Below, piece after piece: positions 1 through 64,000 of a DNA stretch of 64,000 nucleotides. Both the position numbers and the translations under genes were made by a program. Within the stretch, counting starts at the first letter, position 1; every line of letters begins with the position of its first letter. The notes beneath the pieces were generated by a model. The model worked only from the letters and a program-made list of their open reading frames with translations. It was not told the origin of the DNA and made no database searches. Source of the DNA: Rhodocyclales bacterium (GTDB taxonomy: Bacteria; Pseudomonadota; Gammaproteobacteria; Burkholderiales; Rhodocyclaceae); NCBI GenBank assembly GCA_016235805.1, contig JACRIY010000113.1, positions 1 through 64,000 of the forward strand, read 5' to 3'.

Positions 1-16
1 CGTCGCACCCCCTTTT

Positions 17-134
17 AGTCTGGTGTCCATAGCGTCTTGGTACCACCCCTTCCCATCCCGAACAGGACCGTGAAACGAGACCGCGCCGATGATATTGCAC
101 TTCACCGTGTGAGAAAGTAGGTCAACGCCAGACT
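17..134 (+). rRNA. rrf: 5S ribosomal RNA
   Basis: The segment has 5S rRNA features: complementary ends (AGTCTGG at the start, CCAGACT at the end), the CCCATCCCGAACAGG loop region and GTGAAACG. It is about 118 nt, a normal length. It is the last gene of an rRNA operon whose 23S gene must lie left of the window. Confidence 0.93.
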
Positions 135-143
135 CCCCCTCAT

Positions 144-178
144 AAACCCCCTCCCGGATTACCGGCAGGGGGTTTTTT
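144..178 (+). terminator. rho-independent terminator after the rRNA operon
   Basis: A GC-rich inverted repeat (AAACCCCCT...CCGG, ATTA loop, CCGG...AGGGGGTTT) is followed directly by a T run. It starts about 10 nt after the 5S gene. Confidence 0.85.
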
Positions 179-180
179 AT

Positions 181-489
181 TGGATGATCGGCGAGGGGGG
201 AATCCAATTCCCCTGGCATTTGATCCGGGAAGTGCCTCCGGTCGATTGCAGGGCCGGACAGGCAAATCACCGAACTTGAACCGATAGGCCCAAAGGCAGG
301 GTTTTCGTGTTGTGAGAAAACGACAATATCGAAGCCGCGCTGCTTGAAAATTGCGACGGCAATTGCTCCGCTGGGCCCCTTAAAGCAAAATGCCACCAGC
401 TTCCCGATTCGGGTAGTGACAGCGAGCAGTGACCGACCACGTGGTGTCATTGCAGACTGTACAAACCAACTCTCTTTTTGGAGAAATCT
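181..489. other. intergenic leader upstream of the porin
   Basis: About 300 nt with no convincing gene. A small inverted repeat (GTTTTC at 301-306, GAAAAC at 316-321) is visible. The porin ribosome binding site GGAG lies at 480-483. No clear -35/-10 pair could be picked by eye, so the porin promoter is not placed. Confidence 0.5.
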
Positions 490-1629
490 ATGCAAAAGAA
501 AATTATCGCTCTCGCCGTTGCCGGTCTGATGTCCGGTGCCGCTTTCGCCCAGTCGAACGTGACCATCTCCGGTCTGATGCGCATGTCGGTCGAGCAGTAC
601 AAGCTCAACAGCGTTGTCGCCGGTTCCCAAGCCTCCGCTGAAAACCGCGTTTCCGATCAGTCCTCGATGCTGGTGTTCTCGGGCAAGGAAGATCTGGGCG
701 GTGGCATGTACGCCGGTTTCGTCCTCGACAGCCGTGTTGGATCTGACGTGACGGGCGTGTCCGCCGCTACTGGCCAAACGGGCAACACTTTGGTTAGCGG
801 CAATAGCAACATGCACATCGGTGGCAACTGGGGTCGTGTTTCCGTCGGACGCCAAGATCTGCACTACGGTTCCGCGATCGAGTCCTACAAGGCTTACACC
901 CTGCAGAACATTCTTTCCAACGGCATCTTCGCCCAAATGGGCACTGGCGCCTCCATCGCCAACGCCACGCGTACGCCGAACGTCATTATGTACGACAGCC
1001 CGAACATGTCCGGCTTCAGCGGACGTCTGGCCGTTTCGACTTCCTGGAATGCAGCAGCTGCGGCTCCGGGTGCCAACGAAGGTACTGGCAAGAGCCTCGT
1101 CGGCGTCTCCGATCCCGGCAAGGGCAGCGCCACCAACCTGGCCCTGAACTACGCCAACGGCCCGATCAAGGCTGGCTATAGCTACTGGCGTGCCACGGTG
1201 GAAGGCGGCAAGACCGCTGCTGCCGCCGACCAGCGTGGTGACACGCTGCAGTTTGGCTACACCTTCCCGATGGGCTTGGCTATTGGTCTGGGCTGGAACA
1301 AGTCGAAGCAGGATTTCACCACCGGTGAAATTTCGCGTACCGCTTGGGTGTTGCCGGTTTCCTACACCTTCGGCGCGAATCAGGTTGCCTTCACTTATGC
1401 CAAGGCTGGCAACACCAGCACGATCGCTGATTCCGGCGCCAGTGCCTATACTCTGGCCTACGGCTATTCGCTGTCGAAGCGCACCAACATCGGCGTCAGC
1501 TACAGCAAGATGGATAACAAGACCGGCGCCAGCTATGACCTGTTCGGTCTCGCCGCCAACGGTGCTACCGGCACGGCCGCAGGTGAAGATTCCAGCCAGT
1601 TCGCTGTCAACATGAACCACTCGTTCTAA
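490..1629 (+). CDS. Gram-negative porin (Neisseria-type family)
   Basis: Predicted outer-membrane beta-barrel porin of 379 residues that lets small hydrophilic solutes cross the outer membrane. The N-terminus MQKKIIALAVAGLMSGAAFA is a classic signal peptide ending in AFA before Q. The mature part alternates glycine-rich strands (NVTISGLMRMSVEQY, GGNWGRVSVGRQDL) and ends in NHSF, with the terminal Phe used for barrel assembly. The ATG at 490 was chosen over an upstream in-frame TTG because GGAG at 480-483 is well spaced and the signal peptide starts there. It stands alone between two terminators. Substrate cannot be inferred. Confidence 0.93.
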   Translation: MQKKIIALAVAGLMSGAAFAQSNVTISGLMRMSVEQYKLNSVVAGSQASAENRVSDQSSMLVFSGKEDLGGGMYAGFVLDSRVGSDVTGVSAATGQTGNTLVSGNSNMHIGGNWGRVSVGRQDLHYGSAIESYKAYTLQNILSNGIFAQMGTGASIANATRTPNVIMYDSPNMSGFSGRLAVSTSWNAAAAAPGANEGTGKSLVGVSDPGKGSATNLALNYANGPIKAGYSYWRATVEGGKTAAAADQRGDTLQFGYTFPMGLAIGLGWNKSKQDFTTGEISRTAWVLPVSYTFGANQVAFTYAKAGNTSTIADSGASAYTLAYGYSLSKRTNIGVSYSKMDNKTGASYDLFGLAANGATGTAAGEDSSQFAVNMNHSF

Positions 1630-1666
1630 TCGACTTCCGTCGATGTGAAACGAAAGCAGTTGCAGT

Positions 1667-1698
1667 AAAAAACGGCCACCTTCGGGTGGCCGTTTTCT
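1667..1698 (+). terminator. rho-independent terminator of the porin gene
   Basis: Perfect stem AAAACGGCCACC / GGTGGCCGTTTT with a TTCG tetraloop, followed by a T-rich run; it starts about 40 nt after the porin stop. Confidence 0.93.
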
Positions 1699-1818
1699 TT
1701 TGGTGTCAGGGCAACGTGGTACACGATTGAACGCCGAGTGTGAGGACGCGCGCAAGCCTGGGTCGATTCGGATAAAGCAGGAAAGGCCACCCGCTAACGG
1801 GCGGCAAGGACTGCAGGG

Positions 1819-3999
<2,181 letters not shown>

Positions 4000-4016
4000 G
4001 CGCGAAAGGATGAGGC

Positions 4017-4280
4017 TTAGGCTGCCGCCGGAACGATGCTGACGGTACGACGCTTGGCCGGGCCCTTGACGGCGAACTGCACGGTGCCATCGACCTTGGC
4101 GAACAGCGTGTGGTCCTTGCCCATGCCGACGTTGTCGCCGGGATGGAACTCGGTGCCGCGCTGACGCACGATGATGCTGCCGGCGGAAATCAGCTCGCCG
4201 CCGTAGCTCTTGACGCCCAGGCGTTTCGATTCCGAGTCGCGGCCGTTACGCGAACTGCCGCCTGCTTTTTTGTGTGCCAT
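4017..4280 (-). CDS. rpmA: 50S ribosomal protein L27
   Basis: Large-subunit protein whose N-terminus reaches toward the peptidyl-transferase centre. The 87-residue protein starts [20 protein letters not shown] and continues with [19 protein letters not shown], standard for L27. It follows rplU by 26 nt on the minus strand, the usual bacterial pair. Confidence 0.98.
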
Positions 4281-4306
4281 GTTTTAGCTCCTGATTCTCG
4301 TCGGGC

Positions 4307-4618
4307 TCAGGCGGCGATGCCGCTGATCTCGATTTCGGTGAAGTTCTGGCGATGGCCCTGGTGCTTCTGGTAGTGCTTGCGACGGCGCATCTTGAAAATG
4401 GTGACCTTGGGATGACGGCCCTGAGCTATCACTTTCGCCGTGACCTTGGCGCCGGCGAGCATGGGGGAACCGATCTTGACCGATTCGCCCTCGCCGACCA
4501 TGAGGACCTGGTCGAGAGTGATTTCAGTGCCTACATCAGCCGGTATCTGTTCTATTTTGAGTTTTTCGCCGGCAGCGACGCGATATTGCTTGCCGCCGGT
4601 TTTTATGACCGCATACAT
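4307..4618 (-). CDS. rplU: 50S ribosomal protein L21
   Basis: Large-subunit protein binding 23S rRNA. From the ATG at 4618 the protein is 103 residues ([14 protein letters not shown]...), exactly the usual L21 length, with the C-terminal [19 protein letters not shown]-binding stretch. A longer in-frame start at 4684 is rejected because it would add 22 unrelated residues and cover the promoter. A GGAG Shine-Dalgarno lies just upstream. Confidence 0.97.
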
Positions 4619-4655
4619 GATGGAGACTCCAATGGGATGACGCAAAGAACCGCGC

Positions 4656-4684
4656 AGTATACCGATCGTCCGGGCCGCGGTCAA
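4656..4684 (-). promoter_or_regulatory. sigma70-type promoter of rplU-rpmA-obgE-proB
   Basis: On the minus strand TTGACC (4684-4679) is separated by 17 nt from TATACT (4661-4656), about 40 nt upstream of the rplU start. The -35 box overlaps the stop codon of the upstream IclR gene. Confidence 0.72.
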
Positions 4685-5487
4685 TGTGTTTTCGGCGTCG
4701 GTTTCGGGGCCTGGTAGCCGATCGCCAGCGATATGGCGTCGGCGGTTTGCTTGACGCGCTCGACCCAGTCCGGGCTGTGACGCTCGGTCGGGGCTGACAC
4801 CGACAGGCCGGCCACCAGGTCGCCGGTGTCGTCGCGCACCGGCGCGGCGATGCAGCGCAGGCCCTGCTCGATTTCCTCGTTGTCGAAGGCCACGCCGTGG
4901 CGTCGCGCCCGGTCAACATCGCGCTCCAGCGCGGCGACGGTGGTGAGCGAGGTCGGCGTGAAGCCGGGGAGTCCGGTGCGCCTGGCGTAGTCGCGGAGTT
5001 TCTGCGGGCCATCCTCGGCCAGGTAGAGTTTGCCCACGGCGGTGACGTGCAGCGGCGCCCGCGCGCCGACCAGATGCACCACGCGGATCGACGAGCGGCC
5101 GCTGGAGGTGCGTTCGACGTAGACGATCTCGTCGCCCTGGCGCACGCCGAGGTTCACGCTTTCGCCGATTTCGCGGTGCAGGCGTTCCATCAAGGGCATC
5201 GCCGCCTTGCCGATGCTGATGCGCGACTTTACGACGTTGCCCAGTTCCAGCAGGCGGATGCCGAGGCGGTAGGTGCCGGGATCGGCCCGCTCGACAAAAC
5301 CCGAAGCCGCCATCGCGGCCAGGATGCGGTGCGCCGTCGACGGATGCAATCCCGTCTCCAGCGCCAGTTGCTTGAGGCTCACCGGATCGGGATGGTAGGA
5401 AAGCACATCGAGCAGTTTCATCATGCGCTCGATGACCTGGATGCCGCCGCGGGGTTCCGGTGCGACATCCGTGCGAGGTGTTGGCAC
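4681..5487 (-). CDS. IclR-family transcriptional regulator
   Basis: Predicted DNA-binding regulator of 268 residues. A winged helix-turn-helix lies at about residues 17-80 ([40 protein letters not shown]) and the IclR ligand-binding domain follows, with [15 protein letters not shown] near the C-terminus. It is divergent from lutABC with 94-103 nt between the starts, so it probably controls lactate use and perhaps itself. LutABC operons elsewhere are usually controlled by GntR-type LutR/LldR regulators, so an IclR here is unusual. The effector is unknown; lactate or a related hydroxy acid is inferred from context only. Confidence 0.88.
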
Positions 5488-5581
5488 GGCAATCTCTTCG
5501 TGACGACGGGAGTTCGGATACTATAGCAAAAGCCATCGTCGGCCATCGGCGATTAATAACAACGACATACGGAGTGGAGCC

Positions 5582-6316
5582 TTGGCAAACATGCGCGTGG
5601 GACTGTTCGTGACCTGCCTGGTGGACCTGATGCGCCCGAGCATCGGTTTCGCTGCCCTGAAACTGCTGGAAAACGCCGGTTGCGAAGTTGTCGTGCCCGA
5701 CACGCAGACCTGCTGCGGCCAGCCGGCATGGAACTCCGGCGACAAGCCCGGAGCGGAAGCGCTGGCGAAGAAGACCATCGCCGAATTCGAGGGCTTCGAC
5801 TACGTCGTGGTGCCTTCCGGATCCTGCGGCGACCACATCCGCACCGAATACCTGGGCATGTTCGCCAGCGAACCCGAGTGGCGCGACCGCGCCACGGCGA
5901 TGGCGGCGCGCACGTACGAACTCACCGATTTCCTGGTCAGCGTGCTGAAGGTCGAGGCCGTTCCCGGCACTTACAAGGGCAGCGTGACCTACCACGATTC
6001 CTGCACCGGCCTGCGCAGCCTAGGCATCAAGGCGCAGCCGCGGGCTTTGCTGGCCAAGGTCGAGGGCGTGGAACTCAAGGAGATGAACGGTTGCGAGGAG
6101 TGCTGCGGTTTCGGCGGCACCTTCTCGGTCAAGTTCGGCGACGTCTCGGCGGCGATCGCCGAGCGCAAGTGCGACTTCATCCACTCCAGTGGCGCGCGGG
6201 CAGTGGCCGGCGGCGACCTCGGCTGCCTGCTCAACATCGAGGGCAAGCTGCGGCGCATGGGCGACGAGACGACGCGCGTGCTGCACGTGGCCGAAATCCT
6301 CGCCGGGGAGGTCTGA
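5582..6316 (+). CDS. lutA: LutA-type (Fe-S)-binding subunit of lactate utilisation complex
   Basis: Cysteine-rich CCG-domain protein of the LutABC system, which oxidises L-lactate to pyruvate. The 244-residue protein has two CCG motifs, TCCGQPAWNSG near residue 43 and CEECCGFGGTFSVKF near 174. The listed start is TTG at 5582, 7 nt after GGAG at 5571-5574. An in-frame ATG at 5591, 11 nt after GGAG at 5576-5579, would begin directly with MRVGLFVTCLVD and is equally plausible. It is the first gene of lutABC, and lutB starts 3 nt after its stop. Confidence 0.92.
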   Translation: MANMRVGLFVTCLVDLMRPSIGFAALKLLENAGCEVVVPDTQTCCGQPAWNSGDKPGAEALAKKTIAEFEGFDYVVVPSGSCGDHIRTEYLGMFASEPEWRDRATAMAARTYELTDFLVSVLKVEAVPGTYKGSVTYHDSCTGLRSLGIKAQPRALLAKVEGVELKEMNGCEECCGFGGTFSVKFGDVSAAIAERKCDFIHSSGARAVAGGDLGCLLNIEGKLRRMGDETTRVLHVAEILAGEV

Positions 6317-6319
6317 ACC

Positions 6320-7735
6320 GTGGAAATCAAATCGATGCGCTTCAAGGCCAACGCTTCGGCGTCGCTGGCCAACGTGGTGCTGCAGGGTAACCTGAAGAAT
6401 GCCAAGGGCAAGTTCGTCACCAAGCGCGCCGAGGCGCTCAAGGACCTCGACGATTTCGAGGGCACGCGCGATGCGGCGAAGGCGATCCGCAACAAGGTGA
6501 TCGACAACCTCGACCTGTGGCTGGAACGCTTCGAGCGCAAGGCGCTGGATACCGGCGCCCACGTGATGTGGGCCAAGGACGGCGCGGAGGTTTGCCGCCT
6601 GGTAACCGAGATCGCCAGGAAGCACGGCGTGAAGAAGGTCACCAAGTCGAAGTCGATGCTCTCCGAGGAGGCGGGACTCAACCAGGCGCTGGAAGCGGCC
6701 GGCATCCAGCCGGTGGAAACCGATCTGGGCGAATACATCCTGCAGGTGGACAACAACGAGCCGCCCAGCCACATCATCGCACCGGCGGTGCATAAGAGCC
6801 TGGACGACGTCGCCGACCTGTTCCACAAGGTGCACGGCACGCCGCGCAAGACCGAAATCCCCGCGCTGACGCGCGAGGCGCGTGAGGTGCTGCGCGAACA
6901 TTTCATGACCGCCGACATGGGGCTTTCCGGCGGCAACTTCCTCGTCGCCGAGACCGGTTCGGTGGCGTTGGTCACCAACGAAGGCAACGGCCGCATGGTG
7001 ACGACGATGCCCAAGGTGCACGTGGTGATCACCGGCATCGAAAAGGTGATCCCGACCCTGGAAGACCTGTCTACGCTGATGCGCCTGCTGCCGCGCTCGG
7101 CCACCGGGCAGTCGATCTCGAACTACTTTTCGATCCTCACCGGCGTCAAGAAGCCCGAGGAGCACGACGGTCCCGAGCACCTGTATTTCGTGCTGGTCGA
7201 CAGCGGCCGCGCCGACGTGGTGGGCGGCGACTTCCACGAGATGCTGCGCTGCATCCGCTGCGGCGCCTGCATGAACCACTGCCCGGTGTACCAGACCATC
7301 GGCGGCCACGCCTATGGCTGGGTCTACCCGGGGCCGATGGGTTCGGTGCTGACGCCGCTTTACGCGGGAATCGAGAATTCGATCGACCTGCCGCACGCGG
7401 CGACGCTTTGCAATCAGTGCGGCGTCGTCTGTCCGGTGGGCATTCCGCTGCCCGAACTGCTGCGCAAGCTGCGCGAGAAACAGACCGACGCCGGCCTGCG
7501 CCCGCTCACCGAACGCATCGGCCTGCGGGTGTGGGCCTGGGTGGCGCAAAAGCCGACGCTCTATGCGCTGGGCGCGCGCTTCGGTGCGCGCTACCTCAAG
7601 TGGCTGGCCGGCAAATCCGATCGCATCAGCCTGTTGCCGATGGCCCCGGAATGGACCCGCGGCCGCGAGTTCCCGGCTCCGCAGGGCAAGACTTTCCGCG
7701 AAATGTATGCCGCAAGGAAAGGGACCGCAGCATGA
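6320..7735 (+). CDS. lutB: LutB-type iron-sulfur subunit of lactate utilisation complex
   Basis: The 471-residue central subunit of the LutABC lactate oxidation complex. The N-terminal LUD-type region (about 1-300) contains TEIARKHGVKKVTKSKSML and MGLSGGNFLVAETGS. Ferredoxin-like clusters follow: CIRCGACMNHCPVYQ near residue 312 and CNQCGVVCPVGIP near 364. The start is GTG at 6320, directly after lutA. It is separated from lutC by 115 nt of repetitive DNA (7740-7850), whereas these genes are usually close. Confidence 0.95.
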   Translation: MEIKSMRFKANASASLANVVLQGNLKNAKGKFVTKRAEALKDLDDFEGTRDAAKAIRNKVIDNLDLWLERFERKALDTGAHVMWAKDGAEVCRLVTEIARKHGVKKVTKSKSMLSEEAGLNQALEAAGIQPVETDLGEYILQVDNNEPPSHIIAPAVHKSLDDVADLFHKVHGTPRKTEIPALTREAREVLREHFMTADMGLSGGNFLVAETGSVALVTNEGNGRMVTTMPKVHVVITGIEKVIPTLEDLSTLMRLLPRSATGQSISNYFSILTGVKKPEEHDGPEHLYFVLVDSGRADVVGGDFHEMLRCIRCGACMNHCPVYQTIGGHAYGWVYPGPMGSVLTPLYAGIENSIDLPHAATLCNQCGVVCPVGIPLPELLRKLREKQTDAGLRPLTERIGLRVWAWVAQKPTLYALGARFGARYLKWLAGKSDRISLLPMAPEWTRGREFPAPQGKTFREMYAARKGTAA

Positions 7736-7739
7736 TGAC

Positions 7740-7850
7740 AGCCATCCCCCCATCCCCCTTCCCGAGGAAGGGGGTGACGTGTGTTCGCGGGCGTGGCCCG
7801 CTCCGGTTCAATGACTTGCTGCCTCCTTGGGGCGGCCCGGCGGAGGCAGC
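7740..7850. repeat. hairpin repeat (family B) between lutB and lutC
   Basis: Two inverted repeats. The first is CCCCCTTCC (7754-7762) / GGAAGGGGG (7766-7774), followed by TGAC. The second is GCTGCCTCC (7818-7826) / GGAGGCAGC (7842-7850) around TGGGGCGGCCCGGC. The second right arm contains the lutC Shine-Dalgarno GGAGG. Related copies occur inside murE and mtnA and before ftsA. Confidence 0.7.
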
Positions 7851-8510
7851 ATGAGTTCACGTGACGACATCCTGGGCCGCGTCCGCGCCGGCCTCCAGCG
7901 CAATGCGGGCAATGCCGCCGCCGGGCGCGAGATCATGCAGGCCGCGATGGCGAGTCGCAGCGAAGGCCCCAAGCCGGCCATGGATACCACGCCCGCGGCG
8001 CTGCTTGAACGCTTCCGCCTCAAATCGGAACTGCAGTCCAGCACCGTGGAGGTGGTGGCGCAGGAGTCCGACGCGCCGGCGGCGATCGCCCGTTACCTGG
8101 CAGCGATGAAGCTGCCGACGACGGCGGTCGTCCAGCCGGCGCTGGCGGCACTGGACTGGGCCGCCGCCGGCCTGAAGGTCGAGGCGCGCGGTGCGCGCGA
8201 CGCGGACCTGGTAGGCATCACCGGTTGCTTTTGCGCCGTCGCCGAAACGGGCACGCTGATGATGTGCTCCTCGCCCGACACCCCGGCGGCGGTCAGCCTG
8301 CTGCCGGAAACGCATGTGGCCGTGGTGCGCGCCGCGCGCATCCTGCCTTACATGGAAGATGCCTGGAACCTGGCGCGCGCCGAACTTGGCACGCTGCCGC
8401 GCGCGGTGAATTTCATTTCCGGACCGTCGCGCACCGGGGACATCGAGCAGACCATCGTGCTCGGCGCGCACGGGCCGTATCGGGTGCATCTGGTAATCGT
8501 CGAGGGCTGA
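7851..8510 (+). CDS. lutC: LutC-type LUD-domain subunit
   Basis: Third subunit of the LutABC lactate oxidation complex, 219 residues. The LUD (DUF162) domain spans most of the protein, with VGITGCFCAVAETGTLMM near residues 122-139 and a C-terminal FISGPSRTGDIEQTIVLGAH motif. The ATG at 7851 was chosen because GGAGG at 7842-7846 sits 4 nt upstream and the protein then starts with the usual helical MSSRDDILGRVRAGL. Its ribosome binding site is in one arm of a perfect 9-bp inverted repeat. The next gene starts 1 nt after its stop. Confidence 0.93.
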   Translation: MSSRDDILGRVRAGLQRNAGNAAAGREIMQAAMASRSEGPKPAMDTTPAALLERFRLKSELQSSTVEVVAQESDAPAAIARYLAAMKLPTTAVVQPALAALDWAAAGLKVEARGARDADLVGITGCFCAVAETGTLMMCSSPDTPAAVSLLPETHVAVVRAARILPYMEDAWNLARAELGTLPRAVNFISGPSRTGDIEQTIVLGAHGPYRVHLVIVEG

Positions 8511-8511
8511 A

Positions 8512-9513
8512 ATGCGCGGCCTTTTGCTGGCATTGGCCCTGTTATTCGCCGTATCGCCAGCGCCGACTCTTGCGCAGATCGGCGACGAAGTCCTGCCGCC
8601 TGCATTTGTCGAAACCCTGCTCGAACTTCCCGACGATGCCGCCCAGGCGGCGAAATTGGGCAAGCGCCTGCTGCTCTATTTCGGCCAGCAGGGCTGTCCC
8701 TACTGCAAGGAGCTGATGCAGACCAGTTTCACGCAGAAGGACATCGTGGACAAGGTGAACAAGCATTTCGTCGCCATCGCCTTCAATCTTTTCGGCGACC
8801 GCGAGGTGACCTGGTTCGACGGCAAGGCACGCAGCGAGAAGGAGTTCGCCAAGTTCCTCAAGGTGCAGTTCACGCCGACGCTGCTGCTGCTCGACGAGAA
8901 GGGCAACATCATCGCCCGCATCAACGGCTACTACCCGCCGCATCGGTTTTCGGCAGCGCTCGACTACTCGGCGCAGCGGCTGGAGCGCAAGCTCGATTTT
9001 GCCGAACACATGAAGGCGGTGCCGCAGACCGGCGCCAGCGCCACGCTCAACGAGCAGCCCTTCTTCGTCAAGGCGCCCTTCGACCTGGCACGCAAGTCCG
9101 GCGGCAAGCCGCTGGCGGTGCTGTTCGAAACCCGCCATTGCGCGCCCTGCGATGAGCTGCACAAGGAAGGCTTCAAGCGCGACGCGACACGGGCCGCGCT
9201 GGCGAGCTTCGATGTCGCGCGCTTTTCGCTCGCGGGCCGCGAGAGCCTGACCACGCCTGACGGCCGCCGCATGACGGCGGAAGCCTGGGGCCGCGAACTC
9301 AAGATCAGCTACACGCCCAGCGTGGTGTTTTTCGACGAACGGGGCAAGGAAGTGTTCCGCCTCGAAGCCTACCTGCGGCCCTTCCACTTCGCCTCGTCCT
9401 TCGAGTACGTCGCCAGCAGCGCTTACAAAAAGGAACCGGAGTTCCAGCGCTTCCTGCAGCACAAGGCCGAGCACATGAAGGAGCGCGGCGAGAAGCTGGA
9501 GCTCTGGAATTAG
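8512..9513 (+). CDS. exported protein with two thioredoxin-like domains
   Basis: Predicted periplasmic protein of 333 residues. A signal peptide (MRGLLLALALLFAVSPAPTLAQ) precedes two thioredoxin-like segments. The first has GCPYCKEL near residue 63 and a cis-Pro-like QFTPTLLLLDEKG; the second has CAPCDELHKEGF near 223 and YTPSVVFFDERG. Both CxxC pairs are intact, suggesting redox activity or thiol delivery. One copy of the 24-bp repeat (8548-8571) encodes part of the signal peptide. It follows lutC by 1 nt, though a role in lactate oxidation is not evident. Its stop abuts the convergent ATPase gene. Confidence 0.85.
   Translation: MRGLLLALALLFAVSPAPTLAQIGDEVLPPAFVETLLELPDDAAQAAKLGKRLLLYFGQQGCPYCKELMQTSFTQKDIVDKVNKHFVAIAFNLFGDREVTWFDGKARSEKEFAKFLKVQFTPTLLLLDEKGNIIARINGYYPPHRFSAALDYSAQRLERKLDFAEHMKAVPQTGASATLNEQPFFVKAPFDLARKSGGKPLAVLFETRHCAPCDELHKEGFKRDATRAALASFDVARFSLAGRESLTTPDGRRMTAEAWGRELKISYTPSVVFFDERGKEVFRLEAYLRPFHFASSFEYVASSAYKKEPEFQRFLQHKAEHMKERGEKLELWN
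8548..8571 (+). repeat. 24-bp dispersed element, copy 1
   Basis: Lies in the signal peptide of the thioredoxin-like protein, translated AVSPAPTL. Differs from the consensus only in using GTA where most copies have GTG. Confidence 0.75.
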
Positions 9514-12222
9514 TTAGCGCCGCAGGCGTTTTTCTATCTCGATGACGACCATCGCCCCCAGCGCGATGGCGCCGATTTCGCCCCAGGCGCGCGCATCGAT
9601 CGCGGTAGTTGCAAAGGCCGCATTGAGCGGCGCCCAGTAGGTGATCGCCAGTTGCAGCAGGATCTGCAACCCGGCCCCCGCCCACACCCAGGGATTGGAG
9701 AAGGCCGGGACCGCCGTCACCGGCAGGCGCAGCGAGCGACAGCTGAACAGATAGACGATCTCGATCGCGACGAAGACGTTCATCGCGATGGTGCGCGCCT
9801 CGGCCATGTCCTGCCCGCGCTCCACGGCCAGCAGGAACATGCCGAACGAACCGGCCAGCATCAGCACGCCGACCAGCACGATGCGGCCGATCAGCACACC
9901 GTCGAGCACCGGCGCACCGGGTGGGCGCGGCGGGCGGCGCATGATGCCATGTTCGGGCGGCTCGAAGGCCAGCGGCAATCCCAGCAGCACGGCGGTGGTC
10001 ATGTTGATCCAGAGGATCTGCAGCGGCGTGATCGGCAGCGTGACGCCGGCGACGATGGCGGCGAGGATCACCATGCCTTCGCCGAAATTGGTCGGCAGGG
10101 TCCAGGTGATGAACTTCACCAGGTTGTCGTAGATGCCGCGGCCTTCTTCGACCGCCGCTTCGATGGTGGCGAAGTTGTCGTCGGTCAGCACCATGGCCGC
10201 CGCCTCCTTCGCCACATCGGTGCCGCCCAGGCCCATGGCGATGCCGATGTCGGCCTGCTTCAGCGCCGGCGCGTCGTTCACGCCGTCGCCGGTCATGGCC
10301 ACCACCTCGCCCTGCGCCTGCAGCGCGCGTACCAGGCGCAGCTTCTGCTCCGGTTCGACGCGGGCGAACACGTCGACGCGGCCGGCGGCGGCGCCGAGCA
10401 TCGCGTCGTCGAGCAGGGCCAGGTCTCGGCCGGTGAGCACTTCGGCCGCCGCGGCATCCTTGACGATGCCGATCTGCCCGGCGATCGCCCGCGCGGTTTC
10501 GGCGTGGTCGCCGGTGATCATCTTCACCCGGATGCCCGCGGCATGGCAGGCGCGCACCGAACTGACGGCGCGCGGCCGCGGCGGGTCGATCATGCCGACC
10601 AGGCCGAGGAAGACCAGTTCGGCGCCGATTGCCGCGTCATCCAGCACCGCGCCAGTGGTGGCGTGGTGCCTTGCCAGCGCCAGCACGCGCAGGCCGCGAC
10701 CGGCCATCTGCGCCGCGGCGGCCTCCACGGCGGCCGTATCGAACGCCGCTTCACCGCCGTCGGCGGCCAGCGCCGTGCGGCAGGCCGGCAGCAGTTTTTC
10801 GATGGCACCCTTGACGTACACGACAGACCGGCCTTCGCTCGCGTGTCGCGTGGCCATGGTTTGGCGTGCCGAATCGAAGGGCAGTTCGTCCTCGCGCGGG
10901 AACGCCTTTCGCAGCGTGGTTTCGTCCAATCCGCCCTTGCGCGCCACCACCAGCAGCGCCGCCTCGGTCGGGTCGCCGGTGATCTGCCATTGCCGGTGTT
11001 CGTGGTAGAGCGCGGAATCGTTGCACAGGGCGCCGGCGACCAGCACCTCGCGCAGCGGGGCAAAAGTCGGCGCTGGTGATACGGCGTTTTCGCCGGTCCG
11101 TTGAATCGCGCCCTCGGGTTTGTAGCCCAGACCGCTGACACTGAAGCTTTCCCCGGCCGCCCACAGTTCGGTGACGGTCATCGCGTTTTCGGTCAGCGTG
11201 CCGGTCTTGTCCGAGCAGATCACCGTGGTGCTGCCCAGCGCCTCGACGGCGGGCAGGTGGCGGATGATGGCGCGGCGCTTGGCCATGCGACTGACGCCGA
11301 TGGCCAGAGTAATGCTCATGGCCGCCGGCAGTCCTTCCGGGATCGCGCCGACGGCCAGCGCCACCGCCGCCATCAACATTGCCGTCATCGCCTCGCCGCG
11401 CATGACACCGATGACGAAGGTGAGGGCGGCGAGGCCGAGGATCACCCACAGCAGCAGGCCGGCGAACTCGCCCATCTTTTTTGTCAGCGGCGTGGCGATT
11501 TCGGGCGCACTGGCGATCAGGCCCGAGATGCGTCCGGTTTCGGTGACGTCACCGGTGGCGACGACGAGGCCATGGCCCTGGCCGGCGACCACGGTGGTGC
11601 CGGCGTAGGCCATGTTGCGCCGGTCGGCGAGCTGGGTGTCCTGCGGCAAACCGTCGTGGTGCTTGTCGATCGGCGCGGCCTCGCCGGTCAGCGGAGCCTC
11701 GACGGTGCGCAACTGGCGGCCGGAAATGATGCGCAGGTCGGCCGGCACCTTGTCGCCGGCGGCCAGCCAGACCACGTCGCCAGGGACGAGGTGCACCGCA
11801 TCCATGCGCCGCCGGCGGCCGTCGCGCAGCACCGTGACCTCGGTCGCCACCGCGCGCGCCAGCGCTGCCAGTGCCGCCTCGGCCTTGCCTTCCTGCAGGT
11901 AGCCGATCAGCGCATTGATGACCACCACGCCGAAGATCACCGAACTGTCCACCCATTCGCCCAGCGCGGCCGTCACCGCGCCGGCGCCGATCAGCACCAG
12001 CACCAGCGGCTCCGTGAACTGGGCGAGGAAGCGCGAGAGCGCGCTGCGTCCGGGTTTCTGGCTGGGGCGGTTGGGGCCGTGGCGTGCCAGGCGCGCCGCC
12101 GCGTCAACCTCGGTCAGGCCGTGGTCCGGTTGCACGCCGTGATCGGCCAGCGCATCGGTCGCGGACAGGGCGTGCCACGCCCGCGCGTCAGACTCGCGTT
12201 GTGGGCTGGGGGGGAGGTTCAT
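9514..12222 (-). CDS. P-type (type II) cation-transporting ATPase
   Basis: Inner-membrane ATP-driven cation pump of 902 residues. In order it shows an N-terminal cation-ATPase domain, actuator motif LTGEAAPIDK, membrane motif VGAIPEGLPA, phosphorylation site CSDKTGTLTE near residue 337, hinge TGDGVNDAPALK near 647, and a C-terminal block of membrane segments. PEGLP and the overall layout match the Ca2+/Na+/H+-type (P2) ATPases, not the heavy-metal CPx type; the transported ion is uncertain. The nucleotide-binding domain contains one 24-bp repeat (translated AVSPAPTF). It converges with the thioredoxin-like gene with no spacer. Confidence 0.93.
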   Translation of the reverse strand: MNLPPSPQRESDARAWHALSATDALADHGVQPDHGLTEVDAAARLARHGPNRPSQKPGRSALSRFLAQFTEPLVLVLIGAGAVTAALGEWVDSSVIFGVVVINALIGYLQEGKAEAALAALARAVATEVTVLRDGRRRRMDAVHLVPGDVVWLAAGDKVPADLRIISGRQLRTVEAPLTGEAAPIDKHHDGLPQDTQLADRRNMAYAGTTVVAGQGHGLVVATGDVTETGRISGLIASAPEIATPLTKKMGEFAGLLLWVILGLAALTFVIGVMRGEAMTAMLMAAVALAVGAIPEGLPAAMSITLAIGVSRMAKRRAIIRHLPAVEALGSTTVICSDKTGTLTENAMTVTELWAAGESFSVSGLGYKPEGAIQRTGENAVSPAPTFAPLREVLVAGALCNDSALYHEHRQWQITGDPTEAALLVVARKGGLDETTLRKAFPREDELPFDSARQTMATRHASEGRSVVYVKGAIEKLLPACRTALAADGGEAAFDTAAVEAAAAQMAGRGLRVLALARHHATTGAVLDDAAIGAELVFLGLVGMIDPPRPRAVSSVRACHAAGIRVKMITGDHAETARAIAGQIGIVKDAAAAEVLTGRDLALLDDAMLGAAAGRVDVFARVEPEQKLRLVRALQAQGEVVAMTGDGVNDAPALKQADIGIAMGLGGTDVAKEAAAMVLTDDNFATIEAAVEEGRGIYDNLVKFITWTLPTNFGEGMVILAAIVAGVTLPITPLQILWINMTTAVLLGLPLAFEPPEHGIMRRPPRPPGAPVLDGVLIGRIVLVGVLMLAGSFGMFLLAVERGQDMAEARTIAMNVFVAIEIVYLFSCRSLRLPVTAVPAFSNPWVWAGAGLQILLQLAITYWAPLNAAFATTAIDARAWGEIGAIALGAMVVIEIEKRLRR
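11062..11085 (-). repeat. 24-bp dispersed element, copy 2
   Basis: Inside the ATPase nucleotide-binding domain. Its orientation matches the gene and it reads AVSPAPTF, the same frame as copies 1, 8 and 11. Confidence 0.72.
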
Positions 12223-12252
12223 GCGGCGATTATCCGACGCCCCGTGCGCCGG

Positions 12253-13368
12253 CTAGTTGATCGCGGGCAAATGCAGGCTGACGACGAGTCCGCGGCCGTC
12301 CGGCCCGTGCTCGAGCAGCAGGCTGCCGCCGTGGAGTTCGGCGATGCGGCGCACGATCGACAGGCCGAGGCCGCTGCCCGGAACGTCAGTTGCCTGTGCA
12401 TCACTGCCGGCGAGGGCCGCCGAAGAGTCGGCGCTGGCGCCACGGCGAAAGCGTTGTTGCACGGCCTCGATTTCCGCCTCCGGAATGCCTTTGCCGTCGT
12501 CGCGGACGCTCAGCACGGCGCGATGGCCCTGCTGTTCGATGGCGACGTCGATGCGGGAAGGCGCGGCGTGGCGCAGGGCGTTGTCTACGAGGTTGCGCAG
12601 CATGGCCTGCAGCAGCGCAACGTCACCGCGCACCCGCGCATCGCCGTCGGCCAGCACCAGGTCGCAGTGGCGCGCGATGGCGCCGCCGGCGGCATCCGCC
12701 AGCACGTCGGCGGCGATCGGGCGCAGGGCCAGTGGCTGCAAGGCCTGCCCGCTGTCGGCGTCCAGCCTTGCCAGGGTCAGCAACTGGGTGAGCAGATGCG
12801 TGGCGCGGTCGCAGCCGACCAGGATCTGGTCCAGCGCGTGGCGGCGCTGGGCTTCATCGGTGGCGGCCAAGGCGACCTGGGCCTGGGCCTTGAGCGCGGC
12901 CAGCGGCGTGCGCAATTCGTGCGAGGCATCGGCCGTGAAGCGGCGCTCGTTCTCAAGGGCCCGGTCGATGCCGGCGAAGAGTTCGTTCAGGCGCTGCACC
13001 AGCGGCAGGATCTCGCGCGGCGTGTCGCTGTCGGCGATCGGCGTCAGCCGGTTCGGCGCGCGGGCGGCGACGTCGTCCGCAATGCGGCGCAAGGGCCGCA
13101 GCGAAATGCCGACCGCGACCAGCAGCACCAGCGCCAGTCCCGGCAGGGCGTAAAGCATCGGCGTCAGCAGGTGCTCCGCAATTTCGCGGGCGAGGTCGGC
13201 GCGCTCCTCCAGCATGTGGCTGGCCGTGGCGGGCGGGTGGTTGAGCAGTTCCTCGACCTCGTGCAGCGCCGAGCGCCAGGTGAACGCGGCGGTAACCAGC
13301 CACACCACCGCCACCGCGGCGGTAGTCAGCAACACCAGGCGCAGCAGCAGGGAGCCGCCCGGCTTCAT
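12253..13368 (-). CDS. sensor histidine kinase (QseC/PmrB-like)
   Basis: Inner-membrane sensor of 371 residues. Two membrane segments (about 8-28 and 73-95) flank a short periplasmic loop; a HAMP-like linker follows, then the phosphoacceptor ADASHELRTPLAAL near residue 151 and an ATPase domain with N box LRNLVDNALRHA, G1 DDGKGIP and G2 GSGLGLSIV. The ATP lid between G1 and G2 contains a 24-bp dispersed repeat (RRGASADSS) and is longer than usual. It overlaps the response regulator by 4 nt. The short periplasmic sensor suits metal-ion or small-ligand sensing; the regulator box downstream of this pair points to a BqsS-like Fe(II)/cation role (inference). Confidence 0.92.
   Translation of the reverse strand: MKPGGSLLLRLVLLTTAAVAVVWLVTAAFTWRSALHEVEELLNHPPATASHMLEERADLAREIAEHLLTPMLYALPGLALVLLVAVGISLRPLRRIADDVAARAPNRLTPIADSDTPREILPLVQRLNELFAGIDRALENERRFTADASHELRTPLAALKAQAQVALAATDEAQRRHALDQILVGCDRATHLLTQLLTLARLDADSGQALQPLALRPIAADVLADAAGGAIARHCDLVLADGDARVRGDVALLQAMLRNLVDNALRHAAPSRIDVAIEQQGHRAVLSVRDDGKGIPEAEIEAVQQRFRRGASADSSAALAGSDAQATDVPGSGLGLSIVRRIAELHGGSLLLEHGPDGRGLVVSLHLPAIN
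12423..12446 (-). repeat. 24-bp dispersed element, copy 3
   Basis: In the ATP-lid region of the histidine kinase, read RRGASADSS. This is the same frame as the murD copy but different from copies 1 and 2. Confidence 0.72.
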
Positions 13369-14030
13369 GCGGCGTCCTTCGCCATCACGTAGCCGATGCC
13401 GCGCAGGGTGCGGATCGCGTCGGCGCCGAGCTTGCGGCGCAGGTGGTGAATGTAGACCTCGACCGTGTTGCTGCCGATTTCGTCGCCCCAGGCATAGAGA
13501 TGTTGTTCAAGCTGGGCGCGCGACAGGGCGCGTCCAGGTTGCTGCATCAGCGCGTGCAGCAGCGCGTACTCCTTGGCCGACAGCTCGACCTCGCTGCCCC
13601 CGTACTCGACGCGCCGGGTTGCCGGATCGAGCGTCACGCCGGCGGCGGCAAGCACCGGCGACGACTGCCCGCCGGCACGACGCAGGAGGGCGCGCAGCCG
13701 GGCCGCCAGTTCGCCGAGGTCGAAAGGCTTGACCAGGTAGTCGTCGGCACCCGCGTCGAGGCCCTTGATGCGGTCATCCACGGTATCGCGCGCGGTGAGA
13801 ATCAGGACCGGCAGGGTCTTCCTGCGCGCGCGCAGGTGGCGCAGCACGTCGAGTCCATCCATGCGCGGCAGGCCGAGGTCGAGCACCACGGCGGCGTAGT
13901 CTTCGGCGATCAGCGCGGTTTCGGCGCTGACGCCGTCCTTGACCCAGTCGACGGCGTAGTCGGCCTGGCGCAGGCCGACCTGCAAGGCATCGCCGAGCAG
14001 GGCATCGTCTTCAACCAGCAGGACTCTCAT
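13365..14030 (-). CDS. OmpR-family response regulator (QseB/BqsR-like)
   Basis: DNA-binding response regulator of 221 residues. The receiver domain has acidic pair EDD (9-11), phosphoacceptor Asp in VVLDLGLPRMDG near residue 51, and Lys in DDYLVKPF. The C-terminal winged helix has SAKEYALLHALMQQPGRALS and NTVEVYIHHLRRKLG. ATG 14030 is chosen because MRVLLVEDD is the usual start; an upstream in-frame start would add unrelated residues. It is divergent from the reductase operon at 14271, and the shared 240-bp region contains TTAAG-N6-TTAAG, the site type bound by Pseudomonas BqsR. Autoregulation and control of that operon are inferred. Confidence 0.94.
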   Translation of the reverse strand: MRVLLVEDDALLGDALQVGLRQADYAVDWVKDGVSAETALIAEDYAAVVLDLGLPRMDGLDVLRHLRARRKTLPVLILTARDTVDDRIKGLDAGADDYLVKPFDLGELAARLRALLRRAGGQSSPVLAAAGVTLDPATRRVEYGGSEVELSAKEYALLHALMQQPGRALSRAQLEQHLYAWGDEIGSNTVEVYIHHLRRKLGADAIRTLRGIGYVMAKDAA

Positions 14031-14136
14031 GGGCGGGATTTTAGGTTGGGTTGCAAATGAATCTGTTCGACAAGGCACGGAACTGCAAGAAAACGCGCGG
14101 CACCATGCACGTTGCAATAAGCATACCTTGAACAAG

Positions 14137-14153
14137 GTTAAGGTTTCCTTAAG
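14137..14153 (+). promoter_or_regulatory. TTAAG-N6-TTAAG box (BqsR/PmrA-like)
   Basis: GTTAAG, 5 nt, CTTAAG: two direct TTAAG half-sites in the divergent region between the response regulator and the reductase operon. The centre overlaps an inverted repeat TTAAGG-TTT-CCTTAA. The spacing matches the site known for P. aeruginosa BqsR and resembles the PmrA box. Confidence 0.65.
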
Positions 14154-14270
14154 CATCGGGGCGCAGTCTTCGCTTCGATTGATGTAGATAGCTTGCACGC
14201 CACCCGGGAGCGCGTTTCGCATCAGATAGCGCGAGTTCCGGCCCAGCATGTTTGACGCCCGTACGGGACC

Positions 14271-15530
14271 ATGAACTCACTTTCCCTGCTGACCTGGATC
14301 GCCTTCGGCATCGCGCTGCAGGTGGCGTTGTACCTGGGCATCGGTTTCTGGCGCCACTGGCAGGACTATCTGGCGCTGCGGGGGCGCGACGACGAACTGA
14401 AGCTGCCGCCGCCGCAACCGGCAAGCGAGGTGGATGAGCCGGCGTTACCGGCGTGGCAGGGTTTCCGGCCCTTCCGGGTCGAGCGCAAGGTCTTCGAAGA
14501 TGCGCAGCAGTCGGTGTGTTCCTTCTACCTCGTGCCGGACGATGGGCAGCCGTTGCCGGCCTTCCTGCCGGGGCAATTCCTGACATTTCGCCTCGATGTA
14601 CCGGCTGCGAACGGCGGCACTGAGCAGATAATTCGGTGCTACTCGCTGTCGGACGCGCCCCGCCCCGAGGCCTACCGCATATCGGTCAAGCGGGTGCCAG
14701 CGCCCCCCGGAAGCGGGTTTGCGCCCGGACGCGCATCGAGCTTCCTGCACGACCAGATGGAGGTCGGCAGTCGCCTGCAGGTTCGCCCGCCCGGCGGGCA
14801 TTTCCACATCGACCGCAGCGACGCTCCGGTGGTGCTGATCGGCGGCGGCATCGGCATCACGCCCATGCTGAGCATGGCCAACTGGTGCCTTGCCGAACAG
14901 CCCGGGCGCGAAGTCTGGCTGTTCTATGGCGTGCGCAACAGCAGCGAAATGATCATGAAGGCGCGACTCGAAGGCCTTGCGGCGGCACATCCGAACTTCC
15001 ACCTGCGGGTCTGCTTCAGCGATCCGCTGCCCGGCGATGTCGCGGTGCGCGACTACCAGCACCGTTCGCGCGTCGACGTGAATGTGCTGCGCATGCAGTT
15101 GCCGATCAAGCCCTATCACTTCTACATTTGTGGTCCGGGCCCGATGATGGAGGCGCTGGTTCCAGCGCTGGAAGACTGGGGCGTGCCCGACGCGCGCATC
15201 CATTTCGAAGCCTTCGGTCCGGCCTCGGTGAAGCGCCGCGGCGCGGCCGTGGCGCCGGTGGCCGGCGACGCGACCGCAATCACGGTGAACTTCGCCAGGA
15301 CGGGCAAGACACTGAACTGGCAACCGGCTTCCGGCAGCCTGCTCGAGTTCGCCGAGGCCAACGGCATAACCGTCGATTCCGGCTGCCGTGCCGGTAGCTG
15401 TGGCAGTTGTCAGACCACCATCCAGGCCGGCGAGGTCGCCTACCGCGAGGCGCCCGATTTCGATCCCGAGCCCGGCAGTTGCCTTCTCTGCGTCTGCACG
15501 CCGAAATCCAACGTGACCCTGGAGGCGTAA
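14271..15530 (+). CDS. membrane-anchored FAD/NAD(P)H reductase with [2Fe-2S] domain
   Basis: Predicted oxidoreductase of 419 residues that takes electrons from NAD(P)H. Residues about 5-25 form one membrane anchor. A ferredoxin-reductase module follows with FAD motif RCYSLS near residue 124, NAD motif GGGIGITPM near 190 and YICGPGPMMEAL near 285. A C-terminal plant-type [2Fe-2S] ferredoxin domain has CRAGSCGSC near 371-379 and a last cysteine near 409. The next gene starts directly after the stop, and an octaheme cytochrome follows, so it probably feeds electrons through the membrane partner to the cytochrome. Acceptor unknown. Confidence 0.9.
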   Translation: MNSLSLLTWIAFGIALQVALYLGIGFWRHWQDYLALRGRDDELKLPPPQPASEVDEPALPAWQGFRPFRVERKVFEDAQQSVCSFYLVPDDGQPLPAFLPGQFLTFRLDVPAANGGTEQIIRCYSLSDAPRPEAYRISVKRVPAPPGSGFAPGRASSFLHDQMEVGSRLQVRPPGGHFHIDRSDAPVVLIGGGIGITPMLSMANWCLAEQPGREVWLFYGVRNSSEMIMKARLEGLAAAHPNFHLRVCFSDPLPGDVAVRDYQHRSRVDVNVLRMQLPIKPYHFYICGPGPMMEALVPALEDWGVPDARIHFEAFGPASVKRRGAAVAPVAGDATAITVNFARTGKTLNWQPASGSLLEFAEANGITVDSGCRAGSCGSCQTTIQAGEVAYREAPDFDPEPGSCLLCVCTPKSNVTLEA

Positions 15531-16109
15531 ATGGCCCTCTCGCTCTGGCACCGACATGTCCTGCCCTTCGCCCTGCTGGCCGGGTTGCTGGCCGCGGCCA
15601 CACTCGCCGGCGACTACTTGCTGCACCGGCTCAACCTGGTCTGGGTCGGGCGCTATCTCGGCATTCCCGGCACGCTGTTGATTATCGGGTCGATGGTGTA
15701 TTCGCTACGCAAGCGCAAGATGATCACCTCCGGGAACCCGAAGACGCTGCTGAGCCTCCATGAATTCAGCGCCTGGCTGGGTTCGCTCATGGTGCTGATC
15801 CATGCCGGCATCCACTTCAATGCCATCCTGCCCTGGCTGGCCACGGTAGCCATGGGCGTAAACGTGATCAGCGGCATGGTCGGCAAGCTGCTGCTGAATC
15901 GTTCGCGCCTCTATGTGCAGGGCAAACGCGATGGCTTCCAGCTGCGCGGGCTGTCGAAGCCGGAAGTCGAGCAGGCGGTGTTCTGGGACGCCGTCACTTT
16001 CGACACCATGGCCAAGTGGCGCAAGGTGCATATCCCGATCTTCATCGTGTTCGCGGTGCTGGCGCTGGGACACATCATCAGCATTTTCCTGTTCTGGGGC
16101 TGGTCATGA
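15531..16109 (+). CDS. multi-pass membrane protein, probable cytochrome b-like subunit
   Basis: Inner-membrane protein of 192 residues with about four hydrophobic segments (10-27, 40-60, 78-115, 162-190). Histidines in or near membrane segments (LSLHEFSAW, MVLIHAGIHF, RKVHIPI, LALGHIIS) could ligate heme, as in ferric-reductase or b-type cytochromes; I cannot name the family. It starts immediately after the reductase stop and overlaps the octaheme gene by 4 nt, so the three are probably a complex moving electrons from NAD(P)H across the membrane. Confidence 0.8.
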   Translation: MALSLWHRHVLPFALLAGLLAAATLAGDYLLHRLNLVWVGRYLGIPGTLLIIGSMVYSLRKRKMITSGNPKTLLSLHEFSAWLGSLMVLIHAGIHFNAILPWLATVAMGVNVISGMVGKLLLNRSRLYVQGKRDGFQLRGLSKPEVEQAVFWDAVTFDTMAKWRKVHIPIFIVFAVLALGHIISIFLFWGWS

Positions 16110-16864
16110 ACCGCGTGCTGAAGTTCGTGCTGTTCGCCAACCTCGCCGTGCTGGCGATCCTGGCCTTCGTCTATCCCCACCTGATGGTCGGGCCGGGAAA
16201 GCTGATCCCGGGCCACGTCAAGTTGGAAGCCGATTGCTTCGCTTGCCACGCCGCATTCACCGGCGCCGATTCAGCGCGCTGCGCCACCTGCCACAAGCCC
16301 GCCGACATCGGCCGCCTGACCACCACCGGCCAGCCGGTGGCCAAACCGCTCACCACGACTCCGTTCCACCAGAAGCTGATCAGCCAGGATTGCGTCGCCT
16401 GCCACAGCGATCATGCGGGGGTCAAGCGCTACTACCAGCAGGGACGTTTCGAGCATGCGCTGCTGCAGAAGGACGCTCGCGACAAATGCCAGGACTGCCA
16501 TAAATCCCCCACGGATTCGCTGCACCGGCAGATCAGCGGCAACTGCTCGCAGTGCCACAGCCAGGACAAGTGGCTGCCGGCGACCTTCGACCACAACCAG
16601 CATTTCGAGCTCGACCGCGACCACAATGCCCGTTGCATCACCTGCCATGCCGGCAACGACTACAGCCGCTACACCTGCTACGGCTGCCACGAGCATTCCC
16701 TGGCGGGAGTCCGGCGCAAGCACATCGAGGAAGGCATCCGCGACTTCGACAACTGTGTCGAATGCCACCGCAACGCCGACGAGCACGACATCCGCAGCCC
16801 CGGCGGCGGCAAGGCTAACGGTGGCGAATCGCGCGGCAAGGAGCGCAAGAAGCATGACGATTGA
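16106..16864 (+). CDS. octaheme c-type cytochrome
   Basis: Predicted periplasmic multiheme electron carrier of 252 residues. The N-terminal segment (about 5-25, RVLKFVLFANLAVLAILAFV) is an uncleaved anchor or signal. Eight CxxCH heme sites are visible: CFACH, CATCH, CVACH, CQDCH, CSQCH, CITCH, CYGCH and CVECH. The C-terminus is lysine/arginine-rich. ATG 16106 overlaps the upstream stop. The heme arrangement resembles cytochrome c3/class III-type families. Physiological acceptor unknown; a metal, nitrogen oxide or terminal reductase are all possible. Confidence 0.88.
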   Translation: MNRVLKFVLFANLAVLAILAFVYPHLMVGPGKLIPGHVKLEADCFACHAAFTGADSARCATCHKPADIGRLTTTGQPVAKPLTTTPFHQKLISQDCVACHSDHAGVKRYYQQGRFEHALLQKDARDKCQDCHKSPTDSLHRQISGNCSQCHSQDKWLPATFDHNQHFELDRDHNARCITCHAGNDYSRYTCYGCHEHSLAGVRRKHIEEGIRDFDNCVECHRNADEHDIRSPGGGKANGGESRGKERKKHDD

Positions 16865-16981
16865 CGGCGGCCCGGCTTCCCGTCAAACCATTAAACTTGA
16901 TCGCATGATGAATACGCACCCGCAGTGCGCCGCCCGCCTCGACGCCGGGCAGACGCTGTCGCCGGTGCGAGGAGCCTGATC

Positions 16982-17905
16982 GTGGAAACCGCAGGCGCAT
17001 TGCGCCCATCTCTGACCCGCTACGCCTGGCTGTCCATCGCCGCGGCGCTCGCCACCATCGTGCTCAAGGGCGTGGCATGGAAGCTGACCGGTTCGGTCGG
17101 CCTGCTGTCGGATGCCATCGAGTCCTTCGTCAATCTCGCCGGCGCGCTGATGGCGCTGTGGATGCTGACGCTGGCGGCCTTGCCGGCGGATGACGACCAT
17201 GCGCACGGGCACGGCAAGGCGGAGTATTTTTCCAGCGCCTTCGAAGGCTTCCTGATCCTGCTGGCTGCCGTGAGCATCGGCTATACGGCATTCGAACGAC
17301 TGCTCAATCCGCAGCCGCTCGAAGCGGTGGGAATAGGCCTGCTGGTTTCGGTGGCGGCCTCCGCGATCAATTTCGCCACCGCCCGGGTGCTGCTCGACGT
17401 GGGCCGCAAGCACAACTCGATCACGCTCGAAGCCGATGCGCACCACCTGATGACGGACGTATGGACCTCGGCCGGTGTCATCGTCGGCGTCGGGCTGGTC
17501 TGGGTCACGGGAGCGCTGTGGCTCGATCCGCTGGTCGCGATGCTGGTCGCGGCCAACATCGTGTGGACCGGCTGGCAGCTCATGCATCGTTCGGCCGCGG
17601 GCCTGATGGATATTTCACTGCCGGCGGAAAAGCGGCAGCAAATCGAGTCCCTGCTCGCCGGCTATCGCGCGCAGGGGCTGGACTTCCATGCGCTGCGCAC
17701 CCGCCAGGCCGGCAGCCGCACCTTCGTAACACTACATGTGCTGGTGCCAGGGCAATGGACGGTGAAGCAGGGCCACGACTGGGCCGAACGCATCGAAGCG
17801 GACATTCGCGCCGCCCTGCCCCATGCCCATGTCACTACCCACCTGGAGCCGATCGAGGATCCCCTGTCCATGATCGACAAGGACCTGGACCGGCCGCCGG
17901 GTTGA
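16982..17905 (+). CDS. cation diffusion facilitator (CDF) family transporter
   Basis: Inner-membrane divalent-cation/H+ antiporter of 307 residues. It has about six membrane segments, the metal-binding [15 protein letters not shown] in TM2, the His-rich loop [31 protein letters not shown] in TM5 and a cytoplasmic C-terminal domain. DxxxD/HxxxD-type metal sites are intact, which suits Zn2+, Fe2+, Mn2+ or Co2+; the ion is not decided. The GTG at 16982 has GAGGAG 7 nt upstream. It follows the octaheme operon in the same direction after 117 nt, which fits with a metal-responsive regulon. Confidence 0.92.
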
Positions 17906-17933
17906 GTCCGGGCCCTTGTCCCGTTTTTGTTGC

Positions 17934-17957
17934 CGTGTCACCAGCGCCGACTCTTCA
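17934..17957 (+). repeat. 24-bp dispersed element, copy 4
   Basis: The clearest copy outside a gene; it abuts the stop codon of the cytochrome remnant. Confidence 0.75.
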
Positions 17958-18019
17958 GGATGCAACATCCTGGCGGCGCAGTTTCTTGAAGCCCGTGATC
18001 ATGGCCGCGACCAGGTTTT
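17957..18019 (-). pseudogene. 3' fragment of a cytochrome b561-like gene
   Basis: On the minus strand this stretch encodes NLVAAMITGFKKLRRQDVAS then a stop. The intact b561 gene next to it ends NLVTAMITGWKKRST. The upstream part is missing: a stop codon lies immediately before. It looks like a leftover of a duplicated or replaced gene. Confidence 0.5.
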
Positions 18020-18078
18020 AGTTTCGGCCGCTGCGCTTAACGTCGAGAAGGCCGACGTTAGCCTGCACTGAAACCTGG

Positions 18079-18651
18079 TCATGTGCTGCGCTTCTTCCAT
18101 CCGGTGATCATCGCCGTGACCAGGTTTTCACCATGCAGCCAACTGCTGACGACCACGCCGGCCAGGTGGATCACGACCATTGCCATCATGCCGTTGGCGG
18201 CGGCTTCATGGACTTCTTCCATGAAATGCCCGCCGAATTCGTTGTAGGTGGCATAGCCGCTGGCGGCGGCGGTGATGCCGAAGCCGAGCAGCAGGAAGAT
18301 CGCCACCGCGCCGGCGGGATTGTGGCCGACGTAGTGCCGCGGCGTTCCGGCCAGCAGTGACTTCAGGTAGTCGATGACCTTGGTCGGCGTCGGAACGAAG
18401 TCGGCGAAGCGCGAATGGCCGCCGCCGACTAAGCCCCACAGGATGCGGAAGGCGATCAAGCCGGCCATGGCGTAGCCGGCCAGGACGTGGATGTCGCGCA
18501 GCTTCTCGGATTCCGAGGTGACGAAGGCGACGACGAAACTGGTCGCCAGCGACCAGTGGAAGATGCGCGTCGGCAGGTCCCAGACGCGAACCCGTGTGCC
18601 ATCAGTGCCGGCATCGGCCGGCTCCAAAGCTGCGCTTTGCTGTGCGTTCAT
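18079..18651 (-). CDS. cytochrome b561-type membrane protein
   Basis: Inner-membrane diheme b-type cytochrome of 190 residues that passes electrons between quinones or cytochromes. After a short hydrophilic N-terminus, four membrane segments follow, with histidines suited to heme ligation in RIFHWSLA, RDIHVLAGYA, EEVHEAAANG and VIHLAGVV. GHSRFADFV and YVGHNPAGA loops match the cytochrome_B561/Ni-hydrogenase b-subunit type. ATG 18651 (MNAQQSAAL) lies 8 nt after the diheme cytochrome stop, so both are co-transcribed. Confidence 0.9.
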   Translation of the reverse strand: MNAQQSAALEPADAGTDGTRVRVWDLPTRIFHWSLATSFVVAFVTSESEKLRDIHVLAGYAMAGLIAFRILWGLVGGGHSRFADFVPTPTKVIDYLKSLLAGTPRHYVGHNPAGAVAIFLLLGFGITAAASGYATYNEFGGHFMEEVHEAAANGMMAMVVIHLAGVVVSSWLHGENLVTAMITGWKKRST

Positions 18652-18659
18652 GGCTGTCC

Positions 18660-19118
18660 TCACTTGGGAATGTTGATCGAACGTTCGTTGTAGTCGCCGG
18701 CCGCTGCCCGCGCATGGCAGGCCGTGCAGTTGGCCGGACTCTTGATCGAAGCGCGCTTCCAGGTTGCGGGAGCGATCTCGCGATGCTTCTTTTCGAAGCG
18801 CGCGGTCTCGGTGATGCGCAGCAAGGGTTTGCCGGAGGCGTCTCGCGTGGTGCCGGTCTTGCGGCCGCCGGCGTGGGTGACCAGGAAGTCGGTGATGGCG
18901 GCACGGCGCTTTTCGTCGATGCTGGCATCCGATCCGAAGTGGTGCGAGAGGTCGCCCATCATCGCGCGCCAGGAGTCGGCGTGCAGCATCTGCGGCGGAA
19001 AGGCCATGTGGCAGGAAGCGCATTCTTCCTCGAAGACGGCATGCTTCGGCAGGCTGTAGTTGTCGGCATGGGCGCTCACGGCGAGCAGCAGCAGGGCGGC
19101 GGGAATCAGTCGTTTCAT
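18660..19118 (-). CDS. diheme cytochrome c
   Basis: Predicted periplasmic cytochrome of 152 residues. Signal peptide MKRLIPAALLLLAVSAHA, then CASCH near residue 34 and CTACH near 134, giving two c-type hemes. The spacing with FPPQMLHADSWRAMMGDLSHHF between them matches the dihaem cytochrome c (DHC) family usually found beside b561 and DUF1924 genes. It is second in a three-gene operon and probably relays electrons between the membrane b561 protein and the DUF1924 cytochrome. Confidence 0.9.
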   Translation of the reverse strand: MKRLIPAALLLLAVSAHADNYSLPKHAVFEEECASCHMAFPPQMLHADSWRAMMGDLSHHFGSDASIDEKRRAAITDFLVTHAGGRKTGTTRDASGKPLLRITETARFEKKHREIAPATWKRASIKSPANCTACHARAAAGDYNERSINIPK

Positions 19119-19131
19119 GGGAATCTCCGGG

Positions 19132-19512
19132 TTACTTGATGGTCAGCAGCCAGGCCATGACGTCGGCCTTTTCCTGCGCGCTGCAGAGGCGGTTCACGGT
19201 GTCGTTGCAGTTGCGGCGGAACCACTTGTCCACCTTGGCGGCGTCGGTGAAGCGCTCCGCATTGGCCGCCGGCGCCAGCGCCGCGATCGGCTTGTCGGTC
19301 TTGGCGTGGCGCCCGGCCTGGGTCGGCTTGTCGGTGTGGCAGGAAGCGCAGCTCCATTCGCCGCCCTGCTTGGTATTGAAGAAGCGCGCGCCGCGCTCGG
19401 CGGAGGCGGCGGCGCCGGCTTCCTTTTCGAAGCGCGTCAGGAAATCGCGCGGGGTTTCGGCCTGGGCGCCGGTGGCGGCGAGCAGGGCGGCGATGATGAA
19501 CAGCTTGCGCAT
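19132..19512 (-). CDS. DUF1924 (SHP-like) monoheme cytochrome c
   Basis: Predicted periplasmic protein of 126 residues. Signal peptide MRKLFIIAALLAATGAQA, one heme site CASCH near residue 58, then two cysteines in RRNCNDTVNRLC that may form a disulfide. This matches DUF1924 and the oxygen-binding SHP cytochrome type. ATG 19512 was chosen over 19524 because GGAGG lies just upstream and the signal peptide begins there. It is first in the operon with the diheme and b561 genes; a TTAAG-N6-TTAAG box lies about 50 nt upstream. Confidence 0.85.
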   Translation of the reverse strand: MRKLFIIAALLAATGAQAETPRDFLTRFEKEAGAAASAERGARFFNTKQGGEWSCASCHTDKPTQAGRHAKTDKPIAALAPAANAERFTDAAKVDKWFRRNCNDTVNRLCSAQEKADVMAWLLTIK

Positions 19513-19558
19513 GTGAACCTCCATGGGTGATCAGTGCCGCGGATCATGGAGGGCGCCG

Positions 19559-19575
19559 CTTAAAGCGCGCTTAAC
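19559..19575 (-). promoter_or_regulatory. TTAAG-N6-TTAAG box upstream of the cytochrome operon
   Basis: On the minus strand GTTAAG, 5 nt, TTTAAG: direct TTAAG half-sites with the same spacing as the box at 14137-14153. It sits 47 nt upstream of the DUF1924 start. Confidence 0.6.
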
Positions 19576-19747
19576 GCTCATGGATCGGGATGCACCCGCC
19601 GATGATGAAACACGCGAAAGGCGAATTGAAGGCCCCCCACCCCCATCCCCGCCCCAGGGCGGGGCTACCAACTAGCTCGCTTCGCTCGATGGTCCCCGGG
19701 GACTTCGTTGGTGGCGTTGTTTCAAGTCAAGGATGTCGGATTGCCGG

Positions 19748-21466
19748 CTATTTCTTCGCGGGCCGGTAGAACTCGCGCAGCGAGGCATAGCGAGCGGCGC
19801 GGACTTCGCGCACGTGCTGGATTGCGTGCTCCATCGGGATACCGGCCTGGACCAGGGTTTCGGCGGCGATCAGCAGGCTGCTCTCGAGCACTTCCGGAAT
19901 CACCTCGGTGGCGCCGGCGGCCTTGAGGCGGGCGACGTCCTTGTCGTCGGTGGTGCGCACCACGATCGGAATGTCGGGCCGGGTCGCGCGCACGATGCGC
20001 ACCACGCGTTCCGCCGAGTGCGCGTCGGGGTAGGTGACCACCACGGCGCGCGCGCGGGCGATGCCGGCGGCCTGCAATACCTCGCGGCGGTCGGCGTTGC
20101 CGAAGACGACATTGATGCCTTCGGCACGTGCGTCGGCGATGCGCTGCGGATCGACGTCCAGCGCGATGAAGGGAATGCTTTCGATGGCGAGAAATTCGGC
20201 GATACGCCCGCCGGTACGGCCGTAGCCGCAGATCACCACGTGCTCACCGAGGTCGATGCTGTGCACCGCGATGTCGTGGATCACGGTGGCCTTGTGCGCC
20301 CAGTCGCCGCGGCCCAGGTCGCCGGAGGCTCGCGCGGCGCGGGCGATCAGGAAGGGCGCGATGAACATGGACAGCAGCATCGCCGAAAGCGTGATCTGGA
20401 AGGCGCTGCCGCTGATCAGCTGCAGCTGCCGCGCAAGTTCGATCAGCACCAGGCCGAACTCGCCGCCCTGCGCCAGTTGCGCCGAGGTGCGCAGGCTGGC
20501 GGCCAGCGGGGTTCTCGCCGCCCGGGTGATGATCAGCACCACCAGCGCCTTGCCGCCGATCAGCAGGACGACTGCGAGGGCCAGTTTGTGGGCGTTGGCA
20601 AGGACGTACTGGACGTCCAGCAGCATGCCGACGGTGACGAAGAACAGGCCCAGCAGGATGTCGCGGAAAGGCCGGATGTCGGCTTCGACATGGTGGCGGT
20701 AGACGGTTTCCGAGATCAGCATGCCGCCGACGAAGGCGCCGAGCGCCAGCGACAGTCCGCTGCGGGCGGTGAGGAAGGAGAGGCCGACGACGATCCATAG
20801 CGTGGTCAGCACAAGCAGTTCGTTGGAGCGGACTTTCGCCGCGGCGTCGAAGATGCGCCCCATCAGCTTCTGCCCGACCCAGATCAGCAGCGCCAGCACG
20901 GCGACCATCTGCGCCGCGGCCACGGCCAGCGAACGCCACAGGTCGTCGCCGGAAGCGGCGAGTGCCGGCAGCAGGATCAGGCAGGGCGCCACGGCGAGGT
21001 CCTGGAACAGCAGCACGCCCATGGTCTGCCGTCCGGAACGCGAGTGCAGCTCGAAGCGGTCGGAAAGCATCTTGGCCACGATCGCGGTCGAGGACATCGC
21101 CACGGCCAGCCCCACCGCGATGCCGCTTTTCCAGCCCTGGTCGTAGGCCATGGCGGTGACCAGTCCGGTACCGAGCGCGGTCAGCGCCATCTGCGCCGGG
21201 CCCAGCCCGAACACCAGCGAGCGCATTGCCTGCAGGCGCTTCAGGCTGAATTCGAGGCCGATAGTGAACATCAGGAACACCACGCCGAACTCGGCGAAGC
21301 CTTCGACTTCGTCAGTCTCCGTCAGGAGGGCGAGGCCATGCGGCCCCATGACGATGCCGATCGCCAGGTAGGCGAGCATCGAGGGCAGCTTGAGCCGGCG
21401 AACCACCGATACCGCGCCGACGGCGGCGGTGAGCAGCAGCAGGATCGCGAAGAGGTGCTGGTACAT
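19748..21466 (-). CDS. KefB/KefC-like monovalent cation:proton antiporter (CPA2) with TrkA-N domain
   Basis: Inner-membrane K+ efflux system or K+/H+ antiporter of 572 residues. About 12 membrane segments (1-380) include GIVMGPHGLALL, MFTIGLEFSLKRL and VAMSSTAIVAKMLSDR; then a cytoplasmic NAD-binding RCK domain starts at HVVICGYGRTGGRIAEFL (about 410) and continues to the C-terminus. The ATG at 21466 (MYQHLFAILLLL) matches the usual start; a longer start at 21499 adds 11 residues and lacks support. A TrkA-type channel gene is divergent, suggesting shared K+ homeostasis. Confidence 0.92.
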   Translation of the reverse strand: MYQHLFAILLLLTAAVGAVSVVRRLKLPSMLAYLAIGIVMGPHGLALLTETDEVEGFAEFGVVFLMFTIGLEFSLKRLQAMRSLVFGLGPAQMALTALGTGLVTAMAYDQGWKSGIAVGLAVAMSSTAIVAKMLSDRFELHSRSGRQTMGVLLFQDLAVAPCLILLPALAASGDDLWRSLAVAAAQMVAVLALLIWVGQKLMGRIFDAAAKVRSNELLVLTTLWIVVGLSFLTARSGLSLALGAFVGGMLISETVYRHHVEADIRPFRDILLGLFFVTVGMLLDVQYVLANAHKLALAVVLLIGGKALVVLIITRAARTPLAASLRTSAQLAQGGEFGLVLIELARQLQLISGSAFQITLSAMLLSMFIAPFLIARAARASGDLGRGDWAHKATVIHDIAVHSIDLGEHVVICGYGRTGGRIAEFLAIESIPFIALDVDPQRIADARAEGINVVFGNADRREVLQAAGIARARAVVVTYPDAHSAERVVRIVRATRPDIPIVVRTTDDKDVARLKAAGATEVIPEVLESSLLIAAETLVQAGIPMEHAIQHVREVRAARYASLREFYRPAKK

Positions 21467-21564
21467 GCGGCAGGATGATACCGGGGTAGTGACCGGCAAC
21501 AGCGGTAAAATCGACCGAGTCGAAACAGTCGGCGCCGGTGCGACGGCGTCCAGCCAGTGATCCC

Positions 21565-22608
21565 ATGATTTCCGATGGCAATACCGACGAAGTCTTTCGC
21601 CGTGCGCGCCTGTCGATAGGAATCGCGCTGCTGGCGTTTGCAGCGATCATGGCGGCCGGAACGGTCGGCTACAAGCACTTGGGTGGCGCCGATACCGGCT
21701 GGCTCGACGCCTTCTACATGACCTTCCTTATGGTCGCCACGATCGGCTATGGCGCGGGCGTCGAGATCTGGCGCCGACCGGAGGTCGAGATCTTCACCAT
21801 GGCGATCTCGTTCTCCGGCATCGCCGTGATGACCTATTTCTTTTCAAGCGTGACGGCCATCGTTCTGGCCAGCGATTTCGACAAGTCGATGCGGAGAAGG
21901 CGGATGGACAAGATGATGAAGAAGCTGCACGGCCACTACCTCGTCTGCGGCTTCGGCCGCGTGGGGCGCAACGTAGCCCAGGAGCTGGAAGCCACCAACC
22001 GCCACTATATCGCCATCGACGAAAAGCTCGAACAGCTGGAGACGCAGGCAGAAAAAAAGCCTGGCCTGCTCTACCTCCACGGCGACGCGGTCGACGACGA
22101 CGTGCTGATCGAGGCCAACATCGCCGGCGCCCATGGCGTCTTCGCCATCACCGGCGATGACAGCCGCAACCTGATGATCGCCCTGACAGCCAAGCAACTC
22201 GCGCCGGGCGTGCGCGTGGTCGCGCGCTGCAACGACATGCGCAACGTGGAGAAGATGCGCAAGGCCGGGGCGGACGCCATCGTCTCGCCCAACTTCACCG
22301 GCGGCATGCGCATCGCTTCGGCCATGATCCGTCCGCACGTGGTGTCCTTTCTCGACGAGATGCTGCGCACAGAGCACAAGCTGCGCGTCGAGGAAGTGGT
22401 GGTGCCGAAGGGTTTCAAGCCCATGCCGCTGGGCGAACTGGGACTCAAGGGCACCGGCTATATCCTGCTCGCCGTGCGCACGCGCGGCGACTGGACGTTC
22501 AATCCGCCGCCCGAGTTCATCGTCGAGCCGGGTCACACCGTGATCGCGATGGCCTCGCCGCATGGCCGCTTCGAAATCGAATCGGCCCTGTACCTGATGG
22601 ACGAGTAA
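21565..22608 (+). CDS. potassium channel protein with TrkA-N/TrkA-C domains
   Basis: Predicted inner-membrane K+ channel subunit of 347 residues. Two membrane segments flank a pore loop containing the K+ filter TIGYG near residue 63; then an RCK module with the NAD motif [15 protein letters not shown] near 128 and a TrkA-C domain (about 255-340). The layout resembles MthK/Kch-type channels. ATG 21565 is used; an in-frame GTG at 21538 is possible but adds only a basic stretch. No strong Shine-Dalgarno is visible for either. Confidence 0.88.
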
Positions 22609-22611
22609 TAG

Positions 22612-23100
22612 TCAGCGTTTCTGGATCGGTCGTGCCGTGGTGACGAAGAGCAGGGTGCGTGCCTCGCGGATGTCGGCGTGCAGTGCTTCCACGATGGGCG
22701 GGTTGATCGGCTTCTCGGCCGTCCATTCGATGATGAAGTTGGCGCCGGAACCGCCCGAGGAATCCGAACGCGGGACGTAGAGCTCGTAGGTGCCCAGTGG
22801 TGGGACCGCCTGCGGTTTCTGCAGGAATTCGCGCAGCAGTTTGCCATCCGTGTTGTAGTAGCGTGCGCTGACGACCTTCATGCCCGCGGCGGGATCCGTG
22901 TTGCGGATGCTGATATGCGTAGATACCAGGGTTTCCGATGGCTTGCCGGTCCGTGGATGGACATCGCCGTGGTAGAGGTGCGAGTAAATCGGCAGGTACA
23001 AGGACTGGCCGGCGGACAGTGGCGGGGCCTCCTGCGCCGCGGCAAGGGCGTGCAGGCAGAACAGCGCGATGGACAACAACTTGCGGGCAGGCAAGCGCAT
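22612..23100 (-). CDS. DUF3124 exported protein
   Basis: Predicted periplasmic protein of 162 residues and unknown function. Signal peptide MRLPARKLLSIALFCLHALAAA, then SLYLPIYSHLYHGDV and STHISIRNTDP, which match DUF3124. The fold is probably beta-rich. It is convergent with the K+ channel gene (3-nt gap) and divergent from nhaD. A TATAGT-like hexamer lies upstream on the minus strand (near 23133). Confidence 0.8.
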   Translation of the reverse strand: MRLPARKLLSIALFCLHALAAAQEAPPLSAGQSLYLPIYSHLYHGDVHPRTGKPSETLVSTHISIRNTDPAAGMKVVSARYYNTDGKLLREFLQKPQAVPPLGTYELYVPRSDSSGGSGANFIIEWTAEKPINPPIVEALHADIREARTLLFVTTARPIQKR

Positions 23101-23165
23101 GGCGGGTCTCCCTCAATACGGTATGGGCGCCACTATAGCCGACCCCCGAGGGCCCCCGCCTTTAC

Positions 23166-23171
23166 TATAAT
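23166..23171 (+). promoter_or_regulatory. -10 box upstream of nhaD
   Basis: Perfect TATAAT 24 nt before the ATG; no good -35 hexamer at the right distance, so an activator (perhaps the NhaR-like protein) may be needed. Confidence 0.45.
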
Positions 23172-23195
23172 CGGCCGAATTCCTCAGGAGCCAAC

Positions 23196-24500
23196 ATGTT
23201 CGGCATACCCATCGAGTTCATCCTGTTTGCGCTGACCCTGTTGGGCGTTGCACTGTTCCACAACCAGACCTTCTATGTCGCGCTGACCGGTGTTGCCGCG
23301 GTCGCCGTCTACAAGATCGCGGTGACCGGATTCAAGACCGGTACCGGAGTGGGCGGCTTCGTAGCGCACCTGGGCCATGAGTGGGTCACGCTGGTCAACC
23401 TGTTTGCGCTGCTGATGGGCTTTGCCATCCTCGCCCGGCATTTCGAGAAGAGCCACGTGCCGGTAATCCTGCCGAAGTACCTGCCGACCGACTGGAAGGG
23501 CCCCTTCGTGCTGTTGGCCATGGTCTGGGTGATTTCCAGCTTCCTCGACAATATCGCTGCAGCCATGATCGGCGGCGCGATGGCGCACCAGTTGTTCAAG
23601 GCCAAGGTGCATATCGGCTACCTTGCCGGCATCGTTGCCGCATCCAACGCCGGTGGCGCGTTCTCGGTGGTGGGCGACACGACGACGACCCTGATGTGGA
23701 TTGCCGGCGTCGCTCCGAGCCAGGTGTTCGAGGCCATAATCGCCTCGGCAGTGGCGCTGCTGATTTCCGGCTACTTCGCAGCCAAGCAGCAGCACGCCTA
23801 TTCGCCCATCCTCAAACACGCCCACGAACACACTCGTATCGACTGGGGCCGCATTTTCATCGTGGTGCTGATCCTGGTCTTTGCCATGGCGACCAACATC
23901 GTGGTGAACTCGAAATTCCCGGCCCAGGCCGACCTGTTTCCCTTCCTTGGCGCCGCGGTCTGGGTGGCGATCCTGGTCACGATTCCGGTGCGGCGGCACG
24001 ACTGGGAAGTGCTGGGCGACTCGCTCAAGGGCAGCCTGTTTCTGGTCTTCCTCGTCACCACGGCCTCGATGATGCCGGTCGAATCCCTGCCTGCGGCATC
24101 CTGGCAGACGGCCTTCGGCCTCGGCTTCGTTTCGGCCGTGTTCGACAACATCCCGCTCACCGCGCTGGCGCTGAAGCAGGATGGCTACGACTGGGGTTTC
24201 CTGGCTTTCGCCGTGGGCTTCGGCGGATCGATGATCTGGTTCGGCTCTTCGGCCGGCGTCGCCCTGTCCAACATGTATCCCGAGGCCAAGTCGGTGGGTC
24301 GCTGGCTGTACCACGGCTGGCACGTGGCCGTGGCCTATGTGGCCGGCTTCCTCTGCCTGCTGGTTTTGGTCGGCTGGCATCCCCAGCCCTTGAACAAGGG
24401 CGGCGCGGCGGCTTCACCGGCTGCGGTTCCGGCGGCGGCCGTAGCACCGGCGCCGACGTCCTCGTCACCACCCGCGATCGGCTCGCCGGGCTATCAGTAG
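23196..24500 (+). CDS. nhaD: NhaD-like sodium:proton antiporter (ion transporter superfamily)
   Basis: Inner-membrane transporter of 434 residues with about 11-12 hydrophobic segments. The paired motifs FLDNIAAAMIGGAMA (near 117) and VFDNIPLTALALKQ (near 319) and GGAFSVVGDTTTTLMWIAG are typical of NhaD/ArsB/citrate-type transporters. The C-terminal 40 residues are a low-complexity Ala/Pro/Ser tail. The start has GGAG 7 nt upstream. A convergent NhaR-like regulator ends 7 nt after its stop, which supports Na+/H+ antiport over a carboxylate function. Confidence 0.82.
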   Translation: MFGIPIEFILFALTLLGVALFHNQTFYVALTGVAAVAVYKIAVTGFKTGTGVGGFVAHLGHEWVTLVNLFALLMGFAILARHFEKSHVPVILPKYLPTDWKGPFVLLAMVWVISSFLDNIAAAMIGGAMAHQLFKAKVHIGYLAGIVAASNAGGAFSVVGDTTTTLMWIAGVAPSQVFEAIIASAVALLISGYFAAKQQHAYSPILKHAHEHTRIDWGRIFIVVLILVFAMATNIVVNSKFPAQADLFPFLGAAVWVAILVTIPVRRHDWEVLGDSLKGSLFLVFLVTTASMMPVESLPAASWQTAFGLGFVSAVFDNIPLTALALKQDGYDWGFLAFAVGFGGSMIWFGSSAGVALSNMYPEAKSVGRWLYHGWHVAVAYVAGFLCLLVLVGWHPQPLNKGGAAASPAAVPAAAVAPAPTSSSPPAIGSPGYQ

Positions 24501-24507
24501 GAGTTCG

Positions 24508-25419
24508 TCAGGCGGTCGCCGGGCTCCAACTCACCGGTGCCTTGCGGATCGCCTCGACCGCCGGGTGGCGGATGCGCCGCTCGTTGGAAATCGCGTAGTA
24601 CTGCTCGCGGACTTCGTCCAGCACGCCGACTGGTTCGGCGCCAAGCTGCGCCGCGATGTCGGCGCCCAGCACCGAAGGCGCCGGGAAGAGGCCGATGCCG
24701 GCGCGGCCGAAGGTGGTCAGCAGCGCGCTGTCCTCGAATTCGCCGACCACCAGCGGCGCCACGTCGTGGGTTTCCAGCCAGCGTTCGATCTGCCCGCGCA
24801 GGGCGTTGCCGCGCGTGGGCAGCAGCATCGGCGCGCCGCCGAGGCTTTGCGGAAATTCCTTGCGGTAGCGGCTCGCCAGCGCCGGCGCGCCGAACAGCGT
24901 GATTTCGAAGTCGCCCAGCGCGTGGCTGAACACCTTGAGGTTGCCGCCATGCGGCGCCGGGCGGTCGGTCAGCACCACGTCGAGGCGATGCAGCGCGAGT
25001 TCGGCGAGCAGGGTGTCGAACTCGCCTTCGCGGCAGACCAGCCGCACCTGTTGCGGCAGGTGGAACACGGCTTCCATCAGGCGATAGGCGATCAGCTTGG
25101 GCAGGGCGTCCGAGATGCCGACCGCGAGGCGCAGCGTGTTTGCCGCGTCGGTTTCACGCAGCGCGGCGTCCATGCGCTCGCCGAGCTGGAAGATCTGGTC
25201 GGCGTAAGCCAGCGCCAGCCGCCCGGCTTCGGTCGGCACCAGGCGGCGGCCCTGCGGCACCAGCAGCGCCTTGCCTAACGACTGTTCAAGCCGGGCAATC
25301 TGCACGCTGATGGTCTGTACTGCGACCCCGAGGCGGCGCGCCGCGCGCGTGACGCTGCCTTCGCGGGCGACGATCCAGAAATAGCGCAGGTGGTGGAAGT
25401 TCAGCGCGGCCGATTTCAT
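24508..25419 (-). CDS. LysR-family regulator, NhaR-like
   Basis: Predicted DNA-binding regulator of 303 residues. The N-terminal helix-turn-helix region reads LNFHHLRYFWIVAREGSVTR then VAVQTISVQIARLEQ, close to NhaR, the Na+-responsive activator of nhaA. The effector domain (about 95-295) is intact. It is convergent with the nhaD-like gene and divergent from htpX. Control of nhaD by sodium is inferred from family and context. Confidence 0.85.
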   Translation of the reverse strand: MKSAALNFHHLRYFWIVAREGSVTRAARRLGVAVQTISVQIARLEQSLGKALLVPQGRRLVPTEAGRLALAYADQIFQLGERMDAALRETDAANTLRLAVGISDALPKLIAYRLMEAVFHLPQQVRLVCREGEFDTLLAELALHRLDVVLTDRPAPHGGNLKVFSHALGDFEITLFGAPALASRYRKEFPQSLGGAPMLLPTRGNALRGQIERWLETHDVAPLVVGEFEDSALLTTFGRAGIGLFPAPSVLGADIAAQLGAEPVGVLDEVREQYYAISNERRIRHPAVEAIRKAPVSWSPATA

Positions 25420-25468
25420 TTTCGTATTTTACGAAGTTAACATCATTTATTGTTCGGTTTGTAGGAAG

Positions 25469-25496
25469 CTTGAATTTCCGTAGAATCGCTGCATCT
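25469..25496 (+). promoter_or_regulatory. possible heat-shock (sigma32-like) promoter of htpX
   Basis: CTTGAA (25469-25474), 14 nt, then CTGCATCT (25489-25496), which matches 5 of 7 defined bases of the sigma32 -10 CCCCATnT. HtpX is heat-shock controlled in other proteobacteria. A sigma70-like TAGAAT (25481-25486) lies between. Confidence 0.4.
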
Positions 25497-25580
25497 AAGC
25501 CTTCACAATGAAGGCCACAGGTGCCGTCGGCCGATCCCGGCCGGCGTGCGGCTCCGGCCAAGTTTTTTCGGGAGATAGAA

Positions 25581-26462
25581 ATGAAACGCATCGTGCTGTT
25601 CCTGGCCACCAACATCGCCGTGATGCTGGTGTTGTCGATCGCCGCCAGCGTGCTGGGGGTGAACCGCTTCCTCCATGCCAACGGCCTCAACCTCGGCATG
25701 CTGCTGGTGTTCGCCGGACTCATGGGTTTCGGCGGGTCCTTCATTTCGCTGATGATGTCGAAGATGATGGCCAAGTGGTCCACCGGCGCGCGCATCATCG
25801 ACAGCCCGTCGACCTCGACCGAGTTCTGGTTGGTCGAGACCGTGCGCAAGCAGGCCGCAAAGGCCGGCATCGCGATGCCGGAGGTCGCCATCTACGAGGG
25901 CGCGCCGAATGCCTTCGCCACGGGGCCCTCCAGGAACAACTCGCTGGTGGCGGTGTCCACCGGGCTGCTGGAGGGCATGAGCAAGGAAGAAGTCGAGGCC
26001 GTGCTGGCGCACGAGGTCAGCCACGTCGCCAACGGCGACATGGTGACGCTGACCCTGATCCAGGGCGTGGTCAATACCTTCGTCATCTTCGTCTCGCGCA
26101 TCGTCGGCTACCTGGTCGACAGCTTCCTGCGTCGCGGCGACAGCCAGTCGTCCGGCCCGGGCATCGGCTACACGATTACCGTGATCGTCTGCGACATCCT
26201 GTTCGGGATACTGGCCAGCATCATCGTCGCCTGGTTCTCGCGCCAGCGCGAGTTCCGTGCCGATGCGGGCGCCGCCGGCCTGATGGGTTCGCCGCGGCCG
26301 ATGATCTCGGCGCTGCAGCGACTCGGCGGTTTGTCGGTGGAGCCCTTGCCGAAGAGCCTGGCGAGTTCCGGCATCGCCGGTGGCCAGGGACTGATGGCGC
26401 TGTTCGCCAGCCACCCGAGCATGGAAGAGCGGATCGCTGCGCTCTCCGCCCAGGGCCGGTGA
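25581..26462 (+). CDS. htpX: membrane zinc metalloprotease HtpX
   Basis: Inner-membrane M48 protease of 293 residues that degrades misfolded membrane proteins. Two N-terminal membrane segments (5-25, 35-57), then the zinc motif [13 protein letters not shown] near residue 140, two further membrane segments and the downstream Glu in [15 protein letters not shown] 25581 is preceded by GGGAG and gives the usual [14 protein letters not shown] start. A strong terminator hairpin lies 27 nt after the stop. Confidence 0.96.
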
Positions 26463-26485
26463 TTTCCGCCCGGCTCGTGAGCCGG

Positions 26486-27832
26486 ATGAGGCCTCCGCGT
26501 TTCGCGGAGGCCTTTCTGCTTTGCTTCGCCGCCGCGCCGGCCTGGGCGGCAGGCTCCGAGGTGGTCGGCATCAACCTGCTGTGGCTGGCGCTGATACTGA
26601 TGAGCGCGCGCCTGTTCGCGCCGCTGGCGCAGCGCATCGGTTTTCCCGCCGTACTCGGCGAACTGCTGCTCGGCGTGGTGCTGGGCAATCTTGCGCTGGT
26701 GGGCTTTTCCGGCTTCGAGTCGATTCCGAAGGATCCGATCATCGCCTTCATCGCCGAACTCGGGGTGATCGTCCTGCTGCTGCAGATCGGCCTGGAAACA
26801 CGCCTGGCCGACCTGATCAAGGTCGGGCCACGGGCCTTCGCCGTGGGCACCGTGGGCATCATCGTGCCGTTCGTGCTCGGCACCTGGGTGGTCGGTCCGT
26901 GGCTGCTGCCGGGGCTCTCGCACAATGCCTATCTCTTCCTCGGCGCGACGCTGTCGGCCACGTCGGTCGGCATCACGGGGCGCGTGTTTCGCGACCTGGG
27001 CAAGCTCGATACGCCGGCGGCGCGCATCGTGCTCGGCGCCGCGGTGATCGACGACGTGCTGGGCCTGGTGATTCTGGCCGTGGTCTCCAGCCTGGTGCAG
27101 GCCGGTTCGGTCAGCGTCGGCCAGGTCGGCGGCATCATCGCCCAGGCGGTGATTTTCCTTGCCGGCTCGATCTGGATCGGGCGCAAGATCGCGCCGCATT
27201 CCAGCCGCTGGCTGGCGCAACTCGATGCCGGACCGTCGATGCTGTTCGCCCAGGTGCTGGCGACCGGCCTGTTCCTCGCCTGGCTGGCGCATGCCATCGG
27301 CCTGGCGCCGATCATCGGTGCCTTCGCCGCCGGCCTCCTGTTCGAGCCGATCTTCCTGCGCGACTTCGACCGGCCGGCCATCGTGCGCGAAATCGAGCCG
27401 CTGCTGCCAAAGGGCGAGCCGGGCCTGGTCGAGCGCCTGCGGCCGATACTGATCAAGCACGGCGGCCACCAGCACGAACACATGATCGAACCCATCGGCT
27501 ACTTCTTCGTGCCGGTGTTCTTCGTCCTTACCGGGATGCAGGTGGACCTGAAGACCCTGGCCGATCCGACCGTGCTGGGAGTCGGCGCCGGCGTCACGGT
27601 GGCCGCGATCGTCGGCAAGCTCGCGGCGGGCCTGGCGGCCGGGTCGTCGGGGCGCTGGCTGGTGGGCTGGGGCATGGTCCCGCGCGGCGAAGTCGGCCTG
27701 ATCTTTGCCATGGTCGGCAAGCAGCTGGGCGTCATGAACGAGGCGATGTTCTCGGTCATCGTCATGATGGTGATCCTTACCACGCTGGTCACGCCGCCGG
27801 TACTGACGGTCCTGCTCAAGCGCCGGCAGTAG
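26486..27832 (+). CDS. CPA2-family cation:proton antiporter
   Basis: Inner-membrane antiporter of 448 residues from the chosen ATG. About 12 membrane segments are visible, with FPAVLGELLLGVVLGNL, LLLQIGLETRLADL, GATLSATSVGITGRVFRDLG and GWGMVPRGEVGLIFAMVGKQ, all typical of the Na+/H+ exchanger domain. It lacks the TrkA-N tail of the KefB-like gene. Residues 1-25 (FLLCFAAAPAWAAG) look like a signal peptide, unusual for this family but seen in some members. GTG at 26459 (overlapping htpX) and GTG at 26561 are other in-frame starts; the 5' end overlaps a terminator-like hairpin. Confidence 0.85.
   Translation: MRPPRFAEAFLLCFAAAPAWAAGSEVVGINLLWLALILMSARLFAPLAQRIGFPAVLGELLLGVVLGNLALVGFSGFESIPKDPIIAFIAELGVIVLLLQIGLETRLADLIKVGPRAFAVGTVGIIVPFVLGTWVVGPWLLPGLSHNAYLFLGATLSATSVGITGRVFRDLGKLDTPAARIVLGAAVIDDVLGLVILAVVSSLVQAGSVSVGQVGGIIAQAVIFLAGSIWIGRKIAPHSSRWLAQLDAGPSMLFAQVLATGLFLAWLAHAIGLAPIIGAFAAGLLFEPIFLRDFDRPAIVREIEPLLPKGEPGLVERLRPILIKHGGHQHEHMIEPIGYFFVPVFFVLTGMQVDLKTLADPTVLGVGAGVTVAAIVGKLAAGLAAGSSGRWLVGWGMVPRGEVGLIFAMVGKQLGVMNEAMFSVIVMMVILTTLVTPPVLTVLLKRRQ
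26489..26513 (+). terminator. strong hairpin after htpX, inside the 5' end of the antiporter ORF
   Basis: Perfect 11-bp stem AGGCCTCCGCG / CGCGGAGGCCT with a TTT loop, followed by TTCTGCTTTGC. It would serve as htpX terminator. Confidence 0.7.
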
Positions 27833-27853
27833 GGGCGGCCTTGCCCGCGCCGC

Positions 27854-27859
27854 TATAAT
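27854..27859 (+). promoter_or_regulatory. -10 box upstream of psd
   Basis: Perfect TATAAT 29 nt before the GTG start; the -35 region is poor. Confidence 0.45.
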
Positions 27860-27888
27860 CCGCGCCTCCTTTCCGCGCCGCCGCCAAC

Positions 27889-28737
27889 GTGTCCGATCGC
27901 CTCGCCGTCCTGCCCCAGTACCTCCTGCCGAAGCAGGCCCTCACCTTGCTCGCGGGGAAGTTCGCCGCGGCGCAGGCCGGGGCCGCCACCACCTCGGTGA
28001 TCCGCTGGTTCGTCGGCCGCTACGGCGTCAATATGGCCGAGGCCGCGAATCCCGAGATCGCCAGCTACGCAAGCTTCAACGAGTTCTTCACGCGGCCGCT
28101 GAAAGCCGGCGCCCGCCCGCTGGCCGCTGCCGATTTCATCTGCCCGGTGGACGGCGCGATCAGCCAGTTCGGCGCCATCGAAGGCGCCCAGATCTTCCAG
28201 GCCAAGGGCAACAGCTACTCGACGACCGCCCTGGTCGGCGGCGATGCCGCGCTGGCGGCCCGCTTCGAGGATGGCCACTTCGCCACGCTGTACCTGAGCC
28301 CGAAGGACTATCACCGTATCCACATGCCCTGTGCCGGGAAACTGACGCGCATGATTCATGTGCCGGGCGAGCTGTTCTCCGTCAATCCGGTGACCGCTCG
28401 CGGCGTGCCAGGGCTCTTCGCGCGCAACGAGCGCGTGGTCTGCGTTTTCGAGGGCGAGCAGGGGCCTTTCGTGATGGTGCTGGTCGGCGCCACCATCGTC
28501 GGCAGCATGGCCACGGTCTGGCATGGCGTGGTGAATCCGCCGCGCCCCGGCCACTTGCGCGACTGGAGCTATGAAGGGCAGGACCTGCGCTACGCTCAGG
28601 GCGATGAAATGGGCCGTTTCCTGCTCGGTTCGACCGTGGTGATGCTGTTCCCCCGCGCCACGCTGGGCTTCAATCCCGACTGGGCGCCACAACGGTCGAT
28701 CCGGATGGGCGAGGCGATGGGCCAGAGCCTGGGCTGA
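27889..28737 (+). CDS. psd: phosphatidylserine decarboxylase proenzyme
   Basis: Inner-membrane enzyme making phosphatidylethanolamine from phosphatidylserine. The 282-residue proenzyme contains FNEFFTRPLK, CPVDGAISQFG, YLSPKDYHRIHMP and the self-cleavage site LGST near residue 247, where the serine becomes the pyruvoyl group of the small chain. Length and motifs match the proteobacterial Psd class I type. The start is GTG 27889, with no better upstream ATG. A perfect palindrome (28747-28764) follows the stop. Confidence 0.95.
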   Translation: MSDRLAVLPQYLLPKQALTLLAGKFAAAQAGAATTSVIRWFVGRYGVNMAEAANPEIASYASFNEFFTRPLKAGARPLAAADFICPVDGAISQFGAIEGAQIFQAKGNSYSTTALVGGDAALAARFEDGHFATLYLSPKDYHRIHMPCAGKLTRMIHVPGELFSVNPVTARGVPGLFARNERVVCVFEGEQGPFVMVLVGATIVGSMATVWHGVVNPPRPGHLRDWSYEGQDLRYAQGDEMGRFLLGSTVVMLFPRATLGFNPDWAPQRSIRMGEAMGQSLG

Positions 28738-28977
28738 GCCAGGTTGACCGCGCCGCGGCGCGGTTCGTCGATGCCGTTCCGGGCATCCCGAAACGAGAAT
28801 CTCACCGCCGTCGTGCGCCGTGATCGGCGAGGCATCCGCCCGGCATCGCCTCTTCTCACAAATCACATTCAGTATGCCTTGTATCCATACTGATTTTATT
28901 GAGAAAAAATTTGACAAAAATTCTCGCGTTCCGCGTCTAAGCCATTGTTGCGCTTGGAAAAATAGCCCTTTTCAACC
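28738..28977. other. intergenic region between psd and the dcw promoter
   Basis: No gene is seen. It holds a perfect 18-bp palindrome (ACCGCGCC-GC-GGCGCGGT, 28747-28764) with no T run, an inverted repeat AGTATG (28871-28876) / CATACT (28886-28891), and a consensus -35 TTGACA (28911-28916) followed only by a weak TCTAAG at 19 nt. Confidence 0.5.
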
Positions 28978-29006
28978 TTGACCTAGGTCAAAAAGTGTCT
29001 TAAAGT
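28978..29006 (+). promoter_or_regulatory. dcw promoter with CRP/FNR-like palindrome over the -35
   Basis: TTGACC (28978-28983), 17 nt, TAAAGT (29001-29006). The -35 is part of the perfect 14-bp palindrome TTGACCTAGGTCAA (28978-28991), which has the TTGAC-N4-GTCAA form of CRP/FNR-family sites. Confidence 0.55.
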
Positions 29007-29029
29007 GGGTCCTAGTGGGGTTTGGTGGG
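28994..29029 (+). promoter_or_regulatory. MraZ operator repeats
   Basis: Four direct hexamers at exact 10-bp steps: AGTGTC (28994), AGTGGG (29004), AGTGGG (29014), GGTGGG (29024). TGGG repeats of this spacing upstream of mraZ are the known MraZ binding boxes; they overlap the -10 and leader, fitting autorepression. Confidence 0.82.
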
Positions 29030-29073
29030 AAATAAGGGCGATTGACGGCCTGAATCCTGCCGAGGGAGAGGGA

Positions 29074-29520
29074 ATGTTCCAAGGTGCGACGTCGCTGAAT
29101 CTGGATGCCAAGGGCCGCATGGCGGTGCCCAGCCGGCATCGCGACGCGCTCGCGGTAATCGGTCAGGGTCGCCTGGTGGTGACCGCCCATCCGCACCGCT
29201 GCCTGCTGCTCTATCCCGGACCGGCCTGGGAGCCGATCCGCGACCAGATACTGGCCGCCTCCAGCTTGCAGCCCGAAGCCGCCATGGTGCGCCGCCTGCT
29301 GGTGGGTTTCGCCGAGGACGTGGAGCTCGACGGCGCCGGACGCCTGCTGCTCTCGCCTTCGCTGCGCCGCTATGCCGGGCTGGAAAAGGAGGTCTGGCTG
29401 ATCGGCCAGGGCCGCCACTTCGAAATCTGGTCGGATGCCGGCTGGAAGGCGCAGCAGGATGCGATCTTCGCCGTCGGCGACAAGCTTCTGCCTCCGGGCC
29501 TGGAAAACCTTGCGTTGTGA
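29074..29520 (+). CDS. mraZ: transcriptional regulator MraZ
   Basis: DNA-binding regulator of the dcw cluster, 148 residues, AbrB-like double fold. [20 protein letters not shown] and [20 protein letters not shown] are the two repeated DALGR-type motifs. ATG 29074 follows a GAGGGAGAGGGA Shine-Dalgarno; an earlier in-frame start would overlap the operator. First gene of the cluster, overlapping rsmH by 4 nt. Confidence 0.96.
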
Positions 29521-30476
29521 GTGCCGATGCCCACGTCAGCGTGCTGCTCGCCGAGTCGGTGGCAGCGCTGGCGATCCAGCCCCATGGAATTTACGTCGAT
29601 GCCACCTTCGGTCGCGGCGGCCACAGCCGGGCGATCCTCGCCGCGCTCGGGCCGCAGGGTCGGCTGATCGCGCTGGATCGCGATCCGGCGGCGATCGCGG
29701 CCGGCGCATCGATCGCGGATCCGCGCTTCACCCTGGTCCATGCCGCGTTCAGCGACTTCGACACGGTGCTCGACAAATTGGGCGTGGGGCAGGTGGATGG
29801 CGTCCTGCTGGACATCGGCGTCTCGTCGCCGCAACTGAACACGCCCGAACGGGGCATGAGTTTTCGTTTCGATGCGCCGCTGGATATGCGCATGGATACG
29901 ACGCAGGGGGAGACCGCCGCTGAGTTTCTGGCGCGGGCATCGCAATCAGAAATAGAAAAGGTGATCAGAGACTATGGCGAAGAACGGTTTGCTCATGCGA
30001 TTGCAAAGGCGCTTGTTGCGGCTCGGGGCGAGCACGGTATTTCAGGGACAGGACAGCTTGCCTCGCTCGTGGCGCAAACCGTCCGCACGCGGGAACCGGG
30101 TCAGCACCCGGCGACGCGGACCTTTCAGGCTTTACGGATTCACGTCAATCGGGAGCTTGAGGAGCTGTCGCTAGTCCTGCCGCGGGCCCTTGAGCGACTG
30201 GCACCGGGTGGACGCATGGCCGTGATCAGCTTTCATTCCCTGGAAGACCGCATCGTCAAACGCTTCATGCGTGACGCGGCGCATCCGCCGCAGCCGCCGA
30301 AGGGTGTACCGCTGCGCGCCGTCGAACTGCCGCAGCCGGTCGCCAGGCTGCTGGGCAAGGCGATTTTTCCTTCCGAAGCCGAGGTGGCGGCCAATCCGCG
30401 CTGCCGCAGCGCCGTGCTGCGCGTTGCGCAGAAGCTCGACCCGGTCATCGGGTCGGCTCGGAATGGGAGCAATTAA
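29517..30476 (+). CDS. rsmH: 16S rRNA (cytosine-1402-N4)-methyltransferase
   Basis: SAM-dependent RNA methyltransferase (MraW) of 319 residues. Motifs are [15 protein letters not shown] for SAM binding near residue 27, [20 protein letters not shown] near 100 and a C-terminal [15 protein letters not shown]. The GTG start overlaps the mraZ stop. The downstream ftsL start follows the TAA with no spacer. Confidence 0.97.
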
Positions 30477-30749
30477 TTGGCGAGATTCAACCTCTTCCTG
30501 ATCCTGGTGGTGCTCGGCTGCGCCCTGTCGCTGGTCAGTTCCAACCATCGTGCGCGCAAGCTGTTTACCGAACTGGAGGCCGGCCAAAAGCGCATGCGCG
30601 ACCTCGATGTCGAGTTCGGCCAGCTGCAACTGGAACAGAGCACCGTGGCGGCGCACGTGCGGGTGGAAAAACTGGCGCGCGACAAGCTGGGCATGAAGCA
30701 GCCGGCGCCGGGGCAGATCATTTCCGTCGACGTCGGGACGGCGCGGTGA
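30477..30749 (+). CDS. ftsL: cell division protein FtsL
   Basis: Small bitopic divisome protein of 90 residues. One membrane segment (FNLFLILVVLGCALSLVSS, about 4-22) precedes a periplasmic coiled coil (ARKLFTELEAGQKRMRDL...LEQSTVAAHV). The start is TTG, immediately after rsmH. Works with FtsB and FtsQ to activate FtsI-FtsW; ftsB is not in this window. Confidence 0.92.
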   Translation: MARFNLFLILVVLGCALSLVSSNHRARKLFTELEAGQKRMRDLDVEFGQLQLEQSTVAAHVRVEKLARDKLGMKQPAPGQIISVDVGTAR

Positions 30750-30756
30750 TGCGCGA

Positions 30757-32490
30757 ATGAGGCCGATCAAGTTTGCCAGAAGCCCGCTGCTCTCCGAGCG
30801 GCTGCCGCCCTGGCGGCAGCGCCTGGTGCTGGTGCTGTTGCTGGGCGCCTTCGCGCTGCTGATCGGGCGTTCGCTCTACCTGCAGGGCTTCAACAACGAG
30901 TTCCTCGGCGACAAGGGCCGCGCGCGCTTCGAGCGCCAGATCGACATTTCCGCGACGCGCGGACGCATCACCGACCGACACGGCGACGTGCTCGCGGTGT
31001 CCACCCCGGTGCGCTCGATCTGGGCCATTCCCGAGGACGCGCAAATGGCGCCGGCGCAGGCGCGCAACCTGGCGGCGTTGCTGGGCATGGACGTGCACGA
31101 AATAAACCGCAAGCTCGCCGCCGAGCGCGACTTCGTCTATGTCAAGCGGCAACTGCCGCCGGAGACCGCGGAGAAGGTCAAGGCGCTTGCGCTGCCGGGC
31201 ATCCACCAGAAGAACGAGTACCGGCGCTACTACCCGGCGGGCGAAGTGATGGCGCACGTGCTGGGCTTCACCGGCGCCGAGGATGTCGGCCAGGAAGGCA
31301 TCGAGCTCGCCTTCAATGGCCAGTTGGCGGGCAAGCCGGGCAGCCGCCGCGTGATCAAGGATCGGCGAGGGAACGTGGTGGAGGACGTCGAAAGCATACG
31401 GCCGCCGCTGGACGGCAAGGACATCGCGCTGGCCATCGACTCCAAGGTGCAGTACCTGGCCTATACCCACCTAAAGCAGGCGCTGACCGAGCATCGCGCC
31501 AAGGCCGGGGGCGTGGTGGTTATCGATGCCGACAGCGGGGAGATCCTGGCCCTGGTCAACCTCCCCACCTACAACCCGAACAACCGCACCAAGCTGGCCG
31601 GCGCCCAATTGCGCAACCGGGCGCTGACCGACACCTTCGAGCCCGGCTCGACGCTCAAGCCTTTCACCGCGGCACTGGCGCTGGAACAGGGCAAGGTGCG
31701 CTTCGACACGCAGATCCAGACCGCGCCGGGCAAGATGACCATCGGCTCGGCCACGATCCATGACGCGCACATGCACGGCATGCTGACCGTGGCGCAAATC
31801 ATCCAGAAGTCATCCAACATCGGCTCGGCGAAACTTGCGCTGTCGATGAAGCCGGAGGAAATGTGGGCGATGTTCGACAGTCTCGGCTTCGGCGCGCCGC
31901 TCAAGCTCGGGTTTCCCGGCGAAGCGGGCGGCCGGCTGCGCCCGGCGAAGACCTGGAAGCCGATCGAACAAGCGACCATGGCCTATGGCCACGGCATATC
32001 CGTCACCCTGATCCAGCTGGCGCGCGCCTACCAGGCCTTCGCCCGCGACGGCGACCTGCTGCCGCTGTCGCTGTCGCGCGTCGATGTGCCGCCGACCACC
32101 GGCAAGCAGGTGTTTTCGGCGCAGACCGCGCGCGAAGTGCGGGCCATGCTGGAGATGGCCGTGCGCCCCGGCGGCACCGCGCCCAAGGCGCAGATCCCGG
32201 GTTATCGCGTTGCGGGCAAGACCGGCACCGCGCACAAGCTGGAAAGCGGGGCCTACGCCAACCGCTATGTCGCTTCCTTCGTCGGCTTTGCGCCGGTGTC
32301 CGATCCGCGCCTGATCGTCGCCGTGATGATCGACGAGCCGTCCAACGGCAAGTACTACGGCGGCGATGTCGCGGCGCCGGTGTTCGCCCAGGTCATGGCC
32401 GGTAGCCTGCGCACGCTGGGCATCCAGCCGGACGCACCGCTCAAGCCGCTGCTGATGACTGCCGCCGAGCCGGCGCGGGAAGAGATGTGA
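30757..32490 (+). CDS. ftsI: peptidoglycan D,D-transpeptidase FtsI (PBP3)
   Basis: Divisome transpeptidase that cross-links septal peptidoglycan. The 577-residue protein has one N-terminal membrane anchor (about 22-42), a PBP dimer domain, and a transpeptidase domain with the active serine in PGSTLKPF near residue 297, SSN near 352 and KTGT near 488. The ATG lies 7 nt after ftsL. Its stop overlaps the murE GTG. Confidence 0.97.
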   Translation: MRPIKFARSPLLSERLPPWRQRLVLVLLLGAFALLIGRSLYLQGFNNEFLGDKGRARFERQIDISATRGRITDRHGDVLAVSTPVRSIWAIPEDAQMAPAQARNLAALLGMDVHEINRKLAAERDFVYVKRQLPPETAEKVKALALPGIHQKNEYRRYYPAGEVMAHVLGFTGAEDVGQEGIELAFNGQLAGKPGSRRVIKDRRGNVVEDVESIRPPLDGKDIALAIDSKVQYLAYTHLKQALTEHRAKAGGVVVIDADSGEILALVNLPTYNPNNRTKLAGAQLRNRALTDTFEPGSTLKPFTAALALEQGKVRFDTQIQTAPGKMTIGSATIHDAHMHGMLTVAQIIQKSSNIGSAKLALSMKPEEMWAMFDSLGFGAPLKLGFPGEAGGRLRPAKTWKPIEQATMAYGHGISVTLIQLARAYQAFARDGDLLPLSLSRVDVPPTTGKQVFSAQTAREVRAMLEMAVRPGGTAPKAQIPGYRVAGKTGTAHKLESGAYANRYVASFVGFAPVSDPRLIVAVMIDEPSNGKYYGGDVAAPVFAQVMAGSLRTLGIQPDAPLKPLLMTAAEPAREEM

Positions 32491-34058
32491 GTGCCGCGAT
32501 GACCCTCCTTGAACAGCTCAGGGCAAAGGGCGTGACGCCGACCCGCCTGACCGCCGACTCGCGCCGCGTGCAGCCCGGCGACGTTTTCGTCGCCTTTCCC
32601 GGCGCGCACGTCGATGGCCGCGATTTCATCGCGCAGGCCGTGGCGCGAGGTGCTTCGGCAGTGCTCGCCGAAGCGGGTGGCGGTGCCGCTCCAAGAGTCG
32701 GCGCTGGCGCTACGGCGTTCATTGAGGTCACCGAACTCGGCAGGCTGTCCGGCGAGATCGCGCACCTCGTCTACGGCCGGCCTTCCGAGAAACTTTGGGT
32801 CGCCGGCATCACCGGTACCAACGGCAAGACCTCGATCTCGCAGTGGATCGCCCAGGCGATGGATGGGCTGGCGTCTCTGCCGCCGGGCCGCCCCAAGGCA
32901 GAGACTTCCTTGGGGACGGAGTCGCGCAGCGACGAACCACCGTCACCCCTTTCCATGGGAAAGGGGCCGGGGGAAAGGCCCCATAGGTGTGCGGTGGTCG
33001 GCACCCTGGGCAACGGCTTCGTCGATGCGCTGGCCGAGTCGCCCAACACCACGCCCGACGCGATCACCCTGCATGCCGCTCTGGCGGGATTCGTCGAGCA
33101 CGGCGCCCAGGCCTGCGCGATGGAGGTGTCCTCGATCGGGCTCGACCAGGGACGGGTGAATGGCGTTGCTTTCGATGTCGCGGTGTTCACCAACCTGACG
33201 CGCGACCACCTCGAATACCACGGAAGCATGGAGGCCTACGCGACGGCCAAGGCGCGGCTGTTCGCGATGCCCGGCCTCGGTGCCGCGGTGCTCAACCTAG
33301 ACGATGCCTTCGGCATCGAACTGGCGCAGCGCCTCCGCGGCCGGCTGCCGATCCTGGGTTACACGCTGGGTGATGCGGCCACCGCATGCGACGACGTCCT
33401 GCGCGCCGACAACCTGCGCATGGGTGCGGCGGGAATCGAATTCGAACTGCGCGGCATGACGATAGCCGCGCCGGTAGTGGGCCGCTTCAATGCTTCCAAC
33501 CTGCTGGCCGTCGCCGCTGCGCTCCTCACTCGTGGCGAATCGCTCGACGCGATCGCGGCGGCATTGCGCGGCATTCATCCGCCGCCGGGGCGCATGCAGG
33601 CGCTGGGCGGACACGGCCAGCCACTGGTGGTGGTCGATTACGCGCATACGCCGGATGCGCTCGAAAAGGCGCTCGGCGTGCTGCGCGAAACCGCCGCCGC
33701 GCGTGGCGGCAAGCTGGTCTGCGTGTTCGGTTGCGGCGGCGAGCGCGATCCCGGCAAGCGGCCGCAAATGGGCGCGATCGCCGAACGCCTGGCCGACCGT
33801 GTTTTGGTCACCAGCGACAACCCCCGCAGCGAAGACCCGCAGGCCATCATCGACGCGATCCTGGGTGGCATGAAGTCGCCGCCGCCGGTGCAGGTCGAGC
33901 GCGACCAGGCGGTGGCATCCGCCATCGCGACGGCGGATGCGTGCGACGTGATCCTGCTGGCCGGCAAGGGGCACGAGCCCTACCAGGAGATCGCCGGCAC
34001 GCGCCATCCTTACTCCGACCTCGATGCCGCAAAGTCGGCGCTGGTGGCACGGCGATGA
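32487..34058 (+). CDS. murE: UDP-MurNAc-L-Ala-D-Glu:meso-DAP ligase MurE, with repeat-encoded insertions
   Basis: Cytoplasmic ligase that adds the third peptidoglycan stem residue. ATP loop [11 protein letters not shown] lies near residue 108 and the DNPRSEDP motif predicts meso-diaminopimelate as substrate. The 523-residue frame is open, but contains repeat DNA in three places: a 24-bp element (residues about 69-77), an extra segment of about 37 residues at 129-166 made by a hairpin repeat (PPSPLSMGKG), and a 24-bp element at the C-terminus (KSALVARR). Without these it is close to family length. The GTG start overlaps ftsI and the stop overlaps the murF ATG. Confidence 0.95.
   Translation: MSAAMTLLEQLRAKGVTPTRLTADSRRVQPGDVFVAFPGAHVDGRDFIAQAVARGASAVLAEAGGGAAPRVGAGATAFIEVTELGRLSGEIAHLVYGRPSEKLWVAGITGTNGKTSISQWIAQAMDGLASLPPGRPKAETSLGTESRSDEPPSPLSMGKGPGERPHRCAVVGTLGNGFVDALAESPNTTPDAITLHAALAGFVEHGAQACAMEVSSIGLDQGRVNGVAFDVAVFTNLTRDHLEYHGSMEAYATAKARLFAMPGLGAAVLNLDDAFGIELAQRLRGRLPILGYTLGDAATACDDVLRADNLRMGAAGIEFELRGMTIAAPVVGRFNASNLLAVAAALLTRGESLDAIAAALRGIHPPPGRMQALGGHGQPLVVVDYAHTPDALEKALGVLRETAAARGGKLVCVFGCGGERDPGKRPQMGAIAERLADRVLVTSDNPRSEDPQAIIDAILGGMKSPPPVQVERDQAVASAIATADACDVILLAGKGHEPYQEIAGTRHPYSDLDAAKSALVARR
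32693..32716 (-). repeat. 24-bp dispersed element, copy 5
   Basis: In the MurE N-terminal domain; opposite orientation to the gene, translated RVGAGATA. Confidence 0.72.
32873..32985. repeat. hairpin repeat (family B) inserted in murE
   Basis: Reverse-oriented relative of the lutB-lutC repeat. GTCTCTGCC (32873-32881) / GGCAGAGAC (32897-32905) flank the same CCGGGCCGCCCCA centre, then GTCAC and CCCTTTCC / GGAAAGGG (about 32943-32966). It keeps the reading frame open. Confidence 0.7.
34030..34053 (-). repeat. 24-bp dispersed element, copy 6
   Basis: Encodes the MurE C-terminus (KSALVARR), just before the overlapping murF start. Confidence 0.65.
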
Positions 34059-35431
34059 TGCGCCTTTCGGAAGCCGGCGCTTCGTTCGGCGTGATGCACG
34101 CCGGACCGGATGCGGAATTCCTTGCCGTCGGCACCGATTCGCGCGCCGTGATTCCCGGCATGCTGTTCGTCGCGCTCAAGGGCGAGCGCTTCGACGGCCA
34201 CGACTATGTGCGCGAGGTGCTGGCCAAGGGGGCCGCCGGCGCCATGGTGGAACGCACCTGGGCCGCGGCCAATTCGGGGCTGCCGCTGATCCCGGTGAAT
34301 GACACGCGCCTGGCGCTGGGCCAGCTCGCCGCCGCCTGGCGCGGACGTTTCGAGATTCCGCTGCTGGGCATCACAGGCAGCAACGGCAAGACCACGGTCA
34401 AGGAAATGTGCGCGGCGATCCTGCGCGCGCAGTTCGGTGGCGCCAGGGAAAGTGTGCTGGCGACCGAGGGCAACTTCAACAACGACATCGGCCTGCCACT
34501 GACCTTGCTCAAGCTGCGCGCGACGCATCGCGCCGCAGTGATCGAAATGGGCATGAATCACGCCGGCGAGATCGACTACCTGACGCGCCTCGCGGCGCCC
34601 ACCGTGGCGCTGGTGAACAACGCGCAGCGCGCGCACCTCGAAGGCCTGGGCACGGTGCAGGACGTGGCGCTGGCCAAGGGCGAGATCTTCGTCGGCCTCG
34701 CACCCGACGGAGTCGCCGTGTTCAATGCCGACGATCCCCAGGCCGGGATCTGGCGCGAGCTGTCGCGCGACCGGCGCCAGGTGAGTTTCGGCCTCGACAG
34801 CGAGGCGGACGTGCGCGGCCGTTTCGTCGGTCACGGTCTTGGCGGCGACCTGTACCTGGAGACTCCGGCCGGGCCGCTCGCCGTCGTGCTCGCGGTTTCG
34901 GGGCGCCACAACGCACGCAATGCCTGTGCCGCGGCGGCGGTGACGCTGGCCGCGGGCGCTTCGGTGGACGCCGTGAAAACGGGCCTGGAGTCCTTCACCG
35001 GCGTCAAGGGCCGCCTGCAGCGTCGTGCCGGACGCCATGGCGCGCTGGTGGTGGACGACAGCTACAACGCCAATCCGGATTCGATGCGCGCCGCGATCGA
35101 CGTGCTGGCCTCGGTGCCCGGCAAGCGCATCTTCGTCATGGGCGACATGGGCGAGGCGGGTTCGGCGGCGGGCCAGTTCCATGACGAGATCGGCGGCTAC
35201 GCCAAGAGCCACGGCATCGACCGCCTGTTCTGCCTCGGCGAGCTGTCGGTTGCCGCCGCCGCCAATTTTGGCGAAGGTGGCCAGCATTTCACGCGCATCG
35301 AGGACCTGCTCAAGGCACTGGCCGGCGAACTCGACGCGCAGACCACGGTGCTGGTCAAGGGTTCGCGCTTCATGAAGATGGAACGCGTCGTTGCCGCACT
35401 GGCAGATGAAGGAAATCCGGATGCTTCTTGA
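34055..35431 (+). CDS. murF: UDP-MurNAc-tripeptide:D-Ala-D-Ala ligase
   Basis: Cytoplasmic ligase adding D-Ala-D-Ala to form the UDP-MurNAc-pentapeptide. The 458-residue protein has ATP loop [13 protein letters not shown] near residue 107, [17 protein letters not shown] and [17 protein letters not shown] in the C-terminal domain. The start at ATGATG 34055 overlaps the murE stop by 4 nt. The 3' end overlaps mraY by 11 nt. Confidence 0.96.
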
Positions 35432-36590
35432 ACTTGCACAGTGGCTGGCGAAAGACTTTCGGGTCTTCAATGTGTTCGGCTACATCACGCTGCGCGCGGT
35501 GCTGGCGACCATGACGGCGCTGGCGATCTCCTTCGTCTTCGGCCCGGCCGTGATTCGCTGGCTGGCGGCGAAGAAGATCGGCCAGTCGGTGCGCAGCGAC
35601 GGGCCGCAGACCCACCTGGTCAAGGCCGGCACGCCGACCATGGGCGGCGCGCTGATCCTGATCTCGCTCGGCGTGTCGACCCTGCTCTGGGCCGACCTGT
35701 CGAACCGCTTCGTCTGGATCATTCTCATCGTCACGCTGGGCTACGGCGCGGTGGGCTGGGTCGATGACTGGCGCAAGTTGGTGTATCGCAATCCGGACGG
35801 ACTCTCGGCGCGCTCCAAGTTCTTCTGGCAGTCGGTGATCGGCCTGGTCGCCGCGATCTACCTGGCATTCTCGATTTCGGCGCCGAACAACGAGAAGGTG
35901 GTCCAGCTGTTCTTCCAGTGGGTGTCGTCCGGCTTCACGCTGGAGCTGCCGCAGCAGACCGCGCTGATCGTGCCCTTCTTCAAGACCGTGTCCTATCCGC
36001 TCGGCATGTTCGGCTTCATCCTGCTGACCTACCTGGTGATCGTCGGCACCAGCAACGCGGTGAACCTGACCGACGGCCTCGACGGCCTGGCGATCATGCC
36101 GACCGTGCTGGTCGGCGCCGCGCTGGGCATATTCGCCTACGTCGCCGGCAACTCGGTGTTCTCGAAATACCTGCTGCTGCCCTACATTCCCGGTGCCGGC
36201 GAACTGACGGTTTTCTGCGGCGCGCTGGCCGGTGCCGGCCTCGGCTTCCTCTGGTTCAACGCCTATCCGGCCGAGGTATTCATGGGCGACGTCGGCGCCC
36301 TGGCGCTGGGCGCCGCGCTCGGCGCGGTGGCTGTGGTCGCGCGCCAGGAAATCGTGCTGTTCATCATGGGCGGCGTCTTCGTCGCCGAAACCCTGTCGGT
36401 GATGCTGCAGGTCGGCTGGTTCAAGTACACCAAGAAGCGCTATGGCGAGGGCCGCCGCATCCTGCGCATGGCGCCCCTGCACCACCATTTCGAACAAACC
36501 GGCTGGAAGGAGACCCAGGTCGTGGTCCGTTTCTGGATCATCACCATCCTGCTGGTGTTGTTCGGCCTGTCGACGCTGAAGATCCGGTAA
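35421..36590 (+). CDS. mraY: phospho-MurNAc-pentapeptide transferase
   Basis: Inner-membrane enzyme forming lipid I on undecaprenyl phosphate. The 389-residue protein has ten membrane segments, [20 protein letters not shown] (catalytic Asp pair), [10 protein letters not shown] and [13 protein letters not shown] 35421 lies within the end of murF and has a GAAGGA Shine-Dalgarno. The murD ATG overlaps its TAA by 1 nt. Confidence 0.97.
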
Positions 36591-38023
36591 TGAAACTCGC
36601 AGGCAGACACGTCCTCATCCTCGGCCTCGGCGAATCCGGCCTGGCCTGCGCGCGCTGGTGCGCGCGGGCTGGCGCGCGGGTGCGCGTGGCGGATACGCGG
36701 ACGGCGCCGCCCTACCTCGACGAGTTGAAACGCCGTGTCGCCAGCGCCGACTTTCGGCCCGGCGAGTTCGACAAGGACCTGCTGGAAGGCGTCGACCTGC
36801 TGGTGCTGTCGCCGGGGCTCTCCGGCGGCCTGATGGTGGTGATCCACGCCCGCGCCGACGGGATTCCGGTGCTCGGCGAAATCGAGCTCTTCGCGCATGC
36901 CTTGCGCGACATGAATGCAAGCCGATCCCATGTGCCGCCGGTGCTGGCGATCACCGGCACCAACGGCAAGACCACGACCACGGCGCTGACCGGCCACCTG
37001 CTGCGCGCCACCGGGCGTACCGTCGGCGTCGCCGGCAACATCTCGCCGGCGGCGCTGACCGCGCTGATGGACGCGCAGGATGCGCAAGCCCTGCCCGAGG
37101 CCTGGGTGCTGGAACTGTCGAGCTTCCAGCTGGAGACCACCGAGACCCTGAATCCGGTCGCGGCAACCGTGCTCAACATTTCCGACGACCACCTCGATCG
37201 CTACATCGACATCGAGGAGTACGCGTCGGTAAAGGCCAGGGTGTTCCAGAGCGGGGCCGGCGCGCCGTGCATCCAGGTGCTCAACCGCAATGATCCGCGG
37301 GTGTGCCGGATGGTGCTGCCCGATCGCCAGATCGTCAGCTTCGGCCTCGATGCGCCGGCCGCCGCCGAGGATTTCGGCCTGCGCGTGCAAGGCGGCGAAA
37401 CCTGGCTGGTACAGGGCGCGAACTTCCTGCTGCCGGTTTCGGAACTGCCGCTGGCCGGCCTCCACAACGCGGCCAACGCGATGGCCGCGCTGGCCCTGTG
37501 CGCGAGTCTTGGCGTTGGCGCGACGGACCTGCTGCCGGCGCTGCGCAGCTTCCGCGGCCTGCCGCATCGCGTGGAAAAAGTCGCCGAACTCGACGGCGTC
37601 ACCTGGTACGACGACTCCAAGGGCACCAACGTCGGCGCCACGGTGGCGGCACTGGTGGGGCTGGGCGGTGGCATCGGTCGCAAATCCGTTGTCATTCTTG
37701 GTGGGGATGGGAAACAACAGGATTTTTCGCCGCTGCGCGATGTCGTGGCGAGTCACGCCCGCGCCGTGATCCTGATCGGTCGCGACGGCCCGCTGATCGG
37801 CAAGGCGATCGCCGGCGCCGGCGTCGCCGTCGAGGCCGCCGCCGACATGGACGTCGCCGTGCGTCGTGCCGCCGCGCTGGCGCAGGCGGGCGATGCCGTG
37901 CTGCTGTCGCCGGCCTGTGCCAGCTTCGACATGTACCGCAACTACGAACATCGGGCGCAGGTGTTCGTCGCCGCCGTTCGTGCGCTGGCGGCGACGAGCG
38001 AAACCGGGGCGGGACAATCATGA
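36590..38023 (+). CDS. murD: UDP-MurNAc-L-alanine:D-glutamate ligase
   Basis: Cytoplasmic ligase adding D-glutamate. The 477-residue protein starts [17 protein letters not shown], carries the ATP loop [13 protein letters not shown] near residue 121, [23 protein letters not shown] and [14 protein letters not shown] 24-bp repeat (RRVASADFR) lies in the N-terminal domain. It overlaps ftsW by 4 nt. Confidence 0.97.
36732..36755 (+). repeat. 24-bp dispersed element, copy 7
   Basis: In the MurD N-terminal domain, read RRVASADF; one base short of the usual CTTT end. Confidence 0.73.
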
Positions 38024-39183
38024 GCCATGCCTACGCTGCTCCCACCCATCGCGTTCCGGCCGAACTCGACGGCCTGCTGCTTTGGCCGGCGCTCGGCCTG
38101 CTGCTGCTGGGGCTGGTAATGGTGTATTCGTCCTCGATTGCGATGGCCGAGGGCAGCCGCTTCACCGGCAACCAGTCGGCCTATTTCCTGTTTCGCCACG
38201 CGGTCTTCCTCTGCATCGGCCTGGTGGCCGGCGTGATGGCCTTCCAGGTTCCGCTGCGCCTGTGGCAGCAGGCCTCGCCCTGGCTGTTCGTGGCGGGCGT
38301 CGCGCTGCTGATATTGGTGCTGGTGCCGCACGTCGGTCGCTCAGTCAATGGCGCGCAGCGCTGGATCGGGCTCGGCCCGATCAACCTGCAACCCTCCGAG
38401 CTGATGAAACTGTTCGCGGTGCTGTATGCCGCCGACTACACCACGCGCAAGCTCGACGACATGGGCAGCTTCGTGCGCGGCTTCTTTCCGATGGCGCTGG
38501 TGATGGTGCTGGTCGGCGTACTGCTGTTGCGGGAACCGGATTTCGGCGCGCTGGTGGTGATCCTCGCGATTGCCACGGGCATACTTTTCCTGGGCGGCAT
38601 CAACGCCCGCGTGTTCGCCATCCTGGTGGGAGTGCTGGCGCTCAGCTTCGTGGTGATGATCTGGGTGTCCGATTACCGGCGGCAGCGCATCTTCGGCTTC
38701 ATGGACCCGTGGCAGGATGCCTACGGCAAGGGATACCAGCTGTCCCACGCGCTGATCGCCTTCGGCCGCGGCGAGTGGTTCGGCGTCGGGCTGGGCGCCA
38801 GCGTCGAGAAGCTGTTCTACCTGCCCGAGGCGCACACCGACTTCCTGCTGGCTGTGATCGCCGAGGAACTCGGCTTCGTCGGCGTCTGCCTCGTGGTCGG
38901 GCTGTTCGCCTTGCTGGTGCAGCGCTGCTTCGCCATCGGCCGCCAGGCCATGGTGCTGGGGCGGGTCTACTCCGGACTTGTCGCGCAGGGCGTCGGTATC
39001 TGGCTCGGTGTCCAGGGTTTCATCAACATGGGCGTTAACATGGGCCTGCTGCCGACCAAGGGCCTGACCCTGCCGCTGATGAGCTTCGGCGGCTCGGGCA
39101 TCGTCGCCAATTGCCTTGCCTTGGGGATTCTTCTGAGAGTCGACTGGGAAAATCGACAAATGATGAGAGGGCAGCAGGTATGA
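38020..39183 (+). CDS. ftsW: divisome SEDS glycosyltransferase FtsW
   Basis: Inner-membrane septal peptidoglycan polymerase of 387 residues with about ten membrane segments. Motifs are [64 protein letters not shown] and [20 protein letters not shown]. The start overlaps murD. The C-terminus [10 protein letters not shown] is repeated in the same frame after an 87-bp spacer that separates it from murG. Confidence 0.96.
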
Positions 39184-39296
39184 CCGCTTGTCATTTGGCG
39201 ATTTCGGTGGAGGCTAACTTGCGTCAGCAAGTTAAGTCCCGCAGGGGCGGCCGGCACCAGAACCGTCAGCAAATGATGAGAGGGCAGCAGGTATGA
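39158..39296 (+). repeat. 26-bp direct repeats flanking an 87-bp spacer between ftsW and murG
   Basis: Identical 26-bp copies (containing GAGAGGGCAGCAGG) lie at 39158-39183 and 39271-39296. The first ends with the ftsW stop; the second holds the murG ribosome binding site and ATG. The spacer has a hairpin TAACTTGC / GCAAGTTA (39215-39234). Confidence 0.85.
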
Positions 39297-40366
39297 GCCA
39301 AACCCTGCTCGTCATGGCCGGCGGCACCGGCGGCCACATCATGCCGGGGCTGGCGGTGGCCGAGCATCTGCGCGCGCAGGGCTGGAAGATCGCCTGGATG
39401 GGCAATCCGGATGGCATGGAAGCGAAGCTGACCGCCGGGCGCGGTTACGAAATGGCCTGGGTCAAATTCACGGCGCTGCGCGGCAAGGGCCTGCTGCGCA
39501 AACTGTTGCTGCCGCTCAATCTGCTGCGCGGCTTCAGCCAGGCCTGGTCGCAGCTCAAGCGCATCCGGCCCGACGTGGTGCTGGGCATGGGCGGCTACGT
39601 GAGCTTTCCGGGCGGCATGATGGCCTCCTTGCGCGGCATCCCGCTGGTGCTGCACGAACAGAATTCGGTGGCCGGGCTGGCCAACCGGGTTCTCGCCGGA
39701 GTGGCCGACCGCATCCTCGCCGGCTTTCCCGGCGCGCTGACGAAGGCCGACTGGGTGGGCAACCCGGTGCGCCCTGAAATCGCCGTGTTGCCGGCGCCGA
39801 CTCTTCGTTACGCGCAGCATCAGGGTCCGCTGCGGATTCTGGTGGTGGGCGGCAGCCTCGGCGCACAGGCGCTGAACGAAGTCGTGCCCAGGGCGCTGGC
39901 GCTGATCGCCGAGGACGAGCGTCCGCAGGTGGTGCACCAGGCCGGGGAAAAGCACCTGCCGCTGCTGGAAAGCCATTACCTCGCGGCCGGGGTCAAGGCC
40001 AATTGCGTGGCCTTCATCGAGGACATTGCGGGCGCCTATGAGTGGGCCGACCTGGTGATCTGCCGCGCCGGCGCGCTGACGGTGGCGGAACTGGCCGCCG
40101 CCGGCGTCGCCAGCCTGCTGGTGCCGTATCCGCACGCGGTGGATGACCACCAGACGGGCAACGCACGCTTCCTCAGTTCCGCCGGCGCCGCGATCCTGCT
40201 GCCGCAGGACCAATTGACGCCGCAGCGGCTGGCGGAGATCCGAACACTTTCGCGCGGCCAACTGGCGCAGATGGCGGAAAAGGCGCGGGAACTGGCGCGG
40301 CCCGAGGCCACGGCAAGCGTCGCGCAGGCCTGTGCCGAACTGGCACGGAAAGGAAAACCGGAATGA
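39293..40366 (+). CDS. murG: UDP-GlcNAc:lipid I GlcNAc transferase
   Basis: Membrane-associated glycosyltransferase making lipid II. The 357-residue protein has [19 protein letters not shown] near residue 8, [23 protein letters not shown] and a C-terminal UDP-binding [16 protein letters not shown] 24-bp repeat encodes VLPAPTLRY between the two domains. Its stop overlaps the murC start by 4 nt. Confidence 0.97.
39782..39805 (+). repeat. 24-bp dispersed element, copy 8
   Basis: In the MurG interdomain linker, translated AVLPAPTL; two bases differ from the consensus (TTG and CCGG). Confidence 0.68.
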
Positions 40367-41751
40367 AGCACAAGGTCAAACGCATCCATTTCGTCGGCAT
40401 AGGCGGGTCCGGCATGTCGGGCATCTCCGAGGTGCTGGCGAATCAGGGCTACGAGGTCAGCGGCTCGGACCTCGGCGAGAGCGCGACGACGCGACGCCTT
40501 GCGGCACAGGGCATCCGCATCGCCATCGGGCACGACGCGCAGAATGCCGCACAGGCCGACGCGGTGGTGGTATCCACGGCGGTGAAGGAAGACAACCCCG
40601 AGGTGCAAATGGCGCGCCAACGCCGGGTGCCGGTGGTGCCGCGCGCGCAAATGCTGGCCGAACTGATGCGCCTCAAGCAGGGCATCGCGATCGCCGGCAC
40701 GCACGGCAAGACCACCACCACCAGCCTGGTTGCCTCCTGTCTCGCCGAAGGCGGCTTCGATCCGACCTTCGTCATCGGCGGCCGGCTCAACTCGGCCGGC
40801 GCCAACGCCAAGCTCGGCAGCGGCGAATTCCTTGTCGCCGAGGCGGACGAGTCGGATGCTTCCTTCCTCTTCCTCTCGCCCGTGGTCTCGGTCGTCACCA
40901 ACATCGACGCCGACCACATGGAGACATACGGCCACGATTTCGGCCGCCTGAAGCAGGCCTTCGTCGATTTCCTGCACCGACTGCCCTTCTACGGCGTCGC
41001 CGTGGTCTGCGGCGACGATCCCAACGTGCGCGACATCATCCCGCGCGTGGCCAAGCAGATCGTCACCTACGGCATCGATCGCGAGGCGAGCTTTCGCGCC
41101 GAGGACGTGGTGGCCGACGGCGGCACCATGCGCTTTACCTGCGTGCGGACCAACGGCAGCGTCAGTCGCCTGCCGATCACGCTCAACCTTCCCGGCCGCC
41201 ACAACGTGCTCAATGCGCTGGCGGCGATCGCCGTGGCCACGGAAGTCGGCGTTGGCGACACGGCGATCGTCAAGGCGTTGGCGGACTTTCGCGGAGTCGG
41301 CCGCCGCTTCCAGCGCTATGGCGAAGTCGCCTGTCCGAGCGGCGGCAGCTTTACCTTGGTCGACGACTACGGCCACCATCCGGTGGAAATGGCGGCGACG
41401 CTGGCGGCGGCGCGCGGCGCCTTCCCCGGCCGCCGCCTGCTGCTGGCCTTCCAGCCGCACCGCTATACCCGCACGCGCGACTGCTTCGAGGATTTCGTCA
41501 AGGTGCTCGGTGGTGTCGACGGGCTGCTGCTGGCGGAAATCTATGCCGCCGGAGAGGCGCCGATCATCGCCGCCGACAGCCGCGCGCTGATCCGTTCCCT
41601 GCGCGTGGCAGGCAAGGTCGAGCCGGTCTTCGTCGAGGACATCGCCGCCATGCCGGGCGCGATCCTGGCCGCCGCGCGCGACGGCGACGTGGTGATCACC
41701 ATGGGCGCCGGTTCCATCGGCGGTGTTCCCGGAAAGCTCGTCGATGGCTGA
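40363..41751 (+). CDS. murC: UDP-MurNAc:L-alanine ligase
   Basis: Cytoplasmic ligase adding the first stem residue. The 462-residue protein has [20 protein letters not shown] near the start, ATP loop [13 protein letters not shown] near residue 110, [23 protein letters not shown] and YGHHPVEM. It overlaps murG (4 nt) and murB (8 nt). Confidence 0.97.
41241..41264 (-). repeat. 24-bp dispersed element, copy 9 (divergent)
   Basis: In murC, read EVGVGDTA. The residues also fit MurC well, so chance resemblance is possible. Confidence 0.4.
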
Positions 41752-42652
41752 ACTGCGCGGCCAGATCAAGGCTAACGAGCCAATGGCGAGTCACGTTTCG
41801 TGGCGCGCCGGCGGGCCGGCGGCGCGCGCCTTCTTTCCCGCCGACCTCGACGACCTCGCCGCCTTCCTCGGTGGCATGCGGCACGACGAGCCTCTGCTGC
41901 TGGTCGGCCTGGGCAGCAACCTGCTGGTGCGCGACGGCGGCTTCGACGGCACCGCGATCTTCACCCATGGCGCGCTCGACACGCTGCGCCGTGAGCCGGA
42001 CGGCAGCTTCTATGCCGAGGCCGGCGTCGCCTCGCCCAAGCTGGCCCGCTTCGTCGGTCGCCAGGGCTGCGCCGAAGCCGAGTTCCTCGCCGGGATCCCC
42101 GGCACCGTCGGCGGCGCGCTGGCCATGAACGCCGGCTGCCATGGCGGCGAAACCTGGCGCTACGTGGAAAAGGTCCTGATGCTGAATCGACAGGGCGAGA
42201 AGCTGCTGCGCGGGCCGGATGAGTTCGCCGTTGGCTATCGCCACGTCGGCCTGAAAAGCGCCACGGATGAGGTGTTCGCCGCGGCATGGTTCCGCTTCCC
42301 GCCGGGCGATGCCGGGCTTGCGCAGGCGCGCATGAAAGAACTGCTGGAACGGCGTGTCGCGACCCAGCCGCTGGCTTTGCCCAATGCCGGATCGGTGTTC
42401 CGCAATCCGCCGGGCGACCATGCGGCGCGACTGATCGAGGCGGCGGGCCTCAAGGGCACACAGATCGAAGGCGCGCAGGTGTCCGAAAAGCATTCGAATT
42501 TCATCGTTAATCCCGACGGCGTGGCCAGCGCGAGTGCGATAGAAATGCTAATCGGCCGAGTTCAGGCGGAAATACGGCAAAAGTTCGGGATTTCGCTGGT
42601 GCGCGAAGTGCGCATCGTCGGCGCGGTAGGGCAGGGCGGGGAAAGGTCTTGA
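41744..42652 (+). CDS. murB: UDP-N-acetylenolpyruvoylglucosamine reductase
   Basis: FAD/NADPH enzyme forming UDP-MurNAc, 302 residues. Motifs are [24 protein letters not shown] for [50 protein letters not shown] and [14 protein letters not shown] 41744 has GGAAAG upstream; a 7-residue longer start at 41723 is less likely. ddl starts at its last base. Confidence 0.96.
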
Positions 42653-43560
42653 TGGAATTCGGCAAGGTGGCGGTGATGATGGGCGGCAAGTCGGCCGAGC
42701 GCGAGGTGTCGCTGAAAAGCGGTGCGGCGGTGCTGGCGGCACTGCGTTCGTCGGGCGTCGATGCCCACGCGTTCGATCCGCGCGAGAAAGCGCTCGAAGC
42801 ACTGCATGCCGAAGGTTTCCAGCGCGTGTTCATCGCGTTGCACGGACGCGGGGGCGAGGACGGCAGCCTGCAGGGCGCGCTCGACCTCCTGGCGATCCCC
42901 TATACCGGCAGCGGTGTGCTGGCCTCGGCGCTGGCGATGGACAAGTGGCGCTCGAAGCTGGTGTGGCAGGCCGCCGGGCTGCCGGTGCCGGATTTCGCCG
43001 TGCTCGACGCCGCCAGCGATTTCGCCGCGGTCGAGCAGCGCCTGGGCCTGCCGCTGTTCGTCAAGCCGGCCAACGAGGGCTCCAGCATCGGCATCAGCAA
43101 GGTCAAGCAGGCCGGGGGCCTGAAGGCGGCGTATGACATCGCCGCCCGCTACGACAGTTGCGTGCTGGCCGAGCGCTACCTCGCCGGCGGCGAGTACACC
43201 GTCGGCATCCTGGCGGGCGCGGCATTGCCGGTGATCCGCATCGTGCCGGCCACCGAGTTCTACGACTACGAAGCCAAGTACCTGCGCGACGACACCGAAT
43301 ACCGGATTCCCAGCGGACTGGGCGATGCCCGCGAAGCCGAGATGCGCGACATCGCGCTGCGTGCCTTCGCCGTGCTCGGCGGTCGTGGCTGGGGCCGCAT
43401 GGACCTGATGCTCGATGCCGCGGGGCGCGTGTATTGCCTGGAGGCGAACACGTCGCCCGGCATGACAGACCATTCTCTGGTGCCGATGGCGGCGCGCGCG
43501 GCAGGAATACCTTTTCCGCAACTGGTCCTGAAGCTGCTCGCGGAGGCCCGCCATGGCTAG
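42652..43560 (+). CDS. ddl: D-alanine--D-alanine ligase
   Basis: ATP-grasp enzyme forming D-Ala-D-Ala, 302 residues. [17 protein letters not shown] is the N-terminal signature, [19 protein letters not shown] and [15 protein letters not shown] follow, and [19 protein letters not shown] is the C-terminal metal/substrate motif. The ATG overlaps the murB stop; ftsQ overlaps its end by 8 nt. Confidence 0.96.
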
Positions 43561-44359
43561 CCAGCGCGGAAATGGCACCAGCAGGAGCCGCAATGAGCGC
43601 GGCAGCGGCGACGGCTTCTGGGATCGGCCGATGCTGATCAACCTGCTGGCCGACATCCTGTTGCTGGCTGGTGGAGTGCTCCTGGCATGGGCTGCCATCA
43701 TGGCGGGTCAGCGCCTGCCGATCCTGCCTTTGCGCGAACTGGTGGTGGCGACGCCGGTGGACAACGTGTCTCGTGCGCAGATCGAGCATGCGGCACGCAG
43801 CGCGCTGACCGGAAATTTTTTCACCGTGAATCTGGAAACTGCGCGCAGCACGTTCGAGCGCATGCCCTGGGTGCGCTCGGCCAGCCTGCGCCGGATCTGG
43901 CCGGATGGCGTCGAATTGCGGATCGAGGAGCATCGCGCCGCCGCGCGCTGGGTACCGCAGGATGGCGAGGCGCGCCTGGTCAGCACGCGTGGCGAGGTGT
44001 TCGCTGCCAACACCGACGAGCCGTTGCCGCAGTTCGCCGGTCCGGAAGGTTCCGCCGCCCAGGTCCTCGAGCGCTTCCGCGCGTTTGGTGACGCCCTCGC
44101 CGACGCCGGTCGCAAGCCGGTCGCGATCCATCTGTCGGCCCGTGAGGCCTGGCAGGTCAGGCTCGATGACGGCGTGGTGCTGGAACTGGGTCGCGAGCAG
44201 GCCAAGCACCCGCTGGCCGAGCGCCTCGACCGCTTCACCCGCCACTACGCCGCGGCGAGCGCCGCGACCAGGGACCGCCTTCATGGAGTCGGCGTGGTGG
44301 ATATGCGTTACCCCAATGGATTCGCACTGCGGCCGCGGGCGGCCGCCGGACAGAGTTGA
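43553..44359 (+). CDS. ftsQ: cell division protein FtsQ
   Basis: Bitopic divisome protein of 268 residues: basic cytoplasmic tail (1-28), membrane segment [25 protein letters not shown] domain ([19 protein letters not shown], about 65-130) and the FtsQ beta domain ([19 protein letters not shown]). Position between ddl and ftsA is standard. Confidence 0.95.
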
Positions 44360-44558
44360 TGACCAACATGACCCCCATCCCCCCCAGCCCCGCTTGGCGA
44401 ATAGCTGCGCTATTCCCTGCGGTGAATAGTCTCCCCCCGCCCCCCTTCCCCCGCCCCGGGGCGGGGGTGTGTGGTCACCTCCCCCGCTGGGGGGGGGGGG
44501 ATGGGAGGGGGGGCCGCCAACTCCAGGCGCGTGCGCCGGACGGCCCGGCGGAGGCTGC
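44360..44558. repeat. repeat-rich spacer between ftsQ and ftsA, with a G12 run
   Basis: No gene. C- and G-rich blocks include GCCCCGGGGC, an uninterrupted run of 12 G (44489-44500), and at the right end CGGCCCGGCGGAGGCTGC, shared with the hairpin repeat before lutC. The final GGAGG acts as ribosome binding site of ftsA. Spacers here are normally very short. Confidence 0.65.
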
Positions 44559-45791
44559 ATGAGCAAAGAAACCAAACGCGAGCTCATCGTCGGCCTCGAC
44601 ATCGGCACTTCCAAGATCGTCGCCATCGTCGGCGAACTGGACGCCGAGGGACGCCTGGGCGTGCTGGGACTCGGCACCCAGGAATCCACCGGCCTCAAGC
44701 GCGGCATGGTGATCAACATCGAAGCGACCGTCAATTCGATCTCGCGCGCCATCGCCGAAGTCGAGATGATGGCCGGCTGCAAGGTGCGCGAGGTCTACAC
44801 CGGCATCGCCGGCAGCCACATCAAGAGCAAGGATTCCACCGGCATGGCGGTGGTGCGCGACAAGGAAGTGACCCAGTTTGACGTCGAGCGCGCGATCGAG
44901 GCGGCCAATGCCACGTCGATCTCCGCCGACGACCAGATCCTGCACACGCTGGTGCAGGAGTTCACCGTCGACGGACAGGACGGCGTCAAGGAGCCGATCG
45001 GCATGGACGCGCGGCGGCTCGACGTCAAGGTGCATCTGGTCACGGGCGCGGTGACGGCGGTGCAGAACATCGTCAAGTGCGTGCATCGCTGCGGGCTGGA
45101 AGTCGTCGACCTGGTGCTGCAACCCCTGGCATCGGGCTACGCGGTGCTGACGGAGGATGAAAAGGACGTCGGCGTTTGCCTGGTGGACATCGGCGGCGGC
45201 ACGACCGATGTCGCCGTCTTCGTGCATGGCGCGATCCGTCATACGGCGGTGATCCCGATCGCCGGCGACCAGTTGACCAACGACATCGCGATCGCGCTGC
45301 GCACCTCGACCCAGGACGCCGAGGACATCAAGATCCGCTACGGCGTCGCCCTCCAGCAGTTGGCCGATCCGGAAGAGATGATCGAAGTTCCCGGCGTCGG
45401 CGACCGGCCCTCGACGGAGTTGTCGCGCCAGACCCTGGCCGGCTTCATCCAGCCGCGGGTCGAGGAGATATTCCAGAAGGTGCAGGAGGAGTTGCAGCGC
45501 AGCGGCAAGGAGCGCCTGTTGCGCGCCGGCATCGTGCTCACCGGCGGTGCGGCGCAGATGCCGGGCATGGCCGAGCTGGGCGAGGAGATTTTTCACAACA
45601 CCGTGAAGCTGGCGATGCCGCATTACGACGGCAATTTGCGCGATTACGTGCGCAATCCGCGCTACTCCACGGCGATGGGTTTGTTGCTGGAAGGGGTGGC
45701 GCAACGCCACCGTGGCATGAAGGCGCAGAGCCCGAGAAGCTTCGGGCAGGTTCTGTCGCGGATGAAAGCGTGGTTCACCCGAAATTTTTGA
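44559..45791 (+). CDS. ftsA: cell division protein FtsA
   Basis: Actin-like protein that tethers FtsZ to the membrane, 410 residues. Phosphate-binding VGLDIGTSKIVAIVGE near residue 12, VDIGGGTTDVAVF near 208, and the C-terminal amphipathic membrane-targeting helix (VLSRMKAWFTRNF). ATG 44559 has GGAGG at 44549-44553. FtsZ follows after 28 nt. Confidence 0.96.
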   Translation: MSKETKRELIVGLDIGTSKIVAIVGELDAEGRLGVLGLGTQESTGLKRGMVINIEATVNSISRAIAEVEMMAGCKVREVYTGIAGSHIKSKDSTGMAVVRDKEVTQFDVERAIEAANATSISADDQILHTLVQEFTVDGQDGVKEPIGMDARRLDVKVHLVTGAVTAVQNIVKCVHRCGLEVVDLVLQPLASGYAVLTEDEKDVGVCLVDIGGGTTDVAVFVHGAIRHTAVIPIAGDQLTNDIAIALRTSTQDAEDIKIRYGVALQQLADPEEMIEVPGVGDRPSTELSRQTLAGFIQPRVEEIFQKVQEELQRSGKERLLRAGIVLTGGAAQMPGMAELGEEIFHNTVKLAMPHYDGNLRDYVRNPRYSTAMGLLLEGVAQRHRGMKAQSPRSFGQVLSRMKAWFTRNF

Positions 45792-45819
45792 AGCGGTTGG
45801 TCTTTTCAGGAGGCGAAAA

Positions 45820-47010
45820 ATGTTTGAACTCGAGGAAGTAGGGGCACCGGAGGCAGATGCAAGCTCGACGGTCATCAAGGTCGTCGGCGTGGGCGGCGCA
45901 GGCGGCAACGCGGTCGAGCACATGATTCGCGAAGGTGTCGGCGGCGTCGAATTCATCTGCTGCAACACCGACGCGCAGGCGCTCAAGAAAAGCAGCGCCG
46001 ACGTCAAACTGCAGCTGGGGCCAGGCCTCGGCGCCGGGGGCAAGCCCGAGAAGGCCAGGGAACTCGCCATACAGGACCGCGCCCGCATCGCCGAGGCGCT
46101 CACCGGCGCGCACATGGTGTTCATCACCGCCGGCATGGGCGGCGGCACCGGCACCGGTGCAGGCCCGGTCGTCGCCGAGGTGGCACGCGAACTGGGAATC
46201 CTGACCGTGGCGGTGGTCACCAAGCCTTTCGAGTACGAGGGCAAGCGCAAGCGCCTGGCCGAAGAAGGCGTCGCCGAACTGGCGCGCCACGTCGATTCGC
46301 TGATCATCATCCTCAATGAGAAACTCGAGGAAGTGCTCGGCGACGAAGTCAGCATGCTGGAAGCCTTCCAGGCCGCCGACAACGTGCTGCGCAATGCGGT
46401 CGGCGGCATCGCCGAGATCATCAACGTGCCGGGACTGGTCAACGTCGACTTCGAGGACGTGCGCACCGTGATGGGCGAGATGGGCAAGGCGATGATGGGT
46501 TCCGCCGTGTCCGCCGGCGTCGATCGCGCCCGCGTCGCCGCCGAGGAAGCCGTCGCCAGTCCGCTGCTGGAAGGCATCGAGCTGTCCGGCGCGCGCGGCG
46601 TGCTGGTCAACATCACCGCAAGTACCACCTTGGGCCTCAAGGAGTACAAGGAAGTGATGAAGACCATTCGCCAGTACACCGCGCCGGAAGCCACGGTGAT
46701 CTGTGGTGCCGTGTTCGATGAAGGCATGGAAGACCGGTTGCGCGTCACGGTGGTCGCCACCGGACTCGGCGTTGTTGCGACGCGCGAGGCCGCCAAGCCG
46801 AAGATGACCGTGGTCGAAACCGTTGGGCTGCGCACCGGAACCGACAACCTGCAGGTCTACGACGTCGCCATGACGCAGGGGGCGGTTGACCTTTCCAGCG
46901 TCACCAGCAGTGCCCGTGGCGGTCCGCGCAATGCGCAGGCCGACGCCATGGCGGCTTCCGGCGTCGACAAGTACGACATTCCCGCCTTCCTGCGGCGTCA
47001 GTCGGACTAG
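45820..47010 (+). CDS. ftsZ: cell division protein FtsZ
   Basis: Tubulin-like GTPase forming the division ring, 396 residues. Signature [19 protein letters not shown] near residue 107, [12 protein letters not shown]7 loop region, and the conserved C-terminal peptide [10 protein letters not shown] that binds FtsA/ZipA. AGGAGG lies 6-10 nt upstream of the ATG. Confidence 0.98.
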
Positions 47011-47025
47011 CAATGCGTTCCGATC

Positions 47026-47061
47026 CCCGGCCCGGCGGGCGCCTCCTCCCGCCGGGCCGGG
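47026..47061 (+). terminator. GC-rich hairpin at the end of the dcw cluster
   Basis: Perfect 14-bp stem (CCCGGCCCGGCGGG / CCCGCCGGGCCGGG) with an 8-nt loop, 16 nt after the ftsZ stop. No T run follows, so it may be a pause or RNA-stability element as much as a terminator. TAAAAT (47071-47076) just after may be the -10 of lpxC. Confidence 0.6.
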
Positions 47062-47113
47062 CGCTCGTGATAAAATTGCGGCCCTGCAGCAATTACTTGC
47101 GAATCGAAATCCA

Positions 47114-48028
47114 ATGCTTCGTCAGCGCACCCTGAAATCTGTCGTCAAGGCCACCGGCGTGGGCCTCCACTCCGGCGTCAAGGTTTCGCTCGTGCTGCGT
47201 CCGGCCCAACCCGACACCGGGGTGGTGTTCCGCCGCGTCGACCTGACGCCGCCGGTCGACCTGAAGGCCGACGCGCTGGGCGTCGGCGACACGCGGCTGG
47301 CGTCCTGCCTGGAGCGGGATGGCGTGAAGGTGGCGACCGTCGAGCACCTGATGTCCGCCCTGGCCGGACTTGGCATCGACAATATCTATGTGGATGTCGA
47401 CGCCGCGGAACTGCCGATCATGGACGGTTCGGCTGCACCCTTCGTGTTCCTGCTGCAGTCGGCAGGTATCGAGGAGCAGAAAGCCGCGAAGAAATTCCTG
47501 CGGGTGAAAAAGACCGTGGAAGTCAGGGAAGGCGACAAGTGGGCGAAGCTTTCGCCCTACGACGGATTCAGCATCGACTTTTCCATCGTCTTCAACCATC
47601 CCGCCATGGATCGTGCCGCCTCGCGCGCGCATATCGATTTTGCCGACCAGTCCTACCTGCGTGAAGTGGCGCGGGCGCGCACCTTCGGCTTCATGCAGGA
47701 TGTCGAATCCCTGCGCGACCAGGGGCTTGCGCTGGGCGGCAGCCTGGAAAACGCCATCGTGATGGATGAGTACCGTGTCCTCAACAGCGATGGTTTGCGC
47801 TACGCCGACGAATTCGTCAAGCACAAGATCCTCGACGCGATCGGCGACCTGTATCTGGCAGGTCATCCCCTGCTGGGCGCTTTTTCCGCACACAAATCCG
47901 GACATGCGCTGAACAACCAGTTGTTGCGCGCCCTGTTGGCCGACGCCTCGGCCTGGGAAGCGGTCAGTTTTCAGAACGCCGCGGAAGCACCGGCCGGCGT
48001 CGCCCGCCTTTACCCCTTGCTGGCCTGA
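47114..48028 (+). CDS. lpxC: UDP-3-O-acyl-N-acetylglucosamine deacetylase
   Basis: Zinc deacetylase committing to lipid A synthesis, 304 residues. [18 protein letters not shown], zinc ligand His in [16 protein letters not shown] near residue 79, [17 protein letters not shown] with His/Asp ligands near 238, and the general acid/base His in [15 protein letters not shown]. It is in the usual place after ftsZ. Confidence 0.97.
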
Positions 48029-48042
48029 CGGCCGCGACGCCC

Positions 48043-48225
48043 ATGTTCCTGCTCAGGATCATCGGCATTCTCACCATGATCACCATAGGCAGCGGCATCG
48101 TCGCCTGGCTGGTCACACGCGATCGCCGCTACCTAGTCTTGTCGGGACGCGTCGCCAAATGGGCGCTGATTTTTACGCTGGTGGTGCTGGTCCTGATGAT
48201 GGCGGAGCGCCTGATCATTCTTTGA
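48043..48225 (+). CDS. small two-helix membrane protein
   Basis: Sixty residues with two hydrophobic helices (about 4-24 and 38-57) separated by the basic loop VTRDRRYLVLSGRVAKW. I do not recognise a named family; small proteins of this kind occur downstream of lpxC in related bacteria. It starts 14 nt after lpxC, so it is probably co-transcribed, and overlaps the convergent DciA-like gene by 11 nt. Confidence 0.65.
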   Translation: MFLLRIIGILTMITIGSGIVAWLVTRDRRYLVLSGRVAKWALIFTLVVLVLMMAERLIIL

Positions 48226-48652
48226 CGGTGAGCAGAAGACGCTCCAACGCCCGCTTCAGGGGAGACTCACCGGGCAGTTCCTGAACCAAATTAGTGAGTC
48301 CTTGCTTCTGTTTTGCGCCAGGCAGGGTGGGACGCTTGTGCGCCTGACGCGGTGGGAGCGGGTTGCGGGCTTGCACTCGAACCTCTATTTGGGTAACCTT
48401 CGCCTCCTTGTTCGATAAATCGCTGGCGAGACTCGGTCCGAGTTGGCGGACTTTCGTAGCGACCGCGCCATTGGCGGCGTGGATAAGTAATTTCCCCAGA
48501 CGGAAGTTGGCTACCCGGGCATGAGGCCTCAGCGCCTCCGGCAGTGCAACTTCCAGAAGTCGCTGGAATTGGAGCAAGCGTTGGGCGTGGGCCGCAAGCC
48601 GCGCCATGCTGTCGCCGGAGTTGAGATGTTCCTGGAGACTGCGCGCTGTCAT
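48215..48652 (-). CDS. DciA-like (DUF721) protein
   Basis: Predicted 145-residue protein. The DUF721 core (about 30-100, LPEALRPHARVANFRLGKLL then HAANGAVATKVRQLGPSLAS) identifies the DciA family, which helps load replicative helicase DnaB where DnaC is missing. The C-terminal third is basic and Pro/Lys rich. It is divergent from the M23 peptidase gene, with 90 nt between starts. Position between lpxC and secA is common in betaproteobacteria. Confidence 0.8.
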   Translation of the reverse strand: MTARSLQEHLNSGDSMARLAAHAQRLLQFQRLLEVALPEALRPHARVANFRLGKLLIHAANGAVATKVRQLGPSLASDLSNKEAKVTQIEVRVQARNPLPPRQAHKRPTLPGAKQKQGLTNLVQELPGESPLKRALERLLLTVKE

Positions 48653-48742
48653 CTAAATTGAAGTTTCAGTCGTGGCCGGCGCCGCTATTTTCGGGCTCGA
48701 AACGGATGGCCAAAACTGATACGTACCTGGAGGGGGAGAAGA

Positions 48743-49690
48743 GTGCATATTATTCTCGTCTCTGACCGGCTGGCAACTGCGAGAAGCATTACCTTGACTT
48801 GGCGTCACGTCCTGATGTTCATGGGCGCCATGTTCGCTTCGGTTCTGATCTTGTCGTCGCTGTTTTCCTATGTCACGGTTCGTCACGCGGCCGAGATCCG
48901 CTTGCCTTTCCTGCAGGATTTGCTGCGCTCGGTTAATGCCGAAGAATCGCAGCGTTCCAAGGATTTCGTGCGGGAGAACCTGAATGCGATGGCAGTCAAG
49001 CTCGGCGAGATGCAGGCCCAGTTGTTGCGACTGGACACGATAGGCGAGCGCCTTGCGGGCATTGCCGGGGTCAGGCCGCAGGAACTCAAGGCTTTCGAAG
49101 CAAAGGCTGACGGTCGGGGCGGCCCGTTGTTGCAGCCAACAGCCATGACCTCGACCGATTTGCAACGCGCGGTGGATGCACTGGCGAACCAGCTCGAAGC
49201 AAAGTCTGACGCGATTTCGATGATCGAGTCGCAGATGCTGGAAGATCGCATCCGAAAGAGCCTGCTGCCGACCAGCCTGCCCGTGGATGCCCAATGGAAC
49301 GCCTCGACCTACGGTTGGCGCGTCGATCCCTTTACCGGGGAACGGGCGATGCATGAAGGGGCCGATTTCGTCGCGATGCCGGGCACCGCCATCAATGCCG
49401 CCGCCGCCGGCGTCGTGGTCAGCGCCGAGCGTCATCCGCAATACGGCAATCTGGTCGAGATCGACCACGGCAAGGACCTGACCACGCGTTATGCCCATGC
49501 GTCGAAAATCCTGGTCAAGCCGGGACAACTGGTGAAACGCGGGCAGAAGATCGCCGAAGTCGGTTCGACTGGTCGTTCCACCGGGCCCCACCTGCATTTC
49601 GAAGTGCGAATCCGCGGTCTGGCGCAGAACCCGGATCGCTTCCTGCGCATGGCGCAGGCGAGCCAACGACCTACTGCGGCTCGGCGCTGA
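48743..49690 (+). CDS. M23-family peptidoglycan peptidase (LytM-like)
   Basis: Predicted envelope metallopeptidase of 315 residues. One N-terminal membrane segment (MFMGAMFASVLILSSLFSYV, about 24-45), a coiled-coil region (about 75-160), and a C-terminal M23 domain with zinc motifs HEGADF near residue 208 and HLHFEVR near 289. Both are intact, so it is likely active on cross-links or regulates amidases. The GTG start has GGAGGGGGAG upstream. Confidence 0.92.
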   Translation: MHIILVSDRLATARSITLTWRHVLMFMGAMFASVLILSSLFSYVTVRHAAEIRLPFLQDLLRSVNAEESQRSKDFVRENLNAMAVKLGEMQAQLLRLDTIGERLAGIAGVRPQELKAFEAKADGRGGPLLQPTAMTSTDLQRAVDALANQLEAKSDAISMIESQMLEDRIRKSLLPTSLPVDAQWNASTYGWRVDPFTGERAMHEGADFVAMPGTAINAAAAGVVVSAERHPQYGNLVEIDHGKDLTTRYAHASKILVKPGQLVKRGQKIAEVGSTGRSTGPHLHFEVRIRGLAQNPDRFLRMAQASQRPTAARR

Positions 49691-49930
49691 AGCAAGGGGA
49701 GGGCATCCTCCCCCGCATGCTAAAATCGCCGCTTGCTTTTTCCGCCCGTTTTGCGGCCGCGGACTCCATGATCTCCGGTATTGGTTCCAGCCGAACGCCC
49801 GCATTCGCCGGCATTGGCTTTCCATGACGCCGGTTTCTGAGTGACCTGAATAATGATGACCGGCATCCGTTCCAGCATAACGCCAGCAGTCGCTGGCCTT
49901 GGCTTTCGCTGAAGCCGGTCTCCAAACAAT
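49691..49930. repeat. secA leader with a 71-bp imperfect tandem repeat
   Basis: Copies lie at 49768-49838 and 49853-49923 and agree at 55 of 71 positions in my hand alignment, including GTTCCAGC, TTGGCTTTC and GCCGGT. No secM-like gene is present. The second copy ends 7 nt before the secA ATG. Confidence 0.7.
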
Positions 49931-52660
<2,730 letters not shown>

Positions 52661-52670
52661 GGGCCTTGAA

Positions 52671-53753
52671 TTGCTGCCCGACGTGAGCGACGATGCGCCC
52701 ACCCTGCGCGAGGACGGGGATTGCATCGTCATCCTAGACCAGACCCTGCTGCCGGGGCAGACCCGCTTCGTCGCCTTGCGCAGCCTCGATGACACCGCCC
52801 ACGCCATACGCGTCATGCAGGTGCGCGGCGCGCCGCTGATCGGCGCCACCGCCGCCTACGGCGTGGCCCTCGGGCTGGCGGAAGATGCCAGCGATGCGCG
52901 GCTTGAGCGGGTGATCGAAATCCTGGCGGCAACGCGACCGACGGCGGTCAACCTGCATTGGGCGCTGGGGCGCATGCGGCGCGTGCTGCAAAAGTCGGCG
53001 CTGGCGACACGGCGGCAATCCGCATGGAACGAGGCGCGGGCGATCGCCGAAGAAGACAAGTCGGCGAATGCAGCGATCGGGCAGCATGGATTGCCGCTGA
53101 TAGCCGCGATCCATGCTGCCTTCGGCAACGAGAAGAACAATCCCCCCAGCCCCCTTTCCGGGAAAGGGGGTGACTATTTCAGGCAGGCTGCGCCTGCAAC
53201 TGTCAATGTCATGACCCACTGCAACGCGGGTCGCTTGGCCACCGTCGCGCACGGCACGGCGCTGGCGCCGGTCTATGCGGCGCATGCCGCGGGCATCCCG
53301 GTACATGTCTGGGTGTCCGAGACTCGGCCGCGCAACCAGGGCCTGCTCACTGTCTGGGAACTTCGCGAAGCCGGCGTGCCGCATACGCTGATCGCCGACA
53401 ACGCCGCCGGCCTGCTCATGACGCAGGGCAAGGTCGACCTGGTGATCGTCGGCGCCGACCGCATTGCGGCCAACGGCGATGCGGCGAACAAGGTCGGCAC
53501 CTATCTGAAGGCACTGGCGGCGCGCGCGAACGGCGTGCCGTTCTACGTCGCCGCCCCGCTGTCGACCATCGATTTTGCGTGCCCGACGGGCGCCGACATC
53601 CCGATCGAGGAGCGCGCCGCGGAGGAACTCGGGGCCGGTCAGACGCCGGTCGCCAACCCGGCTTTTGACGTGACGCCCGCCGCCCTGATCGACGGCATCG
53701 TTTCCGAGCGCGGCGTGGCGCTGGCGGGCGACCTGATGCGGTGGAAATCGTGA
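52671..53753 (+). CDS. mtnA: S-methyl-5-thioribose-1-phosphate isomerase, with repeat insertions
   Basis: Isomerase converting 5-methylthioribose-1-phosphate (or the 5-deoxy analogue) to the ribulose form. RGAPLIGATAAYG, catalytic Cys in MTHCNAG near residue 184, GADRIAANGD near 263 and NKVGTY are present. Two segments are repeat-derived: KSALATRR at about 107-114 (24-bp element) and about 20 residues at 158-178 with PPSPLSGKG (hairpin family). Start TTG 52671 follows GAGGG; GTG 52683 is an alternative. The aldolase gene overlaps its end. Confidence 0.93.
   Translation: MLPDVSDDAPTLREDGDCIVILDQTLLPGQTRFVALRSLDDTAHAIRVMQVRGAPLIGATAAYGVALGLAEDASDARLERVIEILAATRPTAVNLHWALGRMRRVLQKSALATRRQSAWNEARAIAEEDKSANAAIGQHGLPLIAAIHAAFGNEKNNPPSPLSGKGGDYFRQAAPATVNVMTHCNAGRLATVAHGTALAPVYAAHAAGIPVHVWVSETRPRNQGLLTVWELREAGVPHTLIADNAAGLLMTQGKVDLVIVGADRIAANGDAANKVGTYLKALAARANGVPFYVAAPLSTIDFACPTGADIPIEERAAEELGAGQTPVANPAFDVTPAALIDGIVSERGVALAGDLMRWKS
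52990..53013 (-). repeat. 24-bp dispersed element, copy 10
   Basis: In mtnA, read KSALATRR, the same frame as the murE C-terminal copy. Perfect match to the consensus core. Confidence 0.75.
53144..53205. repeat. hairpin repeat (family B) inserted in mtnA
   Basis: CCCCTTTCC / GGAAAGGGG followed by GTGAC, as in the lutB-lutC copy. It encodes PPSPLSGKG, nearly identical to the MurE insertion. Confidence 0.7.
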
Positions 53754-54394
53754 GCGGCCGCAGCGCCGAACTCGCGGCAACGGTCCTCGCCACGGCGCGT
53801 GCAATGAATGCCTCGGGCATCAACCGCGGCAGTGCGGGCAACGTCAGTGCGCGCAGCAAAGGTGGATTCATCATCACTCCGACCGGCATGGCCTACGATG
53901 CCTGCTCCGCCGACGACATGGTGAAAGTCGGCGCCGACGGCACGGCGAGCGGAACGCGCAAGCCTTCGTCCGAATGGCGCTTCCACCGCGACATCTATGC
54001 CGCGCGCCCGGAGGCCGGTGCCGTGGTGCACACCCATTCTCCGTTCGCCACGGCGCTGGCCTGCCAGGGGCAGGGCATTCCGGCCTTTCATTACATGGTG
54101 GCGCGCTTCGGCGGCCGCGACGTGCGCTGCGCGGCTTATGCCACCTTCGGTAGTCAAGCGTTGTCCGATGCCATCATCGTCGCCCTGAACGGGCGCAGCG
54201 CTTGCCTGATGGCGCACCACGGCATGGTGGTATTCGGCCGTGACTGCGATCACGCCCTGGCGCTGGCGGTGGAACTGGAAACGCTGTGCGAGCAGTACTG
54301 GCGGGTGCTCCAACTGGGTGCGCCGCGGCTGTTGCCGGAAGCCGAGATGAGTCGCGTGCTGGCCCAGTTCGCCACTTACGGCCAGCAGGAGTGA
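53741..54394 (+). CDS. class II aldolase (fuculose-1-phosphate aldolase-like)
   Basis: Predicted Zn2+-dependent aldolase of 217 residues. INRGSAGNVSAR, an acidic residue in SSEWRFHRDIY, zinc His pair in VVHTHSPFA near residue 98 and AHHGMVVFG near 164. It is coupled to mtnA (stop and start overlap), which points to the DHAP shunt: cleavage of 5-methylthioribulose- or 5-deoxyribulose-1-phosphate to DHAP and an aldehyde. MtnB dehydratase has the same fold and is the alternative. GTG 53750, exactly overlapping the mtnA stop, is an alternative start. Confidence 0.82.
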   Translation: MEIVSGRSAELAATVLATARAMNASGINRGSAGNVSARSKGGFIITPTGMAYDACSADDMVKVGADGTASGTRKPSSEWRFHRDIYAARPEAGAVVHTHSPFATALACQGQGIPAFHYMVARFGGRDVRCAAYATFGSQALSDAIIVALNGRSACLMAHHGMVVFGRDCDHALALAVELETLCEQYWRVLQLGAPRLLPEAEMSRVLAQFATYGQQE

Positions 54395-54410
54395 GTGTGC
54401 CGGATGCCGC

Positions 54411-55409
54411 CTAGGCGGCGTGGTAGGACGTTACCCGCTCCACTTCGTTTTTCGAGCCGAGGATGACCGGCACCCGCTGGTGGAGCTTTTCGGGGGTGAT
54501 GTCCAGGATGCGCCGTCGCCCATCGGTGGCCGCACCGCCCGCCTGTTCGACGATGAAGGCCATGGGGTTGGCTTCGTACATCAGGCGCAGCTTGCCGCCC
54601 TGGGCGCGCGTCTTGCTGTCGATCGGGTACATGAAGATGCCGCCGCGGCTGAGGATGCGATGCACGTCGGCCACCATCGAGGCGACCCAGCGCATGTTGA
54701 AGTCCTGCCCGCGCGGGCCATCCTTGCCGGCCAGAAGTTCGTCGACGTAGCGCCTGACCGGCGCCTCCCAGTAGCGCGCGTTGGAGGCATTGATCGCGAA
54801 CTCACGGGTTTCCGCGGGGATCTTCACGTCGGCCTGGGTCAGGACGAATCGGCCGAATTCACGATCGAGCGTGAAGACGTTGACGCCGTCGCCAAGGGTC
54901 AGCACCAGCAGCGTGGTCGGTCCATACACGGCATAGCCGGCGCAGACCTGGCGCGTGCCGGGCTGGAGGAAGGCCTGTTCGGTGGGGTCCATGCCCTCGG
55001 GGCACTGCAGCACGGAAAAGATGGTGCCGACCGAAACGTTGACGTCGATGTTCGAGGAGCCGTCGAGCGGATCGAACAGCAGCAGGTACTCTCCCTTCGG
55101 GTAGCGGTTGGGAATCGAGTGCGGCAGTTCCATTTCCTCCGAGGCCATGCCGGCCAGGTGGCCGCCCCATTCGTTGGCTTCCAGCAGGATCTCGTTCGAA
55201 ATCACGTCGAGTTTCTTTTGCACCTCGCCCTGCACGTTGTCGCTGCCTGCGCTGCCCAGCACACCTGCCAGGCTGCCCTTGCCGATGGCGATGGAAATGG
55301 CCTTGCAGGCACGGGAGACGACTTCGACCAGCAGGCGCAAATCGTGCGAGATCACGTTCTTGTCGCGTTGCTCCTCGATCAGGAAGCGGGAGAGGGTCAT
55401 GTGGCGCAT
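54411..55409 (-). CDS. fbp: class I fructose-1,6-bisphosphatase
   Basis: Gluconeogenic phosphatase releasing fructose-6-phosphate, 332 residues. [12 protein letters not shown] near the start, [20 protein letters not shown] metal site near residue 116, [14 protein letters not shown] and FIMYP-like [24 protein letters not shown]. Start taken at 55409 (MRHMTL); ATG 55400 is also possible and a 50-residue extension upstream is rejected as basic low-complexity. A TATAAT (55449-55444) lies 35 nt upstream. Convergent with the aldolase gene. Confidence 0.94.
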
Positions 55410-55443
55410 GCTGGACGGGTACCGACGGAGAGTTGAAGGGGAA

Positions 55444-55449
55444 ATTATA
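55444..55449 (-). promoter_or_regulatory. -10 box of fbp
   Basis: TATAAT on the minus strand, 35 nt before the chosen start; -35 only weakly matched. Confidence 0.5.
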
Positions 55450-55634
55450 CCGGCAGGCCCGGCAGCCAAGTGGCCGCGCAGAGAGGGACGGGAACCGGCC
55501 GGAGGCGGCCGCGGAGATGCGGTTCGACGTGCCACGGCGGGCGGCTCCGTGGTCGACACCTGCGCCGGAATGGGTAAGATGCCAGTGCGCGAAGAGGTTC
55601 AGTCCGCCAACCAGCGATATACCAAGGAAAGCTC

Positions 55635-57530
55635 ATGACCCGACCGGACTGGTTGTCCGCGGAGCAGTTTCGCAAAACCTGGCAGTTTCTCGCCGTGACT
55701 GTGCTCGCCCTGGTCGTGTCCCTTGGCAGCGAGCGACTGGGCTGGTTGCAGGATTACGAGAACATCTACTACGACTACTGGCACCAGCTGGCGGGCAAGC
55801 GTCGGGACGCCCAGCATGCCGCCGTGATCGCGGTCGACGACGATACGCTGCTGCAGTACAAGGACGACCCGCTGGCATTCTGGCAGCCGATCTTCGCCGT
55901 CGCGATGCAGAACCTGACCGACGCCGGCGTCAAGTCCATCGGCCTCGATTTCATCTACGCGGTCAGTGCCGAAGCCTGGCTGCGCAAGCTGAACCTGCCG
56001 GACAGCGAAGTCTCGCGCAACTACGATTCGCCGTTTCGCGGCCAGCTGGCGCAAGGCAACAAGATACTCATCGCGCAACTGGTGGAGACCTCGCAGGGCG
56101 ACATGGAGGTCATGGGGCCGCCGCAGGAGCACCTGCTGATGCTGCCCAATGGCGCCCATGACACCGGGATCGCCAACCTCTACCCGGACAGCGACAAGCT
56201 GGTGCGCACTTTTTATCCGGTGGTGATACCCGATCCCCAGTTTCCGGGTGTCGGCTTCGCCATGCAACTGGTGTTGCGCGCCACCGGCGGCGACAGCCTG
56301 GCGGAAGGCTGGACCTTTGCCGGCGAATCCTATGCGCGAACCCGCGAGCGAAGGCGCATCGGCTACGTCGGCCCGCCGGGAACCATGCTCACCGTCTCGA
56401 TGAGCAAACTGCTGCGCCCGGATGCCCTCGCCGATCCCGACGTGCAGAAGCTGAAGGGGCGTTCGGTGATCATCGCGCCGAACAACATCGGGACCTCCGA
56501 CCGCCATTTTTCGCCCTACTCGCGCTTGTTGCCCGGGTATGCGACCGAGCCGATGATAGGCGGCGAGATCCACGCGAACGCGATCGAGACGATCCTTTCC
56601 GGAATCTATCCGCGCAACCTTTCCCTCTGGGTGGCCTGGCCGGCACTGGTCCTGGTCCTCGTCGGAGCGGTAGCGCTGTTCCTGCGCCTGCATCCGGCGG
56701 GCGGGCTGGGAGTTGGCATCGGGTTCTCGCTGCTGATATTGATTCCCGCCTATGCGCTTTTCCAAAAGGATCTGCTGCTGCCGGTGGCGCCGTTTCACTT
56801 GGCACTGGCGACGGCCTACCTGGGGACGCTGGCACTGCGCCTGACCGGCGAGGAAAGGCAGCGCGCCCATCTCAAGTCGATGTTCGGACAATACGTTTCC
56901 GACGTGGTGGTCGATAAGCTGATCGCCGAGGGGCAACGCCCCAACCTGAGTGGGGAAAAACTCGAAGTGACGGTGCTGTTCTCCGATATCCGCAATTTCA
57001 CGACGATCTCGGAAAAACTCGACGCCGAGGAAGTCGTCGAAATGCTGAACGCCTACTTCGGACTGAGCTGCGAACCGATTCTGGAACAGGGAGGCATGGT
57101 GAACAAATTCATCGGCGACGCCGTCATGGCGGTGTTCGGTTCGCCGGTGCATTACCCGGACCACGCGCGCCGCGCGTTGCTGGCGGCGCAGGGGATGGCG
57201 CGCGAGGCGGAAGGCTTCAAGGACTGGATGAAGCAGCGCTTTCCCGACCGGGGCCTTCCCGAGTTCGGCATCGGCATCGGCGTACACACAGGGCTGGCGG
57301 TAATGGGCGACATCGGCTCGGTCAAGCGCCGGGAGTTCACGGCGATCGGAGATACGGTAAATGCGGCGTCCCGCCTGGAGGGGGTGACCAAGGATCTCGG
57401 TTGCGTCGTGGCGGCCAGCGCTGCGGCGATCAAGGCCGGAGGAGAGGGTATCCGCACCGGACGACGGCAGGTTATCCAGGTCAAGGGCAAGGCCGAGCCG
57501 ATCGAAGTCTTCGAAGTGCTGGTCGATTGA
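55635..57530 (+). CDS. CHASE2-domain adenylate/guanylate cyclase
   Basis: Predicted inner-membrane class III nucleotide cyclase of 631 residues. One N-terminal membrane segment (16-35), an extracytoplasmic CHASE2 sensor (about 40-330, AVIAVDDDTLLQYKDDPLAFW), three membrane segments (about 335-410), then the cyclase domain with FSDIRNFTTISE near 449, FIGDAVMAVFG near 494 and IGDTVNAASRLEG near 573. The metal-binding Asp residues are present. It precedes the caspase-like genes in the same direction; regulation of that cluster by cAMP or cGMP is a guess from context. Confidence 0.92.
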   Translation: MTRPDWLSAEQFRKTWQFLAVTVLALVVSLGSERLGWLQDYENIYYDYWHQLAGKRRDAQHAAVIAVDDDTLLQYKDDPLAFWQPIFAVAMQNLTDAGVKSIGLDFIYAVSAEAWLRKLNLPDSEVSRNYDSPFRGQLAQGNKILIAQLVETSQGDMEVMGPPQEHLLMLPNGAHDTGIANLYPDSDKLVRTFYPVVIPDPQFPGVGFAMQLVLRATGGDSLAEGWTFAGESYARTRERRRIGYVGPPGTMLTVSMSKLLRPDALADPDVQKLKGRSVIIAPNNIGTSDRHFSPYSRLLPGYATEPMIGGEIHANAIETILSGIYPRNLSLWVAWPALVLVLVGAVALFLRLHPAGGLGVGIGFSLLILIPAYALFQKDLLLPVAPFHLALATAYLGTLALRLTGEERQRAHLKSMFGQYVSDVVVDKLIAEGQRPNLSGEKLEVTVLFSDIRNFTTISEKLDAEEVVEMLNAYFGLSCEPILEQGGMVNKFIGDAVMAVFGSPVHYPDHARRALLAAQGMAREAEGFKDWMKQRFPDRGLPEFGIGIGVHTGLAVMGDIGSVKRREFTAIGDTVNAASRLEGVTKDLGCVVAASAAAIKAGGEGIRTGRRQVIQVKGKAEPIEVFEVLVD

Positions 57531-57664
57531 CGAATCGGGGAACCGGGAGACGGCGCGGACAGTCGACGCCAGGGAATAGTGGTTGAGGTATTGAATTTCG
57601 CAGTTTGAGTGGGATAATCAAACGCCGGATTCGCTGGCTGGACAGTATTTGCGTACACACATCA

Positions 57665-59686
57665 ATGGCGATCAGCAACGATATTCATCGAATGTGGCTT
57701 CGGCCGGTTTCCGCGATTCGGCGCTGCATTGGCGTCGGTTTTGCATTGCTGACGCTGCTTGGCACCGGCGGCGTTCCGGCACAGGACAGCAATTCCGGCG
57801 GACGGCCAGCGGTCCAGGAAACCCGCGTGGCGCTGATTATCGGCAACTCCGACTACAAGTCGGCGCCCCTTGAGAATCCCGCCAATGACGCTGCCGACCT
57901 GGCCAATGCCCTGGAAAAGCAGGGTTTCAAAGTGCTGGTGCGCGAGAACGTCGGGGAACGCGGACTCAAGGAGGCCGTGGAGGTTTTTGCCAAGCACCTG
58001 AAGCAGGGCGGGATCGGCCTGTTCTTTTTTGCCGGCCACGGCATTCAGTTGAAGGACCAGAATTTCCTGCTCCCGGTCGATGTAGGATTCGACAGCGAGG
58101 CCGACATCAGCTTCAAGTCCATCAGCGCGGAATACGTCCTGTCGCGCATGGCCGAAGCGGGGAACCGCATCAACGTCGTGATACTCGACGCCTGCCGCAA
58201 CAATCCTTTCCAGCAGGCGCGCAAGAATGTCAGCAAGGGCCTGGGCGTGATGAACGTCGGCCGCGCTGAAAAGGGCACCTTCATTGCGTATGCAACCTCG
58301 CCGGGTGCAACGGCGGCCGACGGTAGTGGTCGCAACGGCCTGTACACCAAGCACCTGCTGCGCTCGCTTGAGACCCGGGATTCCGACATCGACAAAGTGT
58401 TCGGCCGCGTGCGCACCGGCGTGGTGCAGGATACGGGCGGAGAGCAAGTGCCATGGACCTCGAGTTCCGTGGTCGGGAGCTTTTACTTCGATGTCGCCGA
58501 GGACGTTGCGGCCATGCGCGGGGCAACCCAGCCTCTGGCAGCCAGGCATGAGGCGGCGGCCGAGGCGGCCACGGCGCCCTACGATCCGGTGCAGGAACGA
58601 GCCTACTGGGACCGCATCAAGGAAAGCCGCGTGGCGGCGGATTTCGTTGGCTACCTGGAAAAGTTCTCCGGGGCCCCCAGGGCGGCCTATGCGCGCTGGA
58701 TGGCCACCAAGTATGGCGGGGTGGTGCCAGCCGCCGCTGCGCGTCCCGCTCCGGTCGTGGCGCCGGCGCCCGAACGGCTGGCGCTGGCGATGCCGTCCCC
58801 GCCGCCGCCAGTACCCGCAGTGAGCGCTGTTTCGGGGGCGATCCCATCGCCCGGCACCCTGATCCATGATTGCCCCGAGTGTCCCGAATTGGTCGCGGTT
58901 CCGCCGGGCGAATACACGATGGGCAGCGGGCCGAAGGAAAAGTTGCGCGAGCCCGATGAAGAGCCGGCGCATCGCGTACGAATTGCGGCCTCCATTGCCG
59001 TCGGCAAGTACGAGGTCACCCGGGGGCAGTATGCCGCTTTCGTCAAGGAAACCGGGAGGGAGCACAAACCGGGCTGTCATTCGACGCGCGGCGGATTTTT
59101 CCACAAGAATCCCAAGGCGACCTGGCAAAGCCCCGGCTTCGACCAGAAGGACGATGATCCGGTCGTTTGCGTCAGTTGGGACGATGCTCAGGCATATCTT
59201 GCCTGGCTGGGAAAGAAGAGCGCCAAGCAGTATCGGCTGCTCAATGAATCCGAGTGGGAATACGTGGCTCGTGCCGGCACGACCGGTAGCCAGCATTGGA
59301 CCGACGCGGATCAGGCGGCGACCTGCCGCTACGCGAGCGTAGCCGATACTTCATTCAAGAGCGTCTCGCCCGGTGCCCCGATGTTTCCCTGCAGCGACGG
59401 ATTTGCCTTTACCGCGCCGGTCGGCCGCTTCCCCGCCAATCCCTTCGGCATCCATGACATGCTGGGCAATGCATGGGAATGGGCAGAGGATTGCTGGAAC
59501 GAGGGCTATGCGGGCGCCCCAGCGCTCGCCACGCCGCGCCTTACTGGGTCCTGCACCGAACGCGTGTTCCGCGGCGGCGCCTGGAACAGCGCGCCCTCGA
59601 CGGTGCGCGCCGCCTATCGGGACCGTGGATCGAAAGACGAGCGGCACGACAACCTCGGATTCAGGGCTGCGCGTTCCCTGCCGTGA
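57665..59686 (+). CDS. caspase-like peptidase fused to a SUMF1/FGE-like domain
   Basis: Predicted exported protein of 673 residues. N-terminal hydrophobic segment (IGVGFALLTLLGTGGVPAQ) as signal or anchor; caspase-like peptidase C14 domain (about 50-250) with the His-Cys dyad in FFAGHGIQLK (H125) and ILDACRNNPF (C177), and CRNNP as in metacaspases; a linker rich in Ala/Pro; then a SUMF1 (C-type lectin-like) domain from about residue 399 (VAVPPGEYTMGSG, FGIHDMLGNAWEWAEDCW, VFRGGAWNSAP, NLGFRAARSLP). The FGE catalytic cysteines are not seen. ATG 57665 has weak RBS; 57692 is an alternative. Its stop overlaps the next start. Confidence 0.88.
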   Translation: MAISNDIHRMWLRPVSAIRRCIGVGFALLTLLGTGGVPAQDSNSGGRPAVQETRVALIIGNSDYKSAPLENPANDAADLANALEKQGFKVLVRENVGERGLKEAVEVFAKHLKQGGIGLFFFAGHGIQLKDQNFLLPVDVGFDSEADISFKSISAEYVLSRMAEAGNRINVVILDACRNNPFQQARKNVSKGLGVMNVGRAEKGTFIAYATSPGATAADGSGRNGLYTKHLLRSLETRDSDIDKVFGRVRTGVVQDTGGEQVPWTSSSVVGSFYFDVAEDVAAMRGATQPLAARHEAAAEAATAPYDPVQERAYWDRIKESRVAADFVGYLEKFSGAPRAAYARWMATKYGGVVPAAAARPAPVVAPAPERLALAMPSPPPPVPAVSAVSGAIPSPGTLIHDCPECPELVAVPPGEYTMGSGPKEKLREPDEEPAHRVRIAASIAVGKYEVTRGQYAAFVKETGREHKPGCHSTRGGFFHKNPKATWQSPGFDQKDDDPVVCVSWDDAQAYLAWLGKKSAKQYRLLNESEWEYVARAGTTGSQHWTDADQAATCRYASVADTSFKSVSPGAPMFPCSDGFAFTAPVGRFPANPFGIHDMLGNAWEWAEDCWNEGYAGAPALATPRLTGSCTERVFRGGAWNSAPSTVRAAYRDRGSKDERHDNLGFRAARSLP

Positions 59687-61128
59687 CCAGCCGCCGAGAC
59701 GACCTGTCGCGTAGCGGCGATCCGCACAGCAAATTGCGGCGCAGCCTGTTGCTGGGTGGAAGCGCCGGTCTGGCGCTGGGCTCCATGGCGGTCTCCAGGA
59801 ATCTGCTCGCGCAGACGGGGGGTGATCCGGTTCAGGACATCTACGCACCGCGCGCAAAATATGCGCTGCTGATCGGCAATCGCGACTATCCGAATCGCAA
59901 GGACATTGCCCCGGCCCACAAGAATGTCACCGACCTCAAGGACGTCCTTGAGTATTACGAGTTCAAGGTCAAGGATTACCGCGACCTCGATGCACTGGGA
60001 ATGCTGCGGGTCATGACCGAATTCGCTGCGGAACTGCGCAGCGTCGGCGAAGGCAACCTGCCCGGTTCCGTCGCCGTGGTGTTCTATTTCTGCGGCCACG
60101 GTTTCCAGTCAGCCGGCCGCAACTACCTGGTGCCGGCAGGCATTGATCCATCGTCGGAAAAGGCGCTCAGTGCATCGCTGCGCCTGAACGAAGACATCCT
60201 GGTGGCCTTGCCGCAGCGCTACCCCGGCATCAGCATCGCGCTGATCGATGCCTGCCGTACCGATCCCTTCATTCGGCGCGGAGTGGACGACTTCAATCAG
60301 ATCGCCGCCCCCGAAGGAATGCTGGTGTTTTTCGCTACCCGCGCCGGACGTCCGGCTCTGGCACCGATCAGTCCGGATCGCAATACATTCTTTGCCGGCG
60401 CCCTGGTTGACGTGCTGCGCGATGCCAATGGCGTGACACCGGTCGACGACTTGTTTCGGATTGCCGCCGTCGAATGCCAGGCGCGCGTCAAGGCCGAGTT
60501 CGACAAGGTCAAGCTGACCATTCCGCCCCAGTTTCCGGAAAGCACGGGCAACCTGCGGGGCCGTTTCGTGATTCGTAATCGCCAGCTGGAATTGCTCAGG
60601 ACACGCAAGGGCCCAAGCTTGATCGGCGTCGATTCGACGCTGATGGAGCGGCGCTGGCAAGCCATCCAGGAGACCCTTCGTCCGGCGAGCCTGATCCGCC
60701 TCTGCCAGGACTTCGAGCGGGACTTTCCGGCCAGCGAGTTCAGCCAGCAGATCCGGGTGACCATCAGCGGCGCGCAGCAGGCGCTGGACAGCCAGCGTTC
60801 GGCGCGAATCTCGGGCGACCTCTTCGTCGAGGCGGCGGGCGACAAGGGCTATCGTGACGACTTGCTGAAGGCCCTGCGCGGCGACAAGGATGCGGCGCAC
60901 CGGATCGCGATTGCCTATCGGGACGGCGTTTCGGGCGTTGCCGCCAATCCGCGGCGTACGGAACAATGGCTGCGCTTTGCTGCCGAACTGGGCAACGGCA
61001 TCGCCAGTTGGGAACTGTCCGAAATTTACAACCAGAGCGACCAGGTCGGCGACGCCGCGCGGTTCGAGAAAAAGGCTCTCGACCTCGGTTACCGCCCGCC
61101 GCCGAGGCTGGCGACGCGTGGTTACTGA
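59683..61128 (+). CDS. caspase-like peptidase with C-terminal Sel1-like tail
   Basis: Predicted exported peptidase of 481 residues. Residues about 15-45 carry a twin-arginine-like KLRRSLLLGGSAGLALG signal, then a caspase C14 domain (about 55-260) with His in YFCGHGFQSAGRNYLV (H139) and Cys in LIDACRTDPF (C191). From about 336 a Sel1-like tail ends in TRGY and is paralogous to most of the next protein. GTG 59683 overlaps the previous stop (GTGA), so translation is coupled. Functions of such peptidases in bacteria include programmed death and envelope processing; not decided here. Confidence 0.87.
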   Translation: MTSRRDDLSRSGDPHSKLRRSLLLGGSAGLALGSMAVSRNLLAQTGGDPVQDIYAPRAKYALLIGNRDYPNRKDIAPAHKNVTDLKDVLEYYEFKVKDYRDLDALGMLRVMTEFAAELRSVGEGNLPGSVAVVFYFCGHGFQSAGRNYLVPAGIDPSSEKALSASLRLNEDILVALPQRYPGISIALIDACRTDPFIRRGVDDFNQIAAPEGMLVFFATRAGRPALAPISPDRNTFFAGALVDVLRDANGVTPVDDLFRIAAVECQARVKAEFDKVKLTIPPQFPESTGNLRGRFVIRNRQLELLRTRKGPSLIGVDSTLMERRWQAIQETLRPASLIRLCQDFERDFPASEFSQQIRVTISGAQQALDSQRSARISGDLFVEAAGDKGYRDDLLKALRGDKDAAHRIAIAYRDGVSGVAANPRRTEQWLRFAAELGNGIASWELSEIYNQSDQVGDAARFEKKALDLGYRPPPRLATRGY

Positions 61129-61957
61129 CGGCGAACACGGAATACGGAATCGAAAGGGCCGGAAGTTATCCTTGGCCGCCGTGTCGCCAGCGCCGACTTT
61201 CCTCTTCGGGCAATCGCTGTTCCGAGGCGGTATTGCAATATTTCTGGGCTTGGGCATCAGCCAATGGGCAGGGGCCGCGATGGCGCTCGAACCGATCCGC
61301 AAGTCGGCTGGCGAAAGCAAGGTCTCGGAATCCCACAAGATGGCCCCGCCCCGCAGGACGGCGCGAAACGTCAAAAAGCCCGTGCAACGCAAAAAATCGG
61401 TCGATCCGGCAGGATATCGATCGACGGAACGAGCCTCATTGCCGACGTCGGCAAGCTTCGGATCGTCCGGAACGGACGATTGCTGGGAGCAGCTTCAGGC
61501 GGCGCGAAGGCCGGTCCAGGTCCTACGTGTCAGCGAGGCATGCGAAGCGAACCATCCCGGTGGAGAGTTTGCCGGCGAGATGCGGAAGCTTGCCAATGGA
61601 GCCGGCAAGGTGCTGGAAATCCAGCAAGCAGTCGGGCTTTCGGGCGACTTCTTCGAGGATCCGGTCGGGAATCCGGCCTATCGCCTCAACCTCGACAAGG
61701 CAGCGCGCGGCGACAAGGATGCTGCATACCTTGTTGCGATCGCCTACCGGGTCGGCACATCCGGCGTGACGAGCAATCTGCGGCGGATGGAGCAATGGCT
61801 GCACATTTCCGCCGGATTGGGCAATGGGCTGGCGAGTTGGGAACTCGCCGAATACTATAACTACGGCGGGCGGGTCGCCGACGCCGCCCGCTTCGAAAAG
61901 CGGGCGTTGGAATTAGGCTACAAACCCGCGTTTCGCCTGCCTACTCGCGGCTATTGA
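61118..61957 (+). CDS. exported protein paralogous to the caspase tail (Sel1-like)
   Basis: Protein of 279 residues with no peptidase domain. A hydrophobic stretch (GIAIFLGLGISQWAGAAMA) looks like a signal peptide, followed by a basic linker and, from about 134, a region closely related to the tail of the upstream caspase: ARGDKDAAYLVAIAYR versus LRGDKDAAHRIAIAYR, and both end TRGY. The start is uncertain: GTG 61118 (11-nt overlap), TTG 61172 with GGAAG upstream, or GTG 61181 inside a 24-bp element. A protein partner or inhibitor of the caspase is possible but not shown. Confidence 0.72.
   Translation: MVTDGEHGIRNRKGRKLSLAAVSPAPTFLFGQSLFRGGIAIFLGLGISQWAGAAMALEPIRKSAGESKVSESHKMAPPRRTARNVKKPVQRKKSVDPAGYRSTERASLPTSASFGSSGTDDCWEQLQAARRPVQVLRVSEACEANHPGGEFAGEMRKLANGAGKVLEIQQAVGLSGDFFEDPVGNPAYRLNLDKAARGDKDAAYLVAIAYRVGTSGVTSNLRRMEQWLHISAGLGNGLASWELAEYYNYGGRVADAARFEKRALELGYKPAFRLPTRGY
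61178..61201 (+). repeat. 24-bp dispersed element, copy 11
   Basis: Near the start of the paralogue gene, read AVSPAPTF, and includes a possible start codon. Confidence 0.72.
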
Positions 61958-62003
61958 GGCGCCAAGGCTGGCGGTTGGCCATATGCTTAAGCTAGAATCG
62001 GCC

Positions 62004-62037
62004 GCTGTCCGCTGTCCGCTGTCCGCTGTCCGCTGTG
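62004..62037 (+). repeat. heptamer tandem repeat upstream of tpsB
   Basis: Four GCTGTCC units followed by a partial GCTGTG, 113 nt before the tpsB start. Copy-number change could shift promoter spacing. Confidence 0.8.
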
Positions 62038-62149
62038 TCGGTGTCGCAGGGGGCCGCTACACATTCTTTACTGGTTCGCATTCGAGTGCGGTGATGTATT
62101 TCGCAGCCGCTTTCGTCGGCGGACGCGTTGGCTGGAGATAACAAGACTA

Positions 62150-63892
62150 ATGAGTTTGAATCGGGGACGACGGGGAGCTTGCGCGCATGCGGGACTGCGC
62201 ATACTTCTGTCGTCATCGTTCCTGCTCTTCGTGTCTTGCGGGGCTGCGTTCGGCCAGACGACACCCGATGCCGGCTCCTTGCTGCAAACCCTGCCACCAC
62301 CTGTATCGCGGCCCGAGACAGTTCCCGAGATCGACGACCGGTTCTCCAAATCGCGGGCCATCGCCGACGTGGAAGGGATGCGCCTTGAGGTCAAGGGATT
62401 CAGGATTGTCGGCCTGACGGTTGCTGCCGAGGCGGACTTTGGCAACGCACTCGCCCCGTTTATCGGTCCTGACAAGCGCTTTCAGGATCTGCTCGATGCC
62501 GCGGCGGCAGTCAAGCGCGAACTTGCCGCGCGCGGCTATTTCCTGGCAGATGCCATCATTCCCGAACAAAGGCTCAGCGACGGCGTCGTAGAACTCCGCG
62601 TGCTCGAAGGTCGCCTGGGCAAGATCCGCCTCGATGTCGACCCCGCGGTATCGATCAGCAGGGCGCTGCTCGAGTCCTATATCGGATCACTCCAGGAAGG
62701 TGGTTTGATTCGCACCGAAGACGTCGAGCGCGCCCTGTTCCAGATCCATGACTTGCGCGGCATCGTCGCCACCAGCAGTTTCGCCCCCGGGGCATCGGCT
62801 GGTACGGCGGACCTGACCATCCGGGTAAGCCCCGGCAAGAAGCTCGACGCCAATCTGGACTTCGACGCCAACGGATCGGTCTACACTGGCATACATCGCA
62901 TCGGCGGCGGCGTGGATGGCAACAGCCTGCTGGGCTATGGCGAACTCATCAACGTGCGCGCCACCAACGCCCTTGACGGCAATCTGCGTTTCGCCCGCGC
63001 GTCGGCGCTGGTCCCGGTCGGACCGTGGGGCACCAAGCTCGGGGCGGCCTATTCGGAACTCAAGTATCGTCTTGGCACTCCTGTTTTCAACGCGCTCAAA
63101 GTCAACGGCGGCGCCTCGGTGGTTTCGCTGATCGCGATCCATCCCTTGATTCGTTCGCGCAATACCAATTTGCTGGTGATCGGCCAGCATGACAAGCGGA
63201 ATTTCTTTGACGTTCAGCTTTCTACCGGGGCCGAGACGCTGAAGAAGTCCGACGTCAGTTCGCTAGGCTTCTCAGGAGACTTCCGCGACCGCCTTGGCGG
63301 CGGCGGCATCAACGTATTCAATCTCGCCTACACGCTGGGTGAACTCAAGTTCGGCACCGCCGGCCTCGATGCGGCCGACCTCGCCGGACGCAAGACCCGG
63401 GGGCAGTTCGGCAAGACCAACATCTCGTTGTCACGCCTGCAGGCAATCTCCGAGCGCCTGGCCTTGTATGCTTCCTACAGCCAGCAATTCACCAACAAGA
63501 ATCTCGATCCCAGCGAGAAGTTCAGCCTCGGCGGTCCGAATGCCGTGCGTGCCTATCCCCAGGGCGAGGGTGCCGGCGACCGCGGCTATCTCGCCAGCCT
63601 CGAAATGCGCTACCGGCTGCCCATCGACGAAGACCTTCCTGGCAGCCTGGTGCTGACCGGGTTCTACGATTTGGGGCGGGCCATCCTGATCCAGCAACCG
63701 ACGGCGGCCGACATTGCGGCGAATGCAGAACGCCTGCGGCGAATCGCTGGCCCCGGCATCGGCCTCAACTGGGAGGTGCCGAACGACTGGTACCTGCGCA
63801 CCACGCTGGCGTTCCGCGATACCACCAAGGCTACCGCCGACCATCTGCTGCGCTATCCCCGCTTTTACTTTCAGATCAGCAAGTTCTTTTGA
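62150..63892 (+). CDS. TpsB outer-membrane transporter (ShlB/FhaC family)
   Basis: Two-partner secretion pore of 580 residues. Signal peptide region (about 1-35, LLSSSFLLFVSCGAAFG), a POTRA domain (about 78-155, VKGFRIVGLTVAAEADF then RGYFLADAIIPEQRLSDGVV), and a beta-barrel domain (about 220-580) with GNSLLGYGELINV, the LGGPNAVRAYPQGEGAGDRGY loop and C-terminal FYFQISKFF ending in Phe. The next gene starts just at the window edge and is probably its TpsA exoprotein. Confidence 0.92.
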   Translation: MSLNRGRRGACAHAGLRILLSSSFLLFVSCGAAFGQTTPDAGSLLQTLPPPVSRPETVPEIDDRFSKSRAIADVEGMRLEVKGFRIVGLTVAAEADFGNALAPFIGPDKRFQDLLDAAAAVKRELAARGYFLADAIIPEQRLSDGVVELRVLEGRLGKIRLDVDPAVSISRALLESYIGSLQEGGLIRTEDVERALFQIHDLRGIVATSSFAPGASAGTADLTIRVSPGKKLDANLDFDANGSVYTGIHRIGGGVDGNSLLGYGELINVRATNALDGNLRFARASALVPVGPWGTKLGAAYSELKYRLGTPVFNALKVNGGASVVSLIAIHPLIRSRNTNLLVIGQHDKRNFFDVQLSTGAETLKKSDVSSLGFSGDFRDRLGGGGINVFNLAYTLGELKFGTAGLDAADLAGRKTRGQFGKTNISLSRLQAISERLALYASYSQQFTNKNLDPSEKFSLGGPNAVRAYPQGEGAGDRGYLASLEMRYRLPIDEDLPGSLVLTGFYDLGRAILIQQPTAADIAANAERLRRIAGPGIGLNWEVPNDWYLRTTLAFRDTTKATADHLLRYPRFYFQISKFF

Positions 63893-63894
63893 TT

Positions 63895-63917
63895 GGCGGG
63901 CGACTGCGTTGCCCGCC
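63895..63917 (+). other. hairpin between tpsB and the next gene
   Basis: GGCGGGC / GCCCGCC with a 9-nt loop, 3 nt after the stop; no T run. Could be a stability or attenuation element between transporter and substrate. Confidence 0.4.
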
Positions 63918-63988
63918 GATTGCAATTGCCGATTCGATGCACCGCCTTTCGCCGGAGAGATGCGGGCAATTCGCCAAAGGACATCGTC

Positions 63989-64000
63989 ATGTTCAAGCAC
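63989..64000 (+). CDS. start of a downstream gene, cut by the window (probable tpsA)
   Basis: ATG 63989 (MFKH) with AAAGGA about 8 nt upstream. Position after tpsB suggests the TpsA partner, but the protein is not visible. Confidence 0.4.

What the first reader, a model, noticed from the sequence alone, without database searches (positions are those of the whole stretch)
8548..61201. A 24-bp element scattered through genes in both orientations
Seen: ten clear copies (8548, 11062, 12423, 17934, 32693, 34030, 36732, 39782, 52990, 61178) and one divergent copy (41241), about one per 6 kb, with core TCGCCAGCGCCGACT and an almost fixed CCAGCGCCGACT. A weaker match lies at 53923. Nine of the ten clear copies are inside or at the edge of open genes, read in at least four frames or orientations ([32 protein letters not shown]), so the DNA and not the peptide is conserved. 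This looks like a small dispersing element or a genome-wide signal such as an uptake, segregation or recombination motif. I know of no described family with this sequence.
Basis: partly seen in the sequence, partly recalled or inferred. Interest (0 to 1): 0.78.

Follow-up and report, generated by a model that had tools for sequence, protein, structure and literature searches.

The report
DNA-uptake-type signal in Sulfuritalea relatives
The genomes of Sulfuritalea and a few related environmental bacteria carry up to hundreds of copies of one 25-letter DNA signal inside and between their genes, which looks like the 'self' label that some other bacteria use to recognise their own kind of DNA when taking it up, a trick that a recent paper knows from only two other bacterial families.

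Summary
The motif is about 25 bp in two blocks, CGCCGT-NYCR-CCAGCGCCGACTYTT. Its 12-bp core occurs 357 times in this 3.83-Mb draft genome; the same letters read backwards occur 4 times. It is conserved as DNA: codon-preserving shuffles leave 3.3 strong sites against 65 observed, and at orthologous mur-gene sites third bases are 92% conserved inside the motif against 67% outside in motif-rich relatives, but not in outgroups. It arises by substitution, not insertion. It is used in all reading frames, lacks strong replication polarity (a weak bias is possible), and is concentrated between convergent genes, where two inverted pairs form hairpins with perfect 23-25-bp arms. Six of 68 sampled genera of the family are rich in it (Sulfuritalea, Rugosibacter, a Sulfurisoma-labelled genus, three others); the rest have 0-12 copies, some clustered beside accessory genes like imported DNA. 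These are hallmarks of the uptake sequences of Neisseriaceae and Pasteurellaceae, which a 2025 paper calls the only families known to have them. Best explanation: an uptake sequence of a third family, with unrelated letters. Uptake was not tested, no receptor could be pinned down, and viral contigs carry the motif too, at about a third of chromosomal density.

The parts
8548..8571 (+). motif copy, 0 mismatches to the 24-mer consensus; sense strand, near the start of a gene (8512-9510 +) with weak DsbD/TsoB-like similarity; read as AVSPAPTL
11062..11085 (-). motif copy, 0 mismatches; inside a P-type ATPase gene (9517-12222 -)
12423..12446 (-). motif copy, 1 mismatch; inside a sensor-histidine-kinase-like gene (12256-13368 -)
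17932..17955 (+). motif copy, 0 mismatches; between convergent genes, a CDF cation efflux gene (16982-17902 +) and a gene with weak cytochrome b similarity (18082-18651 -)
32693..32716 (-). motif copy, 1 mismatch; antisense in murE, in a stretch with insertions and deletions in some relatives
34030..34053 (-). motif copy, 2 mismatches; antisense at the 3' end of murE, next to the start of murF
36732..36755 (+). motif copy, 1 mismatch; sense in murD; 13 of 19 relatives compared keep at least 22 of 25 positions
39782..39805 (+). motif copy, 2 mismatches; sense in murG
41241..41264 (-). divergent motif copy, 3 mismatches; antisense in murC; 11 of 20 relatives keep at least 22 of 25 positions
52990..53013 (-). 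motif copy, 0 mismatches; antisense in an S-methyl-5-thioribose-1-phosphate isomerase (mtnA) gene (52671-53750 +)
61178..61201 (+). motif copy, 1 mismatch; between called genes 59683-61125 and 61580-61954 (a longer open frame 60890-61957 also spans it)
53923..53946 (-). weak copy, 4 mismatches

Best explanation
It is a genome-wide DNA uptake sequence: a roughly 25-bp, non-palindromic, two-block 'self' label recognised in either orientation by a surface receptor of the type IV pilus competence machinery. Free DNA that carries it, mainly from the same or related species, would be bound and taken up preferentially and recombined into the chromosome. Biased uptake followed by recombination would multiply and maintain the label at places that tolerate it: permissive codons in any frame and, above all, gaps between convergent genes, where inverted pairs can also serve as terminators. 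Shown here: genome-wide enrichment, DNA-level constraint, origin by substitution, both orientations, inverted pairs between convergent genes, a patchy range, and clusters in motif-poor genomes that look like imports. Inferred: that competence is the process, that a pilin is the receptor, that motif-poor congeners are losses, and that spread is by biased transformation.
For: Enrichment: 357 against 4. Strong sites (at least 22 of 25) in called coding sequence: 65 against a mean of 3.3 in 100 codon-preserving shuffles (largest 9) in 464 kb of G000, and 35 against 1.2 (largest 5) in 400 kb of G002. DNA constraint: third bases at identical residues are the same in 307/333 (92%) inside and 27744/41467 (67%) outside the motif in 13 motif-rich relatives, 50/64 (78%) against 67% (P = 0.06) in 4 motif-poor congeners, 26/41 (63%) against 64% in 3 outgroups. 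Substitution, not insertion. Strands about equal (225/223 in the single-contig G002). Between convergent genes: 7 of 15 and 11 of 27 intergenic sites where about 10% is expected (P = 3e-4, 3e-5); the two close inverted pairs in G002 lie between convergent genes with perfect arms of 25 and 23 bp. Published uptake sequences have inverted pairs tied to terminators, dialects that follow phylogeny and a place in permissive regions (passages read). Range: 53 of 395 family genomes have 30 or more copies, in 6 of 68 genera; the other 342 have 0-12. ComEC-type hits in 32 of 32 genomes, 31 over the cut-off; ComP_DUS-type pilins in 36 of 36 and GspH/FimT-type in 22 of 22. Clustered copies in motif-poor genomes lie with accessory or mobile genes among others.
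Against: No uptake or binding data exist. No receptor is pinned: the ComP_DUS pilin family and ComEC also occur in the genera without the motif, and ComEC also rings in 12 of 14 control genomes (5 over the cut-off), GspH in 4 of 14, so these say little; the ComP-like pilin of G000 has only weak matches in motif-rich G008, G012, G013, G020 and G067, and no pilin cluster in the genomes compared separates motif-rich from motif-poor. At about 25 bp the motif is longer than the published 9-12-nt cores. Viral contigs carry it (at least 120 stretches; 0.47 per 10 kb after removing one ascertained copy per locus, against 1.35 in named chromosomal loci treated likewise), so it is not purely a chromosomal label. 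A weak leading-strand excess is possible (41 against 24, P = 0.046, when all 20 stretches of G002 are assigned by local GC skew; 33 against 24, P = 0.29, by position without the first and last stretch). Close inverted pairs were absent from the 464 kb of G000. The letters are not those of DUS or USS.
Confidence: 0.78

Rival explanations
1. A binding site for a chromosome-organising protein (segregation, nucleoid occlusion, condensation) spread over the chromosome.
For: Genome-wide spread in both orientations and DNA-level conservation at orthologous sites would also fit such a site; a weak leading-strand excess is possible (41 against 24).
Against: No strong polarity; patchy range of 6 of 68 genera with motif-poor species inside rich genera (G016, G317, G329, G394), unlike a housekeeping function; inverted pairs between convergent genes; copies on viral contigs and on clusters that look imported.
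Confidence: 0.1
2. A recombination hot-spot or self-mark of the Chi type read by a RecBCD/AddAB-like enzyme.
For: Overrepresented, non-palindromic and genome-wide; a weak leading-strand excess is possible.
Against: Chi sites are 5-8 bp and clearly oriented with replication (recalled, not from a call); this motif is about 25 bp and at most weakly oriented.
Confidence: 0.05
3. A tiny mobile or MITE/REP-like element that inserts into genes.
For: Many near-identical copies; present on viral contigs, including one with five copies 316-385 bp apart (L264).
Against: At all five mur sites the motif-poor congener G016 has the same length as the window with different letters, as have outgroups G052 and G060 in murD, murG and murC; no inserted block was seen. 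The murE site at 32693 and the stretch after the murD site do have indels in some relatives, with and without the motif. Information ends close to the motif edge.
Confidence: 0.02
4. A transcription terminator or regulatory site only.
For: Density in convergent gaps is 2.1-2.9 per kb against 0.1-0.5 in other gaps.
Against: 70 of 88 sites in G000 and 39 of 71 in G002 (at least 21 of 25) lie inside called genes on either strand; only 2 pairs closer than 100 bp were found in 864 kb.
Confidence: 0.03

Closest known systems
DNA uptake sequence (DUS) of Neisseriaceae, receptor ComP
   Same: Many copies per genome, both orientations, intragenic in permissive places, inverted pairs tied to terminators, slight dialects, lineages of the family without it; pilin genes of the ComP_DUS family are present in these genomes.
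   Different: Different letters (the block GCCGT, and GCCGTCT in some copies, recurs in the meningococcal DUS as I recall it, and CTG occurs on the reverse strand, but the rest does not match); about 25 bp against up to about 13; another family; no evidence that the ComP-like pilin is the receptor.
Uptake signal sequence (USS) of Pasteurellaceae
   Same: Discontinuous motif with a core and further conserved bases; genome-wide; inverted pairs as terminators (passages).
   Different: The Hin-USS core AAGTGCGGT is not part of the motif; the reverse strand AAAGTCGGCG resembles it only with a one-base gap, from which I conclude nothing. Unrelated family.
Chi and KOPS/FRS-type polar chromosome signals
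   Same: Overrepresented and non-palindromic.
   Different: At most a weak orientation bias with replication, much longer, restricted to a few genera.

Membership tests
DUS (Neisseriaceae) | Motif strongly overrepresented over the whole genome on both strands | tested here: met
   whole genomes; samples
DUS (Neisseriaceae) | DUS letters around the inner CTG core | tested here: not met
   motif compared by eye with the core stated and the DUS as recalled; a CTG on the reverse strand is a three-base match only
DUS (Neisseriaceae) | Host in Neisseriaceae | tested here: not met
   hits of the capped scan of named genomes are labelled Sulfuritalea, Rugosibacter, Sulfurisoma, Rhodocyclaceae, Rhodocyclales or broader; strand counts link them to g1, g19, g94, g112
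Uptake sequence as a functional class | Inverted pairs between convergent genes, as at terminators | tested here: met
   two pairs in 400 kb of G002, none within 100 bp in 464 kb of G000; enrichment of copies in convergent gaps in both; termination itself not tested
Uptake sequence as a functional class | DNA conserved irrespective of reading frame, arising by substitution | tested here: met
Uptake sequence as a functional class | No strong replication polarity | tested here: inconclusive
   33 leading, 24 lagging, P = 0.29; 41 and 24, P = 0.046, by local skew over all 20 stretches. Strong polarity is excluded, a weak one is not.
Uptake sequence as a functional class | Host has competence machinery | tested here: met
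   ComEC and type IV pilin genes; also in genera without the motif and partly in control genomes, so not discriminating; competence itself not tested
Uptake sequence as a functional class | Specific surface receptor that co-varies with the motif | tested here: inconclusive
   no pilin cluster separates motif-rich from motif-poor genomes
Uptake sequence as a functional class | Raises DNA uptake or transformation | not testable with these tools
   needs an experiment
Insertion/MITE element | Orthologues that lack the copy also lack an inserted block | tested here: not met
   five sites
Chi/KOPS-type signal | Strong orientation bias with replication | tested here: not met
   at most 41 of 65

The most novel reading that the evidence does not exclude
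A third, independently evolved self-DNA uptake system, in environmental Rhodocyclaceae, with an unusually long, information-rich motif shared by several genera (so permitting gene exchange across genera) and lost repeatedly, read by a receptor other than the known ComP type.
Probability: 0.5. Interest if true: 0.88.

Novelty: new variant of a known kind. Interest (0 to 1): 0.8.

Why it matters
Uptake sequences are the standard case of bacteria choosing DNA of their own kind. [quoted passage not shown] A third, unrelated case in environmental bacteria (Sulfuritalea and Rugosibacter are known to me as free-living; recalled) would show that the strategy is not tied to life on a host and evolved more than twice. 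It would give a replicated evolutionary experiment (gain, dialects, apparent loss within one family) for the question whether such labels arise by selection or by molecular drive, and a tracer of gene flow between lineages in metagenomes.

Tried and rejected
Mobile element: rejected at the five orthologous sites compared. Peptide conservation: rejected. Strong segregation/Chi polarity: rejected; a weak leading-strand excess remains possible. ComP_DUS pilin as the receptor: the family is present in genera without the motif; with the ComP-like pilin of G000 as query all 37 genomes give some match, but in G001, G008, G012, G013, G020 and G067 the best is only E = 4e-15 to 5e-9 against 5e-24 or better elsewhere, and five of these six are motif-rich. 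I compared 99 pilin-like ORFs from stretches covering all 118 PF07963 places listed in 8 genomes plus one 17-kb stretch of G000: by single-linkage clusters at E 1e-6, none is present in all of G002, G008, G067, G223, G374 and absent from all of G016, G317, G052; coarse clusters may hide subfamilies. Other dialects in motif-free genera: no comparable 12-mer in 80 kb each of G034, G055, G047, G052, G071 (the top one of G071 is a single tandem array); 80 kb is a small sample, in which a motif of this density would give only about 8-10 copies. Strict absence from viruses: not so. A PHROGs scan failed on wrong coordinates and was not repeated. Stretches of G394 and G329 (L427, L428) were fetched and not used. 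Paper searches: none held both 'uptake sequence' and Rhodocyclaceae, 'DNA uptake sequence' and Accumulibacter, 'uptake sequences' and Rhodocyclales, any of four forms of the core letters, or 5 of 6 general terms; I saw only the top 30, 25 and 25 titles and abstract openings of longer lists. The library lacks most subscription papers and preprints.

Full report
What is there. Nine have the exact core CCAGCGCCGACT, expected 0.05 times in shuffled sequence. In the whole 3.83-Mb draft genome (G000, 130 contigs, 80% complete) the core occurs 168 + 189 times against 2 + 2 for the pattern read backwards. Aligning 56 sites of G000 (464 kb, window included) and 41 of G002 (400 kb of a single-contig congener) gives a motif of about 25 bp, CGCCGTNYCRCCAGCGCCGACTYTT: a nearly fixed CGCCGT, a loose four-base link, a CCAGCGCCGACT that was the selection criterion, and pyrimidines after it. 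By my ranking it is the most overrepresented 12-mer in both samples.

It is the DNA that is conserved. Permuting synonymous codons within genes, which keeps every protein and the codon usage, leaves 3.3 sites of at least 22/25 (largest of 100 shuffles: 9) against 65 observed in G000, and 1.2 (largest 5) against 35 in G002. All six frames are used in G000, unequally (25, 17, 14, 9, 3 and 2 sites), four of six in G002. At five sites in murE (two), murD, murG and murC (families) I compared the window with 20 other genomes (some stretches were cut by contig ends, and rows that did not span a site were not shown). The sites change base by base: in murD 13 of 19 relatives keep at least 22 of 25 positions, including G067, G037 and G048 of three other genera, while G016 has 17 and G052 and G060 have 15. 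At the inner murE site, in a stretch with indels in some relatives, G002, G007, G017, G067 and G037 match 25/25, while G005, G008, G013, G018 and G048 lack the site although they are motif-rich elsewhere. Over ten genes, third bases at unchanged residues are identical in 307/333 (92%) cases at fixed motif positions and 27744/41467 (67%) outside for 13 motif-rich relatives, 50/64 (78%) against 67% (P = 0.06) for 4 motif-poor congeners, and 26/41 (63%) against 64% for 3 outgroup genomes, one of which (G048) does carry the motif elsewhere (alignments under 45% identity, changed residues, Met and Trp left out).

Where it lies. At 21 or more of 25, 15 of 88 sites in G000 and 30 of 71 in G002 are intergenic, where 8% and 14% would be expected from my crude gene calls (P = 0.006 and 5e-9). 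Among intergenic sites (22 or more) 7 of 15 and 11 of 27 lie between convergent genes where about 10% is expected. Two inverted pairs in G002, 30 and 31 bp from start to start, lie between convergent genes and form hairpins with perfect arms of 25 and 23 bp; no pair within 100 bp was found in G000. Orientation against replication in G002: by position, leaving out the first and last stretch, 33 leading and 24 lagging (P = 0.29); assigning all 20 stretches by their own GC skew, 41 and 24 (P = 0.046). A strong polarity is excluded, a weak one is not.

Who has it. With the short core, all 30 congeners sampled have 20-548 copies (control 0-7 per genome), 3 of 42 other genera of the family have 155-486 and the other 39 have 0-18; the 48 sampled genomes of other families of the order have 0-11. 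With the longer pattern GCCGTNNCNCCNGCGCCGACT, 53 of 395 genomes of the family have at least 30 copies and the other 342 have 0-12, control 0-1. The rich genera are g1 (22 of 23 genomes at 30 or more; G016 has 8), g19 (16 of 19; G317 0, G329 3, G394 12), g94 (4 of 4), g112 (9 of 9), g8 and g38 (the one genome of each). Names: a capped scan of named genomes returned 119 stretches (80 printed, all) with labels such as Sulfuritalea, Rugosibacter, Sulfurisoma, Rhodocyclaceae and Rhodocyclales, a few Burkholderiaceae, beta- or Gammaproteobacteria. The whole genomes behind 22 chosen loci have 49-408 copies. Sizes and strand counts coincide with unnamed handles: five labelled Sulfuritalea with g1 (among them UWPOB_SULF1 with G017, the nearest of 37 genomes in MurG), one labelled Sulfuritalea (CROMO_A_203) with g19, four labelled Rugosibacter with g112, one labelled Sulfurisoma with g94. 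From this I infer that g1, the window's genus, is Sulfuritalea. A MurG-MurC tree of 21 genomes puts the poor congeners G016, G001+G027 and G025 at different places among rich ones (8 of 18 inner branches are open), so loss has probably been repeated. Slight dialects exist: the last T of GCCGT...ACTNT is present in 89-98% of 21-mers in seven genomes of g8, g38, g19, g94 and g112, and in 74-76% in two of g1.

Horizontal traffic. In motif-poor genomes some of the few copies lie close together. I picked 12 such places in 8 genomes; each has 2-5 sites of at least 21/25 within about 10 kb. I did not test this clustering against chance. Of 20 proteins scanned from them 13 have a Pfam family: four DNA methylases or SIR2-type proteins, an integrase, an ABC transporter, a glycosyltransferase, a NUDIX and a DUF4143 protein, but also ordinary ones such as MurJ, a sulphate permease, a Crp-type regulator and an NMT1-like protein. 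G052 is a single contig, so there at least contamination is an unlikely reason. This looks like DNA imported from motif-rich donors. Viral contigs (IMG/VR) also carry the motif: the scan stopped at 120 stretches; after removing one ascertained copy per locus the density is 0.47 per 10 kb, against 1.35 in the named chromosomal loci treated alike, found with a slightly narrower pattern. Of the 120 loci 12 have under 53% G+C, unlike the hosts, so some are probably real phages, but I did not prove it. A self-label should be rarer in phages; it is, but it is not absent.

How it most likely works. What is shown matches the known uptake sequences: many copies per genome (hundreds to thousands, abstract of PMC2346458 in the listing), both orientations, permissive coding positions, inverted pairs, dialects and lineages without it (passages of PMC12616744 and PMC3630211 found by term). 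The machinery is there: ComEC in 32 of 32 genomes searched (31 over the cut-off; the exception is at a contig end; control: 12 of 14 genomes ring, 5 over the cut-off), ComP_DUS-family pilins in 36 of 36 (control 0 of 14), GspH/FimT-type pilins in 22 of 22 (control 4 of 14). The same genes occur in genera without the motif, so they do not prove the case. I tried to find the receptor and failed: the ComP-like pilin of G000 has only weak matches in motif-rich G008, G012, G013, G020 and G067, and no pilin cluster separates motif-rich from motif-poor genomes. Specificity may lie in a few residues of a shared pilin, or in another protein.

What is new. [quoted passage not shown] My paper searches showed no mention of this motif or of uptake sequences in this family. 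The letters are not those of DUS or USS and the motif is longer, so I file it not as a DUS or USS but as a new variant of the uptake-sequence kind, its function still to be shown.

Noticed in passing
L429-L440 (G052, G133, G382, G207, G391, G132, G070, G054): Motif-poor genomes carry small clusters of good copies, several beside DNA methylase, SIR2, integrase, ABC or glycosyltransferase genes: probable imports from motif-rich donors.
   Followed up: partly
L264:882-2239 (IMG/VR contig): Five motif copies on one strand, 316, 316, 316 and 385 bp apart, on a contig classed as viral: a repeat that contains the motif.
   Followed up: no
L238, L241, L296, L298, L300, L330, L346: Viral contigs of 49-53% G+C, unlike the hosts, hold good motif copies.
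   Followed up: partly
L394:946-970 (G067) and L410:5531-5555 (G374): Two orthologous pilin-like genes carry a 25/25 motif copy in the leader peptide, read as AVPPAPTF just before the prepilin cleavage motif.
   Followed up: partly
window 59683-61125: Gene with a caspase-like domain match (NCBIfam EACC1-associated caspase, 49.5 bits, below the curated cut-off of 140).
   Followed up: no
L190:12391-12450 (G071): A tandem array of a 6-bp unit (CTTTGG/CTTTGGC-type letters) is the top 12-mer in the sample of this motif-free genus; it is one local array.
   Followed up: yes
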